From Tridacna crocea (Eukaryota; Mollusca; Bivalvia; Cardiida; Cardiidae), in the NCBI GenBank assembly GCA_943736015.1, contig OX031057.1:43362501-43426500 (forward strand): a DNA stretch of 64,000 nt. The letters are read 5' to 3'. Positions 1 to 64,000 of this stretch are shown piece after piece. Positions within the stretch are counted from its first letter, which is position 1, and the number at the start of each line of letters is the position of its first letter. A program made the position numbers and the translations under genes. Below the pieces are notes generated by a model. It was not told where the DNA came from and made no database searches. It worked only from the letters and a program-made list of their open reading frames with translations.

Positions 1-303
1 TTCTGAAACCAGAACAATACACAAACAAGTTTTGTATGTATTTGATAAGGGCAACAGGGCGGGTGTTCACAGATTCGAGGGCAGAAGGGCGGAGTGAAAA
101 AGGGGCAGGGCGGCGCGCCCTGCTATTCCGCTCTAGAATAAACACTAGTTTATTCATCCATCAAAATGAAAAGGGTGTTGCAAAAGAAGAAATTGATTCT
201 AGGGTGTAACTTTTCTTAGATTCATAGTTCTTTGTGAAAGTGGTCTTCTGTAAGAAACCAAAATATTTGCTGCCTCGGGTAACATGTTAATGCATTCTTA
301 CAG

Positions 304-392
304 ATTGAAGATATGTACAAGAAATGCCATGCTGCTATCAGGGCTGACCCAGAACAGAAACCCAGAGAACCCAAAGAGGTCAAGGTCAAAAG
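304..392 (+). CDS. RPL5: RPL5 (uL18) penultimate coding exon
   Basis: The exon lies between a cag acceptor and a gtaagat donor. It reads IEDMYKKCHAAIRADP and then a Lys/Pro-rich stretch, the C-terminal region of eukaryotic 60S ribosomal protein L5 (uL18), which binds 5S rRNA in the large subunit. The exon starts in phase 0 and ends with two bases of a codon, completed by the exon at 1682. All upstream exons lie outside the window, so bases 1-303 are intron. Recognition rests on the motif and on the matching C-terminal exon. Confidence 0.9.
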
Positions 393-568
393 GTAAGATG
401 CTCATCATGATTTTGTTGGCTATTTTGTCTTGTGCTTGGGTTATGTAGGAAAGCAGTCGATGGCTTGGGATAAATATTGTGCCAAGTGCAGATGAAAGGT
501 ACTATAAACAAGCATGGAAAGGAGCACTTGCCGCAATGATATAACTGAAAATGATGTTGAAAAATATC

Positions 569-720
569 TTAACCCTTTCCCAAACAATCCTTGGTATTTA
601 GATAGAAAATTCTTGAAAACTGTGGTAAAAATTTCAATTTTTGAGTTATGTTTATTTTATCATCTGCAAGTGCTTTCAGTTTGGAGCAGTCGAAAGTTTT
701 GTCATATGGTCAAGAGTTAA
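569..720 (+). mobile_element. TTAA-hairpin MITE, core deleted (RPL5 intron)
   Basis: Both TTAA ends are present (569-572, 717-720) with the family's outer parts (CCCTTTCCCAAACAATCC on the left, GTCAAGAG on the right). The central 67-bp palindrome has collapsed to a few bases around 619-637. This is typical of hairpin deletion. It lies in the last RPL5 intron. Confidence 0.75.
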
Positions 721-1279
721 ACACTAAAAAAACTGTAGTACATGTATGTTTTAACCAGTCCTTGCTGAATCATGTACTTACTCATGTCCAGGTGACAAAA
801 TTGTAGACGTTTATTATTTGAAAGCATTTCCAAACAGATAAAATAACAAATGATGTGTTTTTGTCTTGAAAATGGTAGGATATGGTGGGCAGCATTTTCA
901 CTATTGCCCATAATGTTTCTTCCATGTGGTCATTTAGCGCAGAATTCTTCCATGATAGAATTGAACCATTCCTGAAGATAAGAGATTTGATCTTCCAGCA
1001 GACAACATATTTTTTCCTTAAGTGGAAAGCATTTTCACACGAGAACAAATATTAAATCCAAATGATGGTCTTGGTTTTAGAAAGGTGGAAAAAGTGGGTC
1101 AATAGAGAATATAATAGTTTTCAACAGCTTTTTTTTCCAAAATGTTTTCAGGAGCCGTTCACCATATGATTTGGTAAAATTTGGGACTATTTTTGAAAGG
1201 TTAATTGTTAGTCTACATAGATATAACTCATGCTCTGAGAATTGGGGTTTTAATACACCTGCATCTACAGTGTTGACGT

Positions 1280-1600
1280 TGGTTAGCCTGTGCAGGTCAG
1301 GCAGGCTGAATTGTGTCAAAACTTGTTTCGGTCAATGTTCATGTCCAAGGACCATGCTACCTCTGAATTGAGCAGGTTGCCAGACATAGATTTTATGGAT
1401 CTATAATTTTGTGATTACTTGCTTGGTATAATTAGTCTGTATAGGTTGGCCTTTTGTGCTGTGTCAGTTTTTTTAATGTCAAGGGACCATTCTACCGCAG
1501 AATTCGGCAGGATTTTTTTGACAGAATGGTCTGTATTGATGTTTGATTATATGATAACTTGCTGGTTGGGTATAATGCATCACAGAGATACCCATTCTCC
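1280..1600 (+). repeat. Two tandem ~150-bp units of a dispersed repeat
   Basis: Two units (about 1280-1427 and 1428-1592) align along their length: TTAGYCTGT near the start, then GTCAAGGGACCAT or a variant, then GATTA...ACTTGCTKG...GGTATAA. Related pieces occur at 37340-37450, 57700-57850 and 59400-59590. The family begins with a GCCTG...CAGGC hairpin. No coding potential was seen. Confidence 0.55.
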
Positions 1601-1681
1601 CTCTTTCAGAGCATTGTTTATATTTCTGGCATTGTGGTTTATCACAGAAAACCATTAATGATTGCACCCCTCTTTTTGTAG

Positions 1682-1781
1682 ATGGAATAAAGCTAAACAG
1701 ACCAAGTCACAGCGTGAAGCCACAGTGAGAAAGGAGAAGTCTGCGTTCATGAAGAAGTTGAAAAGTGACAATGCTGAATAG
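1682..1781 (+). CDS. RPL5: RPL5 (uL18) last coding exon with stop
   Basis: After a tttttgtag acceptor the first base completes an Arg codon with the AG carried from 392. The frame then reads WNKAKQTKSQREATVRKEKS and ends in KSDNAE followed by TAG. Eukaryotic RPL5 ends in a similar basic helix (WNR...QKK...KASF...), so this is the true C-terminus. The two exons are separated by a 1.29-kb intron that holds a core-deleted TTAA MITE (569-720) and a two-unit repeat (about 1280-1600). Confidence 0.9.
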
Positions 1782-1821
1782 TGTGTGATCTGAACTGATT
1801 ATTTAATGTTATCAGTGGTCA

Positions 1822-1827
1822 ATTAAA
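1822..1827 (+). promoter_or_regulatory. Probable RPL5 polyadenylation signal (ATTAAA)
   Basis: An ATTAAA hexamer lies 41 bases after the RPL5 stop codon, followed within about 30 bases by TG/T-rich sequence. This fits the short 3' UTR usual for ribosomal protein genes. It is inferred from position alone. Confidence 0.5.
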
Positions 1828-3076
1828 GCACACTTCTGAAGAGAACTTGGAATTTGTTTATGTTAATTTTGCCCCTAACTCCATTTCTTCCTTTTATCTG
1901 GAAGAACTTCATCACATCCGTTTAGAAGGAAAGTTCTTTACATGCCAGACAATTTTAATGGTCAATATCGGTCATAAATGCCAATAGTTGAAAATTGAAG
2001 ACCTCTGTTGTACCTAAGCTTGTCTTGACAATTTCAACTGTCTGTGCCTAGCAGACATTTTGGGTCAAGATCAGTCAATATGTTTGGAACAGGTTCATCT
2101 TTATCTATTCTGCTAATGGAAATATGGCAGTGGTCTTTGCCTTCCTTTAAAGGGACCTTTTACACTTTTTCTGCAGTTTTAACTGTTTTTCTCAAGTCAT
2201 GGAGCTCAGTCAGTAACATACAGGGGTTGAAACATGGTGCGGAGGCAACATAGAAGGTAGGTTTGTAATCCAGCCCTCTAGTGTTTGATAGCCTGCCTCT
2301 GAGCTTGTTAGCTCAACCGGTGGCAAACTGATGCAGAGATAATGATAACAGTCATAGCCTCTCTTACACTGATAGTTCAATAGTTACCGGAAAAGCAGCC
2401 GGTGACTTGAGAAGAACATTGTTCAGAGTGCTGATAGAAAGAAACTCTAGGAAATACATGAATAGGTGCAGTGGCTACACCAAGTGATAGAAGGCATAAA
2501 CATGGTACAATTGATCAATCTACTTTCTGAGGATCAATAACAGTAATTGCTAAAGGACTGACTGCTCTCATCAATTAACAATATGATGAAAATTGGTATG
2601 TGGTAAAGTAGCCCGTGGCTAAGAGAGGCAGTAGATTTTCAAGTAAAAAGCCATGGATAGGTGTAATGGATATTGGTAGCGATTATGGTTGTGAGGTAGA
2701 CTGTCGGCCTCATATGATGTTCATTGATATAACAGAGCCAGAACACCACACATGCTTTCAGGAGTTTCTTTTGCCAGTACTTTACATAATATATTTTCCA
2801 AGTCTCTGGCTTGATGAAATTTGTGTCTGAAAGAGTATAACACATGGGGAAAGGCACACATGCTGGTTACCAGCAATAATTTCAAAATTTACCCGCAATG
2901 TTTGTAAATTTTTTTTCCTTCAGACTTGGAGGTGTCAAAACTCCGAATTGTGAAATAAAATGTTCCATGAATGCAAAGACATACTGGCTGTCGTCATGTG
3001 GCAATAGAATGGTAAATACACAACAAACTATCCAAGTGACCTCATCTGTACTTCTTACACAAGTATAAGTAACTAT
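1828..3076. other. RPL5 3' flank, no recognised gene
   Basis: AT-rich sequence between the RPL5 polyadenylation region and the first full MITE. Only short chance ORFs occur. A stretch near 2300-2330 faintly resembles a tRNA A-box (TTAGCTCAACCGGTGG), possibly an old SINE head, but no B-box was found. Confidence 0.4.
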
Positions 3077-3302
3077 TTAACCCATTACCACATGATCCCT
3101 ACTTTTGACGACCCTGTGAAAGAAGCCTGTAGAAGACATTGTGGGAAAAGGAGAAAATGCTGGTAACCAACATTTTCTCCTTTTCCCACAATGTTTTCTA
3201 CCCTTCACAAAAATTTCAAATTCTCAGTCACTTTTATTTTGTTGTCTGCAAATGCTTTCTATTTAGACAAACCTAAAAATTTGTCGTATGGTAATGAGTT
3301 AT
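3077..3302 (+). mobile_element. TTAA-hairpin MITE, full length
   Basis: Left end TTAACCCATTACCACATG; right end GGTAATGAGTTAT, with the last TTAA base mutated. The core at about 3133-3198 is a near-perfect palindrome centred on GGTAACC. Orientation is called + when the ...ACGACCC... side is on the left. Confidence 0.9.
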
Positions 3303-3624
3303 TATACAAAGTCACTTCACTATTTTTGCTTTGAAAGTACAGTTCACAACTACAGTCGACTTTGCTGCGGGTACATTTCAAGATCAAAATGCAGTAAACA
3401 TGGACTGATCTTTTATTTATACTATCTGCTTTGCTGAAATCTTCCAAATTAAGCAACCTTGACATTGCAATTACTCAATTCTTTCTTCTAGACTGAAAAT
3501 ACCCATTTGGTTTACATTGTGCTCAAACGCTTAACTCTGTGACTGGACAACATATTTGACCCGACCAAATTGAAAGCATAAATTTTGGAGATGACAAATG
3601 TAGCACATAGGGTTGGATTTGATT

Positions 3625-3752
3625 TGATCTGAAATAGAGAAGAAAACATTGTGGGAAAAGAAGAAAATGCTGGTTACGAGCATTTTTCTTCTTTTCTCAC
3701 AGAGTTTCCAAAAGCCTTTGAAGTTGTGAAAGTTTGGGATTGTGTGGGAAAG
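3625..3752 (-). mobile_element. TTAA-hairpin MITE, partial
   Basis: Palindromic core (AAAAGAAGAAAATGCTGG and its complement) followed by the right flank GGGATTGTGTGGGAAAG. The left flank is missing. The arms both carry AAGAAG/CTTCTT, a symmetric variant of the usual AAGGAG/CTCCTT. Confidence 0.65.
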
Positions 3753-3801
3753 ACCTAACGAAACAAAATTTTGAAAGAATTAACCGAAGACAAAAAGCTG
3801 C

Positions 3802-4674
3802 TTAACTCTTTCCCACACCATCCCTAGTTTTAACAATCCTGAGGAACAAGCCTTTTTAAACTAGAGGCGCTTGAGCGCCTGTATTGCTCCACAGGCCTGA
3901 TTTTTCTGTAATGGTGAAGAGAAGTTTTTAACAATTACCATTCATTCCTGCATTTTAGGTCACTAAAGAAAAAAAGCTATGAAAAGAAGAAAATAATAGT
4001 AACCTGCATTTTCTTAGTTTTACACAATAATTTCTACCCTTTTTGATACAAGTTTTACTAATTTGAAGAAATCAAAACGAATAGTTTGAGAGAAGAAATT
4101 TCTCAAAGATTTTAGTTTATACCATAAAAGGAAAATGAGTCTCCCATAAAAGCCATGTTTTTTGACAGATCTTTTTTTTTAAGGAATTCTGTAGACCTCT
4201 ATCTAAGGAACATACCTGCAAAAAAATAATGCTATCCAATTAGCGGTTTGGGAGGAGAAGATTTTTAAAGGTTTTTTACTTTGGTTGCCATGGCAACCAG
4301 AATTATTCATTGAACACAATTATTTGAAGGAATTTGAAAGAGGACCACCTAAGGAACATTCCTGTGAAATTTGGTAAAAATCCAGTCAATAGTTTCTGAG
4401 GAGAATTTTTTTAAAGAGAAAGCTTACGGACGCAAGCAAGCACAAACAGACGGACACACTTCGGACACAACACCATGACAATAGCTCGCTGGCCTTCGGC
4501 CAGTGGAGCTAAAAACATTGTGGGACAAGAAGAAAATACCTGCGTTTTCTTCTTTTCCTATGTTTTCTACCCTATAATAGGCAGAAATTATCATTTCAGC
4601 TACACTGAATATGTTATCTGCTGATGCTTTGAATTTGGTCTTGTCCAGAATTGTGTTGTTTGGTAAAGAGTTAA
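3802..4674 (+). mobile_element. TTAA-hairpin MITE split by another element
   Basis: The left part (3802-3858) starts TTAACTCTTTCCCACACC. The rest (about 4513-4674) resumes at AAACATTGTGGGACAAG and ends GGTAAAGAGTTAA. Between them sits the 0.65-kb element at about 3860-4512, which inserted at the T-rich step just outside the palindrome. Confidence 0.8.
3860..4512 (-). mobile_element. Hairpin-ended tandem-type element (CTCCACTGG family)
   Basis: Read on the - strand it starts TAGCTCCACTGGCCGAAGG, has a CGGACA-rich stretch, contains GGTTGCCATGGCAACC-like text, and ends in the hairpin GGCGCTCAAGCGCC followed by TCTAGTTT. It has the same start as the element at 45876-47541. A hairpin followed by CTAG-T resembles a Helitron 3' end, but no 5' TC start or coding part was seen. 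Confidence 0.6.
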
Positions 4675-4895
4675 CTCGTTATCAAACAACAAAATTTTAG
4701 GTTTGTCCAAATCGAAAGCATTTGCAGACAACAAAAGTGACTGAAAAATTGAAATTTGTTTTGTGAAGGGTAGAAAACATTTTGGAAAAAAGGAGAAAAT
4801 GCTGGTTACCAGCATTTTCTCCTTTTCCCACGATGTTTTCTAAAGGCTTCTTTCACAGGGTCGTCAAAAGTAGGGATTTTGTGGTAATGGGTTAA
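4671..4895 (-). mobile_element. TTAA-hairpin MITE, full length
   Basis: It shares its left TTAA with the copy before it, so the two abut tail to tail. Right end GTGGTAATGGGTTAA. Core about 4784-4850, centred on GGTTACC as expected for this orientation. Confidence 0.9.
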
Positions 4896-5059
4896 ATGGT
4901 GATTTCTTGTTGAAGGAGAGGAAACGTAGGAAAATAGGAGGTAACGATGGTTGTTGCACTATTTTCAATAGCCTTCTTTCTGGGTCCAACTTAAGAAAGA
5001 AAAATCGATTGTTTGACACAAGGTCGAGTATACTCCAAGCAAGTATTACTGATCTACGT

Positions 5060-5250
5060 CTTTTATTCTAGCTCATAGGGGGTACTGCATGGCTTACTGA
5101 TATATTGTGGGACTTGAAACCTGGAGAACTAAGTTTGAGCCTCACTGAGAGAATTGGCTTTTTGGTGAGAGTGCCCTTGAGCAGGACACTTCAGAGCCCT
5201 ATCCTAGTAATGGTGAAATCAAGGCCATACATAGTGATGTGGCTGTCACT
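5060..5250 (+). repeat. tRNA-derived SINE-like element
   Basis: It contains an A-box-like TCTAGCTCATAGGGGGTA and, about 50 bases on, a B-box-like AGTTTGAGCCTC. These are followed by CCTTGAGCAGGACACTTCAGAG, here given in two parts: CCTTGAGCAG and GACACTTCAGAG. This resembles the conserved central region of tRNA-derived SINEs in molluscs and other animals (from family knowledge). Ends not defined. Confidence 0.5.
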
Positions 5251-5724
5251 GCAACAATCATGACTAAAATAGTACATGTATTTTAAAAGTTAAAAATTGT
5301 TTAATCAGTTTTGAGCCACCTTGAACACATGAATGGAGAAAGAGGTAAATGCCTGTAACAATTACTGGCTATTTTTCACACTGTATTTCAACACCATTAC
5401 ACAATATGTTCTTTTTCTTCAAAGTCTAGTCTTTTGTATGATTGATACCTATTTGCTGAATCAAACAGCCTGTATGGAAAAAGGTAAGAATCATGGTTTG
5501 CAAAGAAAGAAAACAATATTGATTTATATATACCTTTTATCATACAAAACAGTGTTTTAACAAACCTCATAATATGCTTTTTTAGAAACATTTCCGGTAA
5601 CTAGCACTTTCTTTTTTTCCTAGTGTTTTCTACCTGTTAAAAGACTCATACCATAATTCTCTCTAACTTTGATATGTTGTCTGTAAATACGAGAAACATA
5701 TCCTCTTCTGACACTGATACTGAG

Positions 5725-6180
5725 AAATAGTGGATATTTGGTTTTTTTTTTTATGAAAGATCGAAATTTATTCCATCATGTGGACACCATCGATACTATT
5801 TTCACGAGTGGCACAGCCACGAGTGAAAATGTTACCGATGGTGTTCACGAGATGAAATAAATTACAATCTTTCACCAAAAAAAAAAAACAAATATTCTAT
5901 TTATTTCATGCTTTTAACCCTTTCTGGGAGGAGCTTTGTCAAAATTCAGTACAATTCTTTTCCCTTATTCCCCGCGGCGTACCCCTCCCGCATAGCAACA
6001 TTACGTCAAGCGCGAGAAATGTAAGGTATATGACATCATATTTCCCATCTGGTTGTTAGGCACGCGCAATTTACCTAGGCAACAAGAACGTGAAAATTGG
6101 TATTTTCACTGGTGGTACCAGTGTAAGATCGAAAAATATTTTCACTGCTATTTCTGGATATCCTACCGGAAAGCATGAAA
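5725..6180. mobile_element. Fold-back element with a ~120-bp hairpin
   Basis: Bases about 5756-5876 form an imperfect hairpin: GAAAGATCGAAATTTATT...ACTCGTGGCTGT read from either end, with arms of about 55 bases. Outside it AGAAATAG (5725) and CTATTTCT (about 6150) are inverted. No ORF. The family is not recognised. Confidence 0.5.
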
Positions 6181-6225
6181 TAAAGATTTTTACTTCACTA
6201 GCCTGACAAAACAAGCGGACAACAT

Positions 6226-6272
6226 AGATCAAAGATCAGACTGCACGTTCTGTGCAGTTTGATCTTGGATCT
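6226..6272. repeat. Dispersed 45-bp hairpin (GATCAGACTGCACA type)
   Basis: Inverted repeat ATCAAAGATCAGACTGCAC...GTGCAGTTTGATCTTGGAT. Similar sequences recur at about 20350, 20550, 22530, 23046, 54222, 59109, 60196 and 62270, so it is a repeat family, not a chance palindrome. Confidence 0.55.
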
Positions 6273-6409
6273 AATCAATTTGCTAAAGTCACGTTTTTCG
6301 CCTAAAGGGTGAAATATTTTATCTCTATCACCAATACATGTAACATTGCTTTCTGACTCTTCATTGTTTTCATGCACATGTATATCTTTTTTCACAGACT
6401 CTTATTCTG

Positions 6410-6645
6410 TTAACCATTTTCCATTCCCAACTTATAACAACCCTGAGGAAAGAGCCCTTTGAAAACATTGTGGGAAAAGGAGAAAATGCTGGTAACCAGC
6501 ATTTTCTCCTTTTCCCACAATGTTTTCTAACCTTTCAAAATAATAATCCTGATTTGTGCAATACTGAATTTTTTTTTTGTCTGCAAATGCTTCAATTTGG
6601 AAATTTGGACAAGTCTAATTTTTTTTATATTTAGTGACCAGTTAA
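6410..6645 (+). mobile_element. TTAA-hairpin MITE in MRPS2 3' UTR, perfect core
   Basis: TTAA ends at 6410 and 6642. The core 6461-6527 is a perfect palindrome of 67 bases: two 33-base arms around one central A. The element ends 8 bases beyond the MRPS2 stop codon, so the hairpin is probably part of the MRPS2 3' UTR. Confidence 0.92.
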
Positions 6646-6652
6646 ATGGCCC

Positions 6653-7617
6653 TTAATTTTTCGTTTTTTCATCTTTTGTTGATTCTTTTTTTGTTATGTC
6701 ATCCTCTTTTTCAACAGTATCTGACAACCATTGCTCCACAAAAATGTTTCTGTTTTCGTCTCTGATTTCACCTTTGGCAGAATCTACGTCTCCATCTACG
6801 TCTAATCCAGTATTATTCAATGTCTCTGGCTCGGTCAAAATGTTTTCCTCTTGCTTAGCATTTTCATCTTTTACTTCTACCTTTCCATCTTCTTTGTCAT
6901 CTACATTTAATGACACTTTTGTTTCGGAAGAATTATCTACTGCTTCTGATACTTCAAAATCCTCTTCTACCAACCCATCTTCAAATCGTTTCTTTTTACC
7001 AAGAATAATTGCTTTTTCAAACAATTGCAGATAATACATAAGGGAATCTACTGTGTCATCATTTCCTGGTATGGGATATGATATTAACCTTGGGTCGCAA
7101 TTTGTGTCCACAACACCAACAGTTGGAATCAGTAGTTTTGAACATTCTGTAATACCTGGATGCATTTCAAACACATTGTCAAGTGTATTAAGGAAAATGC
7201 AAAGATCTGGTAATCTTGGAGCAGTTTTAAACATTTTAGAACAATTGGTAAACAATCCTTCGTGCCAATGTCTGCAGTGTGCATACTCCTTCACTCTTAC
7301 TGCAGTCTTCTCTACCTCCGGCATGATGATACGATTCTTACTTACGATTAAGATTATTCCATCTCTGTAAGCCGTGTGAGACACAAAATTCAAGGCATCT
7401 TGGAAGAGAGAAAGAGTTTTATCTAAATCTATAATGTCCACATCAAATCTCGTCCCAAAGATATAGGGGGCCATAAAAGGATCTCTGCACCCCTTGTGAT
7501 GTCCAAAATGAACCCGTTTTTTGAATAAACTTTCTACGTTCACCAATTTATGTACATTGAAATAATCAGGATGCTTCAGAACTTGCTTTGCTTTGTCTAT
7601 TTCCATCTGAGAGTCGC
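6653..7617 (-). CDS. MRPS2: MRPS2 exon 3 (uS2 domain and C-terminal tail)
   Basis: Acceptor tttatttcag just above 7617. The exon starts by completing a Gly codon, reads DSQMEIDKAKQVL and continues to the TAA stop at 6655-6653. It carries the uS2 domain and the acidic tail (SLNVDDKEDGKVEVKDE). The ATG at 7606 is internal, not the start. Confidence 0.93.
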
Positions 7618-10600
7618 CTGAAATAAAAGATTATTAGAAGTTGGTAACTATAATTTATAAAGGAGGTACTTCATTTACCACACAATCCCTCGCTTAACCC
7701 TTTACCACACAATGACGACCCTTAGAAAGAGGCCTTTTGAAAACATTGTGGGAAAAGGAGAAAATGCTGGTAACCAGCATTTTCTCCTTTTCCCACGAAG
7801 TTTTCGACCCTATCAAAGAAAAATTGCGTCATTTGAGCCACTATGAAATTGTCTACAAATGCTTTCAATTTGGATCCGATAGGCCTAAAATTTTACCATG
7901 TGGTAAAGGGTTAAGATTCTGATGGAGAAGGCTTTTGAAAGCAGAGTGTAAAAAGATGAAAATGCTGGTAACCAGTATTTTCTACTTTTTCCACAATTTT
8001 TTGCAACTCTATCAGTGTAATTTGAGCCATGTTTGATGTTTTGTTTGCTAGCGCTTTCAATGTAGACAAGTCAAGAGTTTCTTTTTGTGGTAAAGGGTTA
8101 ACAGTATTTGCATGATCAAAACTCTATCCTTCTCCTAGGTTATTACAGTCACTCAGACAGTAACAATTCTTTAATCAATCTGATACAAATGAGCTTAAAC
8201 TCTCTGATAGGATACAAAATATTATGTGAAATGGACAAAAAGTCGTTTACGAGCATTTTCTCCATGAAATCATGATGTTTTCTAAGCCCTCTTTTCCAGA
8301 CTGATGAAAACAGAGGATTGTTCAGTACAGGGTTAGTTATTACTGTTCCGCATTTTTGACAAAGTATACAAAAGAAAAAAAATGACTGGAAAGCTTCCAT
8401 TTGCAAAACATTCCCATGCTTACACAACCTTGAAGAAAATGGCTCCTAAAAACATTCTGAAAAGGGGATGGTGACTGGAACCAGTGATTCTCCTATCATC
8501 ATACTAATTTTAATCCTTTCCAAAACAATTTTATTCACTGGGGCCGCATTTATCATCCGGGAAAGCTATCAATATTGACAAAACCAATTTTGTTTTCCCA
8601 TAAGGAATTAAACCCTTACAACAGCCCCAAATCTTAAACAACCCTAAAAACAGCTTCAGAAAACAATGCGGAAAAAGAAGAAAATGATGGTAACTAGCAT
8701 TTTCTCCTTTTCCCACAATATTTTCTTCCCTTTCATAGCCAAAAAGCATAATTAAAGCTTCATTCTGAATTATTATCTAAATTGCTTTCAATTTGGTCAA
8801 GTCTAGAATGTTGTAGTAAAGTAAAGAATTAACTAAGAGGTGTTGCGTATCAGAGTTTAACAACATGTGGAAAAGGCTGGCTAGAAGCATTTTCTTCCTT
8901 TACAACATTTCAAAAACCTTCTTCTTTAACTCTGTAGCAAACAACAAAATTTTAGACTTGTCCATATTAAAAACATTTGCAGATGAGACTCAAACATTGT
9001 TCACTTAGCTTTAGAAGAGTAGAAAACATCCTTTTCCCACAATGTTTTCTGAAGCCTCCTTTTTCTGGGTCATATAAACCAGGAATTGTTTAGTAAATGC
9101 TTAAACTTTTACAATTCAAGTTTTAATTACCTTGAGGAAGATACTTTTTGGAAAAATTGTGGGAATAGGAAAAAGTACACCTTTTCAAACAATGTTTCCA
9201 TCCTATCTAATTTCTAAAACAAATTTTCACAATTTGAGCCCCATTCATTTTGTCATTATAATATCAGAGCTTGTCACAATAGTTTTTAAAGCCAGTTTTC
9301 AAGGGTAACTATGTAAGGGTCCAAAAATTGTAATATGTACTTTGAATACTATTTTGCTATTTTACCTTGAACAGATTCTTTCTGTTTAGCGGTTTCTTCA
9401 GACAAAAGCTGCATAACATGATCTGCTTGTACACATAACTCCCTTTTAAAAATACTTGATGTACTTTTAGAAACTGCAAAAGAATAGATACATTTAGCAG
9501 TCATTTTGTATAGTCATGATTACAAAACTTGAATCGCACAAGACATTTAACTCATTACCAAACGATTTTAGGCTTATCCAAATCAAAAGCATTTGTAAAT
9601 GACAAAATAAAAGTGACTGAAAATTGTAATCTGTTTTGTGAAGGATAGAAAACATTGTGGGAAAAAAGGAGAAAATGCTGGTTACCAGCATTTTCTCCTT
9701 TTCCCACATAATTTTCGAAAGACTTCTATCTCAGGGTCGTAAAAACCAGGGATTGTTAGCGAAAGGGTTTTGCCAAGCTCTTGCTGTGAAGGGAACTAAA
9801 TACATCTTCATGATGCAATATCCCAAGCAAATAATCACAGAATCATGAATCAATAAAATCCATTTCGTCCAACAAGAGACTTGATGTCAAGGTAGGAAAG
9901 GCCTTCAACATTTTGAAAATTTACAAAAAGCTGGCAGAAAGGAGCCAAAACTTCTTGCAGATGCACTGAGCCTCCTTTTCACAGAACATGGCTAATTTAC
10001 TTAAGCCTTATAAACAGAAGTGTTTAGGATTTCCTGACCCCTCCTTGAAAATGCCTCTGACTCTAAACTTTTCACGCTACAATTGAAAAATAAGACTGTT
10101 GGGAGTGATTTCATTATCCAGGTTCTCAAAAAAATTAATCATGACCAGGACTACTCTACCTATACTGTATGCCAGACTAAAACACTAAACATGGATATTT
10201 TTGTTAGTCATTACAATAACTTGTGTAAACAGACTTGAACAGTTAACTCGTTACAAACGACAATATTTTAGGCTTGTCCAAATCGAAAAAATTTGCAGAC
10301 GACAAAATAAAAGTGAAAATTTGAAATTTATTCTGTGAAGGACAGAAAACATTGTAGGAAAAGGACAAAATGCTGCAACAATGTGGGAAAATGAGAAAAT
10401 GCTGGTTACCAGCATTTTCTCCTTTTCCCACCATGTTTTCTAAAGGCTTCTTTCTTAGGGTCATCAAAAGTAGCGATTGTGTGGTAATGGGTTAACTGAT
10501 TTGCGTTTTCTTGTAAAAAGTTCTGAAAAAGAGATTATGCAGTTCGATATCTGTCATACCTCTGCCTGGCCTCGTGTCAGGCACCTGATTACATCCATCA

Positions 10601-11200
10601 GAGGATTTAAATAAAGCAGACAATGTTATCAAAACTGACTATATTCTGAAAAAGTGGACAAAACAAGACATCATAAAAACATTCATAGAAGAAAAGCCTA
10701 TCAACCAGCACAGTTGGAAATGTACACGGCTTGAAACCTGGGAGTGCCTGGTTTTAATTCCAAGCTCGGGCGACTCTTTTTTAAAAAAAAAAACACACAG
10801 GAGTTAACGATAAGGCTTTGCAATAGGAATTATCCCTCCCCCACGACCACGTCCATCCTTATTTGAAGGATAAGTGATGCGGAGAAGAAGCCAGTGACTT
10901 CCATAAATACTGGTATAATGCAAAGAATTAAATAAGAATCGCCATGAAGGCATGCATAGGTGTGCTTGTGACCATCGTAAGACGGTAAGTATTGCTGTAC
11001 GGTAAAGGTCAGCATGGAGATTCGCGAAAATTAATGACAATACACAATTTCTCGTAAAAAATGATTCTCTGATAATCGCAAATTATTCAGCAGTGTCGTT
11101 CTTAATTTCCAGTTGAAACTTTTAGAAACTCACTCGATGCATTAATCCGTTTTGTCCAATTCAACAGTTTCAGACTCTTGAAGCCGCAGTTGGCAGCCAT
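6653..11200 (-). CDS. MRPS2: MRPS2, mitochondrial ribosomal protein uS2m (whole gene, 3 exons)
   Basis: Joining 11200-11134, 9473-9366 and 7617-6653 gives one open frame of 379 residues. The protein is a component of the mitochondrial small ribosomal subunit. Residues 1-58 are basic with few acids, as expected for a mitochondrial targeting peptide. Residues about 80-260 are the uS2 domain, with FKKRVHFGHHKGC and then YIFGTRFDVDIIDLDKT as its signature. The last ~110 residues are an acidic/lysine-rich tail, absent from short family members and probably disordered. All junctions are gt-ag and phases agree (1 then 1). Human MRPS2 is about 296 residues, so this one is longer because of its tail. 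Introns hold several MITEs. Confidence 0.93.
7694..7914 (+). mobile_element. TTAA-hairpin MITE, full length (MRPS2 intron 2)
   Basis: TTAA ends at 7694 and 7911. The left arm is consensus and the right arm carries two changes (CCCACGAAG). It is preceded by a stub TTTACCACACAATCCC, the remains of another copy. Confidence 0.9.
7911..8101 (+). mobile_element. TTAA-hairpin MITE, decayed, abutting the previous copy
   Basis: It shares TTAA 7911-7914 with the previous copy and ends GTGGTAAAGGGTTAA. The core is diverged (AAAAAGATGAAAATGCTGG / CCAGTATTTTCTACTTTTT). Confidence 0.7.
8225..8530 (-). mobile_element. Remnants of two TTAA-hairpin MITEs
   Basis: About 8225-8335 keeps GAGCATTTTCTCC, ATGTTTTCTAA and GGATTGTTCAGTACAGGGTTA. 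About 8412-8500 keeps CAACCTTGAAGAAAATGGC and a weak palindrome around GACTGGAACCAGTG. Ends cannot be fixed. Confidence 0.45.
8608..8832 (+). mobile_element. TTAA-hairpin MITE, full length
   Basis: TTAA at 8608 and 8829. The core, about 8656-8725, has several arm mismatches (AATGCGG against CCACAAT). Confidence 0.8.
8936..9104 (-). mobile_element. TTAA-hairpin MITE, one arm deleted
   Basis: TTAA at 8936 and 9101. Flanks are intact but only the right arm (CCTTTTCCCACAATG) remains. A further fragment precedes it at about 8855-8930. Confidence 0.7.
9366..9473 (-). CDS. MRPS2: MRPS2 exon 2
   Basis: 108 bases between acceptor ctattcttttgcag and donor GTAAAA. It reads SKSTSSIFKRELCVQADHVM and on to ETAKQKESVQ. 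The first two bases complete an Ile codon and the last base begins the Gly codon of exon 3. The other two frames either have a stop or do not fit the junction phases. Confidence 0.85.
9547..9770 (-). mobile_element. TTAA-hairpin MITE, nearly full length (MRPS2 intron 1)
   Basis: Left TTAA at 9547, just 5' on the transcript side of MRPS2 exon 2. The right end decays at GCGAAAGGGTTTT. The core has two extra A bases in one arm. Confidence 0.85.
10243..10495 (-). mobile_element. TTAA-hairpin MITE with duplicated arm
   Basis: TTAA at 10243 and 10492. The left arm occurs twice in diverged form (ATTGTAGGAAAAGGAC and then AATGTGGGAAAATGAG), so the core is longer than usual at about 10345-10440. Confidence 0.85.
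10715..10790 (+). repeat. tRNA-like SINE fragment
   Basis: ACGGCTTGAAACCTGGGAG and GGTTTTAATTCCAAGC resemble the anticodon-arm to B-box part of the SINE at 5060 (ACTTGAAACCTGGAG, AGTTTGAGCC). Short and without defined ends. Confidence 0.4.
11134..11200 (-). CDS. MRPS2: MRPS2 exon 1 with start codon
   Basis: ATG at 11200-11198 preceded by CTTAACAAAG. It reads MAANCGFKSLKLLNWTKRIN and ends in GCATCGA before a GTGAGT donor. The phase (one base) fits exon 2. The hydrophobic and basic composition without acids fits a mitochondrial presequence. No TATA box is evident upstream. Confidence 0.82.
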
Positions 11201-11259
11201 CTTTGTTAAGTGGTACAGGCTAATATTACTCACTATTGCTCAAAAATAGGATGGAATGA

Positions 11260-11402
11260 CCGTCCGTCTGTCTTTCATTCTGCCTGGCTTCCATCCATCT
11301 ACCCATCTTCCGTCCGTCCTCCATGCATCCATCCTTCTTCTTTCCTCCCTTCCCTCCTTCCCTCCCTCACTCCCTCCCTTCTCCTTCTTTCCATCCATCG
11401 TG
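11260..11402 (+). repeat. CCATCC/CCTCCCTT low-complexity tract
   Basis: Pyrimidine-rich degenerate microsatellite of CCATCYATC, CCGTCC and CCTCCCT units. It lies just outside MRPS2 exon 1 and could be in its promoter region. The ORFs across it are compositional artefacts. Confidence 0.8.
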
Positions 11403-11559
11403 GATGACTATCGCTCTCGTGGATTATTGTGCCTCATAACTCACAAGCGTGGTTTATTGAACAATAGAAACAATATTATTTCATAAATTAAATATTTTCA
11501 AGTCACGATAATTAAGAAAGATTATTTCTTAATTAAATCTTTCAAAATGACAAAATCTC

Positions 11560-11773
11560 AGCCCTTTCACCAGACAACAAAATTTTAGCCTCGTCCAGAG
11601 CCTTAGAATATGCATGCAGACCACTCACAAAATTTGATTTGAATAAAATAAAATATCTCTTAGGTTAGAAAATATTGTACAAAAAGGAAAAAAAAATGCT
11701 GGTTACCTTCTATGCTTTCTAGAGGTGTCTTTCTCTGGTCATTAAAATTTGGGTTTCCTGTGGTAAAGGATCA
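11560..11773 (-). mobile_element. Old TTAA-hairpin MITE shared by both duplicates
   Basis: Degenerate copy (CCAGACAACAAAATTTTAGCC ... CCTGTGGTAAAGG). The same copy lies at about 21218-21635 in duplicate B, where a younger MITE (21300-21511) is inserted into it. It therefore predates the duplication. Confidence 0.7.
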
Positions 11774-12353
11774 AGCTTGCGAAATACATGTATCAAAAGA
11801 CAAATCATTTAATTTTGATTCAATTGATAGAGGTTGTCAATTTAACCTGTTTATTCTGTCTGCCTACAAAATAAAGAGTCAAGCTTACATATATCAAAAT
11901 ATCAAAGGACAAAATCAAGACGTTTTCTGTTTTTTGCTGCTTTTGATTAAATAATGTTGTAAATATTAATTGCAATTATCATGTATAAGAAGACAGACGA
12001 AATTGTGAAAATTTAATGGTCTAAGGGAGAAAACCCATACTTACTACACTCTTTATTATAACAGAGTCGCGTCCCTTACACATCTGAACTGGCTAAAACC
12101 GAAGACGAATAAAAAATATGGTATATCTTAAAGTCTGTAAAGACCGTCCGTATACAAACGATTTCTTTCTCAGATTTGTGATTAATTGTGTTATTTATTT
12201 TTGTAATGAAAGGTATTGAATTTAATGTATTGTGATCAACAGGTCCGAATTTTTTCACTACATTACACAAAGAATTCAGAACATTTAAAAAAACGTACAT
12301 GGTTTTTGCCTACCCAGCCGGTTATCTCCCTTGCATCTCATCATTGAAATGTA

Positions 12354-13424
12354 GGGTCAATCCGGGTAAATACGGACGATTTTTACACAGCTCACTTCGC
12401 CAGTCAACTACTGTTACAATGTGAAAGCCATGACCCCTATAACCTATGAGTTAACATTTCAAGACTTTCCCCTTTGATATTTTCGCTATATTGTATAGTT
12501 TACTCTGCCCGAGATATTGCGAAAATGCAGTTGAAGTTACTTAGTCGAATCCGGGTAAATACGGACATGAGGGGTGAAGTACGGACACAGACTTGAAAAT
12601 TACGGACACCTTACTTTAAACGGGTTAAATACGGTATTGCTCGGCACAAGATATTTCTTCTTTCCCTATTATGTTTTCAAAAGAACAATACTGCCAAAAC
12701 CTAATAAAACATTGGATGGTTTGTGGCCTAAACGGACAATAATAGCAATAGATCTAGCACAACCTGCACATTAGGCAGGACAACAGTTACAAAATGCAGT
12801 GAAACGAAGAATCGTTCCAGTAGCACATACATCTGTGGCTTAATTTTATTTAATGCATCTAATTTTGGAAAAGTATTGGATTCTACTTGTGCGGCCCGAG
12901 CTATAAATTAACTTCTAGATATCGTCCTTTTAAAATATTTGATAGACATGAATTCTGTAGATACTTTTTGTAAGTGTCCGTAATTTTACAGTGTGTTCAA
13001 ACGACTGGTTTAATACGGACAGTTGTCTTTTTCTTCTTTATTTCTGCTAATGTGTAATTTGCCATTATTTTGATGATTTATTACTTTTCTTCAATCATTT
13101 TTCATAGTTTTTAACACCATTACGGCTTAGTGAAAAAAATCTTTAACTTGTGAAAGCGTTCAAGTACCTATCAGAGTTGTAGCACAAATCTTCAGATTCA
13201 AGCATAGTTGAGAAAAGGCGAATCAAGTTTGACACTAAATGTGCTTGTATCATCTCATAAACTTAATCGTCATCAAAACTAGCGCACTGACACAGAAATA
13301 AGATGGGAGTGCTATATATAGATTATGGCATGGATATTGGGAGTTGAAATACGCTCGGATATTTTCCGAAAGTATGGTGCATGTCCGTATTTATACCCTT
13401 GTCCGTATTTACCCGGATTGACCC
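12354..13424. mobile_element. 1.07-kb non-coding TIR element (ACGGAC type), TA target
   Basis: Termini GGGTCAATCCGGGTAAATAC and its reverse complement, flanked by TA at 12352-12353 and 13425-13426. Duplicate B has a single TA at 23923-23924 at the matching place. Near both ends several direct and inverted ACGGAC/GTCCGT motifs occur (about 12370, 12560, 12584, 12603 and 12976, 13015, 13384, 13402). There is no ORF for a transposase, so it is non-autonomous. The TA duplication suggests a Tc1/mariner-type or similar transposase. Confidence 0.88.
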
Positions 13425-13773
13425 TAAACACAAAAGCGCCAAAATTTGACTTGTAAGTAACGATTTGTTTGTCGTGATAAGATTTATACAGAATTAAACT
13501 TATAGTTCAGACAGTTTTAACATGCATTCATAATTTATAAATCCATTTTTAAAAGCGAAATTCGATCAAGCAGATTAGTATTACTGAACGTATACTTTGA
13601 AATGAGCAATATCTTCGATTAATATCTAGGTCATGGTTTCCTTTGAGATCATCGAAAAATATCGACAATTGTGCAGAGTATAGTCCTTTCATTTCGCACA
13701 CAATAATTAGTTTGAATGGTAGAAAATCGAGGGTAAATGGTTCTTAATGTGCTGTTCAAAAGGTTGTGCCTTA

Positions 13774-13784
13774 CAGGCCCGTAG

Positions 13785-13817
<33 letters not shown>

Positions 13818-13957
13818 TAGGGGGGGCTCAGCCCCCCCCCCAATAATTTTGAAAATCATAGTAACTAAAATATGAGTTTTTAGCGCAATGCAATTACCAC
13901 GCAAAAAATCTCAGTATTTCGAAGTTAGCCCCCCCAATCTTGAAATGCTTCCTACGT
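13774..13957. repeat. G-run/C-run element with inverted ends
   Basis: It begins CAGGCCCGTAGGAACAG and ends CTTCCTACGTGCTG (near-inverted CAGnnCGTAGGAA). It has a run of 27 G at 13790-13816, then CTAG, six more G and a C run. It is either the 5' part of the LINE insertion or a separate short DNA element. Confidence 0.5.
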
Positions 13958-14273
13958 GCTGCTGTCACAGAGCACACAAAAATGTGGGAATGACATATCG
14001 CATAATAAAAGCTTCCCTTCTGATTTAGATAATGGTACATCCAATATGGACATTGCTAACACTAGTATCAAGAACATTACTGGAAATGATAAGGAAGAGC
14101 AGGTTCCTACTATAGAGAGTGAAGAAAAACCTGAAAGCTTTCAAAAATATTTTTTGTCTCAAACCCACAGGAAATATGCGAGGAAAAAAGAACAGAAAAA
14201 CAAAATGACCCTACCAAAAAGAGGCAAGTCACCACCGATGGAACAGTTAGATCAAATAATATCATTAAGATAA
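13956..14273 (+). pseudogene. LINE ORF1 remnant (3' part)
   Basis: An open frame upstream of ORF2 encoding about 105 residues rich in Lys, Glu and Ser (EKPESFQKYFLSQTHRKYAR). No gag-type zinc knuckle is seen. It overlaps the start of the ORF2 frame, which is the -1 frame relative to it. It is probably the C-terminal end of an ORF1 whose 5' part is missing. Function cannot be shown from sequence. Confidence 0.45.
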
Positions 14274-14278
14274 CCACA

Positions 14279-17200
14279 TTGAATGTCAAGAATGTCAAAG
14301 TAAATTTTAACTATGTAAATGACATTCTGAAAAATACAGACTTTCTATGCATCCAAGAACATTGGTTATTTGATTTTGAGAAAAACATACTTAATGAAAT
14401 CAGTCCCAACTTCCAATCATACAGTAAAAGTGTAGATACAGGAAACCCTATATCACCACATCAACGCCCGCGTGGATATGGAGGTACAGCGATTCTTTGG
14501 AACACAAAATATGATCACATTATCAAAAAAACTGATGAGGGATCAAACCGTATAATTACGATACTGATTGGTCTCGACCCACCAATTTGCTTAACATGTG
14601 TCTACATGCCATCAAGGAATGGTACAGACTGTGAAAGTAACTTTTCAAGCACGCTTGATGAATTAAGTGAAATCCTAATTAAATATGGTAAGGAATATGA
14701 TGTAATAATAGCTGGAGATTTTAATGCCTCTCTGCAAAAGGATTGCAATAGAAGCAAACAACTGAAAAAATTCTATTCGGAAATGAACCTTAATACAAAT
14801 TTACAAGATCAGAAACCAACCTTCTTCCATCCGAATGGGATTCACCATTCTGAAATTGACTACTTATTTTATAAAATAAGAGAAGAAACCAAATGTCAGG
14901 TAGCAAAATATAAAATCTTGGATCAAGAACCATCAAATGTATCAGACCATGTACCGGTTTACCTTATCTTGCTTTACACAAGATTAGAAAAAGTTGACGA
15001 AAATAAAAAAGCAATAAACAATAAAGAAACCCCACCTATTAGAACAGTAAAATGGGAAAAAGTAGACCATCAGTCATATAAACAGAAAGTCAAAAACAAG
15101 ATGCGAAACTACTCTGACCAAATAAGCGATATTTATGACATCGAAACTAGTTTATATTGGCTGTCTAATATGTTGATAGAGACTGCTAGTGAATGTTGCA
15201 ACATGAGTAAAGGCAACTCTAAGAAACCAAAAAAGCGCGGAATTGGCGTATGGAACCAAGATATAGCAAAAGCATTGCAGGAAAGTAGAGAAGCTCACAA
15301 ATGGTGGAAGCTATCTGAAATCCGAGGAACATCAAATGATAGTCTGACAGTGAAACGCAGAGATTGCAGGAAAAAATTACGACAGACCATAAGAGTAGCT
15401 CAAGCCAAACAAAGAGATAACAAATATGAAAAACTAATGTCATGCTTTGAAAACGACAAAAGCATGTTTTACGCTTTAGTCAAAAAGCAAAGGAATCCGG
15501 AAAACAAGTACCAAGAACTTCAAGAACTTACAGTGGACGGGAAAACCTATACAGAAAATGAAAATATATTAAATGCCTTCAAATCTTATTTTGCCAATTT
15601 GGCGAATCCCCAAATAGACGAAGGAACCATACCTGACAACCAAAATGAAAGAAACGCTGAACTTGCAAAACTAATTATTAAAGAGTTAACTAACTCAGGA
15701 AATACTATAATAGTAACTCCCGAAAAACTAGAAAAAATTATAAAATCTATGTCAAACGGCAAAGCTACTGACATAACAGGATTAACTGCTGAACACCTGA
15801 AATACTGCTACTATCAAATAGAATCAGGTCTGCTAGCTCTAATCAATGCAATGCTAGAAAAGAAATATATTCCTAGTATTCTTACACAAGGGCTGGTCAC
15901 ACCAGTACTCAAGAAGAATAAAGACAAAACCTTAGCAGGCAATTATAGGGGCATAACAGTATTACCAATTATTGGAAAAATCATTGAAAAAATTTTACTC
16001 GAGTATGTAAGTGAAAACTTTTGTACCAAACAAAGTAAATACCAAAGAGGATTCACAAAAGAAGTATCTACAAATAATGCTTCTCTTATGGTTTCAGAAG
16101 CAATTAATGAGGCCAAAGACAACAAAATTCCAATGTATCTAATTACGTTGGACGCTGAGAAAGCCTTTGATGTTGTGTGGCATAGTTCTTTGTTTTTGAA
16201 ATTATTCCAATATGAAACTGATTTTTCAACAATTAACATAATCATGAATATGTATGACCAAGCTCAAAGTAAAGTTAAGTGGACAGGTAGTTTATCTGGC
16301 TCATTTCCAGTCAAGCAAGGAGTAAGACAAGGAGGTATTTTATCTGCTACCTTATATAAGATCTTTAATAATGACCTTCTTGAAACCCTATTGAACAGTA
16401 GACTTGGTACTAAAATAGGATGTATACCATGTGCAGCACCTACGTTTGCAGATGATACTGCCTTACAGTCAAATTCAATAGAGGAAGCCCAATGTATGCT
16501 AAACTATGTTGAAAGCTACACCAAAGGTCACCACTTCAATATTAATGTGAGCAAAAGTGGCATATTACCAATCAAAGTACAAGACGTGGAATTATCACTC
16601 TATAATAGGCCTCTTGAATCACAACAATGTTGTATACATCTTGGTATAGAAAGAAACAGAAATGGTGCAATTGACATTGAAAAAAACATAGAACTAGCCA
16701 GAAGGACATCATATGCACTGCTTGGATCTGGATTTCATGGTAAAAGAGGGTTATCCCCCAAGTATACTATCCAAATGTGGAAAATATATATTCTTCCGAA
16801 ACTAATATTCGGCTTGGAAACACTATCACTGACAAAAAATGAAATCAACAGATTAGAAAAATATCAAAAAGCTGTGCTTAAGGCAATTCTTTCACTACCT
16901 GACAATACTGCTGATGAAGCAATACCCATATTAACTGGTTTGAGAAGCATTGAAGCAGAAATCGATATAAGAAGACTATCACTACTCAATAGAGTACTTC
17001 TTAATACAGACTCGCTAGAATGTCAAATCGGTCATAGACAACTTGCAGTGAAAACCAATAACAGCAAAAGCTGGTTCATAGAAACCAAGAAAACTATGAA
17101 TAAATATGAAATGGATAGTATCTATGATGAATTAAAAAAGCCAACAAATAAGAAACTCTGGAAAAAAACTGTACAGAATGCAGTGGATAAATACTGGAAA

Positions 17201-17728
17201 AATAGAACCAACATGCTTTTAGAAAAAAAGTCATCTCTAAAATACCTTGTTGGAACGAGATGGGATTATGGCCTAATCCATAACTCAATCAAGTATGTTA
17301 AAAATACTTTATATGACAACCAAAAATGCCTAGTGAAAATTAGGCTCCTAACAGGAACCTACAGACTTCAAACCCTTAGGTCAATGTTTAACCAATATGA
17401 AGTCTGTAAACTGTGCCCCATCTGTCAGGATGAACCTGAAACAAGAGAGCACTTCCTAACCAGATGCTGTAAAACTGAACAACAAAGAATAAAATATATT
17501 GATGATTTAGCCAAAACTATTGCTACTACTAGAATTATTCTAACGGGTAATTCTTCAACACTCACAAAACTTATCCTGGAGCCTGAGTCTACAATCAATA
17601 GTGAAGCTATTCTGACTACAGACAAACAAAATAGGCCAAATATTGAAAAACTAGAAGCGACTTCTAGAAACCTGTGTTACATGCTACATATACACAGAAT
17701 CAAGGCAACAGCAGATCCTGTGAAATAA
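14279..17728 (+). CDS. Non-LTR retrotransposon ORF2: APE endonuclease + reverse transcriptase
   Basis: A single open frame of about 1149 residues to the stop at 17728. Residues about 15-235 are an APE-type endonuclease: QEHW (26-29), GDFN (146-149) and SDH (222-224) hold its metal and catalytic residues. Residues about 480-770 are a reverse transcriptase with DAEKAFD (625-631), QGVRQGG and the catalytic FADD (723-726). A Cys/His cluster (CKLCPIC ... HFLTRC, from 1043) closes the protein, as in Jockey/CR1/I-group elements. It would nick target DNA and copy its own RNA. No in-frame ATG lies before the endonuclease domain: the frame is open from about 14132, with TTG at 14279 and the first ATG near residue 109. 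The true start is unknown. No internal stop or frameshift, so it is probably young. Confidence 0.93.
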   Translation: MNVKNVKVNFNYVNDILKNTDFLCIQEHWLFDFEKNILNEISPNFQSYSKSVDTGNPISPHQRPRGYGGTAILWNTKYDHIIKKTDEGSNRIITILIGLDPPICLTCVYMPSRNGTDCESNFSSTLDELSEILIKYGKEYDVIIAGDFNASLQKDCNRSKQLKKFYSEMNLNTNLQDQKPTFFHPNGIHHSEIDYLFYKIREETKCQVAKYKILDQEPSNVSDHVPVYLILLYTRLEKVDENKKAINNKETPPIRTVKWEKVDHQSYKQKVKNKMRNYSDQISDIYDIETSLYWLSNMLIETASECCNMSKGNSKKPKKRGIGVWNQDIAKALQESREAHKWWKLSEIRGTSNDSLTVKRRDCRKKLRQTIRVAQAKQRDNKYEKLMSCFENDKSMFYALVKKQRNPENKYQELQELTVDGKTYTENENILNAFKSYFANLANPQIDEGTIPDNQNERNAELAKLIIKELTNSGNTIIVTPEKLEKIIKSMSNGKATDITGLTAEHLKYCYYQIESGLLALINAMLEKKYIPSILTQGLVTPVLKKNKDKTLAGNYRGITVLPIIGKIIEKILLEYVSENFCTKQSKYQRGFTKEVSTNNASLMVSEAINEAKDNKIPMYLITLDAEKAFDVVWHSSLFLKLFQYETDFSTINIIMNMYDQAQSKVKWTGSLSGSFPVKQGVRQGGILSATLYKIFNNDLLETLLNSRLGTKIGCIPCAAPTFADDTALQSNSIEEAQCMLNYVESYTKGHHFNINVSKSGILPIKVQDVELSLYNRPLESQQCCIHLGIERNRNGAIDIEKNIELARRTSYALLGSGFHGKRGLSPKYTIQMWKIYILPKLIFGLETLSLTKNEINRLEKYQKAVLKAILSLPDNTADEAIPILTGLRSIEAEIDIRRLSLLNRVLLNTDSLECQIGHRQLAVKTNNSKSWFIETKKTMNKYEMDSIYDELKKPTNKKLWKKTVQNAVDKYWKNRTNMLLEKKSSLKYLVGTRWDYGLIHNSIKYVKNTLYDNQKCLVKIRLLTGTYRLQTLRSMFNQYEVCKLCPICQDEPETREHFLTRCCKTEQQRIKYIDDLAKTIATTRIILTGNSSTLTKLILEPESTINSEAILTTDKQNRPNIEKLEATSRNLCYMLHIHRIKATADPVK

Positions 17729-18663
17729 ACAACAACTACTCAAAACAGCATATTTAAGTACATGTAATATTAAGTTCCATACTACACAAGTTATAGAAAT
17801 AAATTTTATACATGTATATATTGAAAAATGAACAATTATCGTAAATATGACAATAACTGATTGACTTAAAACATTGTTAGTACATACATGTATGGGTTAC
17901 ATGTAGTGCTGGGAAGCATTAGTGGATACACATGGTTTCACACATAGCTCATGACAGTACTGATTTTTTTATAACTCTTATTACCAGACTTCACAAAACT
18001 GCATAACGTAAGAACTAAATATGCAGTGACCTTTAATTAAAACAGGAAAGTAACATTCTAAAGTATACTATGATTAATCTTTTATGACAATCTCCCTATT
18101 GGCAATAGTGGATGTGCCGAGGCCAGTCATGTCCATATCAATAGGGATATGAGTGGACTTTGTTCATCCTCTGTAATCTGTACCTAACAATTTATATTTT
18201 ATTAGGTTTATTAATAGTATTCCACCAATGGATTCCAGAGCTAAAATTCTTTAAATCAATAAAGTTCTATTGTTCCTTATTGACAAATTAGTGAACTGAA
18301 TGATTGAATATGATAAGTACAGTAAGTTTCTTATAAAACTGTTTAAATTAGTGAAGACCAATTAGACTTTCTGCTAAAGTGAAAAGTGTCATTAACTGAT
18401 AGCAAGGCGCACTGATCTCATGAGTTACTCTATCAAATAACCAACAGCGTACATAGTGTTAATAATCACGCGAGTTATTATAGCAACTAACTAATAGTGT
18501 ACATAGTGTTAACCGACAAATTGTGTCACAGTGAAATAGAACTAATAGTGGACTAAAAGCTCATTAAATGTAAAACAAAACCCAATACTCTCATCAGATT
18601 GAAGGAGAGAGCTGAGCCGAAATCCAACGGCTGAAGGAACAACAACAACAACAACAACGTGGC
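17729..18663 (+). other. LINE 3' region, no gene
   Basis: AT-rich with an AATAAA at about 17800 and a near-repeat of CATAGTGTTAA (18450 and 18502). It ends in GGAAC followed by AAC repeats at 18636-18658. Absent from duplicate B, hence part of the insertion. No coding signal. Confidence 0.55.
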
Positions 18664-19157
18664 TGCCTTATATAAAATCTTTCTCGGCGATGTAGGCCTA
18701 CAGATGTTCATCCAAAATACTTTCAATGTATGTTTCTTCACACCCGTAAGCAGGATTCAAATTAAAAATGGACATAGCCAGAAACCTTGCAAAACTCTAG
18801 TAAAAAAGAAAAAAAAGTGAACGAATCGGAAAAATGAATAACATCATTGGGTCGAGTACAGATCTTACTAGCAATTCGGTTAAACCAGCATTTCATCCGA
18901 GAGAAGGTGACAAGGGTAAATGAAAATCGTCATAATAAGGGAGGTTACTTTTCATAAATTTGAATCTATGCTATTACGAGTTTTCTCCCTTAGGCCATAA
19001 AATGATGATGTTCTCGTTCATAGACAAGAAAATGAAGATAATTCATTCATACAGTTATGTTATTTATTACATTACTATAGTATATTGCTTGATAACTAGT
19101 AACTATTATTTAGCACGTGTATTTATTATCATGCAAAACAGCCAAGGCAATAGATCA

Positions 19158-19173
19158 TATATATATATATATC
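19158..19173. repeat. (AT)n microsatellite
   Basis: Short run of AT dinucleotides in the duplicated segment. The partner is shorter at about 24726. Confidence 0.8.
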
Positions 19174-19529
19174 ATAAAACTATTTTGAAAAAAGAAGAAA
19201 CTGCTTGTAATTTATAAGCAGTTTTAAATAACAGTTTCTGAAATCAAGATTTTACACGTTTTCATGGAGTAAATTCTTCAGTATACATAGCTTGACCTAG
19301 ATTGATGTAAATTTGATTACTAAGAATATTTTATGAGTTCAATTAACTCTTTTTCAAACAAAGTTGTGTTTTTTGGACTGTGAAGGAGCGGGTTTCTAAG
19401 AAAGATTGTTTAAAAGGCAGAAAATGCTGACCAGTATGCAACCATTCATCTCCAGTTAAAAACTTTTTTTTCCCCTTACCTAGTGATATTTTCCCAATGT
19501 TGTCAAAATCCCTTCATTTTAAACATAAT

Positions 19530-19731
19530 AAATTTGTTGTCTAAAAAGAAGCCCTTTGAAAACATTGTGGGAAGAGGAGAAAATGCTAGTGACCAGCATT
19601 TTCTCCTTTTCCCACAACGTTTTCTACCCTTTTCTGACCAAATTTCAACTTTTCAGTCACATTTCTTTTGTTGTCTGCAAATGCCTTCAATTTGGCCTGG
19701 TCTAAAGTTTTCTCATGTGGTAAACAGTTAA
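19530..19731 (+). mobile_element. TTAA-hairpin MITE (duplicate A only)
   Basis: Core at about 19558-19624 with GGGAAGAGGAGAAAATGC and its near complement. Right end GTGGTAAACAGTTAA (19728-19731). The left end is eroded. Not present at the matching place of duplicate B. Confidence 0.75.
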
Positions 19732-19869
19732 AGTGCTAAGCTCAAATTTAGTTGTCCCTGTAGACTTATGTAAAAATCATAGACTGCTAAATATTCCTCA
19801 AGAACAGACGGCACAAAATGTGCAAAATGATGTAGGAACTACACGATCAACTTTATAGTTATGAACCAA

Positions 19870-19942
19870 AGTGGCAAAAAAATTCCCACAATGCTTTCAA
19901 AAGGCTTACTATCTCAGGTTTGTAAAAGACAAAGGGTTAAAT
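19870..19942 (-). mobile_element. TTAA-hairpin MITE, right-half fragment
   Basis: TTCCCACAATGCTTTCAAAAGGC ... ACAAAGGGTTAA: one arm plus the right flank only. Confidence 0.5.
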
Positions 19943-20091
19943 GCCTTCCTCATAATGACTGTCAATGTCTTCTTTAATCAGTTGAAAACAAATGCCATCA
20001 TTCTAGTCATATTGAATTTTGTGTATACAAACACTTTCCCACAAGCATATCTGAAATTGTCTAGTACAGAATTAACTCAAACTAAACCACT

Positions 20092-20315
20092 TTAACCCTT
20101 TACCCCATAAGCCATTTCTATGGTATCTCTAATTGGCCCTAAATAACAGCAAGGATGAAGCTGTTTCTTATGTGTATATGACACCTTTTGATAGCATAGA
20201 AAACATTGTGGCAAAAGGTGAAATTGCTCGTCACGAGCAATTTCATCTTTTGCCACAATGTTTTCCATAGGCTCCAACAAGCAATGCCTAGAAATGAGTA
20301 TCTATGGAGTAAATT
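20092..20315 (+). mobile_element. Divergent subfamily of the TTAA-hairpin MITE
   Basis: Left end TTAACCCTTTACCCCATAAG fits the family, but the flanks differ. The palindrome (about 20198-20266) reads GGCAAAAGGTGAAATTGCTC GTGACGAGC-like, with every change matched on the other arm. The right end resembles ATGAGTATCTATGGAG, not the family TIR. Confidence 0.6.
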
Positions 20316-20839
20316 CACAATCAGGCCATTTTTACATTAAACATCAAGATCAGACCACACACAATGTCTACTCTGACCTAGGATGTACAGTGTTTGCTAT
20401 TTTGTAAAAAATTCTGGCAGAAAGACCATTGAAAGTGGCACTGGTTTTGTCTGTCTTCTTAATATAAAGAAGATCATTTCATATAAAGTAGAGAAATAAA
20501 CATTTTCCAGTGACATGATCTTAAACAGGGGCTTTTGATGATATATAGTATGGATCAAAATCAGGCTGCACAGAATTTACAGATTGATCTTGAGTCAATA
20601 CTGCACACTTATTGACTCGAGCATATAAAATACATGTATAAATTAATCTCTTCAAGGTTCCCTGGATTCTAATCTAAGCTAATGAAAGAGGTTGTATTTA
20701 TATAGCGGCCAGTGAAATAGTCACTTGGGAAAAGTGAGAATGTGGAGAAATGAAAAAATAGTGTTGATTTTCAGTCCATTTTTACTTCAGAAAAATAGTT
20801 AACTTGTATATATGATACAGTTATTCAGAAAAAGACACC

Positions 20840-21095
20840 AAATCATTACTTGGCCTGCAACACACATATTTGCGTAAAGTGTCACTTTGAATCAACCTGT
20901 GCAGTCAGTACAGGCTAATGATCAGAGGAGGCACTTAACAACTACAATAGATTTTGTTTCTCAGTTGACTTGCGCAAAACAGAAAACTACATAAAAAATG
21001 AAAATGTCCTTTTGGATAAGCCTGCGTGGACTGATCTGAGACAAAACCTTACTCAAATGTGCAAATGCCCCTTTTCACATGTACAGCAGGCCACT
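20840..21095. repeat. Decayed hairpin repeat (CTGCAACACA...TGCAGG type)
   Basis: Related to 58463-58722: CCTGCAACACA near the start, AACCTGTGCAG...ACAGGCTAATG, TTGCGCAAAACAGAAA in the middle, AAATGCCCCTTTTCACATGT at the end (two parts: AAATGCCCC, TTTTCACATGT). Confidence 0.55.
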
Positions 21096-21299
21096 TGAAG
21101 GAAACATTTACTAATCAAGACCAAGGTGCACATTCTGTGCAGACTTATCTGTCACCAATGTGGTTCAGTATTGAACATGACTGTAAATTATTCATAAACA
21201 ATTCTTTTCAAAATGACAAAATCTCAGCACTTTACTAGACAACAAAGTTTTAGCCTCATCCAAAGTGGGAAAATGTGCAGACCACTTACAGCATTTAAT

Positions 21300-21511
21300 T
21301 TAACCCTTTACCAAACGAAAAATTTTTAGAATGAACCAAATTGAAATGAAATATAATTCAAAAACTGACATTTGTTTCTAGCAAGGTAGAAAACATTGTG
21401 GGAAAAATTGAAAATGCTGGTTACCCGCATTTTCTCCTTTTCCCCATCATGTTTTCAAAAGGCTACTCCCTCAGAGTCGTCAAAAGTCGTGATTGTGTGG
21501 TAAAGGCTTAA
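21300..21511 (-). mobile_element. TTAA-hairpin MITE inserted in an older copy
   Basis: TTAA at 21300 and 21508. Core about 21391-21457. In duplicate A the matching place (about 11640) has no insertion. Confidence 0.85.
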
Positions 21512-21695
21512 ATAATATAATAACCCGTTAGGTTAGAAAACATTGTACAAAAAGGAGAAAAATGCCGGTTACCTTTTATGCTTTCTAGAGGTATCTTTCT
21601 CTGGTCATTAAAGCTTGGGCTTCTGTGGTAAAGGATCAAGCTTAGGAAATATCGAAAGACAAATCATTGGTGATTCAATTGACAGAGACTGTCAT

Positions 21696-21926
21696 TTAAC
21701 TCTTTACCAGATGACAAAATAGTAGACTTTTCCATTTTAAAAGCATTTGCAGACGACAAAATAATTGTGCCTCAGAAATTGAAATTTATTTCAGGAAGGA
21801 TTGTAAACATTGTGGGAAAAGGAGAAAATGCTGGTTACCAGCATTTTCTCCTTTTTCCCCACAATGTTTTCAAAAGTCTTCTTTCTCAGGGTCGTTAAAA
21901 GTCAGCATTGTGGGGTAAAGGGTTAA
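21696..21926 (-). mobile_element. TTAA-hairpin MITE with matching empty site
   Basis: TTAA at 21696-21699 and 21923-21926; the element between is 223 bases. The flanks (GACTGTCAT and CCTGTTCATTCTGTC) match duplicate A around a single TTAA at 11842-11845. Core arms are near-perfect with one extra C. Confidence 0.95.
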
Positions 21927-22149
21927 CCTGTTCATTCTGTCCGTCTATAACATGTGAAGCCTTTTTGCCAGAGTTTAAATGTTCCCTTGACTGAAAATGT
22001 CTATTTTTAGCACTTGAGAGGTAAAACTTTACAAAATTCATTATTCAAGCATTAAAAAGTTTTTTTTATTTTACAACAAGTAACTGGTATGCAATATGGA
22101 CCAGAAGTCTTTAACACTGAGTGAAGTTATGTCTTCCCTTTTTTATCTT

Positions 22150-22382
22150 CATATAGTTCTAAATTTTTCAAAGTTGATGAACAGTGCCAGTTGAAAACAT
22201 TTGCAGGTATTATTAAATGCGACTAAAATATTGAAATTTGTTTTTTGAAGGAAAGAAAACATTGTGGGAACAGGAAAAAACATTGGTTACAAGCATTCTG
22301 TCCTTTTTATCACATTGTTTCAAAAGTCCTCTTCTTTATCACAGCCATTTGAATTGGGTTTGTTCAGTGAAGGCATAACTCT
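22150..22382 (-). mobile_element. TTAA-hairpin MITE, decayed
   Basis: GAAAACATTGTGGGAACAGG and a diverged partner arm (CCTTTTTATCACATTG). Outer ends are worn. Confidence 0.6.
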
Positions 22383-22633
22383 TTCAGCACCAATTATTCC
22401 TTTACCAGGCGACAAAATCTCAGACTAGTCCAAATTGCAAGCACTTGCAGATGACATATTAGATCTAATTATGATTCAAAATTTGAAAAGTGCAATTTAA
22501 CTCCCTGACCTTTTGCAGACAGTATAGCTCAAAATCTGGCTGCACAGAATGTGTGGTCTGATCCTTCATCTACATTGTCTGATACAGGATATTATTCCCC
22601 AAAACATAACTTTGAAATAGAAATATATGGGTT

Positions 22634-22862
22634 TTAACCCATTACCACACAATTCCTTCTTTTGACGCCCCTGAGAAAGAAGACTTTAGAAAACATTGTG
22701 GGAAAAGGAGAAAATGCTGGTAACCAGAATTTTCTCCTTTTCCCACAATGTTTTCTACCCTTCACAATACAAATTCCAAATTTTCAGTCACTTTTATTTT
22801 GTGGTCTGCAAATGCTTTCAATTTGGATATGCCTAAAATTTTGTCATTTAGTAATGAGTTAA
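22634..22862 (+). mobile_element. TTAA-hairpin MITE, full length
   Basis: TTAA at 22634 and 22859. Core 22689-22755 with a single arm mismatch beside the centre (CCAGAAT). Confidence 0.92.
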
Positions 22863-23589
22863 TTATCTAATTGATATTTCATTTTAATTATTTGGCAGGA
22901 TATGGGTTAAAATAATAAGATGAAAATAGAACATAGAGCCACATCAGGCACATGATTTGCATCAAGGATTATCACAAAAAAGGAAAAGAATCCCTTATTT
23001 CTCCATTGTGGTCCTTGGACTATATGTAAGTTGAAAGTATAAATCTTAGATCAGACTATAAATTCTGCACACTCTGATCTTGACCTAGTTTGTTGTCTGA
23101 AAAAGTCCCTATATCTGTCCATGACCATGAGAGGCTAAAATGTATGGTTCATCAGAATGGATGAAAGTTCAGTCTATAAAAATGATAGATCTACCTATAG
23201 AAAAATCGTTATTGAATTGTTTACAAAGGTCATGTTCTGAGGCAGCCTAATCCCTATCTTTTCTCCTAACATACCATTATGAGCAGAGGCTAAGCTTAAA
23301 AAAAGGTTCTACAACAGTATGAAGTAGTTCCTTGTAGTTTTAACTGGTACTTTATTTTTTAATTGAATGCAAAACAAAAACAAAAATGAGGAACAAAATG
23401 GTCAGCCATTTGAAGTAAAGACATCGATCCATTCATTTACCAGCTCATTTACTTATTTGTTTGTCGTTCTCCTTAAAAATTTCTGACACTTTGCTACCGT
23501 TTCTGTTTATAGTCGCTTTTCATTAATAATGTTGGAAATTAGTTGCAATTTTCATGTTTTTAGACGACGGACGAAATTGTGAAAATTTA

Positions 23590-24565
23590 ATGGTCTAAGG
23601 GAGAAAACTCGTACTTACTTTATCTTCATAAATAAACAGAGTAGCGTCCCTTACATCTGTGAACCGGCTAAAACAGAAGACGAATAAAAAGTATGGTACA
23701 TCTTCCGTCTGTAAAGACGGTCGGTATCAAACCGATTTAATCCCCAGACTTGAAATTTATTGTGTCATGTTTTAATGAAATGTATGGAATTCTTTAATGC
23801 ATTGTGACCAACAGTGCCAAATTTATCACTACATCACACAAAATATAACAGGACATTTAAACAATGTAAATGATTATTGCCTACCCAGCCGGTTATCTCC
23901 CTTGCATTTCATTTCAAAAATGTAAACACAAAAGACCGCCAAAATTTGACTTGTAAGTAACGATTTATTTGTCATGATAAGATTTAAAACAGAATTTAGA
24001 CTTACTTCAGACAGTTTTAACAGTTATTTATAATAGATCCATTTGCGAAATTTCATCAAACAGCTAGCTAGATAAGTATTACTGTACCCGTAGCTTTGAA
24101 ATCTAACATCCACAATAATATCTAGGTCACGCTTTCCTTCAAGACCTGGCATCGACAAATATTGACAATTGTGCAAAATAGTCCTTTCATTTCGCATACA
24201 ATAATTATTTTAAATTGTATAAAATCGAGAATGAATAGTTCTTAATGCGCAGAAAGTTTGTGCCTTATATCAAATCTTTCTCGGCGATTTACAGATGTTC
24301 GTCTGAAATGCTTTCACTGATCTCGTCACGCCCGCACGTTCGGCGTAAGCATGATTCAAAATGGAAATGGATATAACCCAAAACCTTACAAACCTCTAGT
24401 AGAAAAAAAAGAACGAATGAGAAAATCCAAAATAAAAAATATCTTTGGGCGTGTACTCGTTTTTACATGCACTTATTCCGTGAAAATCGTCACAATAAGG
24501 GAGGTTACTCTTCATAAATTTGAATCTAAGCTTTTACGAGTTTTCTCCCTTTGACCATAGAATGA
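23590..24565. mobile_element. Inverted-repeat-bounded unit inside the duplication
   Basis: Left GGTCTAAGGGAGAAAACTCG and right CGAGTTTTCTCCCTTTGACC are inverted, and imperfect similarity continues inward for about 70 bases (CTTCATAAAT, CGTCCCTTA against CCTCCCTTA). The same ends lie at 12020 and 18990 in duplicate A. No ORF of note; the class is unknown. Confidence 0.45.
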
Positions 24566-24894
24566 GGGCGTTCTCGTTCATAGACCAGAAAAAAGAAGAT
24601 AATTCCAAAGTACAGTTATGTTATTAATTACATAAATTGTAAAATGCTTGATAACAAATGAAACTGACTATTATTTAGCACATGTCATTTATTATCACAC
24701 AAAACAGTCAAGGCAATAGATCACATATATATGTAACTTGAACTATTATAGCAAAAAAAGAAATGGCTTGTAATAAGCGATTTAATAGTTTTTGAAATGA
24801 AGATTTTTACATTTTTTCATTGAGTACCTTCTTCAATTTACATAACTTCACCAAGATTTATGTAAAGTTGATTGCTAAAAAATATTTCATGAGG

Positions 24895-25125
24895 TTAACT
24901 CTTTACAAACAACAAAATTTTACACTTGTCCAAAATTAAAACCAATCATACTCATTAAAATACATGTAAATGTGACTCAAAAATTGAAACTTAACTTCAA
25001 TAAAAGTAGAAAGCACTGTGGGAAAAGGAGAAAATGCTGGTACCAAGCATTTTCTCCTTTTCCCACAATGTTTTCAGAAGACTTTTTCCTCTGGGTTGTA
25101 AAAACTTGGGTTGTTTGGTTACCTA
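24895..25125 (-). mobile_element. TTAA-hairpin MITE (duplicate B)
   Basis: Left TTAA at 24895. Core about 25009-25075 with AAGTAGAAAGCACTG. The right end is worn (TTTGGTTACCTAGG). Confidence 0.8.
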
Positions 25126-25396
25126 GGGTGCATTTAAAGTTGTATTTCTTGCACTGTGATGGAGAGATCGAGTTTAAAAGAAAGGTTATTTGAAAAGCAG
25201 AACATGGTGGTATGTAAGCATTCAATTCCAGTTAAAAAGTGCCAATCTCAAATTTAGTTTTCCGTGTAGATTAATGTAAAGTTCATGAATATGCTGCCAT
25301 TTATTTACAATATTCCTCAAAAACAGACTGCATAAAATGTGCAAACCCCACTGATTTTCAGACCTCTCATACAGTTGTTTGACGTAAGTGTACTTA

Positions 25397-25486
25397 TTGC
25401 CAGCATTTTCCCCTTTTCCCACAATATTTTCTAAAGGCTTCATTCTCAGTGTCTTTAAAAGTCAGGATTGTGTGATAAAGGGTTAA
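25397..25486 (-). mobile_element. TTAA-hairpin MITE, right half only
   Basis: One arm (GCCAGCATTTTCCCC...) and the right flank to GATAAAGGGTTAA (25483-25486). Confidence 0.65.
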
Positions 25487-25640
25487 GCATGACAAAATTC
25501 ACTTTTGCGGACTATGTAAATCATGTTCAGATTATGGAGAACTTGACATTCTGTATCTGAATTTAGAAAATATAGTATGATTAACCCAAGCATGTTTGCA
25601 AAATTTATGCTCATTTACAGTGTCATACCACTGACAAAAT

Positions 25641-25700
25641 CTATCTATCTATTTATCTATTTACCTACCTATCTACCTACTTACCTACCTATCTACCTAC
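25641..25700 (+). repeat. CTAT/CTAC tetranucleotide microsatellite
   Basis: CTATCTATCTATTTAT followed by ACCTACCTATCTACCT units. Confidence 0.85.
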
Positions 25701-25742
25701 CAAACAATCCATTTTTCCAATCAAGAGAGAAAGAGAGAGAGC

Positions 25743-25969
25743 TTAACGCTTTCCCAAACAACTTATTTTAGACTTATCTAAACTATAAGCATCCACAAAC
25801 AACAAACTATGCTTTGGTACAAATGAGCACAGGTGTTTGATAAGGCAGAAAACATTGTGGCAATAGGAGAAAATGCTGGTCACCAGAATCTTCTCCTATT
25901 CCCACAATGCTTTCAAAAGCCTTCTTTCCCAGGGTCGTGAAAACCAGGCATTGTTTGGTAAAGAGTTAA
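25743..25969 (-). mobile_element. TTAA-hairpin MITE, first of a tandem pair
   Basis: TTAA at 25743 and 25966. Core about 25849-25915: GTGGCAATAGGAG pairs with CTCCTATTCCCAC, a symmetric change of the consensus AAAAGGAG. Confidence 0.9.
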
Positions 25970-26194
25970 CTCTTTACCACACGACAAAATTTTAGACTGG
26001 TTCAGATTGAAAGCATTTGCAGACAACAAGATAAAGGTGACTGAAAAATTGAAATTTGTTCTGGGAAGGGTAGAAAACACTGTAGGAAAAGGAGAAAATG
26101 CTGGTTACCAGCATTTTCTCCTTTTCCTACAGTGTTTTCAAAAGGCTTCTTTCTCAGGGGTGTCAAAAGTAGGGATTGTGTGGTAATGGGTTAA
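25966..26194 (-). mobile_element. TTAA-hairpin MITE, second of a tandem pair
   Basis: It shares TTAA 25966-25969 with the first; right TTAA at 26191. Core about 26072-26138 with ACTGTAGGAAAAGGAG and its exact complement on the other arm, both differing from consensus. Confidence 0.92.
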
Positions 26195-26268
26195 GCAAGG
26201 GAGCACTTCCCCTATCCTCTATCTATCCAAAAGCAACTGACTGGCTGACAGACATCTCAAAATGGTAT

Positions 26269-27075
26269 ACAGTCATTTTGTACCATAACCATTTCGTACC
26301 ATATATTATATTACCATTTCGTACCAAAGAATTACCATTTCGTACCATGCATTGACCATTTCGTACCATAATATTACAATTTCACTCTATAACTTATGAA
26401 TTCATACAAAATCAATAGTTTATTTACCTAACAATGATTAAAATGTATTTTTCAATGAATTTCTAAAAAATGTTGCTTTTGTAATTGCTCAGAGTTTTAG
26501 TAGTTGCATTTTTTTGTATACATATAAAGTAAACATTCGTTAATCAATTAAAGGACGCAATCTATGTCTGACACAGTTGAAAGATAATTACATTGTTTGG
26601 TTAATGTTTGTAACAAGATTGGTAATTACAATTTGAAAATAATTTGTTTGGTGTTTGCCTTTAATTATATTTGTTACAAAATTGAAATAGAAATGTTTGA
26701 CTATTCTATTGCTAGTCACTGTATTGTTATTATCATTTGAATGTTTGACGAGAAACTGTAGAGTTTAAGTCAATAAAGTATTGTCTATTGTCTATTGCAA
26801 AAGCGAGAAATCATCATAGCACCATTCATCCATCCATAGTGTTTTCTTTATATTATTATAATCTTTTCTTATATTGCGAATATTATTAATCATTTTTATA
26901 TTATTATCATTATATCATGTTATTTAAATAGATTTTCCCGGTGAAATCATGATACAAAATGACCACACATATGGTACGAAATGACCAATCCTATGGTACA
27001 AAACGGTGACTTCATGGTATGAAATGACCATTCCTATGGTACGAAATGACTGGTACGAAATGGTTATGGTATGAA
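26269..27075. mobile_element. Fold-back-type element with TTTCGTACC arrays
   Basis: The left end holds about five tandem CATTTYGTACCA units (26273-26375). The right end (about 26950-27072) holds similar units inverted (TGGTACGAAATG). CAGTCATTTTGTACC starts the element and GGTATGAAATGTCC closes it. The middle is AT-rich without ORFs. Non-autonomous, with possible transposase-binding arrays at both ends; the exact ends are uncertain. Confidence 0.7.
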
Positions 27076-27385
27076 ATGTCCATAATTCTCTCAAAACAAT
27101 CAACCCAGGGATCTTTTTTACGATCCCTAATCAGACTAAGAGAAAGACTCAAACAGACAGCAGACAGACGATGGGAGCAAAAAAATTTACTAAACACAAA
27201 TTTGTGAAATGTGTGCAACAGTTGCAATCATACAACAAAATAATCCCCATCTCCCGCTGATAAAAAGAATCGACGCGACGAATGTTCCGATTCCGAGCAT
27301 TTCCGCAACGTCGTCTTGATATTTCATTCTACCATAATTTTGTCTGTTAAACGCATGCGCAGAGAAAAGCTTGATGTTGTCAAGC

Positions 27386-27400
27386 ATGGAGAACTTCACA
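27386..27400 (+). CDS. STKLD1: STKLD1-like exon 1 (5 codons, start)
   Basis: ATG GAG AAC TTC ACA followed by GTAGGT. Joined to exon 2 in phase 0 it gives MENFTIKEQIGKGAQ, a normal distance from start to glycine loop. The only support is the phase, the donor and the position, so a different first exon is possible. Confidence 0.55.
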
Positions 27401-30400
27401 GTAGGTTTTCAATGATAACTCCGTAACTTGACCTTTTGCTTTAATTTTTCCGCATGGCATAATGTCATTAATATTTCTTTAGAAATAACATATAGTTTTG
27501 AACGAATTTCTTCCATTGCAGATCAAGGAACAAATTGGGAAGGGTGCACAAGCCACTGTTTACATTGTGGAACGTCAACAGGACCATGAGAAGTTCCTTC
27601 TGAAGAAAGTATGACATTGTAACGATACTGTCGATATTGTTTAATAATTTGTGACAAAAATTCATCTAACTTTTTCTGTTGATCTAAGCTTACAGACATT
27701 AACACGATAACCATATGTATCAGCCATTCATGAATGACAGTCGTTTCGACACCCGGTCATTTCGACACTTTTTGGTCGTTTCGACCCCCGGTGGAAAATT
27801 TTTTGCATAACTTGGTCTTTTCGACACCTGATAATTTTGGATGCCATTTATATGCGAGACTTACCTTCAGTCTGAAGGTGTCTGCTCCGATGCTATTTTT
27901 GTGACTGGTCTTCGCTAACACCTTCATATCAGCCATTCATTCAAGGCTTCTGGAAAAAATACGATTTTACCCGCATCTTTTCGAACGGCTCTATGCGACA
28001 GAATTTCAAATGACAACTAATAAAATGGGCATGGATTGTTAGATAAATGATTAATCTTTACAAAAAAAAACTGATGTTAGTTAATATCCAACTCTTACCT
28101 TTGTGCAAATCTGTACTTTTCAATGTAAATAATTGTTGACCTACTTCACCAGAAATCAAAACATGGTGATCTTTTCAATGCGCATGTCTCGGCAGAAATC
28201 GCAGTATCTGTGACACGCTACAGGATGGTTTAGTTGCAAATTTTGCTGTAAACAAACGCACCTTGATCGAACTTGGCTGTATAGGGTTAGGGAACCAGAC
28301 TGTACAAATTTCAAATTCCGTTGAGTGCGCATGCCTGACTAACGGAAGTCGCCGTGTTAGTTGTTTACAAATTATGCTGGATTTATTTACGTTGGGAAAA
28401 AGGTAAATTCCCATTGATTTAATTGGTATTTTGCAGCATATTTTGTGTGCTCTTAAAGATTAATCATTTATCTAACGATCCATACCCATTTTATTAGCTG
28501 TCATTGGAAATTTTGTTGCATTGAGCCGTTGGAAAAGATGCGGGTAACATCGTATTTTTTCCAGAAGGGTTTAATGAATGGCTGATATGAAGGTGTTAGC
28601 GAAGACCAGTCACAAAAATAGCATCGGAGCAGACACCTTCAGACTGAAGGTAATACGAGACTATGCAATGAAAAGTCTCAAAATGTTTACTTTTTCATAT
28701 TTTGGTAGTTCTTTTTTGATACTGTGTCATTAAAATATGTGTTTTTGAACTGTTTTACACGTTGATTCAAATAATTGGCTAAAGTGATCATGCAGCCATG
28801 CGGAATTAGAAAGAGGGGATCGAAATGACCAATGTTTAACTGTTATATCCCGTTACATAAACATAGTTAATTTTTCTTTTGTTTCCAAGGCATCTTTTAA
28901 ATGTACTATTGACTACAGTATATGAATTTAAGGAAACAATCAATCAGTAGGTATAGCATGCGAAAAACAATTAACAAATTAAATCAAACGGAACAATTAA
29001 CTCCAATGAGCAAATGAAAGGGTGTCGAAACAACCACTTTTTGCAAAAAAAATTTTGGGGTGTCGAAATGACCAAAATGGGGGTCGAAACGACCAAAAAG
29101 TGTCGAACTGACCGGGTGTCGAAATGACCGGGTGTCAAAACGACTGGATACCGCCAATCATAGATACAAATACTTTAACCAGTCACAATAAAATCATTTA
29201 TCCATAAATTCCTTCATCAAACATTTTTAATCCTTGATAAGATTTATTTTGTCGTTTGATACACAAAAAAACGTATCTTGGAAGTGTCCCCCCAAATCTG
29301 TCTGTAATTGTCTCAAAAACATGTGTCAAGGAACTGTCATATCAGCCAAAGGAGAAAGATACAGTAGTCTTGATAAAAGTAGAGTATCACCTGGACCATA
29401 TAGCTATGCATGTATGTGTAGCATGTGTGTCATCATTTACCACAACCAAGAATTTTATACTCATCCAGATCAAAAGAAGTTTACAAACAATTAAAAACTT
29501 TAACTTCCAGGGATCACTCTACAAAACTGTATAAATAAAGAGCAAAGAGTAAGTGTTACAAGAAAGTTTTTGCAAACAGAATAGTCATTAAATAACTGGA
29601 ATTCATTATCAAGTGAGATCATTGAGACACAAACCTTAAATTCATTTAAAAATCGCCTGAACGAGTTGTGGCATCAGGATAATAAATTCTATCCAACATG
29701 TTATAAAGTACATTAGTTCCAATAAAAATTTTTAATCAAGTTTTTAGCTGTATACACCAATACACCAGTTTTTTAACGTGGCCATATTTCATAGAAAGAT
29801 CTGTAAGAGGTGTTATATAAATCTAGTTGTTGCCATTTGTGTATTGTATATGGAATTGGAAGTCTTGAATGTATTTATTAGCTAGTAGCAACAACCAAGA
29901 AGTTTAAACAAGACAGCGATGAAGAAATACGAGGAAAATAAACTTCAAAAGCACCCTTTTGAGAAGTGGAATCACTTATACAGCTCCATTGAGATGTATA
30001 TATCTGGCCTCGGAAACTTATGAAACTTAATGATTGTCTGTCAGGTGATATTGCTGTATACTGTATAAGAGTATTGTCATATGATTGCATCTTTTCTATA
30101 CATTTGCTATTCGGTGTCACAGGAAAGATTTGTTGGTAGAATTTTCCAGAGGATTACCATTTCATAACAAGCATTTTATCCCAAGTTACCTTTTAATAAC
30201 GAGGTCAAAGCTTTGATTAATCCTACAATTTGGCTGATTCTGATAATACATGAATCAGTAAAATTTTTCTGTCTCTGTCTGTCATGGACTCTTTTCCAAA
30301 AAGTATGACTAGATAATATAAGGAAACAAGTAATTTTTGTAAATTTGTATTGATCCTGACTATACCCTTAACCAGTGTTCACCTCTGTCTGTGTTTAGCA

Positions 30401-33400
30401 ACTCCAGCAATAGATTGATTTTGTTTTAGTTCATTTTTGCCCCCTTTTTACAATTAATTGTTCTTCAATCAATAGGAAAAACATGATTACAGTACATACA
30501 GAGGGTGCTTTTTTGTACCATAACCTAATGCATTTTTTATGGATTTCTTGATTACTTTAAATCATGCTTTATGGTAACTTGTGATAATACTAATGTTAAC
30601 ATGTTTTACCGTTTCAGGTGGAATGCTATGATGAATGTGAGGCAAATAAGGCATTTAAGGAGGTAAATAGCTTTTACTCTCGACTAGCACTTAGTTTTAT
30701 TTACCCAGGGGAAGAAGCTTTTGAAAACATTGTGATAGAAGTAGAAAATGCAGGTGACCGTAATTTTCTACTTCTCCCAAAACACTCTCTTACCTTCCAA
30801 GGACAAGTCCCATCATTTGTGCCAGATTTCATTTGTTGTTGGCAAACACTCTCAAAATGGACAAATCTTAAGATATGGAGGTTAACTTTTCTGTTAGAAA
30901 ATATGACCTGGTACCTTACAGGCTAATATTTGTTTACAGGCAAGTAACAAAGAAGTGCAAGTTGAAGGTAATGAAAATTTGTGATTGAAATGTATAGAAA
31001 AATATATAGATATAAAAAAAGACATTATTTTGTTAAAATCACTTCTTTCTTTTTTCATCAATGTTTACAAAAGCTGCTAACTACAGGATAATAACTTCTA
31101 GAGTAATAGATTTAATTTTGAAGAAAAGCTGATATGTATAATACAAGATAAAGATAAAATGGTACATACCAATATTACTGAAATTCTCATTAAGGACAAT
31201 AACTGTTTATTTTCTGCTTAGTTATCTTGCAGTAAATGAAAAATTTAGTTTGTATAAAGTGATTTATATATTTATGTAATCGGCAATATGTCAATACTGT
31301 AGCATGATCATGCTACAGTATCGTTAGCCAATTTACTGTGCTACCCTATTTTGGTACTTCCTAAATTCAGATGAGAAATGATTAAGTTAACTTTTTGGGT
31401 AAACATTTTGGTACTTCCTAAATTCAGATGAGAAATGATTAAGTTAACTTTTGTGGTGATATGACTCAGAACTACTAATGAACTGACAAAGGACAACTAT
31501 CATAGCAATATCAAGACAACTTTTATTCAATACCAGCCCACAAAATTCTGCTATGATCCAAACTGGAACCATTTGTTGGTGACAATTTTGATTTTATTCA
31601 AATAATCTGATTTGTCTTGGGAAGACAAGGAAACATTTAGAAAAAGGGAGAAATGATGGTTTACTCAATTTCTAACAGTATTTTCAAATGCTCCCTTTAT
31701 CAGATTGTTAAAACTTGGGATTGTGTGGTAAAGTGTTAGGTATTTTTCAATGCAATAATTCATGAGCATTTTGTATTTCAGTCCACAGCTTTGCAAGATT
31801 TACAGCATGTCTATGTCTCGGGCTACAAAGAGTTTTTTGTTCTGTGGGAAAAAGAGGTACTGCTTCACTACATTTACTTGATGAATCGTACATGATAAAT
31901 TTGCAGTTTTGTCATAATCATTAGTGTTGACACTTTATTTCAATGAGAAAACATAACCAGCTATGTTTTAGAAATGAGGTGTATGATTACAGAATTACAA
32001 TTAACAACTCTTTACCAAACAACAAAATTTCACACTAGTTCAAATCGAAAGCACTTGTTGACAACAAACGCAACTTTAGAATAGAGATTTGTTTCCAGTA
32101 GGGCAGAAAACATAGTGGGAAAAGAAGAAAATTCTGGTTACCAGCATTTTCTCCTTTTCCCACAGTGTTTTCAAAAGGGTTCTATCTCTCGATCTTATAA
32201 ACCAGGTAAAGGAATAATTATTTATTGCACAAAGCTGCCTTTAATGACCCTTGGAAAAAAGCCTTTTGGAAATATTTGGAAAAAGGAGAAAATGTTGGTA
32301 ACCAGCATTTTCTTCTTTTACCACAACGTTTTTTGTCCTATCAAAGAAAAAATGCACCATTTTAACCAAAGTGATATTGTTGTCTACAAAATGCTGTCAA
32401 TTTTGGACCAGGCTAAAATTCTGTCATCTGGTAAAGGGTTAAATAAAGAAATACACTATTTCTGTCACTCTCTTTCCAACAGGATTCATCTGTGTATATC
32501 TGTATTGTGATGGACTACTTTCCCCATGGAACCCTGGGAGATATCCTGAATAGAGCCAGAGAGAAAAAGGAAGTTATATCAGAGGAGGTATCTATATACT
32601 GTATTCTTCTGATATGGCAATAAAAGGATTTGTGCCTGTGTCACCAAATACTCTTTTGTCATACTGAATTTAAATTTCAAGTATTTCCTAAATTTCAAAA
32701 TGACACCATCTGTGATTGGCTGAGGCCTAAGAAAAAAGTTCCATGTTTAGGGTTTTGATCTCAGATGCTGTAGTTATGGTAAATAGGGATTCCTTTTTGG
32801 TTTTCTAAAGAGTTCTTAAAAGTTTGATTCAAGTCAAAACTCCAGTTTCCATGGCAAACAAAGCAGAGATTTATTGTAGTTGAAGTACAAAAATGATGTT
32901 TGCCAGCACTTTCTCCTTTTTCCGACTATGATCTCAAATGCTTTCTTTCACAGGATGGTTACAAAAATGATTTTTTTTTTTTTGTAAAGGCAGAGATCTA
33001 GAACAAAAACTATTTCTAATTCTTCTTGCAGGTGATTAAGCAGTGGCTTGGACAAATTATCGAAGCTCTGGTGTATGTCCATAAGAAAAATATAATTCAC
33101 AGGTAAATAAGCTGGTTGTAAATCTTCCATCATCTTGTTGCATCTTTCAAATGGCCCAAATAATAATTGTGCAGCAGGTCACTGTTACCTCCACCAGATG
33201 GCAGAACTTAGCCCTTTACCAAACAATCACAGGTTTTTACAACCCAGAGGTAACCAACATTTTCTCCTTTTACCACAATGTTTTCTTCTCTTCAAAAGTC
33301 AAGTTACAAATTTTCAATCACATTTATTTTGTTGTCTGCATATACTTTCAATGGACATATCTAAAATTTTGTTGTTTGGTGAAGAGTTAAGACATGTTCA

Positions 33401-36400
33401 GTTGAAAGCATAGGCAGACAACAAATTAAATTTTGCTTAACTCTTTACCAATCGACAAAATTTTAGACTGGTCCAAATTCAAAGCATTTGCAGACAAAAA
33501 AAATAAATGTGAATCAAAAATTGATATTTGAAAAGGGTAGAAAACATTGTGGGAAAAGAAGAAAATGCTGGTTACAAGCATTTTCTCCTTTTCCTACAAT
33601 GTTTTCAATGGCTTTCTTTCTAATGGTCGTTAAAAGTCGGGATTGTGTAGACCCAGACTTATGCAGAGCATGGATCAATTAAAAAAAAGGAATTAAGTTT
33701 TAAACTTTGATATGAAAGACAGATTCCCAAAACAAGACTGGAAAAATTATTATAGACTGATTTTTTTCTTTAAAAAAGGTTACAGGTTTGATACACAGCC
33801 AAGGGAGGCTTTATGTGATCAAATGGTAATCACCTTCCTTAACCCTTCACATATAATCAAGATTTTTAGCTTGTTTTCATTTTGGAGAAAGGAGAAGATG
33901 GTGGTAACTACCATGTTCTCTATTTCCCACAACGTTTTCTACTCTTTCACACATAAATACCATTATTTACCTCCATACCACAATTGGTACCTAAAAGTTT
34001 GACTTACTTGTCACTTTATTCTTGACCGAATGACAAAAATTAATATGATTAAGACCTAATTGAAAGCATTATTTGAAGAGATATATTTTGTGAAATTAGT
34101 AGACACCATACTAAATTAATTTTCTATATATAGTCGTTTTTCACTTTTACCTATGATATTTCAGAGATGTCCGTCCCACCAATATATACCTGAAGGAGGA
34201 TGGCAATCTTGTAGTCGGAGATTTTGGAGTTGCCACCATCATGGGAGATGCAGTCACATGTACAAGAGCAACCCAAAGTAACTTCTTTTCTGTTGCTTTT
34301 GTCATTAGCAAAATATGAGTGGCAGAAAACTGTTTTCCTACTTGCAGCACACTGCTTTTATAAAACAATGTGGTAGAAGTTGAAATTGACTGTGATGTGC
34401 AGTTTCTCATTTTTTCTTTATGATTTGAAACTGTATTCATGTATCAAACTTGTGCAGAACAGATTTAGATCTGTCTGAATTGAAACTATTTGCAGACAAC
34501 TCATCAGATGCCACTCAAAAACTGAAACGTCTCTTTGAGAGTGAAGAAAACATTTTGAGAAAAGGAGAAAATGCTGGTTAACAGCATTTTCTCTTTTCCC
34601 CTAATGTTTTTACAAAGCTTCCTTCATTAACACTCAGGATTGTGTAGTACAGGGTAAAAGTATGTAAGATTAAGACATTGGCTAATAGATTTTTTTATTT
34701 TCATTGCTTGGGACTTGTTCACTTTTGTGAACAGTACATGAATATTTGATTATTGTCCCAAATAAAAACATTTCAGTTCCTCAAATGCAGGAAAAAAAGT
34801 TTTACAAATGATATGCCACTTCCCAAAATGAAAACCTCTGCAAAAAAGCAACTCCATCATATGAGACATATAGAATTTGTCATCTCCAGATATTTTCAGC
34901 ATCAATGAATCTTAAATTTTTTGGCTTACCTAAAGGTTTAAATGTATTTTACAGTTAAATCTATGTTATATGAATTTGCTATAATTTCCATGCTTTCAGG
35001 TATAGGTGGGTTTATAAAACCCTCAAGGTTGACAGATGGTAAACCTTCATTTTTTTTTTTTTTTTGAAGTCTGATATAAGGTGGAAGTGGTTAGTTTTTC
35101 AGCTGAAAATATGCTTTGATGCATTTATGTTTGATGTATTTTTATTATTAACACAGTATCAACTTCAGAGATTTTGTTTACCCTCATCTGAGCAACTAAT
35201 TGTTGACTCTTACAAGTTAAAAGTACATATAGCTGCAGAGGGGAAATTTGAAATAAGTATGAAGGAGGTGCAGTTCTCTGATAGGTTAGAAACATTGTGA
35301 GAAAAGGAGAAAATGGCTGATTACCAGCATTTTTCTCATTTTCCCACTATGTTTCAAAAGCCTTTGTCCATACCATCCTTAAAACTCTGGATTGTGTGAT
35401 AAAGGGTTAAAGCATATTAACCCATTACCACACAATCCCTACTTTTGACGCCCCTAAGAAAAAAGCCTTTAGAAAACATTGTGGGAAAAGGAGAAAATGC
35501 TGGTAACCAGCATTTTCTCCTTTTCCCACAATGTTTTCTACCCTTCACAAAACAAATTTCAAATTTTCGGTCACTTTTATTTTGTAGTCTGCAAATGCTT
35601 TTAATTTGAACCAGTTTAAAATATTGTCGTTTGGTAATGAGTTAAATCAAGACAACAGCTAATGTTAATGTAGATTTTTTTTTTTGTCATTGCTTGGGAC
35701 TTGGTAAATTGGATACACATGTTTTTTTTTTTCTTTCTGCAAATTTTCCTTCTTTTCATTACTAAACTCTTTTTTGTAAACATAATGATCAGTATCATTA
35801 TATTACAGATTCTTTTATAAAATTCCATTGCTTTCAAACAAGTTAAAAAAGTGTTCAAAAATTTTCCCTCTTTCACACCTAGACAAGGTCATTGTTTTAT
35901 GAGAAATAACCCCTTTTAAAGAGACTGTCATTTCATATGGTATTATGTCACTTTCTCTCGCAACCTATAGATATATATTTTGTAATATTTGTGTTTATGT
36001 TTTTTCAACTCATTACCAAACAACAATATTTTCGGCTTGTCCAAATCGAAAGCATTTGCAGTAGACAAAATAAATGTGACTAAAAATTTGAAATTTGTTT
36101 TGTTAAGGGTAGAAAGCATTGTGGGAAAAGGAGAAAATGTTGGTTACCAGCATTTTCTACTTTTTCCACAATGTTTTCTAAAGGCTTCTTTCTCAGGGTC
36201 GTCAAAAGTAGGTAACCAGCATTTTCTCCTTTTCCCACAGTGTTTTCTACCCTTCCCAGAACAAATTTCAATTTTTCAGTCACCTTTATTTTGTCGTCTG
36301 CAAATGCTTTCAATTTGGACCATTCTAAAATTTTCTCGTGTGGTAAAGAGTTAAGACAAAAGCAACCTTGAAATACAATTACATGTATTTAGGCTATATT

Positions 36401-39400
36401 TCTGGACTGAATATGCATGCCTATTAGTTTATTCATGAGTTAAGTCATTACCGAATAATCCCCACTTTTAACGACCCTGAGAAAGAGGCCTTCTGAAAAC
36501 ATTGTGGGAAAAGGAGAAAATGCTGGTAACCAGCATTTTCGCCTTTTCCCACAAAGTTTTCTTCCCTTCCCCAAACAAATTTCAAATTTTGAGACACTTT
36601 CATTTTGTCATCTGCAAATGCTTTCAATTTGGACCAGTCTAAAATTTTGTCATTTGGTAAAGAGTTAATGTAATCAAATGTGAAAATTCATCATCTGTTA
36701 AAGATTTTTATTGGAAATACACAGGTTCACTGAACTACATGGCTCCAGAAGTTGTACAGAAAGGTTACTCCGAGAGCAGTGATGTGTGGTCACTGGGATG
36801 TGTCCTTTTTGAAATGGTTACAACGGCTTTGTACAGTTCAGAGGAGGCCATTCAGAAACTACAGGAGATCAAGGAAAATCCAGAGGAACTTGACATTATT
36901 TTCGACAAGATTTGCACTAATTTCTCTGACTCTCTGATTACAGTGCTGGGAATGATGTTGAATACTGTTAAACGTCCAACAGCTGTGTAAGTTGGACTGT
37001 TTTTTGTATATCTAGCTTTTCTCCAGGTCAACCCTTATAAAGAACATAGAAAAACAAATGAAATGAACCATGCTCTATGAAAAGGAGGCTTAACTCTTTA
37101 CCACACAATCCCTACTTTTGACGACCCTGAGAAAGAAGCCTTTAAAAAACGTTTTGGGAAATGGAGAAAATGTTGGTAACCAGTATTTTCTCCTTTTCCC
37201 ACCATTTTGTTACCATTCACAAAACAGATTTCAAATTTTCAGTCACTTTTATTTTGTAGTCTTCAAATACTTTCAATTAGGACAAGCCTAATTAATATTG
37301 TCATTTTGTAATGAGTTGATTCATTTTCGAAAAAGTATAGACTCATGTCAGCCTGCGCAATCTGCGCAGGCTGACATGAGTCAAAACTTTTTGCTGTGAA
37401 TAAATTTTTTTCTGCATGGCAAAGGACCATTCTACAACCAGGGTTCATATGCACCAAGCTTTCCTAAGAAAGGTCTCCATCTTATTCTTCAGAATTTTCT
37501 AAATTTGAAACTAAAACAGCTTCTGATTGGATAAACCATTTTTGTTCAACCCTTTACCAAACAATCCCTGTTTTTTTATGACCAAGATGGAAGCCTTTTT
37601 AAAAAATTGTGGGACATGGAGAATGGTAAGCAGCATTCTCTCTTTTTCCCTCAATGTTTTCTACCCTGCTGAAAACAAATTTCAATTTTTGAGTTATTAT
37701 GACTTTGTCATTTTCTAGTGCTTTGAATTTGGACAATCTACAATTTTGTCGTTTGGTAAAGAGTTAACCAATCAAAGATTGTGTTACTTTCAAATTTTTG
37801 AAAATGGTAGAGAGTAAGACAAAGAATTTCCTTTGGAATGGTAGGTAAAAATGAACCCCTGGGCCCGTATTCACCAACCATTCTTAAGAACGTTCTATGT
37901 CTTATTCTCCAGAATTTTCTACATTTGTAAGTAACACAACTTCTGATTGGCTAAACCATTTGGTTTAAACACTGGATCATTTTGCAAATTAATATGATCA
38001 AGGTGAAGATTAGTGTTGCTAGGAACAGAATTTGCTGGTATAAGGTTTATGAACTTCTATATAGCAACATATGAAAAGAGGCATTCAGACATTTCCATAA
38101 AGTTCATCTAAGTTCAACTTGGGCAGTCTGTAGGCTCATCCAAAATGGCTCTTTTAGTTTTAATGTAATTTTCTGTTTTTGCGCAAGTCTACCATAGCAC
38201 AAGATCTAATGCAGTAGTAAAATGACGTCTTGGATTAGCCTGCAAGCTAATCCAAGAAGACATTTCATGCAAATGTCTGAGTGCCCCTTTACTATGTGCA
38301 ATATTGCAAGCCAAATGGTGTGAATAATTTTGTGAAGATAATGCACATACATGTGCTTTTATTTTATGGTAAAGATCAAAGTCAAGGTCACTTTCTATAG
38401 TAGAAATAATGAAAAATGTGTAACAATGATTAGTAAAAAAAAATGAAAGGAGATTTATAAAATGGTAAAATGGTTACAATAAAGGAAATTCATTTCTGTT
38501 TGGTTTAATGTTTACAGAGGACTGTTGAGTAATAACTTTATAAGATCCTGTGTGGAAATGAGTGATGCCAGTCAGGTAGAGAAGAGAAAAAGACTTAAAT
38601 CTGCTTCCACGTCTCGAACAGATATCAGTGAGTATAAGCCTTATTTCTTAACCCATTACCACACAATCCCTACTTTTGATGCCCCTGAGAAAGAAGCCTT
38701 TTGAAAACACTGTAGGAAAAGGAGAAAATGCTGGTAACCAGCATTTTCTCCTTTTCCCACAGTGTTTTCTACCCTTCCCAGAACAAATTTCTATTTTTTA
38801 GTCACCTTTATTTGTCGACGGCAAATGCTTTCAATTTGAACCAGTCTAAAAGTTTGTTGTGTGGTAAAGAGTTAAAGAGATAACTCCTTTTCTCACAATA
38901 TGTTGAAGAGCTGTTATCCTCTGGCATATAAAGTAGGGTATCTCTTGATAAAGACCTTACATGTAGAATGTCATGAAAAATTTCATGACTATTTTCATTT
39001 GCTCTAATGTTTATATTTGGTTAACCACTTAACATCTTTACCAAACAACAAAATTTTAGACTTGTCCAAACTGAAACCACTTGCAGACAACAAAGTAATT
39101 GAGACTGAAAGATTGAAATTGTTTCAAGAAGTGTAGAAAAGAATACATGTATAGGAAAAGGAGAAACTGCTGGTTACCAGCATTTTCTCCTTCTGCCACA
39201 ATGTTTTCAAAAGACTTTTTTCATTGTGCAGTAAAGGGTTAGCCTATGAGTAAGGGATCTTAATCCTTAAAAATTGTAGAAAATATGCAGCGTTCATAAA
39301 GACAGGGCGCCTTCTTTCATTCAGTGCTGATAAACAGCATCTCCTTTTCTTTGTTGGGATGTTTTCTATCTTTGCAGCATTCTAAAAGGGTTTCTCCTGT

Positions 39401-42400
39401 CTGATAAATACTTGTCCTTTTTGTGTTAACCTGACAGTTTTAGGTTACAAGTAAATAATGAAAAATTATGAACTCAAGTATAACCAGCTGGGTTAACCAT
39501 GCATCAAGGGTGAAAATGGGTAGGAAGTATTAAACTTAAGTCTATGAGAGTGAGATTGCGTATGAGCCACATGCAAAGATTTTGTACCATATTGATCAGC
39601 AATTCTCAATTTAGTACTGATGCTTTATTGGACAATTAACTCTTTAACAAACGACAAAATTTTGGACTAGACCAAATTGTAAGCATTAGAAGATGATAAA
39701 ATAAATGATTTAAAGATTAAAATTTGTTTTAGGAAGGGAAGAAAACATTGTGGGAAAAGGAGAAAATGCTGGTTACCAGCATTTTCTCCTTTTCCCACAA
39801 TGTTTTCGAAAGGCTTCTTTCACAGGGGTGTTAAAAGTCGGGACTGTGTGGTAAAGGGTTAACTCTTTACCACACGAGAAAATTTTAGACTGGTCCAAAT
39901 TGAAAGCATTTGCAAACGACAAAATAAAGGTGACTGAAAAATTGAAATTTGTTCTGGGAAGGGTAGAAAACACTGTGGGAAAAGGAGAAAAAGGGGAAAG
40001 GAGGTCACCAGCATTTTCTCCTTTTCCCACAGTGTTTTCAAAGGGCTTCTTTCTCAGGGGCGTCAAAAGTCGGGATTGTGTGGTAATGGGTTAAACTGTG
40101 GACATGTCCAAATCGACAACATTTACAGAGCACAAATTAAATACTGTAGCTTTCTCTTTTACAGGGTTGAAAACTTTATGGAAAAAGAAAAAAATGCTGA
40201 TTACCAGCATTTTTTCCATTTTTTCTCACAATGTTTCTGAAATCTGTTCTCAAAAGGCTATTGAAACTATTGTGTGGTGAATAATTGAATTTTATAACCG
40301 TACACATGTATTTAACAGCATCGGAAGAGTCAGAACCTGGCAAATGTAAGTGAAGAAATTAGCCACTATAGATAACAGGAATTGATCCTGGTCACTTTGT
40401 AGATCCTAGGGCCTGTGTTAACCAACTATTCTTAAGTCTTTACTTGCGGACAACAAAATAACTATGGAGATTTCTGTATTTGACTGGGTTGAAAACATTG
40501 TGGAAAAAGGAGAACATGTTGGTTACCAGCATTTTCTTCTATCCCACAATGTTGTCAAAATCCTCCTTCTTCAAAGTCATTAAATCTTGAGATTGTGTGA
40601 TATAGAGTTTAAAAGAGATGAAACTCTTTATTAAGCAACAGAAATTTGGACTTGTCCAAATCCAAAAGGCTTACAGATGACAAATTTACTTTTGCTCAGT
40701 TGATAAGAACTGAAAATGAGAAAATGCTGCATTTTTTTCACTTTTCCCACAATTCTTAGTCTAGAATAAAGCCAATAATGCAATTTTGGATAATTGGTAA
40801 ACACAGGTAACACAAACTCACTTTAGATAGCAAGAACTGATCCTAGTCACTTTGTAGATCCTAGATGTTAGTGTCATCAGGGCACGTATTCACCAATCAG
40901 TCTTGACGATTTTCTTAGTCTTATTCTCCAAGGTTTAGCCAATCAGAAGTTGTGTTACTTACAAAGGTAAAAAATTCCGGAGAGTAAGATGAAGAACGTT
41001 CTTAAGAATGGTTGGCAAATACGGGCTTGCTGGTATTAAAATTTGATCACAGTCACTGTTTAAACATGTTTCTGTTTCCTATCACACGAACCTCCCCTAA
41101 CATTGCATTAAAACCATGACTCACATTTTGATGATACATTAGATTGTTATCCTTTCCTAGTTCCAGATTTCAGTCTGCCAGTATATGTAAATTTAAGGGA
41201 GTGAATACGGGAGCACCAACCACACAACATGCTGAATTTTGTGTAACTAGAAGTAGGAAGTAATGTTGGAAAACTTTCAAGCTTCCACCTTATTAGACTT
41301 TTATTTTATGATTATCCATTTCTTTTAGAGTAGGAGCCAGTTTTAGCGAACCATTTTGAATTTAAGTCCAGGTCTTAAATCTAAAGTCTGCTATTTGACT
41401 AGCAAAGACCAAATATCTAAGTCTAGCCAATTGCTACAATCAAAATTTAGAAGTAAGGCAATATCTAAGATGGTAGGTTGAAACACACCTAGATTCATAG
41501 CTGTTTTTCTCTTTACTGACTAATAGTAGCCCTGTTCTTTCATATGATTAAACAAGTTGTCACAATTTAGTCAGAAAAAAAAATTGAATTTTGCAAGTGT
41601 GTAACAAGAGTGCCTTGAACTAGGAAGCAACTGTTAGATTTTTCTAATTTTCAGAGAATGTCATTTTCTGTTATAAGCAATAATCTGTGAAGTAAAGGTT
41701 TAACCCTTTGTCACAAAATGACGTCTTTTCACTACCCTGAAGTAGGAAGCCTTTCGAAAAATTGTGGGAAAAGGAGACAATGCTTGTAACCAGCATTTTC
41801 TCCTTTTCCTATGAAGTTTTCTACCCTATCAAAGGAAAATTGTGCCATTTGAACCACCATGAAATTGTTATCTGCAAATGATTTCAATTTGAATAGTTCT
41901 AAAATTTTGCCATGTGTTAAAGGGTTAATGCATCTCAGTGATGCATAATACCAGGTTTGCATATCACATAATTATGCCTCCTTTTTTTGCAGAGCTTGGT
42001 TTATATAGTAATCAACACAGGTACAATCACAATGTTTTGTTTTGGCACACTTTATCAGTTTTTTCATAATTCGGAAAAGGAGCATAACCCTGCCAAAAAC
42101 ATTTTGATTAACCCTTTACCACATCACAAAATTCTACAGGAATCAATCAAAACTGGAAAAAGACACAGTAAATGTGGAACAAGTAATGGGATTTGTCTGT
42201 TAAAGATAAGGAAATTTTAGCATTGCGGGAAAAGAAGAAAATGCTAGTTTCCAGCATTTTCTTCTTTTCCCACATGGTTTTCAAAAGCTTTTCTTTCTCA
42301 GGGTAATTTAAACTCGGGATTGTGTGGAAAAGAGTTAAGCCCCTTTTTGCCAGAGTATAGCTTATATACATCTTGTTTTACTGATGGTTTGAGGTTAAAG

Positions 42401-45400
42401 TTTAGCACTTATTCACAGGGCCAGTTCCAAGAAATCAAGGTGTACTCAGAGTGCTGGAATATTTAGCTCACATGATTGACTATGAGAACTGTGTGAGAGA
42501 TGCCCTCGACTATCTCCTTGACCTTGCTAAATCAGATGCTGGACTTCACCTGGACCCAAAGTAACTATGGTTACCATTGTAATAAATAGAAATTTTCTTT
42601 GTCATTAAACCTTTACCAAATGACAAAATTTTAGACTTGTCCAAATTAACTTACAGCATTTGCTGACGACAAAATAAATGTGACTAAAAAATTAATAATT
42701 GACTTTAGAAGAGTAGATAACATAGTGGAAGAAGGAAAAAATGTTGGTTACCAGTATTTCCTCCTTTTCCCTCAATGTTTTCAAAAGGCTTCTATCTCGA
42801 TCATGGTTTTAAAAACCAGAGATTGTTTGGTAAAGTGTTAAAGAACATTTCATGGTGAGTTTATCAGATGACAAAATGTTAGGCTCATCGATAATATTTT
42901 AGCATTTGCAGACGTTTAATTTAGATGTGTTAAAAAAAATATGATTTGTCTTGTAGAGGGTAGAAAAGAATGTGGGAAAAGGAGAAAATGCTGACAACCG
43001 GCATTTCCTCCTTTCCTAATGATATTTTTTTTAAGTCATTTTCTTTTAAGCTATTACCATTACCACACAATCCCTACTTTTGACGCCCCTGAGAAAGAAG
43101 CATTTAGAAAACATTATGGGAAAAGGAGAAAATGCTGATAACCAGCATTTTCTCCTTTTCCCACAATGTTTTCTACCCTTCACAAAACAAATTTCAAATC
43201 TTCAGTCACTTTTATTTTGTCTTTCAATTTGGATCAGTCTAAAATATTGTCATGTGGTAATGGGTTAAAACACAGGATCGGTTGATAGTGAGTCAAAACT
43301 ACTGATGCTGTACTGGTATGATAAAGGAAATTGACAATAGCATTATAGCCTTGATTTATGTTCTCTCAAGCGATTGTGACTGCTTTACTAAAATGATTGA
43401 TTATCACGTATAAGGGCTTATACAATTGTCACAAAATGCCATGTTCGAATTTTAGAAGGTTGTAACAAAAGCAAAGAGGAAATGAGGAAAAGAGAAGCGT
43501 TTTAAACTCTTTACCAAATGAAAAAATGTTAGACCAGTCCATTTTGAAAGCATAAATTACAGACGACAAAAATTAATTTGATTTCAAGAATGTCAATTTG
43601 TTTGGGGAATAGCAGAAAGCATTGTGGGAAAAGAAGAAAATGCTTGTTACCAGCATTTTCTTCTTTTCCCACATTGTTTTCCAAAGTTTTCTTCTTCAGA
43701 GTCGTTAAAACTTGGGATTGTGTGGTAAATGGTTAATGAGTTTTAAAATATTTTTCTGTTCATGTAAAACTAGAAACTTGGCCTTATTTTGGTCATGAAT
43801 ATGAAAATGTTTACAATAACATACATTTCAATACCATTTCAAGTTTAATTGTCTGAGATTGGTTAACATATATTTAGCTATACTGATGATGAAAATAATT
43901 ATTGTGAGAAATGAGAAATGGCTTCAACTATTGTCTAGATGACAAGTTTAGCACTCATCTTTACTGCAAGCATTTGCTGATAAGCAATAAAGTGTAATTC
44001 AAATGATGAGTTTTGTGTCTTGAAGGAGAAAATGCTTGTTCAGTATTTTGTACTGTTTCTGCAATGTTTCCTATCCTTTCCAAAACAAATTTTAATCTTT
44101 TGGTCACATTAATTGTTTCATATTCATGTGGTCATCAAGAAAGATTTAAATTTACAGACTTGTCATTCTACAGGGGGAAAAAGTTGGTTGCCATGGCTAT
44201 AAAAAACAATCTTCCAGATAAAGACATTCAAGTATATGGCTGCAGAGTTCTCAACAGTTTAATTATGACAGGTAACAATTGTAGTTTTGATTTTCGTCAG
44301 TATGTATGTCTCAAAACAGTTTTAATGGTTGCTGCATTTTAAAAGCCTTCACCATTCATTCATTCACCATTCATTCCAGAGTTTTTACAACCCTGAGAAA
44401 CATTGTGGGTACTAAAGGCAAAAATACTGGTTGCTTGCATTCTCTCCTTTACCCACAATATTTTCTACCACATGATTGACAAGTTTGATCATTTGAGTCA
44501 TACTTTGAGTCAAACTGGAGTCATACATTTTCTGATTTTTATCAAACCGCCATTTTCAAATGAAATGACGTTGAAACAAGGAAACAACGTCATTTCATTT
44601 GAAAATAGTGGTTTGATAAAAGTGAGAAAATTTAGAAAGCATCAGTTCCACGTTAAATTTCTTGATAAAGCCATAAGCCGAAATATTGGAAAAGAGATGA
44701 CAATTTTAAATTGTGAACAAAATTATAGACCAGTCCAATTGAGACCATTTGAAGACAACAAAATAATTGTGACTAAGAAACTGAAATTTGTTTTGGGAAT
44801 GGAAGAAAATATTGTGGGAAAAATGCTGGTTACCAGCATTTCCTCTTTTTCCCACAAAGCTTTCAAAAGGCTTCTTTTGCAGGGTCATGAAAACCAAGGA
44901 TTGTTTAGTAAAGAGTTTAGGGCTTACTTGAAATGAATGATTGACAAAATCCAAGACTGACTCTTTGAAAATAATATCTATCATCCCAACTTGACAGTTG
45001 TCCCAGAGGTGACAATTGTTGCCCACTGGCATGTGCCCAAATGTCTTACACACTAGACCTGAAGGTCCTGCCAGGCTTGATAAATATTAATGAAAACTGA
45101 TCAAGTAGCCCAAGCTTGATCCACACCTGAGATACCAGATTTTTAGCACCTATAATAGGCTATTTGCAAAGATCAGAATTTTAGAGAGTTTCAGACTGAA
45201 AGCATTTGCAGACTACAAAGCTAGCAGATATGGCTGAACTATCATTTGATAGGGAGTAAAACAGTTAGAGAAAAGGAGAAAATGCTGGTAAACAGCATTT
45301 TCTTCTTTTCTCAGACTGTTTTCTACCCCCCTGGATGAATATGAAGCCAATCATTTTAGCCACTTTTAATTTGTTGTTTGCGAATGTTTTCAATGAAGAA

Positions 45401-48400
45401 GATTTATTTATTTTTTTTTTTTGGGGGGGGGGGGTGCTTTATTGAAAGACTTAAGAAATATACACAATCATTATTATTTTATTACTTGAAATAGCTCTTG
45501 AAAAAGAAGGTGAGCTTTTTGAAATATTTGTGCCTTTCTCTAACCAGCCATGCTTAAAATGTACTTGCTGAATTCTTTTGCTTCAAATGCATCTCGCTTT
45601 TTACCTTCTGCTAGCTTTGTGTGGTCTATTTCTGAACATTATTATAATAAGAGCAATAATTATACATGTATCTGAATCAATTTGTCTCTAAGTATTCTCA
45701 TGCAACACATTTGTCCAGTGTAGATTGAACTCATACTGCTCAAAATGTGATCTAATCATTTATCAAATTTGTCCATTAGATCAAACATGACCCCAATTTT
45801 TAAGGACCTTCAGAAAAAAAAAAAAAAGATTTTGAAGACTCTGATGAGAAATGAAGGTAACTAGCCCTTTTTAGCTCCACTGGCCGAAGGCCAGCGGGCT
45901 TATGTCATGGCCCGTTGTCCGTCGTGCGTCCGTCCGTCCGTCCGTCCGTCCGTCCGTCCGTCCGTGCGTTAACTTTTTCTTTAAACATCTTCTTCTCTGA
46001 AACTACCCATCCAATTTTGATGAAACTTCACAGAAATGATCCTGTCATGGTCCTCTTCAGAATTTCTTGAAAGAATTTAATTCCTTCAAAAACTCTGGTT
46101 GCCATGGCAACAAAACTGAAATAAATTAAAAATCTTTGAAAATCTTCTTGTCTGAAACCATAAGGCCTAGGGCTACCAAATTTTGCATGTAGCTTTATCT
46201 AGTGGACCTCTACCAAGTTTCTTCAAATTATAGCCCTGGGGTCAAAATTGGCCCCACCCCGGGGGTCACAAGTTTTACATGGGCTTATATAGGGAGAACT
46301 TTAAAATTCCTCTTCTACCTAAGCATAGGGCCTAGGGCTACCAAATTTAGCATGTAGTTTTATCTAGTGGACCTCTACCAACAGTGTCCAAATTATAGCC
46401 CTGGGGTCAAAATTGGCCCCGCCCCGGGGGTAACAAGTTTTACATGGGCTTATATAGGGAGAACTTTAAAATTCTTCTTCCACCTAGCCATAGGGCCTAG
46501 GACTACCAAATTTTGCATGTAGCTTTATCTAGTGGACCCCTACCAAGCGTGTCCAAATTATAGCCCGGGGGTCAAATTTGGCCCCGCTCCGGGGCGGTAA
46601 CAAATTTTGCATGGGCTTAAATAGGGAAACTTTAATAATCTACTCGTACCTAGTTGTAAGGGCTAGGGCTATCAAATTTTGCGTGTTGCTTTATCTAGGA
46701 GGTCTCTACCAAAGGGTGCCCAAATTATAGCCCTGGGGTCAAATTTAGCCCCAGCCCAGGGGGTCACAAGTTTTACATGGGCTTATATAGGCAAACTTTG
46801 ATAATCTACTTGTACGTAGCCATAAGGCCTAGGGCTACAAAATTTTGCGTGTAGGTTTATCTTATGGGCCTCTACCAAGAGGGCCCAAATTTTAACTTTA
46901 AGGGTCAAGTTTGACACCACCCCAGGGGTCACAAGTTGTACATTGGCTTCTATAGTGAAAACTTGATAAACCTGTCTCATGGGTCACATATTATTGAGCA
47001 AACTTCTTTTACAGGGCTTTTTATTGGGCAAGATTAAAAAATCTTCTTGTGTATAAACACACATTCTAGTAGGTCTGGGGTCAAAATTGCCTCCATTCAG
47101 GGATCACAAGTTTAACATGGGCCTCAAAATATAGTCACTTCAATTTAAACATTAATCAAGGGAAATAACTCTTTTTATGAAAGATAAAGTTTGGTACTAT
47201 TTACTTCCCTTGAATATCAAACTGCTTTGATACATGATTGGTGCTAGACATTAAGTTTTTTTATAGAAAATATTCTGTTTTCAAGGAGTGTGATTCATTT
47301 TGATGCTAATAGTTATGCTCACATGAGGTGAATAATATATTCAGAGTAAGGTTTCTATCATTCAGCTTATTTTTCCAAGGATTTTACCTTTAATGCCAAT
47401 GAATTAATCTACTTGTATTGCCTGACAGTGTTCATTGTTTTTGAAGGCCCTCTTTTTCATGGTCATGAACACTTCAATTTGTGTGGTAAAGGGTTAAAAA
47501 GCCAGTGGAGCGATACAGGGCCATCATGGCCCTCTTGTTTTTTTCCTTTTCCTACAAAGATTTTAGAAAAAGAGAAATTTTGCAAAAGGTATAAAAAGGT
47601 TCCAGCAGTTTATCCTTTTTCCCACAATGATTATCAAAAGAAAACCTTTACTTTAGAGTTGTCAGATATAAAGCTTGTCAGTGTATAGGATTGTGACACA
47701 AAATTTATCCTGTGTACAAACCTCCAGAAAAAAACATTTCTACATGTGTATTTTTTATACATCTCCTACAATTGGTCTTTTTTGCATGCATATTAATTTT
47801 CTTTGCTTATGAATATATTTCAGATAGGCATTTTATCTTCTGATGCTAATGTTTGTTTTTTCTGTGTTTTTTGATGTTAATAACTGTGTGATAGCCAGGA
47901 AATTTGGAAGCCATTGATTATTTTTTGGACCAAATTTAAAGCATTTGCAGAATAGATACCAGCATTTTCTCCTTTTTCCCACAATGTTTTTCAAGCCTTT
48001 TTTTCTTGAGGGTTATTTAAACCTTGGTTTGTGTGTTAAAGGGATGAAAAATTTAATCCTCATACTAGTTAGTGCAAATGACCTTGTCTCTACTATGAGA
48101 ATTGTCCATATCCTTAAACTGATGCAGAAACACTTCTTATGATTCCAAACTCTACTCATGTGATAGTAGTTAAATTTTTAGGTACATATAAACATTGAGA
48201 AGATGATACTATTGAATTATGACAACAATTTATCCTAAATCATGCTTGAAGGAATACAAACAGATGATGATTACTGTAAATAAAAAGATCATAGTTGACC
48301 ATAATTATTTACAATAATACATAAAAACCAGATTGCAACATTTTAAAGATGTTAGTGTGTATTGAAAGCATTTTGCAAATGATTCATAAAATATTGCTAG

Positions 48401-51400
48401 TCTGATAGGATCTGTCTTTGCAGGATGGAAATTATTGTGGGTGAAGACGAAAATTATGCAGGTTATCATCTCCTTCTTCCCCCATTAAATCTTTGAAAGT
48501 CTTTTTCATGAAAGAGCTGTTCTTTCAACCTAAGTGGTTTTACGAAAGATATTGTTTGTTTTATGATTTCAGCTGATTCTGATGATATTTTATTCTCTCA
48601 TGAAGTCATTGCTGTCATACCACTGGCCATGGAGGTTAGTAATTGCTTCTACAATATCATTTTTCTACAAGTACATTTGCTGTTAAATAAATTACAACAA
48701 AATATTACATAAAACTGTGGTCATTTACTCTAATGTGCATTTGACATGCTTTAACTACTATTATTTTCATCTTTATGCCTGAAATTTTTTGAAAGTCTTC
48801 TTTCTCTGTGACATGAAAAGACTGGATAAGAATGTTTTTTTTTTTTTTTTTTTGAGTTATTCAAAAACCCTGTCTGGTGGAATCATCATGAAGTGATTTC
48901 ATCAGGAACTAAAGTTTACATTCCATTGAGTACATCGGAGTCTTAAAAGTGGGAATACATGTATAAACAGAAAAATGTGTTGAAGTAACTTTTGAAGGTG
49001 CTTTTTTTTGCTCACAGCTTATTTGAAAAAAAAATTATATATTACACCAAAGGATAAGTAAGATTTCAAAGCTTATTTATGCAGTGAGAATAAAAGGACT
49101 GGATCTTAACCGAGTATTATGTTGTTTTAAGCTTTCCTGGGCTTATATTGTTTGAAAGTTCTTTTTCTTGCCAGGCAGATGGATATTATAACACAAAATT
49201 TTGACCAATTAACTTTTTAATAAACAAGGAAAATTTACACATGTCAGAATTGAAAAGATTAGCAGACAACAAAATAGAGTTGACTCAAAAACTGAAACTT
49301 GGCTCTTAAAAAGAGAAAAAATTATAGGAGAAAGAGAAAATGGTGTTTACCAGCATTTTCTTCTTTTCCCACAATGTTTTCCGAAGTCTTCTTCCTCAGG
49401 GTCATTAAAACTAGGGATTGTTTGGTAAAGTGTTAAATTAGAAATCTGAAAGTAGCTTGTAGTCAAGTCAACTCATCATACAAGCTTTTTGGGCCATATT
49501 TGACACTTTGAAATGTTTTCCATTTTGTCCCATTTTATCCATTTGCAATACTCAGTCCACCAAAGTGAAACTGATAGTATTATTCATTATCTGTATGTTT
49601 TTTTTTTTTTCTTTTTTCAGCATCATGTAGAAAATGCTGAAGTTCAACTAGCAGCCGCATCCTTGCTAATGGCAATGGCAGCCAATGGTAATACTTTAAA
49701 CTTGAGTCTAAAGTCTGTAACTCTTTGCTAAGCAACAAAATCTTGTCAAATTTAAAATCATTTGCATAGATCTACTAAAAATGAACAATCTTTGAAAGTA
49801 TAGAAAACAGAAAGAAAATTAATGCTAGTTACTGGTATTTTTCTCCATTTCCTCAATATTTTCTTCAATCTTTTTCTCAATGTCTGTAAATAATGTTGGA
49901 TGCAAATACTTTGATTTGTCAGTTTTTATATGCTTATAACAGAAAAAAAGCATGCTCTGTAATGAAGCATTCTCAGTTTTTCAGTCTAATCTGTGTTTGT
50001 CTTGAAAAGCAGGAACCGTAGTTGGCTGTTTTTAGTTTAGCTGTTTTAACCCTTTACTAAACCAGTCCGTCCCTGGTTTTCATAACCCTGAGAAAGGAGC
50101 CTACTGAAAACATTGTGGGAAAAGAAGAAAATGCTGGTAACCAGCATTTTCTCCTTTTCCCATGATATTTTCTACCCTTCCCAAACGAAATTTCAATTTT
50201 TCAGTCATGGTAATTTTGATGTCTGCATGTTAATTTTGTTGTCTGTACTTAAGTTCTTTAATTTTATCCATTTTTACATAGGGGTAGCAGGCACTCTGAT
50301 TGGTCATTTTGGCGGAGTCCATAATATTTTAACAGCCCTGAGAACACATCTTAATGATCCACAGTTGTGTAGTACTTGTCTGAATGCATTCTGGGAACTC
50401 ACTGTTCATGGTAAGCTCTCATTACACTAACTTTCCAACTTATGGTGAAATTTTAGACTTGTTCAATTTCAAAGCATTTGAAGATGACACATTAACTTTT
50501 TACAGAACGACAAAATTTTAGACTGGTTCAAACTGAAAGCATTTGCAGAGGATTTAAAAAATGTGACCAAAAAAAATGAAATTTGTTTTTCGAAAGAAAG
50601 AAAACAATGTGACAAAAGGAGGAAATATTGGTTTCTAGCATTTACTCCTGTTTCCACAATGTTTTCAAAAGGCTTCTTTCTCATGGTTGTTAAAAGGAGG
50701 CATTGTGTGGTAAAAGGTTAAACATGGCTCAAGTAAGTTAGAGAAAGGGTAAGGTAGGAGGCTTTTGAAAACACTGTGGGTAACGGAGAAAATGCTGCTT
50801 TCCAACAAACTTTTTCCACTTGTTTCACAGCATGTTTCATCTTTTACGAGACAAATTTTGCTTCATCTAAAAGTTCTCTGCAAATGCGTAGGCATTGGAC
50901 AAGTGTAGAAATATGTTAAACCTTGCAGAGAGTAAAACAAGTTACACTTGTTCAAATTTTCCCCAAGAAGGACTAACCTGTTACCACACAATCCAGAGTT
51001 TTAACAAACCTGTAAAAGAAGCCTTTTGAAAACATTGCGGAAAAAGGAGAAAATGCATTTGCTCCTTTTCCTACTATGTTTTCTACCCTGACCACATACA
51101 AACTTCAATTTTATAGTCACATTAGTTTTGTTGTTTGTATATGCTTAGAGTTTGGATGAATCTAAAATCTTGTTGCTTGGTAAAGAGTTAAGCATTTACC
51201 ACACAACCCTGAGTTTTATCAACCCTGTAGAAAGCTTTTGGAATCATTGTGGGAAAAGGAGAAAACATTGAAAACAAACATTTTCTCCCTTTACCTAGAA
51301 TGTTTTTCATCACTTTAGAAGGCAACTTCTGCCATTTCAGCTGCATTAAACTCATTACCACACAACCCCTACTATGGACGACCCTGAGAAAGAAGCCTTT

Positions 51401-54400
51401 GGAAAAGGAGAAAATGTTGGTAACCAGCATTTTTTCCTTGTTCCACAAATTTTTCTACTCTTCACAAAAATTTTCAGTCACTTTTATTTTGTCTTCTGCA
51501 AATGCTTTCAAATTGGACAAGCCTAAAATATTGTCATTAAGTAATGAGTTAATTTGTTATCTGCAAATGCTGTCAAACTGGACAAGTCTAAAATTATGTT
51601 GTCTTGGTAAAGAGGTACTGTAACCTTTTACCATAAACCGATTGTTTTAACAACCTTAATGATAACGGATTTTAAAGAGACTTTCAGGAAAAAAAGAAAA
51701 TATTTCATAACAGCATTCTTTCCTTTTAATCTTTGTGAAAATTGTTGTCAGCATAGTTCCATCAGTATAGACAAACCTAAAACCTAATGTGCTATAGAGT
51801 TTAAAGTTGTTTTAGATGTACAAATAGAAAATTAACTCATTACTAAACAGCAATATTTTAGGCTTGTCCAAATCGAAAGCATTTGCAGAAGACAAAATAC
51901 AAGTGACTGAAAATTTGAAATTTGTTTTGTGAAGGGTAGGAAACTTTGCTGAAAAAGGAGAAAATGCTGGTTACCAGCATTTTCTCCTTTTCCTACAATG
52001 TTTTCTAAAGGCTTATTTCTCAGGGGCATCAAAAATAGGGATTGTGTGGTAATGGGATAACTCTTTACCACACAAATCTGACTTGTAACAACCTTGAAGA
52101 AGGTAGCTTTTGAAAACATTGTAGGAAAAGGAGAAAATGCTGGCAACCAGCATTTTCTCCTTTTCCAACAATGTTTTCTAACCTAAAAAGATGAATTATC
52201 ATTTGAGTCATCTTTCAATTATTATGTGCAAATTTATGCCTTAAATTTGGACAAGTCTAAAAAATTTTTCTTGTGGTAAAGAGTAAGTGTCATAATTTAC
52301 AGTATATGGTATTACTATTTACTTGTTAATTTTTTATTCAGGGAACAATGTAAAAATTGCCACAGAAGAGAAGGGTATAAGAGATGTATGCACGGTATTA
52401 AAGCTACACATGAGGTCTGGTCCTGTGGCCGAGGCTGCCTGTGCAGCCATCCTAGCTCTCTCATTGGATGGTAAGTTTGACCCGGACGCGCTTGATTTTT
52501 CACAAGCTTTGTCCCCTTCAACCCTTTATAACAGTCTTGACTTTCGCTGACCTTGAGAAAGAAGGCTTTTGGAAACACTGTGCAAAAAGGGGAAAATGGT
52601 GACATAACCCTTTCTTACAATGTTTTCTACACCACCTCAAGAAAGTCATTTCATTTTAGCTACTTTTGTCATCTGCAAATGCCTTGTTTACCTTTTTTTC
52701 AACTCATTACTTCTGCAGACTGTCTTACTGTAGACCTGCAAAACAATATTGAAAAAAAAAAAGGTTTAACTCTTTACCAAATGACATAATTCTAGACTGG
52801 TCCAAATTGAAAGCATTTGCAGAGAATAGATCAAAAGTGGAAATTGTTGTCAAAAAATGTATAAAGTGGATCAAGTTATCAACAATGTATTAATAATGTT
52901 TTCAAAAGCACAGAGTCGTAGAAGTAGGGATTGTGTGAAAAAGGTTTAACTCATTACCAAACGACACTATTTTAGGCTTGTCCAAATTGAAAGCATTTGC
53001 AGATGACAAAATAAAAGTGACTGAAAATTTGAAACTTGTTTTGTGAAGGGTAGAAAACATTGTGGGAAAAGGAGAAAATGCTGGTAACCAGCATTTTCTC
53101 CCTTTCCCACAATGTTTTCTAACGGCTTCTTTCTCAGGGGTGTCAAAAGTAGGGATTGTGTGGTAAAGGGTTAATGCTTCATTAGCAGTCCTGTTGAGGT
53201 AGCTTCTGAAAACAAGAAAAAGTAACCCTCGAAAATTAACCCTCGGAATATTTTTATTTAGCGGTTTTTCCCTATGTACACTTAATTTTTTTGCTGAAAG
53301 TAACTGCAGTGTTTTCACCATTATGAGGTGCTCTTCTAGTAATAAACCCTTTACCACACAATCCAGAGTTTCAATGACCCTTAGAAAGAAGACTTTCAAA
53401 ATTTCAAGAAGTTTTGAAAGCTATGTGGGAAAAGTAGAAAATCCTGGTAATCAGCATTTTCTCTTTTTCTTGCAATATTTTTCTATCTACCTATAAACAA
53501 GTTTCAGATTGTTAATGACACATAAAATATTACTAAAGCAAATGCATTCATTTTGGATGTCTAAAACTTGTACAGTTTGGTAAATAGTTAATGTATGGTA
53601 TGATTTAATGCCTGTTGGTCTATTTCACCGATGGATATAAATGTTTGGATAGCTTTTGTATAATAGGACACTTATACTGCCTTCCTTTAGAGCCAGCTTT
53701 CAAAAGTGACATTCTACAGCATTGGTTATAGAATCTAGAGGTCCTACGTTCTACCCCTGCCTTTGGAGGGTAAACTTTCAGAACTGTTACAAAACAAGAG
53801 CCAAATTATGCTCCCCAAACAGGTCTCTTTTTAGGAAAGTGAAGGCTGTTGGTAAATGGTCTTTTGCACAAGACCTATAATGGGTACTATATTTTACTGT
53901 TTCTAAAAGTTCTAGTTCTTTATTTCAGAGGAGAATTTAGAGCTGATAAGCCAACTTGATGGTGTCGGCCTACTTGTAGATGCAATAACTAAACACTCCA
54001 AAAACTCTAAAGTTGTAAAGAATGCTTGTTTAGCCCTAGCCAGTCTTGTGGAAATTGATGGTAAGTTTTATTTTGTACTTTAACAGTTGAATTTCACAGA
54101 TACTATGGCTTACAAAATACTTGAGACTACATTTTTTTTTTGTTTTGCCACAAAGTTTCTGTCTAACTTGCCTTGATAACATTTACCCTTTTCATTATAG
54201 TTTCCTTTGCAGCTAGTATAGAACAAGATCAGAATGCACAAAGCATGCAGTCCGATCTTTTGGATTTATTTGGCCATGTAAGGGTTTATCTGCCTGTAAT
54301 CTAAATTTTACAAGGATGCTTTCAAACCACCCCTTCCTAATTTCATTCATGTAAGGGTAACTTTCCACTTTAGTAAACAATTCAAACTTTCAGGAACTAG

Positions 54401-57400
54401 AGAAAGAATGGTAGAAAAGGGAGAAAGTATACTGGTAAACTATTTTCTCCTTTTCCCACGATCTTTTCTGCCCTTGAACCTTTTCCTAAATGACAAAATT
54501 TTAGACTGGCCAAATTAAAGCACTTGCAAAGGATAAAATAAACATAACTCAAAAATAGATATTTGTTTCCAGCAGGACAGAAAACATTGTGGGAAAAGAG
54601 ACAATGCTGGTAACCAGCATCATCTTCTTTTCCCACAATTTTTTCAAAAGACTTCTACCTAAGGGTCGTAAAAATCAAGGATTGTTTGGTAAAGGGTTAA
54701 AAGGCAAATTCCATGCTTTGGGACAGATTCAATCACAAATGCCTTTATAAAGCCATATCTAAATTTGTGTCTACTGGTGGAAAGTTTAAAAACATACATA
54801 TACTGAGGCAGTATTAAAAGTTTTGAAAAGATAAAGAACTTTTCATGTAGATGACAGATTGGAGCCATATACAGAGAGATTAGAGAGATTTGTTCTGTAC
54901 GTTTTTACCCATTACCACACAATCCCTACTTTTGACGACCCTGAGAAAGAAGCCTTTAGAAAACATTGTTGGAAAAAGAGAAAATGCTGGTAACCAGCAT
55001 TTTCTCCTTTTCCCACAATGTTTTCTACCCTTCTCAAAACAAATTTCAAATCTTCAGTCACTTTTGTCGTCTGCAAATGCTTTCGATTTAAACAAACCTA
55101 AAACTTTGTCGTTTGGTAATGAGTTAAAGCATATGGCTCTGAAAGTGAATTCAGTCTCCAGTGCAGACAACATAGATTCAGATCAGACTGAACATTCTAT
55201 AGATCTAAGCTGTCCTCTTTTAACCAAACATTCAGATGAAAAAGTCTTTCACTTGCAAAGTCTGCATGTTTTTGTGTCAGCTGGTCCAAATTGAAAGCAT
55301 TTCAAGGCGACAAGTAATATTTTTGCTCAGATGATCATATACAATGTATTTGTGTTTGATAGTGTAGAAAATATTGTGAAAAAGGAGAAAATGTTGGTTA
55401 CCAGTTAGTTTGCAGTTGCTTTTAGTTTAAAAATCTGTGGCATTTGGAAAAGGTTAGAGAAGAGAAAAAAAAAATCTATCTCCTTGTAGAAGAGTCAGCC
55501 TACAGAGTACTGACCAATGAGGGACCAGATAACACTCATATTGCTGGTGTGCCAATCTTGATCAGTACATACGACTTACACAAAGATAATGCAGAAGTGG
55601 TGGAGAGTGTGGTAACATTATTAATGGAATTAGCTGAATATGGTAATTACTTTTTTTTTACTTTTTTTTCTGAGACTATAGTCACACAATCTACATTCAT
55701 ATCTTCTAAAAACTTAACATTCATGCATTGGTGAAAACAAGAGATTAAAGAGGTATATGTCTGTTACAATTGATCACTTTTTGCCTCTTACTTTTTTTTC
55801 GTAGAAGCTTTTCCATTGCACAAAAATAAAAAATTGTAGATCTACTTGCAGTTGATAAGGGGTCAAAATCAATATCAAAGTGATTTTTCGTTTATAGTCA
55901 GTTAACATAAGCTATAGTCTGTCTGAACGGATCATTTTGAGTATTTACAAATGAAAGAAACTGTTTGATACTTGCCATGAATTATCTGGGATAGCAGCGA
56001 GTGCCTTTGGAAGAAAATTGTTCTCAAGGTACTCTAGGAAAAGTTTAAATAGGTGCACTGGCAGGTGACAGGTCTAGTCATGTTTTGTTCTTTTTTATCT
56101 CATCTGTCATTCTTCTGTTTTATTTCTCTCCCTCTCTCAGATGATATCTTGATAGACCTCTATTACTGTAGAATAGATCTGCCTGTTGAGGAGATCATGA
56201 AAAAATTCAAAAGAAACGAGGTGAGAAAATAAGCTAGCACTACTCTTGTTATTAACAGTTACTGTTACATAGGAACTTTCGTGAGAATAACATTCGGAAA
56301 AGATAAGAGCCATGCACTGTGAAAAGTAGGGTTAGTTTATTAGGGTCTATATTCACCAACCATTCTTAAGAACATTCTTTGTCTTACTCTTCAAGATTTT
56401 CTAACTGTGAAAGTAACAGAACTTCTGATTGTTCAAGATTTTCTAACTGTGAAAGTAACAGAACTTCTGATTGGCTAAACTGAATGGTTTAGCCAATCAG
56501 AAGTTCTGTTACTTTCACGTTGACAAAATTCTGAAGAATAAGGCTAAAGAATGTTCTTAAGAATGGTTGGTGAATATGGACCCTGTATATAGTGTTGACC
56601 AAGGTCAACCGGCAAAGTCTGAACAGCTGATCTGAGCTTGAATTTGTTAGCTCATCTGAGCACGAAGTGAGCTCATGGTGAGCTTTTGTGATTGTGTTGT
56701 GTCTGTTGTGTATCATCTGTCGTGCATCATCGACTTTTACTTTGTGAGTGCTCTAGAGGCCTAATTTTTGTCAGATACTCATAAAACTTGGTCAGATTGT
56801 TTGTCTTGATGAAATCTTGGACAAGTTTGCCGGGTCAATAACTAGGTTAAATCTTAGAAAAACTTTTGTACACTATAGAGGCCACATTTTCTGTCCATTA
56901 CTCTTTTGGTAATATCTTGGACAACTTTGAAAATGGGCCATGGCAAGTCAAAAACTAAGTCAAATCTAAGAAACACCCTGTGCAAGCTCTGAAAGCCACA
57001 TTTTGAGCCCAATACACATGAAACTTGTTCAAAATGATTGTCTTGATGATATCTGTAATAAGTATCAAAATGGATTATGTCGGGTCAAAAACTAGGTCAC
57101 TAGGCCAAATCTCAGAAAGACCTTTTGTGTGCACTAGAGGCCACATTATAAGTCCAATACCTGTGAAAGTTGGTCAGAATGTTTGTCTTGATAATATATT
57201 TTGGATGTCTTCAAAAATTGACTGTGTTGGGTCTAAAACTAGGTCACCAGGACTGGTCATATCAAAGAAATGCCTTATGTACACTCTAGAGGCCACATTT
57301 TGAGTCCAGTGCTGTTGAAAATAGTTGCAAAGTGGTCAGAATCTCTATATTGATGTGGTATCTTGGAAGAGCTTGAAAATGGGTCATGTGTAGCCAAAAA

Positions 57401-60400
57401 CTAAGTCACTAGGTCATATCTTAGAAAACCTCTAGAGCTAAATTTTCACTCCAGTACTTTTGAAAGATGGTAAAATGTCTTGATCCAGTGTAAAAATGAG
57501 TCACATTAGGTCAAAAACTAGGTCACCAGGTCATATCTTTGACGGACTTTGTGTATTCTTCAGAAAGTTTGTCATTATATCTAGGAAAAGATTGGAAATA
57601 GGTCATGTATGGTCAACTGCCTCAGGTGAGTGACTTCGGGCTCTCTTGTTTCTTTCTTTTTCGGTAATTTTTCTGCTTGTCAAAGAATCGGTATACCTCA
57701 TGATTCAGTCGAATGTTAGACAAAATGGAAGTTTTAATGGGTCCATAATTATACGTATGATGACTATCCATATTGTCATGGGTCACAGAGATGCATTATG
57801 TCAGAGCATGACTCGGAACAAGTCGTACGAAAGTGTGACAGAAGTTTACTCTGAACTCATTACTAAACGACAAAATTTTAGGGTTGTCCAAATTGAAAGC
57901 ATTTGCAGACGACAAAATAAAAGTGACTGGAAATTTGTTTTGTGAAGGGTAGAAAACATTGTGGGAAAAGGAGAAAATGCTGGTTACCAGCGTTTTCTCC
58001 TTTTCTCACAATGTTTTCTAAAGGCTTCATTCTCAGGGTCATCAAAAGTAGGGAATGTGTGGTAATGGGTTAAACTTTGTAACTCTGAATCTGGATGTAA
58101 TTCCGTATGAAGACATTGTAAAGCTAGATCATATTGCATAGAACCTGCACCGGACATTGCCCCAACATGTTGCATTGTACTGATTAAGTCATCATATAAT
58201 TATGGACCCTTAAAATGTCTGACGGCTTCAAAAATTGACAGACTTGAAAATTGACCATAGCAAACAGTTTCATCCCAGGTCAGCCTGCACACTCATTGTA
58301 GGTTGTTTTGGTTCAATACTTTTTTGAAGACACATCACATCCCCTTTTCACAGAGTATGACTATATGAATACTGTTCTCTGCACATTTGATTCTAGGGAT
58401 TTACTATAATTCTAGAATGTACATCATCAAAATGTTGAAAACTGGAACATGAAAGTTTCTATGATATGTCTTGCAACACACGAAAAGAGGCATTTGGACA
58501 ATTGTGTAAAGTGTTGTCCCAGATGAGCCTGCACAGTCTGTGCAGGCTAATCCAAGATGGCACTTTACGACTACATTAGATTTTTGCTGCAGTAACCTTG
58601 CGCAAAATAGAAAAATTACATAAAAACAAAAGGTGTCGTTTTGGATTAGCCTGCATAGAGTGTTCAGGCTGATTAGAGACATCACTGCATGCAAATGCCC
58701 CTTTTTCACGTGTTGCAGGCAATGAAAGGTATATAAATCATGTAGCATCTGCTAGCTGCTGGTTAATTGCTGAATCAGGTATAACTAAAATGGTGTTGCT
58801 TGAGTTAAGAAATTTGATGTTTTGATGTAAGAATTACATTGCATGAATTGATTTCTTGTTATATGTGTGTGCTTATATAGTAAAATTACGTGTTTGTTGC
58901 TAAAATCAGTCATAAAAGCATATTAACTTTGACCCTTCCTCCTTTCTTATACTTTATGTATCTTCAGATTTACATATACTTAAGACTAAGCAATACAAGT
59001 TTCAGGTACATATGGAAGGAAAGGAAATCAGCATTTGCAGAAAATAGAAAAGGCCTATTTATTGCAATTAAGAAAGCTCTCCATTTGAAGCAAAATTTGG
59101 GATGGTATAGATCAAAGATCAGACTCTATGTTTCATGCAATCTGATCTCAGTCTGCTTTGCTCTCAGAAGCAACTCCAGATCAAAAGGGTTTTAAGGGCT
59201 TCAAAAGATTAAAATCCTGAAAAGTGCCAGTGAAAATATGCAGGAAAGGATTTTAAGAAGTGAGATTAACATGAAAACATGCTTTTTTGACTGGTTTAAG
59301 TTAGCTGTTTGGTGTTTGAACATGTTCAGTTTACTTGTGAAATTTATCTGAGTCACACTCTGTAAAAAGAAGCACTAATACATCTGCAAAAAAATATTGG
59401 TTTATGTCGGCCTGCATAGTTGTGGAGGCTTATATGGGCCAAAACTTTTTGCTGTCTTTAAATCTTTGTTATATGTCAAAGGACCTGTCTACCTCATAAT
59501 TCTGTTTGTTGTTGGGCATTGTAGATTTTAGGGATCAGTAATTATGGGATGACTTGACTGGTTAACTGTGTCACGGAGATATATTATATCCCTAATACCT
59601 GTGAGTGCTGTACATATCAAAATGGCTGGTAAATAATATACTACTCAAAATTTGCTAGGGATCACCCTAAAAGATTCACCCTAAATCTGTATGTGGCATG
59701 TATCATGTATGGTTTTACAATATGTTACATTGCTATAGTGATCAGTAAAAGGACCAGTGGAAATGGATCTTTAACCCTATACCTCAAATGCCTAAAGATA
59801 CTGAGAAAGAAGCCTTTGGAAAACACTGTTGGAAAAGGAGAAAATGCTGGGCACCAGCATTTTCTCCTTTTCCAACAATGTTTTCTACCCCGTGACAGAC
59901 AGCGTAGTGCATGTTGCATATAGTTTTTGGTCAGCAAATGCTTTCAACTTGGACAAATAAAAGAGTTAATGCAAAACTGTTGTAACATATAAACCTATAC
60001 AGAAATATGTAAGTGATCCCTATCAAAGTGTGAGTGGTATCAGTGTACAGCTAATGGATAACTGCAAAAAGTGCCTTAATTGTTTTGAAATCAGACCTGT
60101 ACATTAACATGAGAATATATTCTTTTTCTTTCCAGAAGTAAAATCCAAATGATAGAAATTTTATAGTTGCTTTTGTATGGAAAGCCGTAGACAGTGTAGA
60201 TCAAAGATCTGACTGCTTTTTTATGCAGTCTGATCTTTGCTCTATATTGACTGAAACGGCAACTGAAGCTGTGACAGACACTTTGCTTGATGGTACCTCT
60301 TCGCAAGCCAAGGCTGACGATTTACTACGCTACTCTACCCTTGGCGGATCGAGCTTGATTTTTACATTCCCCCAATATGCTTTTTCATTGGATGCAGCCA

Positions 60401-61475
60401 GCTCTAACTGCAACAAATGAAATCGCTCATAGAATTCCATCTTTGATAAAAATAGAACAAGGTCACTACCTTTCGAATAGAAGGTAAACATTGAAACCCA
60501 TATGGATGTCTGCTTATCGCTTCATGTGTATTCATAAGCGGTTTGTAAAATTATATTTCATTGGCTTTTAGAAATATGATGCAAATGGGGGTAATAACCA
60601 GCATCCTGTAGAGGGCCTATCGCAGGAATCTTGAAATCGGTCTCAATCAGCCAAGGTAATATCCACGTAGAGATGGTAACCTTGGCTTGCAAAGATGGAT
60701 GGTAAACAAATCAAACTATTTAAATTTGTTGCTTCTGTCATGTCTTTAAATAGGTGTGCTAGATTCATTATTTGGTTTATTTGTATCACTTTCAAATTTG
60801 TCCTATGTCGACTGATGCTTTTGATTTGAAAGAGTATAGAATTTGTTGTTTCGTAAAGAGTTAAATCTTTTCACAGTAACAAAATTTAAACCTGTTCAAA
60901 TTGAAAGCATTTACATAAAATATGCCTATGTTTTGAAAGGCTTGAAAACATTAAATTTTCTCATCTACCATGATGTTTTCTAAAGTTTTATTCCTGAAAA
61001 AAAAAAGGGGGAATGTTTAGAAAATAATTTAAAATTTAAATTCCATGCTTAATTCAAAACATGAGGTATCAACTCTTCACCAAATGAACAAATTCCAGAC
61101 CGTTCAAATTAAGAGCAATTGCAGACAACGAATTAGATGTTACTTAAACCATGAAATTTGCCTTTCATAGGTTTGAAAACATTGTGGGAAAAGGAGAAAA
61201 TGCTGGTTACCAGCATTTTCTCTTTTTCTCACAATGTTTTCAATGGCTACCTTCCTCAGCATCGTTAACTATTAGGATTGTGTGGTAGAGGGTTTATTAT
61301 GACTGTCCATGTATTAATGATAACAGCTGTCCTGTATATATATATATCATTTTGTTATGTAAATTATCAACAATCTAATGTTCATATCACAGATGATTTG
61401 AGGGCCGAAATGGATCATCTAAATGTAGGGCCAGAATTACTTTCCGAAATTTTTAAACGTTTCAAAGATAATATG
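27386..61475 (+). CDS. STKLD1: STKLD1-like kinase + ARM-repeat protein (gene overview, 3' end open)
   Basis: Eighteen exons plus one of two alternative exons join in one frame of about 635 residues. Order: kinase domain (exons 1-8, residues about 1-260), a short linker with a Ser/Lys-rich stretch (exons 9-10), then helical ARM-like repeats (exons 11-18) and a terminal helical exon. Kinase motifs seen: IGKGAQATVY (glycine loop), FLLKK (ATP-binding Lys), HRDVRPTN (catalytic loop), GDFGVA (metal-binding DFG), MAPE and DVWSLGC. Kinase plus ARM order and the region DLHKDNAEVVESVVTLL match vertebrate STKLD1 (SgK071), recalled from family knowledge. Substrate and role are unknown. Introns carry most MITEs in the window. 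Confidence 0.88.
27522..27608 (+). CDS. STKLD1: STKLD1-like exon 2: glycine loop and ATP-site Lys
   Basis: Acceptor ttccattgcag, donor GTATGA, 87 bases, phases 0/0. Reads IKEQIGKGAQATVYIVERQQ and ends FLLKK. GxGxxxxV is the nucleotide-binding loop. Confidence 0.9.
27738..29152. mobile_element. Fold-back-type element with GTTTCGACACC arrays
   Basis: Left end CAGTCGTTTCGACACCCGG, then TCATTTCGACAC and GGTCGTTTCGACCCCC. The right end (about 29020-29150) holds the same units inverted and closes CGGGTGTCAAAACGACTG. The interior has no ORF of note but contains the nested hairpin element at about 27870-28665. It lies in STKLD1-like intron 2. Confidence 0.8.
27870..28665. mobile_element. Nested long-hairpin MITE
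   Basis: Two ~190-base arms, TACCTTCAGTCTGAAGGTGT at the outer left and its complement at the outer right, continue inward through GATTTTACCCGCATCTTTT and AAATGATTAATCTT with few mismatches. About 400 bases lie between. CGAGACT on both outer sides (27864-27871 and 28660-28667) looks like a target duplication. Confidence 0.78.
29500..29715 (+). pseudogene. LINE reverse-transcriptase C-terminal remnant
   Basis: In one frame WNSLSSEIIETQTLNSFKNR LNELWHQDNKF reads to a TAG. This is the common end motif (WNSLP...LNSFKNRLD) of CR1/RTE-type LINE proteins. The upstream part has stops. It is a 5'-truncated fossil in STKLD1-like intron 2. Confidence 0.65.
29716..30617. other. STKLD1-like intron 2, rest
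   Basis: AT-rich, with no further gene or clear repeat seen. Confidence 0.4.
30618..30662 (+). CDS. STKLD1: STKLD1-like exon 3
   Basis: 45 bases, phases 0/0, VECYDECEANKAFKE. Continues from LKK as KKVECYDECEANKA, the start of helix C in this family. Confidence 0.88.
30698..30888 (+). mobile_element. TTAA-hairpin MITE, diverged with matched arms
   Basis: GATAGAAGTAGAAAATGCAG pairs with AATTTTCTACTTCTC. TAGAAG/CTTCTA differs from consensus on both arms. It lies 36 bases after exon 3. Confidence 0.65.
31294..31321. repeat. Perfect 28-bp palindrome
   Basis: ATACTGTAGCATGA joined to its own reverse complement, with no spacer. Not part of the TTAA family. Confidence 0.85.
31348..31452 (+). repeat. 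57-base-period tandem duplication
   Basis: A 48-base stretch starting ATTTTGGTACTTCCTAAATT occurs at 31348-31395 and again without change at 31405-31452. Confidence 0.9.
31615..31740 (-). mobile_element. TTAA-hairpin MITE, decayed
   Basis: GGAAACATTTAGAAAAAGGG, then TGTGTGGTAAAGTGTTAG. Arms largely lost. Ends 42 bases before exon 4. Confidence 0.5.
31782..31856 (+). CDS. STKLD1: STKLD1-like exon 4
   Basis: 75 bases, phases 0/0: STALQDLQHVYVSGYKEFFV then LWEKE. It corresponds to LQH...YxEFF of other kinases of the group. Joining straight to exon 3 keeps the usual length. Confidence 0.88.
32001..32205 (-). mobile_element. TTAA-hairpin MITE
   Basis: Left TTAA at 32001. Core about 32104-32172 with two arm changes. 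The right TIR is worn. Confidence 0.8.
32233..32442 (+). mobile_element. TTAA-hairpin MITE
   Basis: Right end CTGGTAAAGGGTTAA (32439-32442). The left end lacks the first ~20 bases. It ends 40 bases before exon 5. Confidence 0.78.
32483..32587 (+). CDS. STKLD1: STKLD1-like exon 5: hinge
   Basis: 105 bases, phases 0/0: DSSVYICIVMDYFPHGTLGD and on to EVISEE. VMDYF is the hinge of the ATP pocket. Confidence 0.92.
33032..33102 (+). CDS. STKLD1: STKLD1-like exon 6: helix E to IIHR
   Basis: 71 bases, phase 0 in and 2 out: VIKQWLGQIIEALVYVHKKN then IIH(R). Confidence 0.92.
33208..33390 (+). mobile_element. TTAA-hairpin MITE, left arm deleted
   Basis: Left end TTAGCCCTTTACCAAACAA, right TTAA at 33387. 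Only the right arm (CATTTTCTCCTTTTACC) remains. Confidence 0.75.
33437..33650 (-). mobile_element. TTAA-hairpin MITE
   Basis: Left TTAA at 33437. Core about 33540-33607. The right end is lost after GGGATTGTGT. Confidence 0.82.
33839..34000 (+). mobile_element. TTAA-hairpin MITE, decayed
   Basis: TTAACCCTTCACATATAATC, short palindrome GGTGGTAACTACC, CCCACAACGTTTTCTAC. Confidence 0.55.
34165..34277 (+). CDS. STKLD1: STKLD1-like exon 7: catalytic loop and DFG
   Basis: 113 bases, completes Arg of HRD and reads DVRPTNIYLKEDGNLVVGDF then GVATIMGDAV. The catalytic Asp, the Asn and the DFG Asp are all present. The usual Lys of HRDxKxxN is Arg. Confidence 0.93.
34455..34655 (-). mobile_element. TTAA-hairpin MITE, worn ends
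   Basis: GAAAACATTTTGAGAAAAGG and partner arm around 34547-34611. Right flank GGATTGTGTAGTACAGGG. Confidence 0.7.
35200..35410 (-). mobile_element. TTAA-hairpin MITE, worn left end
   Basis: Core about 35290-35355. Right end TGATAAAGGGTTAA (35407-35410). Confidence 0.72.
35417..35645 (+). mobile_element. TTAA-hairpin MITE, full length, perfect core
   Basis: TTAA at 35417 and 35642. The core 35472-35538 is a perfect 67-base palindrome. Confidence 0.95.
36004..36354. mobile_element. Chimera of two opposed TTAA-hairpin MITEs
   Basis: Starts as a - copy (CAACTCATTACCAAACAAC ... CAGGGTCGTCAAAAGTAG). It switches near 36210 to the right half of a + copy (GTAACCAGCATTTTC ... GTGGTAAAGAGTTAA). Confidence 0.85.
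36440..36668 (+). mobile_element. TTAA-hairpin MITE, full length
   Basis: TTAA at 36440 and 36665. Core 36497-36563 with two mismatches. It ends 56 bases before exon 8. Confidence 0.92.
36725..36986 (+). CDS. STKLD1: STKLD1-like exon 8: APE and C-lobe
   Basis: 262 bases, the longest exon: SLNYMAPEVVQKGYSESSDV, WSLGCVLFEMV and on to MLNTVKRPTAV. Phases 2 in and 2 out. A MITE ends 56 bases upstream. Confidence 0.94.
37091..37319 (+). mobile_element. TTAA-hairpin MITE, full length
   Basis: Left TTAA at 37091; right end GTAATGAGTTGA (one base off TTAA). Arms diverged (CGTTTTGGGAAATGG). Confidence 0.85.
37340..37382. repeat. Perfect 20-base-arm hairpin (CAGCCTGCGCA type)
   Basis: GACTCATGTCAGCCTGCGCA, loop of three bases, then the exact complement. 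It starts a copy of the dispersed repeat also seen at 1280 and 59400. Confidence 0.85.
37436..37859. mobile_element. CACCAACC hairpin element split by a TTAA MITE
   Basis: Left arm 37436-37544 (CAAGCTTTCCTAAG ... CTTCTGATTGGATAAACC), right arm about 37767-37859 (CCAATCAAAGATTGTG ... GAATGGTAGGT). The TTAA MITE at 37545-37766 lies at the hairpin tip. Full relatives lie at 40879-41028 and 56343-56582. Confidence 0.78.
37545..37766 (+). mobile_element. TTAA-hairpin MITE nested in another element
   Basis: Left TTCA (mutated TTAA) and right TTAA at 37763. Core partly deleted. Confidence 0.82.
37861..37975 (+). repeat. CACCAACC element, left half
   Basis: GGGCCCGTATTCACCAACC, CATTCTTAAGAACG, and CTTCTGATTGGCTAAACC. 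The other arm is missing. Confidence 0.7.
38055..38325. repeat. Decayed hairpin repeat (relative of 58463)
   Basis: TGAAAAGAGGCATTCAGAC at the left, GGATTAGCCTGCAAGC hairpin, TGCAAATGTCTGAGTGCCCC at the right. Confidence 0.55.
38518..38627 (+). CDS. STKLD1: STKLD1-like exon 9: end of kinase domain, linker
   Basis: 110 bases: GLLSNNFIRSCVEMSDASQV then EKRKRLKSASTSRTDI. LLSNNFIRS corresponds to the last kinase helix. The basic/serine stretch is a linker. Confidence 0.88.
38648..38875 (+). mobile_element. TTAA-hairpin MITE, full length
   Basis: TTAA at 38648 and 38872. Core about 38703-38769: ACACTG pairs with CAGTGT (symmetric change), while GTAGG/CCCAC does not match. Starts 21 bases after exon 9. 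Confidence 0.92.
39029..39242 (-). mobile_element. TTAA-hairpin MITE, one arm altered
   Basis: Left TTAA at 39029; right end AAAGGGTTAG. The left outer arm is replaced by ATACATGTATAGG. Confidence 0.75.
39636..39862 (-). mobile_element. TTAA-hairpin MITE, perfect core, tandem pair
   Basis: TTAA at 39636 and 39859. The core 39741-39807 is a perfect palindrome. It shares 39859-39862 with the next copy. Confidence 0.95.
39859..40094 (-). mobile_element. TTAA-hairpin MITE, tandem pair, altered centre
   Basis: TTAA at 39859 and 40091. Outer arms ACACTGTGGG/CCCACAGTGT match each other; the inner left arm reads AAAGGGGAAAGGAGG instead of AAATGCTGG. Confidence 0.9.
40098..40290 (-). mobile_element. 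TTAA-hairpin MITE, decayed
   Basis: GTCCAAATCGACAACATTTAC, core AAAATGCTGATTACCAGC, right flank ATTGTGTGGTG. Ends shortly before exon 10. Confidence 0.65.
40319..40345 (+). CDS. STKLD1: STKLD1-like exon 10 (27-base microexon)
   Basis: cag acceptor, gtaagt donor, phases match both neighbours: (T)SEESEPGK. The acidic linker is short enough to be skipped in frame. A decayed MITE ends about 30 bases upstream. Confidence 0.7.
40433..40612 (-). mobile_element. TTAA-hairpin MITE in a CACCAACC element end
   Basis: The left TTAA (40433-40436) coincides with the CTTAAG of a CACCAACC element start (GGGCCTGTGTTAACCAAC at 40409). Core about 40493-40558. Confidence 0.68.
40622..40810 (-). mobile_element. 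TTAA-hairpin MITE, decayed
   Basis: CTCTTTATTAAGCAACAG, GGACTTGTCCAAATCC, GAGAAAATGCTGCATTTTT. Confidence 0.5.
40879..41028. mobile_element. CACCAACC hairpin element, ~150 bp
   Basis: GGGCACGTATTCACCAATC at the left and GGTTGGCAAATACGGGC at the right, inverted. Inside, CTTATTCTCCAAGG and AGAGTAAGAT pair loosely. Confidence 0.8.
41700..41928 (+). mobile_element. TTAA-hairpin MITE, full length
   Basis: TTAA at 41700 and 41925. Several arm mismatches (CTATGAAG). Same subfamily as 7694-7914 (GTGCCATTTGAACCACCATG). Confidence 0.88.
42108..42338 (-). mobile_element. TTAA-hairpin MITE, full length, variant flank
   Basis: TTAA at 42108 and 42335. Arms AAAAGAAGAAAATGCTAG / AGCATTTTCTTCTTTT match each other and differ from consensus. 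Confidence 0.85.
42419..42560 (+). CDS. STKLD1: STKLD1-like exon 11: first ARM-like helices
   Basis: 142 bases: PVPRNQGVLRVLEYLAHMID then YENCVRDALDYLLDLAKSDA. Amphipathic helices; start of the ARM-like part. Confidence 0.88.
42605..42841 (-). mobile_element. TTAA-hairpin MITE, full length
   Basis: TTAA at 42605 and 42838. Arms diverged independently (AAGAAGGAAAAAATG). Confidence 0.82.
42860..43055 (-). mobile_element. TTAA-hairpin MITE, decayed
   Basis: CAGATGACAAAATGTTAGGC, GTGGGAAAAGGAGAAAATGC; the right half is lost. Confidence 0.6.
43053..43268 (+). mobile_element. TTAA-hairpin MITE, internal 9-base loss
   Basis: Right TTAA at 43265. Core about 43106-43173 with one mismatch (ATTATGGG). 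CTGCAAATG is missing before CTTTCAATTTGG. Confidence 0.85.
43502..43736 (-). mobile_element. TTAA-hairpin MITE, full length
   Basis: TTAA at 43502 and 43733. Arms AAAGAAG/CTTCTTT symmetric. Confidence 0.9.
44174..44271 (+). CDS. STKLD1: STKLD1-like exon 12
   Basis: 98 bases: GKKLVAMAIKNNLPDKDIQV then YGCRVLNSLIMT. ARM-like helix pair. Donor GGTAACAA. Confidence 0.88.
44376..44475 (+). mobile_element. TTAA-hairpin MITE fragment
   Basis: TTTTTACAACCCTGAGAAAC, ATTGTGGGTACTAAAGGC, CCCACAATATTTTCTACC. A further trace precedes it at about 43960-44110. Confidence 0.5.
44527..44634. repeat. Unrelated ~48-base-arm hairpin
   Basis: ATCAAACCGCCATTTTCAAA ... GACGTT, loop GAAACAAGGAAAC, then AACGTCATTTCATTTGAAAA ... 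GGTTTGAT. Near-perfect arms with no similarity to the TTAA family. Confidence 0.85.
44706..44919 (-). mobile_element. TTAA-hairpin MITE with shortened arm
   Basis: Left TTAA at 44706. The arm ATTGTGGGAAAAATGCTGG lacks AGGAGAA; right end GTAAAGAGTTTAG. Confidence 0.78.
45165..45405. mobile_element. TTAA-hairpin MITE, decayed
   Basis: Core AGAGAAAAGGAGAAAATGCTG / CAGCATTTTCTTCTTTTCTC, with outer flanks GCATTTGCAGACTAC and GTTTTCTACC. No TTAA ends seen. Confidence 0.58.
45876..47541 (+). mobile_element. Tandem-unit element, 1.67 kb (CTCCACTGG family)
   Basis: Begins TTAGCTCCACTGGCCGAAGG and a (GTCC)n run at 45926-45963. It carries about five 165-base units (each with CCTAGGGCTACCAAATTT near 46166, 46330, 46497, 46663, 46828). 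It ends with the hairpin GGGCCATCATGGCCC and TCTTGTTTT. No ORF. The start is the same as in the element at 3860-4512. It lies in STKLD1-like intron 12. Confidence 0.8.
45926..45963 (+). repeat. (GTCC)n microsatellite
   Basis: About nine GTCC units inside the element above. Confidence 0.85.
47930..48040 (-). mobile_element. TTAA-hairpin MITE fragment
   Basis: AAGCATTTGCAGAATAG joins directly to ACCAGCATTTTCTCC: the left arm is deleted. Right flank TTGTGTGTTAAAGGG. Confidence 0.6.
48573..48634 (+). CDS. STKLD1: STKLD1-like exon 13
   Basis: 62 bases, ADSDDILFSHEVIAVIPLAM E, phase 1 in and 0 out. Preceded by the 4.3-kb intron that holds the tandem-unit element at 45876-47541. Confidence 0.85.
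49209..49436 (-). mobile_element. TTAA-hairpin MITE, full length
   Basis: TTAA at 49209 and 49433. The left arm is diverged (TTATAGGAGAAAGAG). Confidence 0.82.
49621..49687 (+). CDS. STKLD1: STKLD1-like exon 14
   Basis: 67 bases after a long poly-T tract and cag: HHVENAEVQLAAASLLMAMA AN. Typical ARM third helix. Confidence 0.9.
49719..49905 (-). mobile_element. TTAA-hairpin MITE, decayed
   Basis: GTAACTCTTTGCTAAGCAAC starts 32 bases after exon 14. TATAGAAAACAGAAAG; the rest is weak. Confidence 0.5.
50046..50255 (+). mobile_element. TTAA-hairpin MITE, worn right end
   Basis: Left TTAA at 50046. Core about 50107-50173. The right flank carries a partial duplication of TTGTTGTCTG. Confidence 0.82.
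50282..50410 (+). CDS. STKLD1: STKLD1-like exon 15: ARM repeat
   Basis: 129 bases, phases 1/1: VAGTLIGHFGGVHNILTALR ... STCLNAFWELTVH. One whole ARM repeat. A MITE ends within about 30 bases upstream. Confidence 0.92.
50492..50721 (-). mobile_element. TTAA-hairpin MITE, full length, weak arms
   Basis: TTAA at 50492 and 50718. Arms diverged (GACAAAAGGAGGAAATATTGG). Confidence 0.82.
50750..50930 (+). mobile_element. TTAA-hairpin MITE, decayed
   Basis: GGCTTTTGAAAACACTGTGG, ACGGAGAAAATGCTGC, GCAAATGCGTAGGC. Confidence 0.5.
50974..51191 (+). mobile_element. TTAA-hairpin MITE, core shortened
   Basis: Left CTAACCTGTTACCACACAA, right TTAA at 51188. The tip of the hairpin (CTGGTAACCAG) is deleted, leaving AAAATGCATTTGCTCC. 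Confidence 0.82.
51188..51615 (+). mobile_element. TTAA-hairpin MITE interrupted by another copy
   Basis: Outer copy: TTAAGCATTTACCACACAAC at the left, core 51245-51311, flank to GCTGCATTAA (51349). It resumes after 51552 with TTTGTTATCTGCAAATGC and ends GGTAAAGAGG. It shares its left TTAA with the copy before it. Confidence 0.85.
51346..51552 (+). mobile_element. TTAA-hairpin MITE nested inside another copy
   Basis: TTAA at 51346 and 51549. Removing it and one TTAA restores the outer copy's CTGCATTAATTTGTTATC. The left arm is partly deleted (CTTTGGAAAAGGAG). Confidence 0.92.
51612..51815 (+). mobile_element. TTAA-hairpin MITE, decayed
   Basis: GTAACCTTTTACCATAAACC, TTTTAACAACCTTAATG; arms weak. 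Confidence 0.5.
51832..52060 (-). mobile_element. TTAA-hairpin MITE, full length
   Basis: Left TTAA at 51832; right end GGTAATGGGATAA (one base changed). Left outer arm diverged (ACTTTGCTGAAAAAGG). Confidence 0.9.
52057..52287 (+). mobile_element. TTAA-hairpin MITE, abutting the previous copy
   Basis: It shares the altered ATAA at 52057-52060. Core about 52114-52180 (GTAGG / CCAAC). Right end GTGGTAAAGAGTAAG. It ends 54 bases before exon 16. Confidence 0.85.
52342..52470 (+). CDS. STKLD1: STKLD1-like exon 16: ARM repeat
   Basis: 129 bases, phases 1/1: NNVKIATEEKGIRDVCTVLK ... AEAACAAILALSLD. Same length and phase as exon 15. Confidence 0.92.
52518..52690 (+). mobile_element. TTAA-hairpin MITE, decayed
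   Basis: CAACCCTTTATAACAGTC, GACCTTGAGAAAGAAGGC, TACAATGTTTTCTACACC. Starts 47 bases after exon 16. Confidence 0.62.
52766..52949 (-). mobile_element. TTAA-hairpin MITE, core lost, tandem pair
   Basis: TTAA at 52766 and 52946. Flanks are consensus, but the core is replaced by about 90 unrelated bases. Confidence 0.82.
52946..53174 (-). mobile_element. TTAA-hairpin MITE, full length, tandem pair
   Basis: TTAA at 52946 and 53171. Core 53053-53119 with one mismatch. The centre reads GGTAACC, the form normally found in + copies. Confidence 0.94.
53343..53591 (+). mobile_element. TTAA-hairpin MITE, partly duplicated left arm
   Basis: ATAAACCCTTTACCACAC at the left, right TTAA at 53588. AGACTTTCAAAATTTC and GTTTTGAAAGC add about 20 bases before the core. 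Confidence 0.75.
53690..53790 (+). repeat. tRNA-derived SINE fragment
   Basis: GCATTGGTTATAGAATC (A-box region) and AGGTCCTACGTTCTACCCC (B-box region) in tRNA-like order and spacing. Confidence 0.45.
53929..54060 (+). CDS. STKLD1: STKLD1-like exon 17: ARM repeat
   Basis: 132 bases, phases 1/1: EENLELISQLDGVGLLVDAI ... KNACLALASLVEID. Confidence 0.92.
54380..54474 (+). mobile_element. TTAA-hairpin MITE fragment
   Basis: CAGGAACTAGAGAAAGAATGG, ACTGGTAAACTATTTTCTCC, CCCACGATCTTTTCTGCC (first given in full length 20: CAGGAACTAGAGAAAGAATG). Confidence 0.55.
54476..54700 (-). mobile_element. TTAA-hairpin MITE, full length
   Basis: Left end TTGAACCTTTTCCTAAATG, right TTAA at 54697. Centre GGTAACC although the flanks are in - orientation. 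One arm lost AGG (AAAAGAGACAATG). Confidence 0.88.
54903..55127 (+). mobile_element. TTAA-hairpin MITE, full length
   Basis: Left TTTTACCCATTACCACAC, right TTAA at 55124. Core 54959-55025 with two mismatches. Confidence 0.9.
55283..55405 (-). mobile_element. TTAA-hairpin MITE, left half
   Basis: GTCCAAATTGAAAGCATTTC through AAAATGTTGGTTACCAG. It stops at the hairpin tip. Confidence 0.68.
55490..55642 (+). CDS. STKLD1: STKLD1-like exon 18: ARM repeat
   Basis: 153 bases, phases 1/1: EESAYRVLTNEGPDNTHIAG ... DLHKDNAEVVESVVTLLMEL AEY. This is the part that most clearly resembles vertebrate STKLD1. Confidence 0.92.
56141..56220 (+). CDS. STKLD1: STKLD1-like exon 19a (alternative)
   Basis: 80 bases after cctctctcag, phase 1 in and 0 out: DDILIDLYYCRIDLPVEEIM KKFKRNE. 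Homologous to 61393-61475 (EIMKKFKRN / EIFKRFKDN). If intron sequence is retained, the frame stops after VRK at TAA, so it could also be a terminal exon. Confidence 0.8.
56343..56582. mobile_element. CACCAACC hairpin element with a 42-base arm duplication
   Basis: GGGTCTATATTCACCAACC and GGTTGGTGAATATGGACCC are inverted ends. CATTCTTAAGAAC pairs with GTTCTTAAGAATG. In the left arm TTCAAGATTTTCTAACTGTG is repeated (56390 and 56432). Confidence 0.88.
56646..57652 (+). mobile_element. Tandem-unit element, 1.0 kb (AGCTCATCTGAGC type)
   Basis: Begins TTAGCTCATCTGAGCACG with a GCTCAT...GTGAGC hairpin. It carries about six diverged 115-160-base units (GAGGCCACATTTTGAG, CATGTCGGGTCAAAAACTAGG style text) and ends CGGGCTCTCTTGTTTC. 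Start (TTAGCTC) and end (CTCTTGTTT) resemble the 45876-47541 element. In STKLD1-like intron 19. Confidence 0.75.
57852..58073 (-). mobile_element. TTAA-hairpin MITE, full length
   Basis: Left end TGAACTCATTACTAAACGAC, right TTAA at 58070. Core 57951-58017 with two mismatches. Confidence 0.92.
58463..58722. mobile_element. TIR element with AGCCTGCACAG hairpins
   Basis: TGCAACACACGAAAAGAGGC at the left, TTTTTCACGTGTTGCA at the right (inverted). Inside are GAGCCTGCACAG/CTGTGCAGGCT and GGATTAGCCTGCATAGAG. About 260 bases, no ORF. Decayed relatives at 20840 and 38055. Confidence 0.82.
59109..59160. repeat. GATCAGACTGCA-type hairpin
   Basis: AGATCAAAGATCAGACTC ... GCAATCTGATCTCAGTCTG; same family as 6226. 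Confidence 0.5.
59400..59620 (+). repeat. Dispersed repeat, relative of 1280-1600
   Basis: CGGCCTGCATAG, CAAAACTTTTTGCTGTC, ATGTCAAAGGACCTG, CACGGAGATATAT in the same order as in the other copies. Confidence 0.5.
59771..59969 (+). mobile_element. TTAA-hairpin MITE with matched arm changes
   Basis: TTAA at 59771 and 59966. Core about 59819-59885: GTTGGAAAAGG pairs with CCTTTTCCAAC; both arms differ from consensus GTGGG/CCCAC. Confidence 0.88.
60196..60246. repeat. GATCAGACTGCA-type hairpin
   Basis: TAGATCAAAGATCTGACTGC ... GCAGTCTGATCTTTGCTCTA. Confidence 0.6.
60775..61015. mobile_element. Two abutting TTAA-hairpin MITE halves
   Basis: Right half of a + copy to GTAAAGAGTTAA (60859-60862 region). 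Then a - copy from the same TTAA with only short arms (GAAAACATTAAATTTTCTC). Confidence 0.62.
61070..61297 (-). mobile_element. TTAA-hairpin MITE
   Basis: CAACTCTTCACCAAATGAAC at the left; core about 61173-61239 with two mismatches; right TGTGTGGTAGAGGGTTTA. It ends about 95 bases before exon 19b. Confidence 0.82.
61393..61475 (+). CDS. STKLD1: STKLD1-like exon 19b (alternative)
   Basis: 83 bases after atatcacag, phase 1 in and 0 out, donor GTAAGA: DDLRAEMDHLNVGPELLSEI FKRFKDNM. It takes the G left by exon 18. Spliced after 19a it would read ATG ATT TGA and stop. Later exons were not found before 64000. Confidence 0.82.
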
Positions 61476-61618
61476 GTAAGATCATCACAAAACGGCTTTC
61501 CCACCCATTGCTTTTAGGGCACTAGATTTTTTTTTCCTTCACTGTCTTTTATTTTTGCATGAGATTCTCTATGTACTGAGTTCCTCCTCCTAAGCTCTTT
61601 CACTTCTTTACTTTCCTT

Positions 61619-61862
61619 TTAACTCATCACCACACAACAAGCCTGATTTGGACTTGTCGGACAACTAAAAATGTAGACTTTTTTAAAGCATTAATTTTGT
61701 AGATTGTGTTGCTCAATGATGGAATTTGTCTTTCGTAGGGTAGAAAACATTGTGAGAAAAGGAGAAAATGCTTGATACCAGCATTTTCCTCATTTTCCCA
61801 GAATGTTTTCAAAAGGCTTCTCCTTTGTGGTTAAAGCTCAAAATAGTGTGGTAAAGGGTTAA
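61619..61862 (-). mobile_element. TTAA-hairpin MITE, full length
   Basis: TTAA at 61619 and 61859. Left flank changed (CAAGCCTGATTTGGACTTG); the core has a one-base slip. Confidence 0.82.
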
Positions 61863-62024
61863 AGCACCTTTCAAAACTTGTGCTGCCTTCGCGGTTGATA
61901 TAAAGTTTAGGTGGCAAAAAACAAAACTTTAAACAAAATTGTTGATCCCCCTTAAACTGGGTCACCTAGACAACTTTCCTTGTAAAATACAGTTGTTCGA
62001 TAGAAAGTAAAATTTAATATGTGA

Positions 62025-62125
62025 GTACAGCTGAAACACTATGGCAAAATGAGAAATCTCTTTGTGCAAGCACTTTCTCCATTTGTTGTACAAGTGATTT
62101 CTCATTTGTTTCAGTGCTTTCAAAA
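62025..62125 (-). repeat. Variant hairpin related to the TTAA family core
   Basis: GAAACACTATGGCAAAATGA ... TCATTTGTTTCAGTGCTTTC, with a secondary palindrome GAGAAATC/GATTTCTC. Flanks not recognised. Confidence 0.4.
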
Positions 62126-62379
62126 GTGGTCTGCCTGAATGTTTCTAGCAAGTTATAAGCACTAGCCCTTACATTGCCATCTAACTGATATAAATATCTG
62201 AAACTACTTACAAAGGGACTCTGATGTGTGAATTTTAAGTTGTGTATTTCGGAACAGCAAACAGTTTATCAGATTGGACTGCACATTCTGTGCAATTTAG
62301 TTTTGATCTTCAGTGTTAGCAAAGGCAACTAAAGTTGTGGTTTTCACATTTAGGGCAGACTCTCATTCCTCTCTGAACC

Positions 62380-62590
62380 CTTAACCAGCTAACAAAAATT
62401 AAGACCTCTCCAAATTGCATGCATTTTTTTTTTCGAGGAGAAAGTATCTGAAAGATGGCTTGTGTCTCTGAAAGGGTTGAAAACTTTGTGAGACAAAGAG
62501 AAAATGCTGGTTACCTGCATTTTTGTTTTGTCCCAACAAGATTTGTTCCTCCTCAGGGTAGTTAAAGCATTGGAGCGTTTGATGAAGGGA
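62380..62590 (-). mobile_element. TTAA-hairpin MITE, decayed
   Basis: CCCTTAACCAGCTAACAAAA, GTTGAAAACTTTGTGAGAC, AAAATGCTGGTTACCTGC. Confidence 0.55.
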
Positions 62591-62842
62591 TACTTTTACC
62601 TTTCACCTACTTATATCACTTACCATGTTAGATAGTACACTGTCAGGTCTCCTGCCTCCTAACCTTTGTATAAGTACTTCTGGCTGCGTATTATGCACTT
62701 AAATTAGCTGCTTCAAAGTGCTGGAGTATTTTGGTTTGGACATATAGTTCGGGTTGCAACATTCGTTTTTTGTTATCAAATATTTCGACCTGTTGCATGA
62801 AACGAGTGCTCTGCCAATGCCATGTTGTCTCATTCGGCCTGT

Positions 62843-63070
62843 TCACCCTTTCCTACATGACAACTTTTGATGACCCTTGGAAAGAAGCCTTTAGAAAACA
62901 TTGTAGGAAGAGGAGAAAATGCTGGTAAGCAACATTTTCTCCATATCCCACAATATTTTCTACCCTATCAATAAACAATTGCACTATTTGAGCCACATTG
63001 AAAGTGTTGTCTGCTAATTAATGCTTTCAGTTTGGGCAGGGCTAAAATTTTGTCGTCTGGTAAAGGGTTA
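62843..63070 (+). mobile_element. TTAA-hairpin MITE
   Basis: CACCCTTTCCTACATGAC at the left, CTGGTAAAGGGTTA at the right. Arms worn (GTAGGAAGAGG / CCATATCCCAC). Confidence 0.8.
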
Positions 63071-63624
63071 TGATCTTCAGCTATGCATCTATGTCAGGGG
63101 CAGCTGGTCCACAGTGTACATGTATTTTTCTATAGATATACAGTTTTGATTGCAGCATTTCTTTATGGAACATGACAAGGATACCTCTCTATTACCTGCA
63201 ACCAATGCTCAGGGTATAAGGTATTGCCTAGGCCTGGTGGTCAATTAGTTTCTGAAATTGTACATGTTTTGCCTTTGTCTTGCCGAAAGATGGATGTTTG
63301 TCGGAGATTTCAAACTTTGTACAGTATAAAGTATTTTAATAGATTTTGCCTTTTTTAACGAAATTATTACCCCATAAATTATATGCCAAGTAAATACAAC
63401 AGAATTAATATTTATAGCATGACAGATAAATTGAAAATGTTGGGAATTCAGGCCACATTGGGGAGAATTTTTGTGCATTCAATATCAACTAATGCAGTTC
63501 TAAGAGCATTCAACTGCACATTCTGTTCAGCCTCATCTTACCCTACACTGTAAATAATAGCAAATAGACTTGCGATAGCCCACAAGGGGTTTACCTCTTC
63601 CTTAGATAGTTGTTTTTACCTGTA

Positions 63625-63848
63625 CCCTTCCCTAAACAACAAAATTGAGGACTTTCTCAATTCCAAAGTTTGCAAACAACAACTGTAATGTGGCTCAAAT
63701 GGGAAAAACTATCATTTAAAGGGAACAAAATATTGTTGGACAAGGAGAAAATGCTGGTTTCCAGCATTTTCTCTTTTTCCAACAATGTATGAAAAAACAT
63801 TTTTCTCCGAGTCCTTCCAGGTTAGGGTTGTGGGGTAAGGGGATAACA
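63625..63848 (-). mobile_element. TTAA-hairpin MITE with matched arm changes
   Basis: CCCTTCCCTAAACAACAAAA at the left, GTGGGGTAAGGGGATAA at the right. ATTGTTGG pairs with CCAACAAT. Confidence 0.75.
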
Positions 63849-63951
63849 CTTAAGCAGATTACAAAATTTTATACTAGTTTTTGTGGACAAATTAAAATAT
63901 GGCTGAAAGTAGGAGTTTACCAGAGCTGGTAATTCTCCTCTTGTATTTTTG

Positions 63952-64000
63952 AACCCTTTACCCAACAATCCCGAGTTTTAACCACCCCAGGAAAGAATCC
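63952..64000 (+). mobile_element. TTAA-hairpin MITE, cut by window end
   Basis: GAACCCTTTACCCAACAATC and GAGTTTTAACCACCCCAGG: left flank of a + copy. Confidence 0.75.

Follow-up and report, generated by a model that had tools for sequence, protein, structure and literature searches.

Among the transposons that duplicate a TTAA target, those of the piggyBac type are described as having TIRs that start most commonly with CCCTT, and also with CCCTC, CCCAT or CACTA (PMC10813416). The ends of Kolobok elements, which likewise duplicate TTAA, are given as 5'-RR...YY-3' (PMC9587614), and T2-MITEs are reported to end in AGGRR (PMC6004289).

A 64,000-nt stretch of Tridacna crocea DNA (the window) was searched with a profile derived from 32 of its own MITE copies. 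At E<=0.01, 116 non-overlapping matches were obtained, each a copy or a fragment of a single 229-bp MITE; a few copies are counted as two matches each (e.g. 10243-10375 and 10377-10495). The matches span 19,433 bp (30.4% of the window), and none was found in five Markov shuffles or in the reversed window. The family described in the initial annotation is thus real and larger than first noted. The figure of about 70 copies of a ~225-bp element was right as to the family and too low as to the number, and the span given, 3077..64000, holds as far as it goes, with further matches lying earlier at 569-720, 780-918, 1020-1192 and 2814-2963. The features, profile matches unless stated otherwise, are as follows.

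3078..3301, +, near-full MITE copy
4671..4894, -, near-full MITE copy; TTAA common with fragment 4511-4674 (profile and junction)
6412..6644, +, near-full MITE copy
6461..6527, unstranded, 67-bp palindrome, 66/67 (reverse-complement comparison)
7694..7914, +, near-full MITE copy
8398..8610, +, near-full diverged MITE copy
8613..8831, +, near-full MITE copy; TTAA common with copy 8398..8610 (profile and junction)
8927..9103, -, near-full MITE copy, internal loss
9547..9769, -, near-full MITE copy
10243..10495, -, MITE copy, internal insertion (two matches)
11564..11771, -, near-full diverged MITE copy
20092..20275, unstranded, B-type copy; end TTAACCCTTTACCCC at 20092, core palindrome 20197-20267 with four paired changes
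21300..21510, -, near-full MITE copy
21696..21925, -, near-full MITE copy
22635..22862, +, near-full MITE copy
24895..25121, -, near-full MITE copy
25743..25968, -, near-full MITE copy
25966..26193, -, near-full MITE copy; TTAA common with copy 25743..25968 (profile and junction)
31528..31738, -, near-full diverged MITE copy
35418..35645, +, near-full MITE copy, guide copy, TTAA at 35417
35472..35538, unstranded, 67-bp palindrome, 66/67; 71 bp with TA..TA (reverse-complement comparison)
36441..36668, +, near-full MITE copy; stops 26 bp short of a kinase-domain match
37091..37318, +, near-full MITE copy
37547..37767, +, near-full MITE copy
38649..38875, +, near-full MITE copy
39636..39861, -, near-full MITE copy
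39741..39807, unstranded, 67-bp palindrome, 66/67 (reverse-complement comparison)
39859..40093, -, near-full MITE copy; TTAA common with copy 39636..39861 (profile and junction)
41701..41928, +, near-full MITE copy
42108..42337, -, near-full MITE copy
42606..42840, -, near-full MITE copy
43057..43268, +, near-full MITE copy
43505..43735, -, near-full MITE copy
49209..49435, -, near-full MITE copy
50492..50720, -, near-full MITE copy
50974..51191, +, near-full MITE copy; TTAA common with fragment 51189-51344 (profile and junction)
51349..51552, +, near-full MITE copy
51832..52059, -, near-full MITE copy
52058..52284, +, near-full MITE copy; abuts copy 51832..52059, junction now ATAA (profile and junction)
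52766..52948, -, near-full MITE copy, internal loss
52946..53173, -, near-full MITE copy; TTAA common with copy 52766..52948 (profile and junction)
53345..53590, +, near-full MITE copy
54476..54699, -, near-full MITE copy
54905..55127, +, near-full MITE copy
57853..58072, -, near-full MITE copy
61070..61295, -, near-full MITE copy
61619..61862, -, near-full MITE copy
62375..62591, -, near-full diverged MITE copy
62843..63070, +, near-full MITE copy
63624..63845, -, near-full MITE copy
569..63997, unstranded, remainder of the 116 matches: truncated or diverged fragments, scattered

The copies start and finish at TTAA and carry imperfect inverted ends, CYCWTTACCAMAC, as had been proposed. TTAA is present on the left in 28, on the right in 33 and on both sides in 23 of the 45 near-full window copies; the corresponding numbers for 85 near-full copies of the genome sample are 65, 65 and 55. 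With up to two mismatches allowed, TIR-like ends TTAACYCWTTACCA occur 102 times in the window (shuffle mean, 3.6), 101 of them within 12 bases of the end of a profile match. The 5' end reads CCCTT or CCCAT, the 3' end CTCTT or CTCAT in subfamily A and CCCTT in subfamily B; the termini of both subfamilies have the form YY...RR. The asymmetry of the outer flanks allows orientation to be read, and both orientations are indeed common (146 minus and 143 plus over the window and genome sample). Outside the element, no base exceeds 51% in the flanks of 76 copies with both TTAA, indicating unrelated sequence beyond the target site. Nine junctions join copies end to end, seven of them through a single common intact TTAA. 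The centre is a 67-bp palindrome with arms of 33-35 bp. Those at 6461-6527, 35472-35538 and 39741-39807 are perfect, as first described: 66 of 67 positions equal their own reverse complement, the odd centre base being unable to pair. Short, without coding capacity, and having inverted ends, a target duplication and a high copy number, the element is a MITE, that is, a non-autonomous DNA transposon. TTAA occurs 353 times outside the matches in the window (363 in the joined outside sequence) against 480 expected from dinucleotides; the target may thus be a countable resource.

Abundance in the 1.05-Gb source genome was estimated from 20 preset 10-kb pieces (200 kb in total, from 8 of 31 contigs). 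The MITE occupies 15.0% of this sample (bootstrap 9.3-21.7%), with matches in 17 of the 20 pieces using the A profile and in 18 using three profiles; copies were located on C1-C18. Area sampling gives 0.9 million copies. The exact 23-bp core was counted 261,851 times genome-wide; calibrated, this count corresponds to 1.46 M copies spanning 253 Mb (95% 1.14-2.28 M, 196-394 Mb). The two estimates differ because exact cores are sparser in the 20 samples, at 0.155 per kb, than in the genome, at 0.250. Exact 23-bp 5' ends number 7,213, with none in the reversed control. The family thus appears to number about a million copies or more and to account for between about one sixth and one quarter of the chromosomes. 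The consensus search called for initially shows copies to be genome-wide and TTAA-bounded, so that neither outcome named there as refuting was seen; asymmetric flanks, TIR form and MITE status likewise stand in both the window and the genome sample. The density taken as unusual for a single window proved to be the genome average (exact core, 0.25 against 0.2497 per kb).

Subfamily consensuses were built from six copies (B) and two copies (C) and compared with A. Identity between A and B is 57/66 in the arms, 19/39 in the 5' flank and 31/89 in the 3' flank. Four of the five differing arm pairs are altered on both sides and one on one side; between A and C, three are two-sided and none one-sided. 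The four paired swaps of B are complementary (GC to CG, AT to TA), with no G-U intermediates. Between subfamilies, therefore, the outer sequence is replaced and the palindrome retained. In 196 copies both core and flank are long enough to compare, and in 191 of these the core has diverged less. Complementary double changes number 152 over 289 aligned matches, and 24-35 in slid controls. Genome-wide, A/A cores number 261,851, B/B cores 31,151 and A/B hybrids 22 sites; a form altered at pair 86 only, in both arms, occurs at 32 sites. Hybrids would be scarce in any event, as the two arms of a copy descend together; what counts as evidence is solely that each source is itself paired.

In resident copies the picture differs. 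With all copies that bear a recurrent paired type removed (62 of 289), pairs that are one-sided or unpaired number 85 in 38 young A copies, and paired doubles number 2. The 227 remaining matches contain 30 complementary doubles against 10-22 in slid controls, a residual excess that may reflect subfamilies gone unrecognised or a degree of arm copying at rest. Arm mismatch is slightly under the independent expectation in three of four age classes (63 of 116 window matches). The signal from 31 disjoint copy pairs is modest (20 both-paired, 37 both-other; 36-49 both-changed in slid controls), and slid controls come close to that from 32 gap-free cores (12 cells, against up to 10). Resident copies thus mostly lose pairing independently, with a small paired excess. 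Because subfamilies keep pairing while resident copies decay in this manner, palindrome integrity seems to be enforced in multiplying copies, by selection or by arm copying. It was also asked whether the core is an independent, Made1-like inner unit, which would occur by itself between TA duplications. TA flanks it on both sides in 10 of the 32 gap-free cores; among 88 core loci at a lenient threshold, 65 have both MITE flanks, 18 one and 5 none (one of these being subfamily B).

The family is most probably a large, long-lived MITE family served in trans by a piggyBac-type transposase, an intact palindrome being either required by the copies that multiply or re-formed in them. The transposase would recognise the short imperfect ends and insert the element at TTAA by cut-and-paste. 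In the preferred reading the palindrome would be a cis-acting part of amplification, as a hairpin or cruciform or as a symmetrical site bound by a protein dimer; it is read so because none of the three subfamily consensuses has a decayed palindrome. A bolder version, which we hold only tentatively, makes it an amplification module in which arm sequence and pairing are conserved, the sequence between palindrome and TIRs may vary freely, and a cut-and-paste element is thereby enabled to reach about a million or more copies. Such a module might fold out at replication and steer gap repair, and a fifth of the genome would then be owed to a hairpin unexplained by any transposase gene. It is possible, though doubtful, that the palindrome is unselected and that one arm is copied onto the other by template switching or hairpin mismatch repair, mainly at replication or movement, the founders being fresh perfect palindromes. 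Arm copying would account without selection for the paired changes, including the swaps in B, and for the rarity of hybrids, the pair-86 form and the small excess outside recurrent types. However, young resident copies are little corrected (85 against 2), and arm copying alone leaves the greater conservation of arms than flanks unexplained. That the hairpin works as RNA, as a small-RNA precursor or at the transcript level, and is kept paired thereby rather than by transposition, is unlikely. The predicted RNA hairpin is very stable (whole copy z -10.3), at least one copy adjoins an exon, and Made1 palindromes, with 37-bp arms, are reported to have given human mir-548 (PMC1784062); yet resident copies decay largely without paired repair, and the window has no Rfam match. 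End-to-end copies might suggest a local tandem or satellite array, or an assembly artefact of fold-back reads. As the main explanation this is refuted by the dispersal of copies over C1-C18 and nearly all preset samples, the unrelated outside sequence and the balanced orientation.

The genome contains 118 matches to the piggyBac transposase domain (PF13843), 26 of them near-complete and stop-free. Fifteen loci were fetched: TTAA+CCC inverted ends surround seven, seven have no clear end pair and one is doubtful. The closest end has only CCCTTTA in common with the MITE. The suggested search for an autonomous piggyBac element with the same TIRs recognised no transposase element bounded by them in these 15 of 118 matches, and the piggyBac assignment is therefore one that we infer. 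The TTAA duplication and the ends starting CCC agree with piggyBac, as originally suggested, and published end signatures support it over Kolobok. Mobilisation by a Kolobok-type transposase is quite improbable: it would fit the TTAA duplication, and long-lived TTAA MITEs are known in the T2-MITEs of Xenopus (PMC6004289), but the 5'-RR...YY-3' termini reported for Kolobok (PMC9587614) are opposite to the YY...RR of A and B.

It is an open question how MITEs that move by cut-and-paste attain very high copy numbers. The present family has attained about a million copies or more in a genome of 1 Gb, and its subfamilies, in which a similar paired core is set between differing flanks, are natural variants. 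It can therefore be asked which part of the MITE drives amplification.

A close likeness is to the piggyBac superfamily and its MITEs, such as mPok1 and mPok2 of Pokey (PMC4912750), in the TTAA, the CCCTT or CCCAT starts and the short imperfect TIR; the host genome is also rich in piggyBac transposase frames. The T. crocea MITE differs in its central 67-bp palindrome, against the 19-bp palindromes described in piggyBac transposon ends (PMC11707139), in having copies numbering around a million and in that no autonomous partner was recognised among 15 of the 118 transposase matches. The T2-MITE family of Xenopus (Kolobok) resembles it in TTAA, many subfamilies and a very long life, and differs in its terminal AGGRR (PMC6004289) against CYCWTTACC here. 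REPINs are likewise hairpin-forming mobile units for which two-sided compensatory changes are reported (PMC3116915), but they are bacterial, RAYT-associated and without TTAA ends. Made1/hsa-mir-548, a mariner-related MITE, shares a near-perfect palindrome of similar size, its arms being given as 37 bp (PMC1784062) against 33-35 bp here; the Made1 palindrome consists of the TIRs, whereas the one described here is internal, the element having distinct ends and flanks around it.

A profile of the element was built from 32 near-full copies, each aligned with 25 bp of flank. In this alignment homology ends at TTAA on both sides, as the initial annotation had proposed for the boundaries, and the three palindromes which it had described as perfect are exact. 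With the profile (E<=0.01), 116 non-overlapping MITE matches were obtained in the window, occupying 30.4% of the 64 kb; none was found in five shuffles or in the reversed window. The consensus of the main subfamily, A, is 229 bp long (5′ TTAACCC(T/A)TTACCACACAATCC... and 3′ ...GTCGTTTGGTAA(A/T)GAGTTAA), with the core palindrome at positions 56-122. When folded as DNA, one core with its TA borders formed a stem of 34 bp at -39.1 kcal/mol (z -15). The divergence of 45 near-full window copies from the consensus ranges from 6 to 37%, a spread that suggests long-lasting activity of the MITE. Nine end-to-end junctions of copies are present in the window, and in seven of these one intact TTAA is common to both copies; they may reflect either a preference of the MITE for its own ends as targets or chance use of TTAA. 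TTAA is scarce in the window outside the MITE matches (353-363 vs 480 expected), which looks as if insertions had consumed the targets. Independent mobility of the core was considered: the strongest apparent solo core (20197) turned out to be a copy of subfamily B, and four further core loci are without detectable MITE flanks.

The window DNA is eukaryotic, with a ribosomal protein S2, a LINE and a kinase exon. The Pfam scan covered six ORFs and 20 of 94 stretches that run for 60 aa or more without a stop; these 94 exclude stretches lying mostly in MITE matches, the LINE or the S2 frame. In these scanned stretches and ORFs no transposase gene was found, only S2, LINE and the kinase exon; a match to ATG27 was under its cut-off. 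Sequences near the LINE are repeated within the window (11924-12341 with 23500-23912, and 18664-19337 with 24261-24893), and fold-back DNA is frequent besides the MITE.

Other features of the window
6653-7606: ribosomal protein S2 frame (Pfam scan), presumably of the mitochondrial type
14279-17728: uninterrupted LINE frame, 1149 aa, endonuclease and reverse transcriptase domains
within 36661-36987: kinase exon, the match beginning 26 bp past the end of a MITE copy
46158-46960: tandem array, 165-bp unit, 4.9 copies
56342-56584, 37768-37967, 40932-41026, 37439-37541: second fold-back family, distinct from the MITE, e.g. ATTCACCAACCATTCTTAAGAAC
5734-5895, 44524-44634, 37330-37392, 58472-58717: other inverted-repeat stretches

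The abundance of the MITE was assessed in the source genome (1,048,827,098 bases, 31 contigs). Sampling of C1-C8 at twenty preset positions, in stretches of 10 kb each, yielded 173 matches, 85 of them near-full, amounting to 15.0% of the sequence (bootstrap 9.3-21.7%; reversed control 0), or 15.1% with the A, B and C subfamily profiles combined. The share per stretch varied from 0 to 53%. Matches are present in 17 of the 20 stretches and absent from three; the family is not confined to this locus. Scaling by area gave 0.91 million copies (0.56-1.30 million). Exact strings, counted genome-wide independently of this sample, comprised 7,213 MITE 5′ ends, 261,851 A cores and 31,151 B cores, each with a reversed control of 0; a viral contig collection gave 0 matches to exact cores. 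The exact A core occurs at 0.25 per kb both in the window and in the genome, and at 0.155 in the sample. The sample thus probably underestimates the abundance, since the exact A core is rarer there than genome-wide. Calibration by cores, which assumes a constant ratio of all matches to exact cores and in which split copies slightly inflate the copy count, put the family at 1.46 million copies (95% 1.14-2.28 million) and 253 Mb (196-394 Mb) when only the sample is used, and at 1.61 million copies and 276 Mb when the window is added. The density in the window had been regarded as unusual; judged by the exact A core, the window is ordinary for its genome.

Ten matches from window and sample have a different inner core. 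The B consensus (6 copies) is 229 bp long with its core at the same position as in A, and the C consensus, from only two copies, is 257 bp. Between A and B, identity is 57/66 in the arms, 19/39 in the 5′ flank and 31/89, near random, in the 3′ flank. Five arm pairs differ between them: four are changed on both arms with pairing kept, and one is one-sided, a position at which the B copies split 3 to 3. All three arm pairs differing between A and C are changed on both arms. Over 289 matches, complementary double changes numbered 152, vs 24 to 35 when pairing partners were slid by 1-3 columns; 12 recurrent types account for 104 of the 152. The 32 gap-free window cores contain 12 double-changed cells vs a shuffled mean of 2.9, with slid controls reaching 10. 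Hybrid cores, with one A arm and one B arm, occur at 22 sites genome-wide, and cores in which only pair 86 is changed, on both arms, number 32. Among the first exact cores listed genome-wide, the unpaired centre base is often C or G in B, whereas it is C or G in only 4 of 100 A cores.

Copies at rest show a different behaviour, seen once the 62 of 289 matches with a recurrent paired type are set aside. Among 38 young A copies, 85 pairs are one-sided or unpaired vs 2 paired doubles. The 227 matches without recurrent types have 30 complementary doubles, where slid controls give 10 to 22; unrecognised subfamilies or some arm copying could account for this small excess. In 63 window copies the arms mismatch at a rate of 0.167 vs 0.185 expected if they were independent; by age class the mismatch lies below the independent expectation in three of four and equals it in one. 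In the young copies the flanks have diverged more than the cores (10.6% vs 4.2%), so the sources vary even inside the youngest group. A first paired count within the window (50 vs a permutation mean of 22.8 and 12-19 on sliding) mixes inherited and new changes. Correction of arms in resident copies was rejected in the main, with little of it seen in young copies; the small paired excess in the 227 matches remains. We conclude that it is chiefly along the line of copies which multiply that the palindrome is maintained.

PF13843 (piggyBac) is matched 118 times in the genome, 26 of the matches being nearly whole-domain and stop-free, and 15 loci (L029-L043) were inspected for terminal inverted repeats. 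TTAA-CCC inverted ends are clear in seven, doubtful in one and without a clear pair in seven.

Ends at the inspected piggyBac loci
L030: CCCTATCCTCCAC
L031: CCCATTTATGCCT
L033, L043: CCCTTTATATAC
L036: CCCTTTCAGYGC
L037, L040: CCCTWGTCATGC
L041: CCCTCTAGA, doubtful, another pair scoring higher
L029, L032, L034, L035, L038, L039, L042: no clear pair; one end of known kind retained in each of L035 and L039

Several piggyBac families in the genome have transposase frames free of stops and copies that closely resemble one another (e.g. L033, L035, L043, L037, L040); L033 and L043 contain 2765-bp elements with TTAA-CCCTTTATATAC ends. An autonomous piggyBac-like partner sharing the MITE ends had been suggested as a check. 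Elements with TTAA-CCC ends were found in 7 of the 15 loci; the MITE-type ends CCCTTTACC were seen bounding a transposase element in none of these 15 of 118. The partner may lie at other PF13843 loci, be decayed, or be an enzyme of a different type. By published end signatures and target, the MITE fits piggyBac and not Kolobok (PMC10813416, PMC9587614, PMC6004289). PiggyBac is the best inference for its transposase, not a demonstration.

The MITE has TTAA boundaries, is dispersed, has a core paired among its sources and decays largely independently at rest. Its movement would be effected by a piggyBac enzyme, with an intact palindrome required in the source copies, and we favour the reading that the palindrome would act in cis during amplification. 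The main rival to such a role is copying of one arm onto the other during movement. Under either reading, new insertions should carry perfect palindromes; a lower copy gain after scrambling of an arm is predicted only by the cis-acting role.

No published description of the family was found, most subscription journals and repeat databases being outside the scope of the search, and six element strings sought in paper texts led to unrelated papers only; the family may well be already named in some repeat database. The element works like a piggyBac MITE and probably is one. Made1 resembles its inner palindrome in size, but the Made1 palindrome consists of its own TIRs (PMC1784062). Bacterial REPINs have been reported as mobile hairpins that carry compensatory changes (PMC3116915). 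In piggyBac itself, palindromes of 19 bp lie in the transposon ends and are bound by the C-terminal domain of the transposase (PMC11707139); these may offer a lead on a possible role of a symmetrical site.
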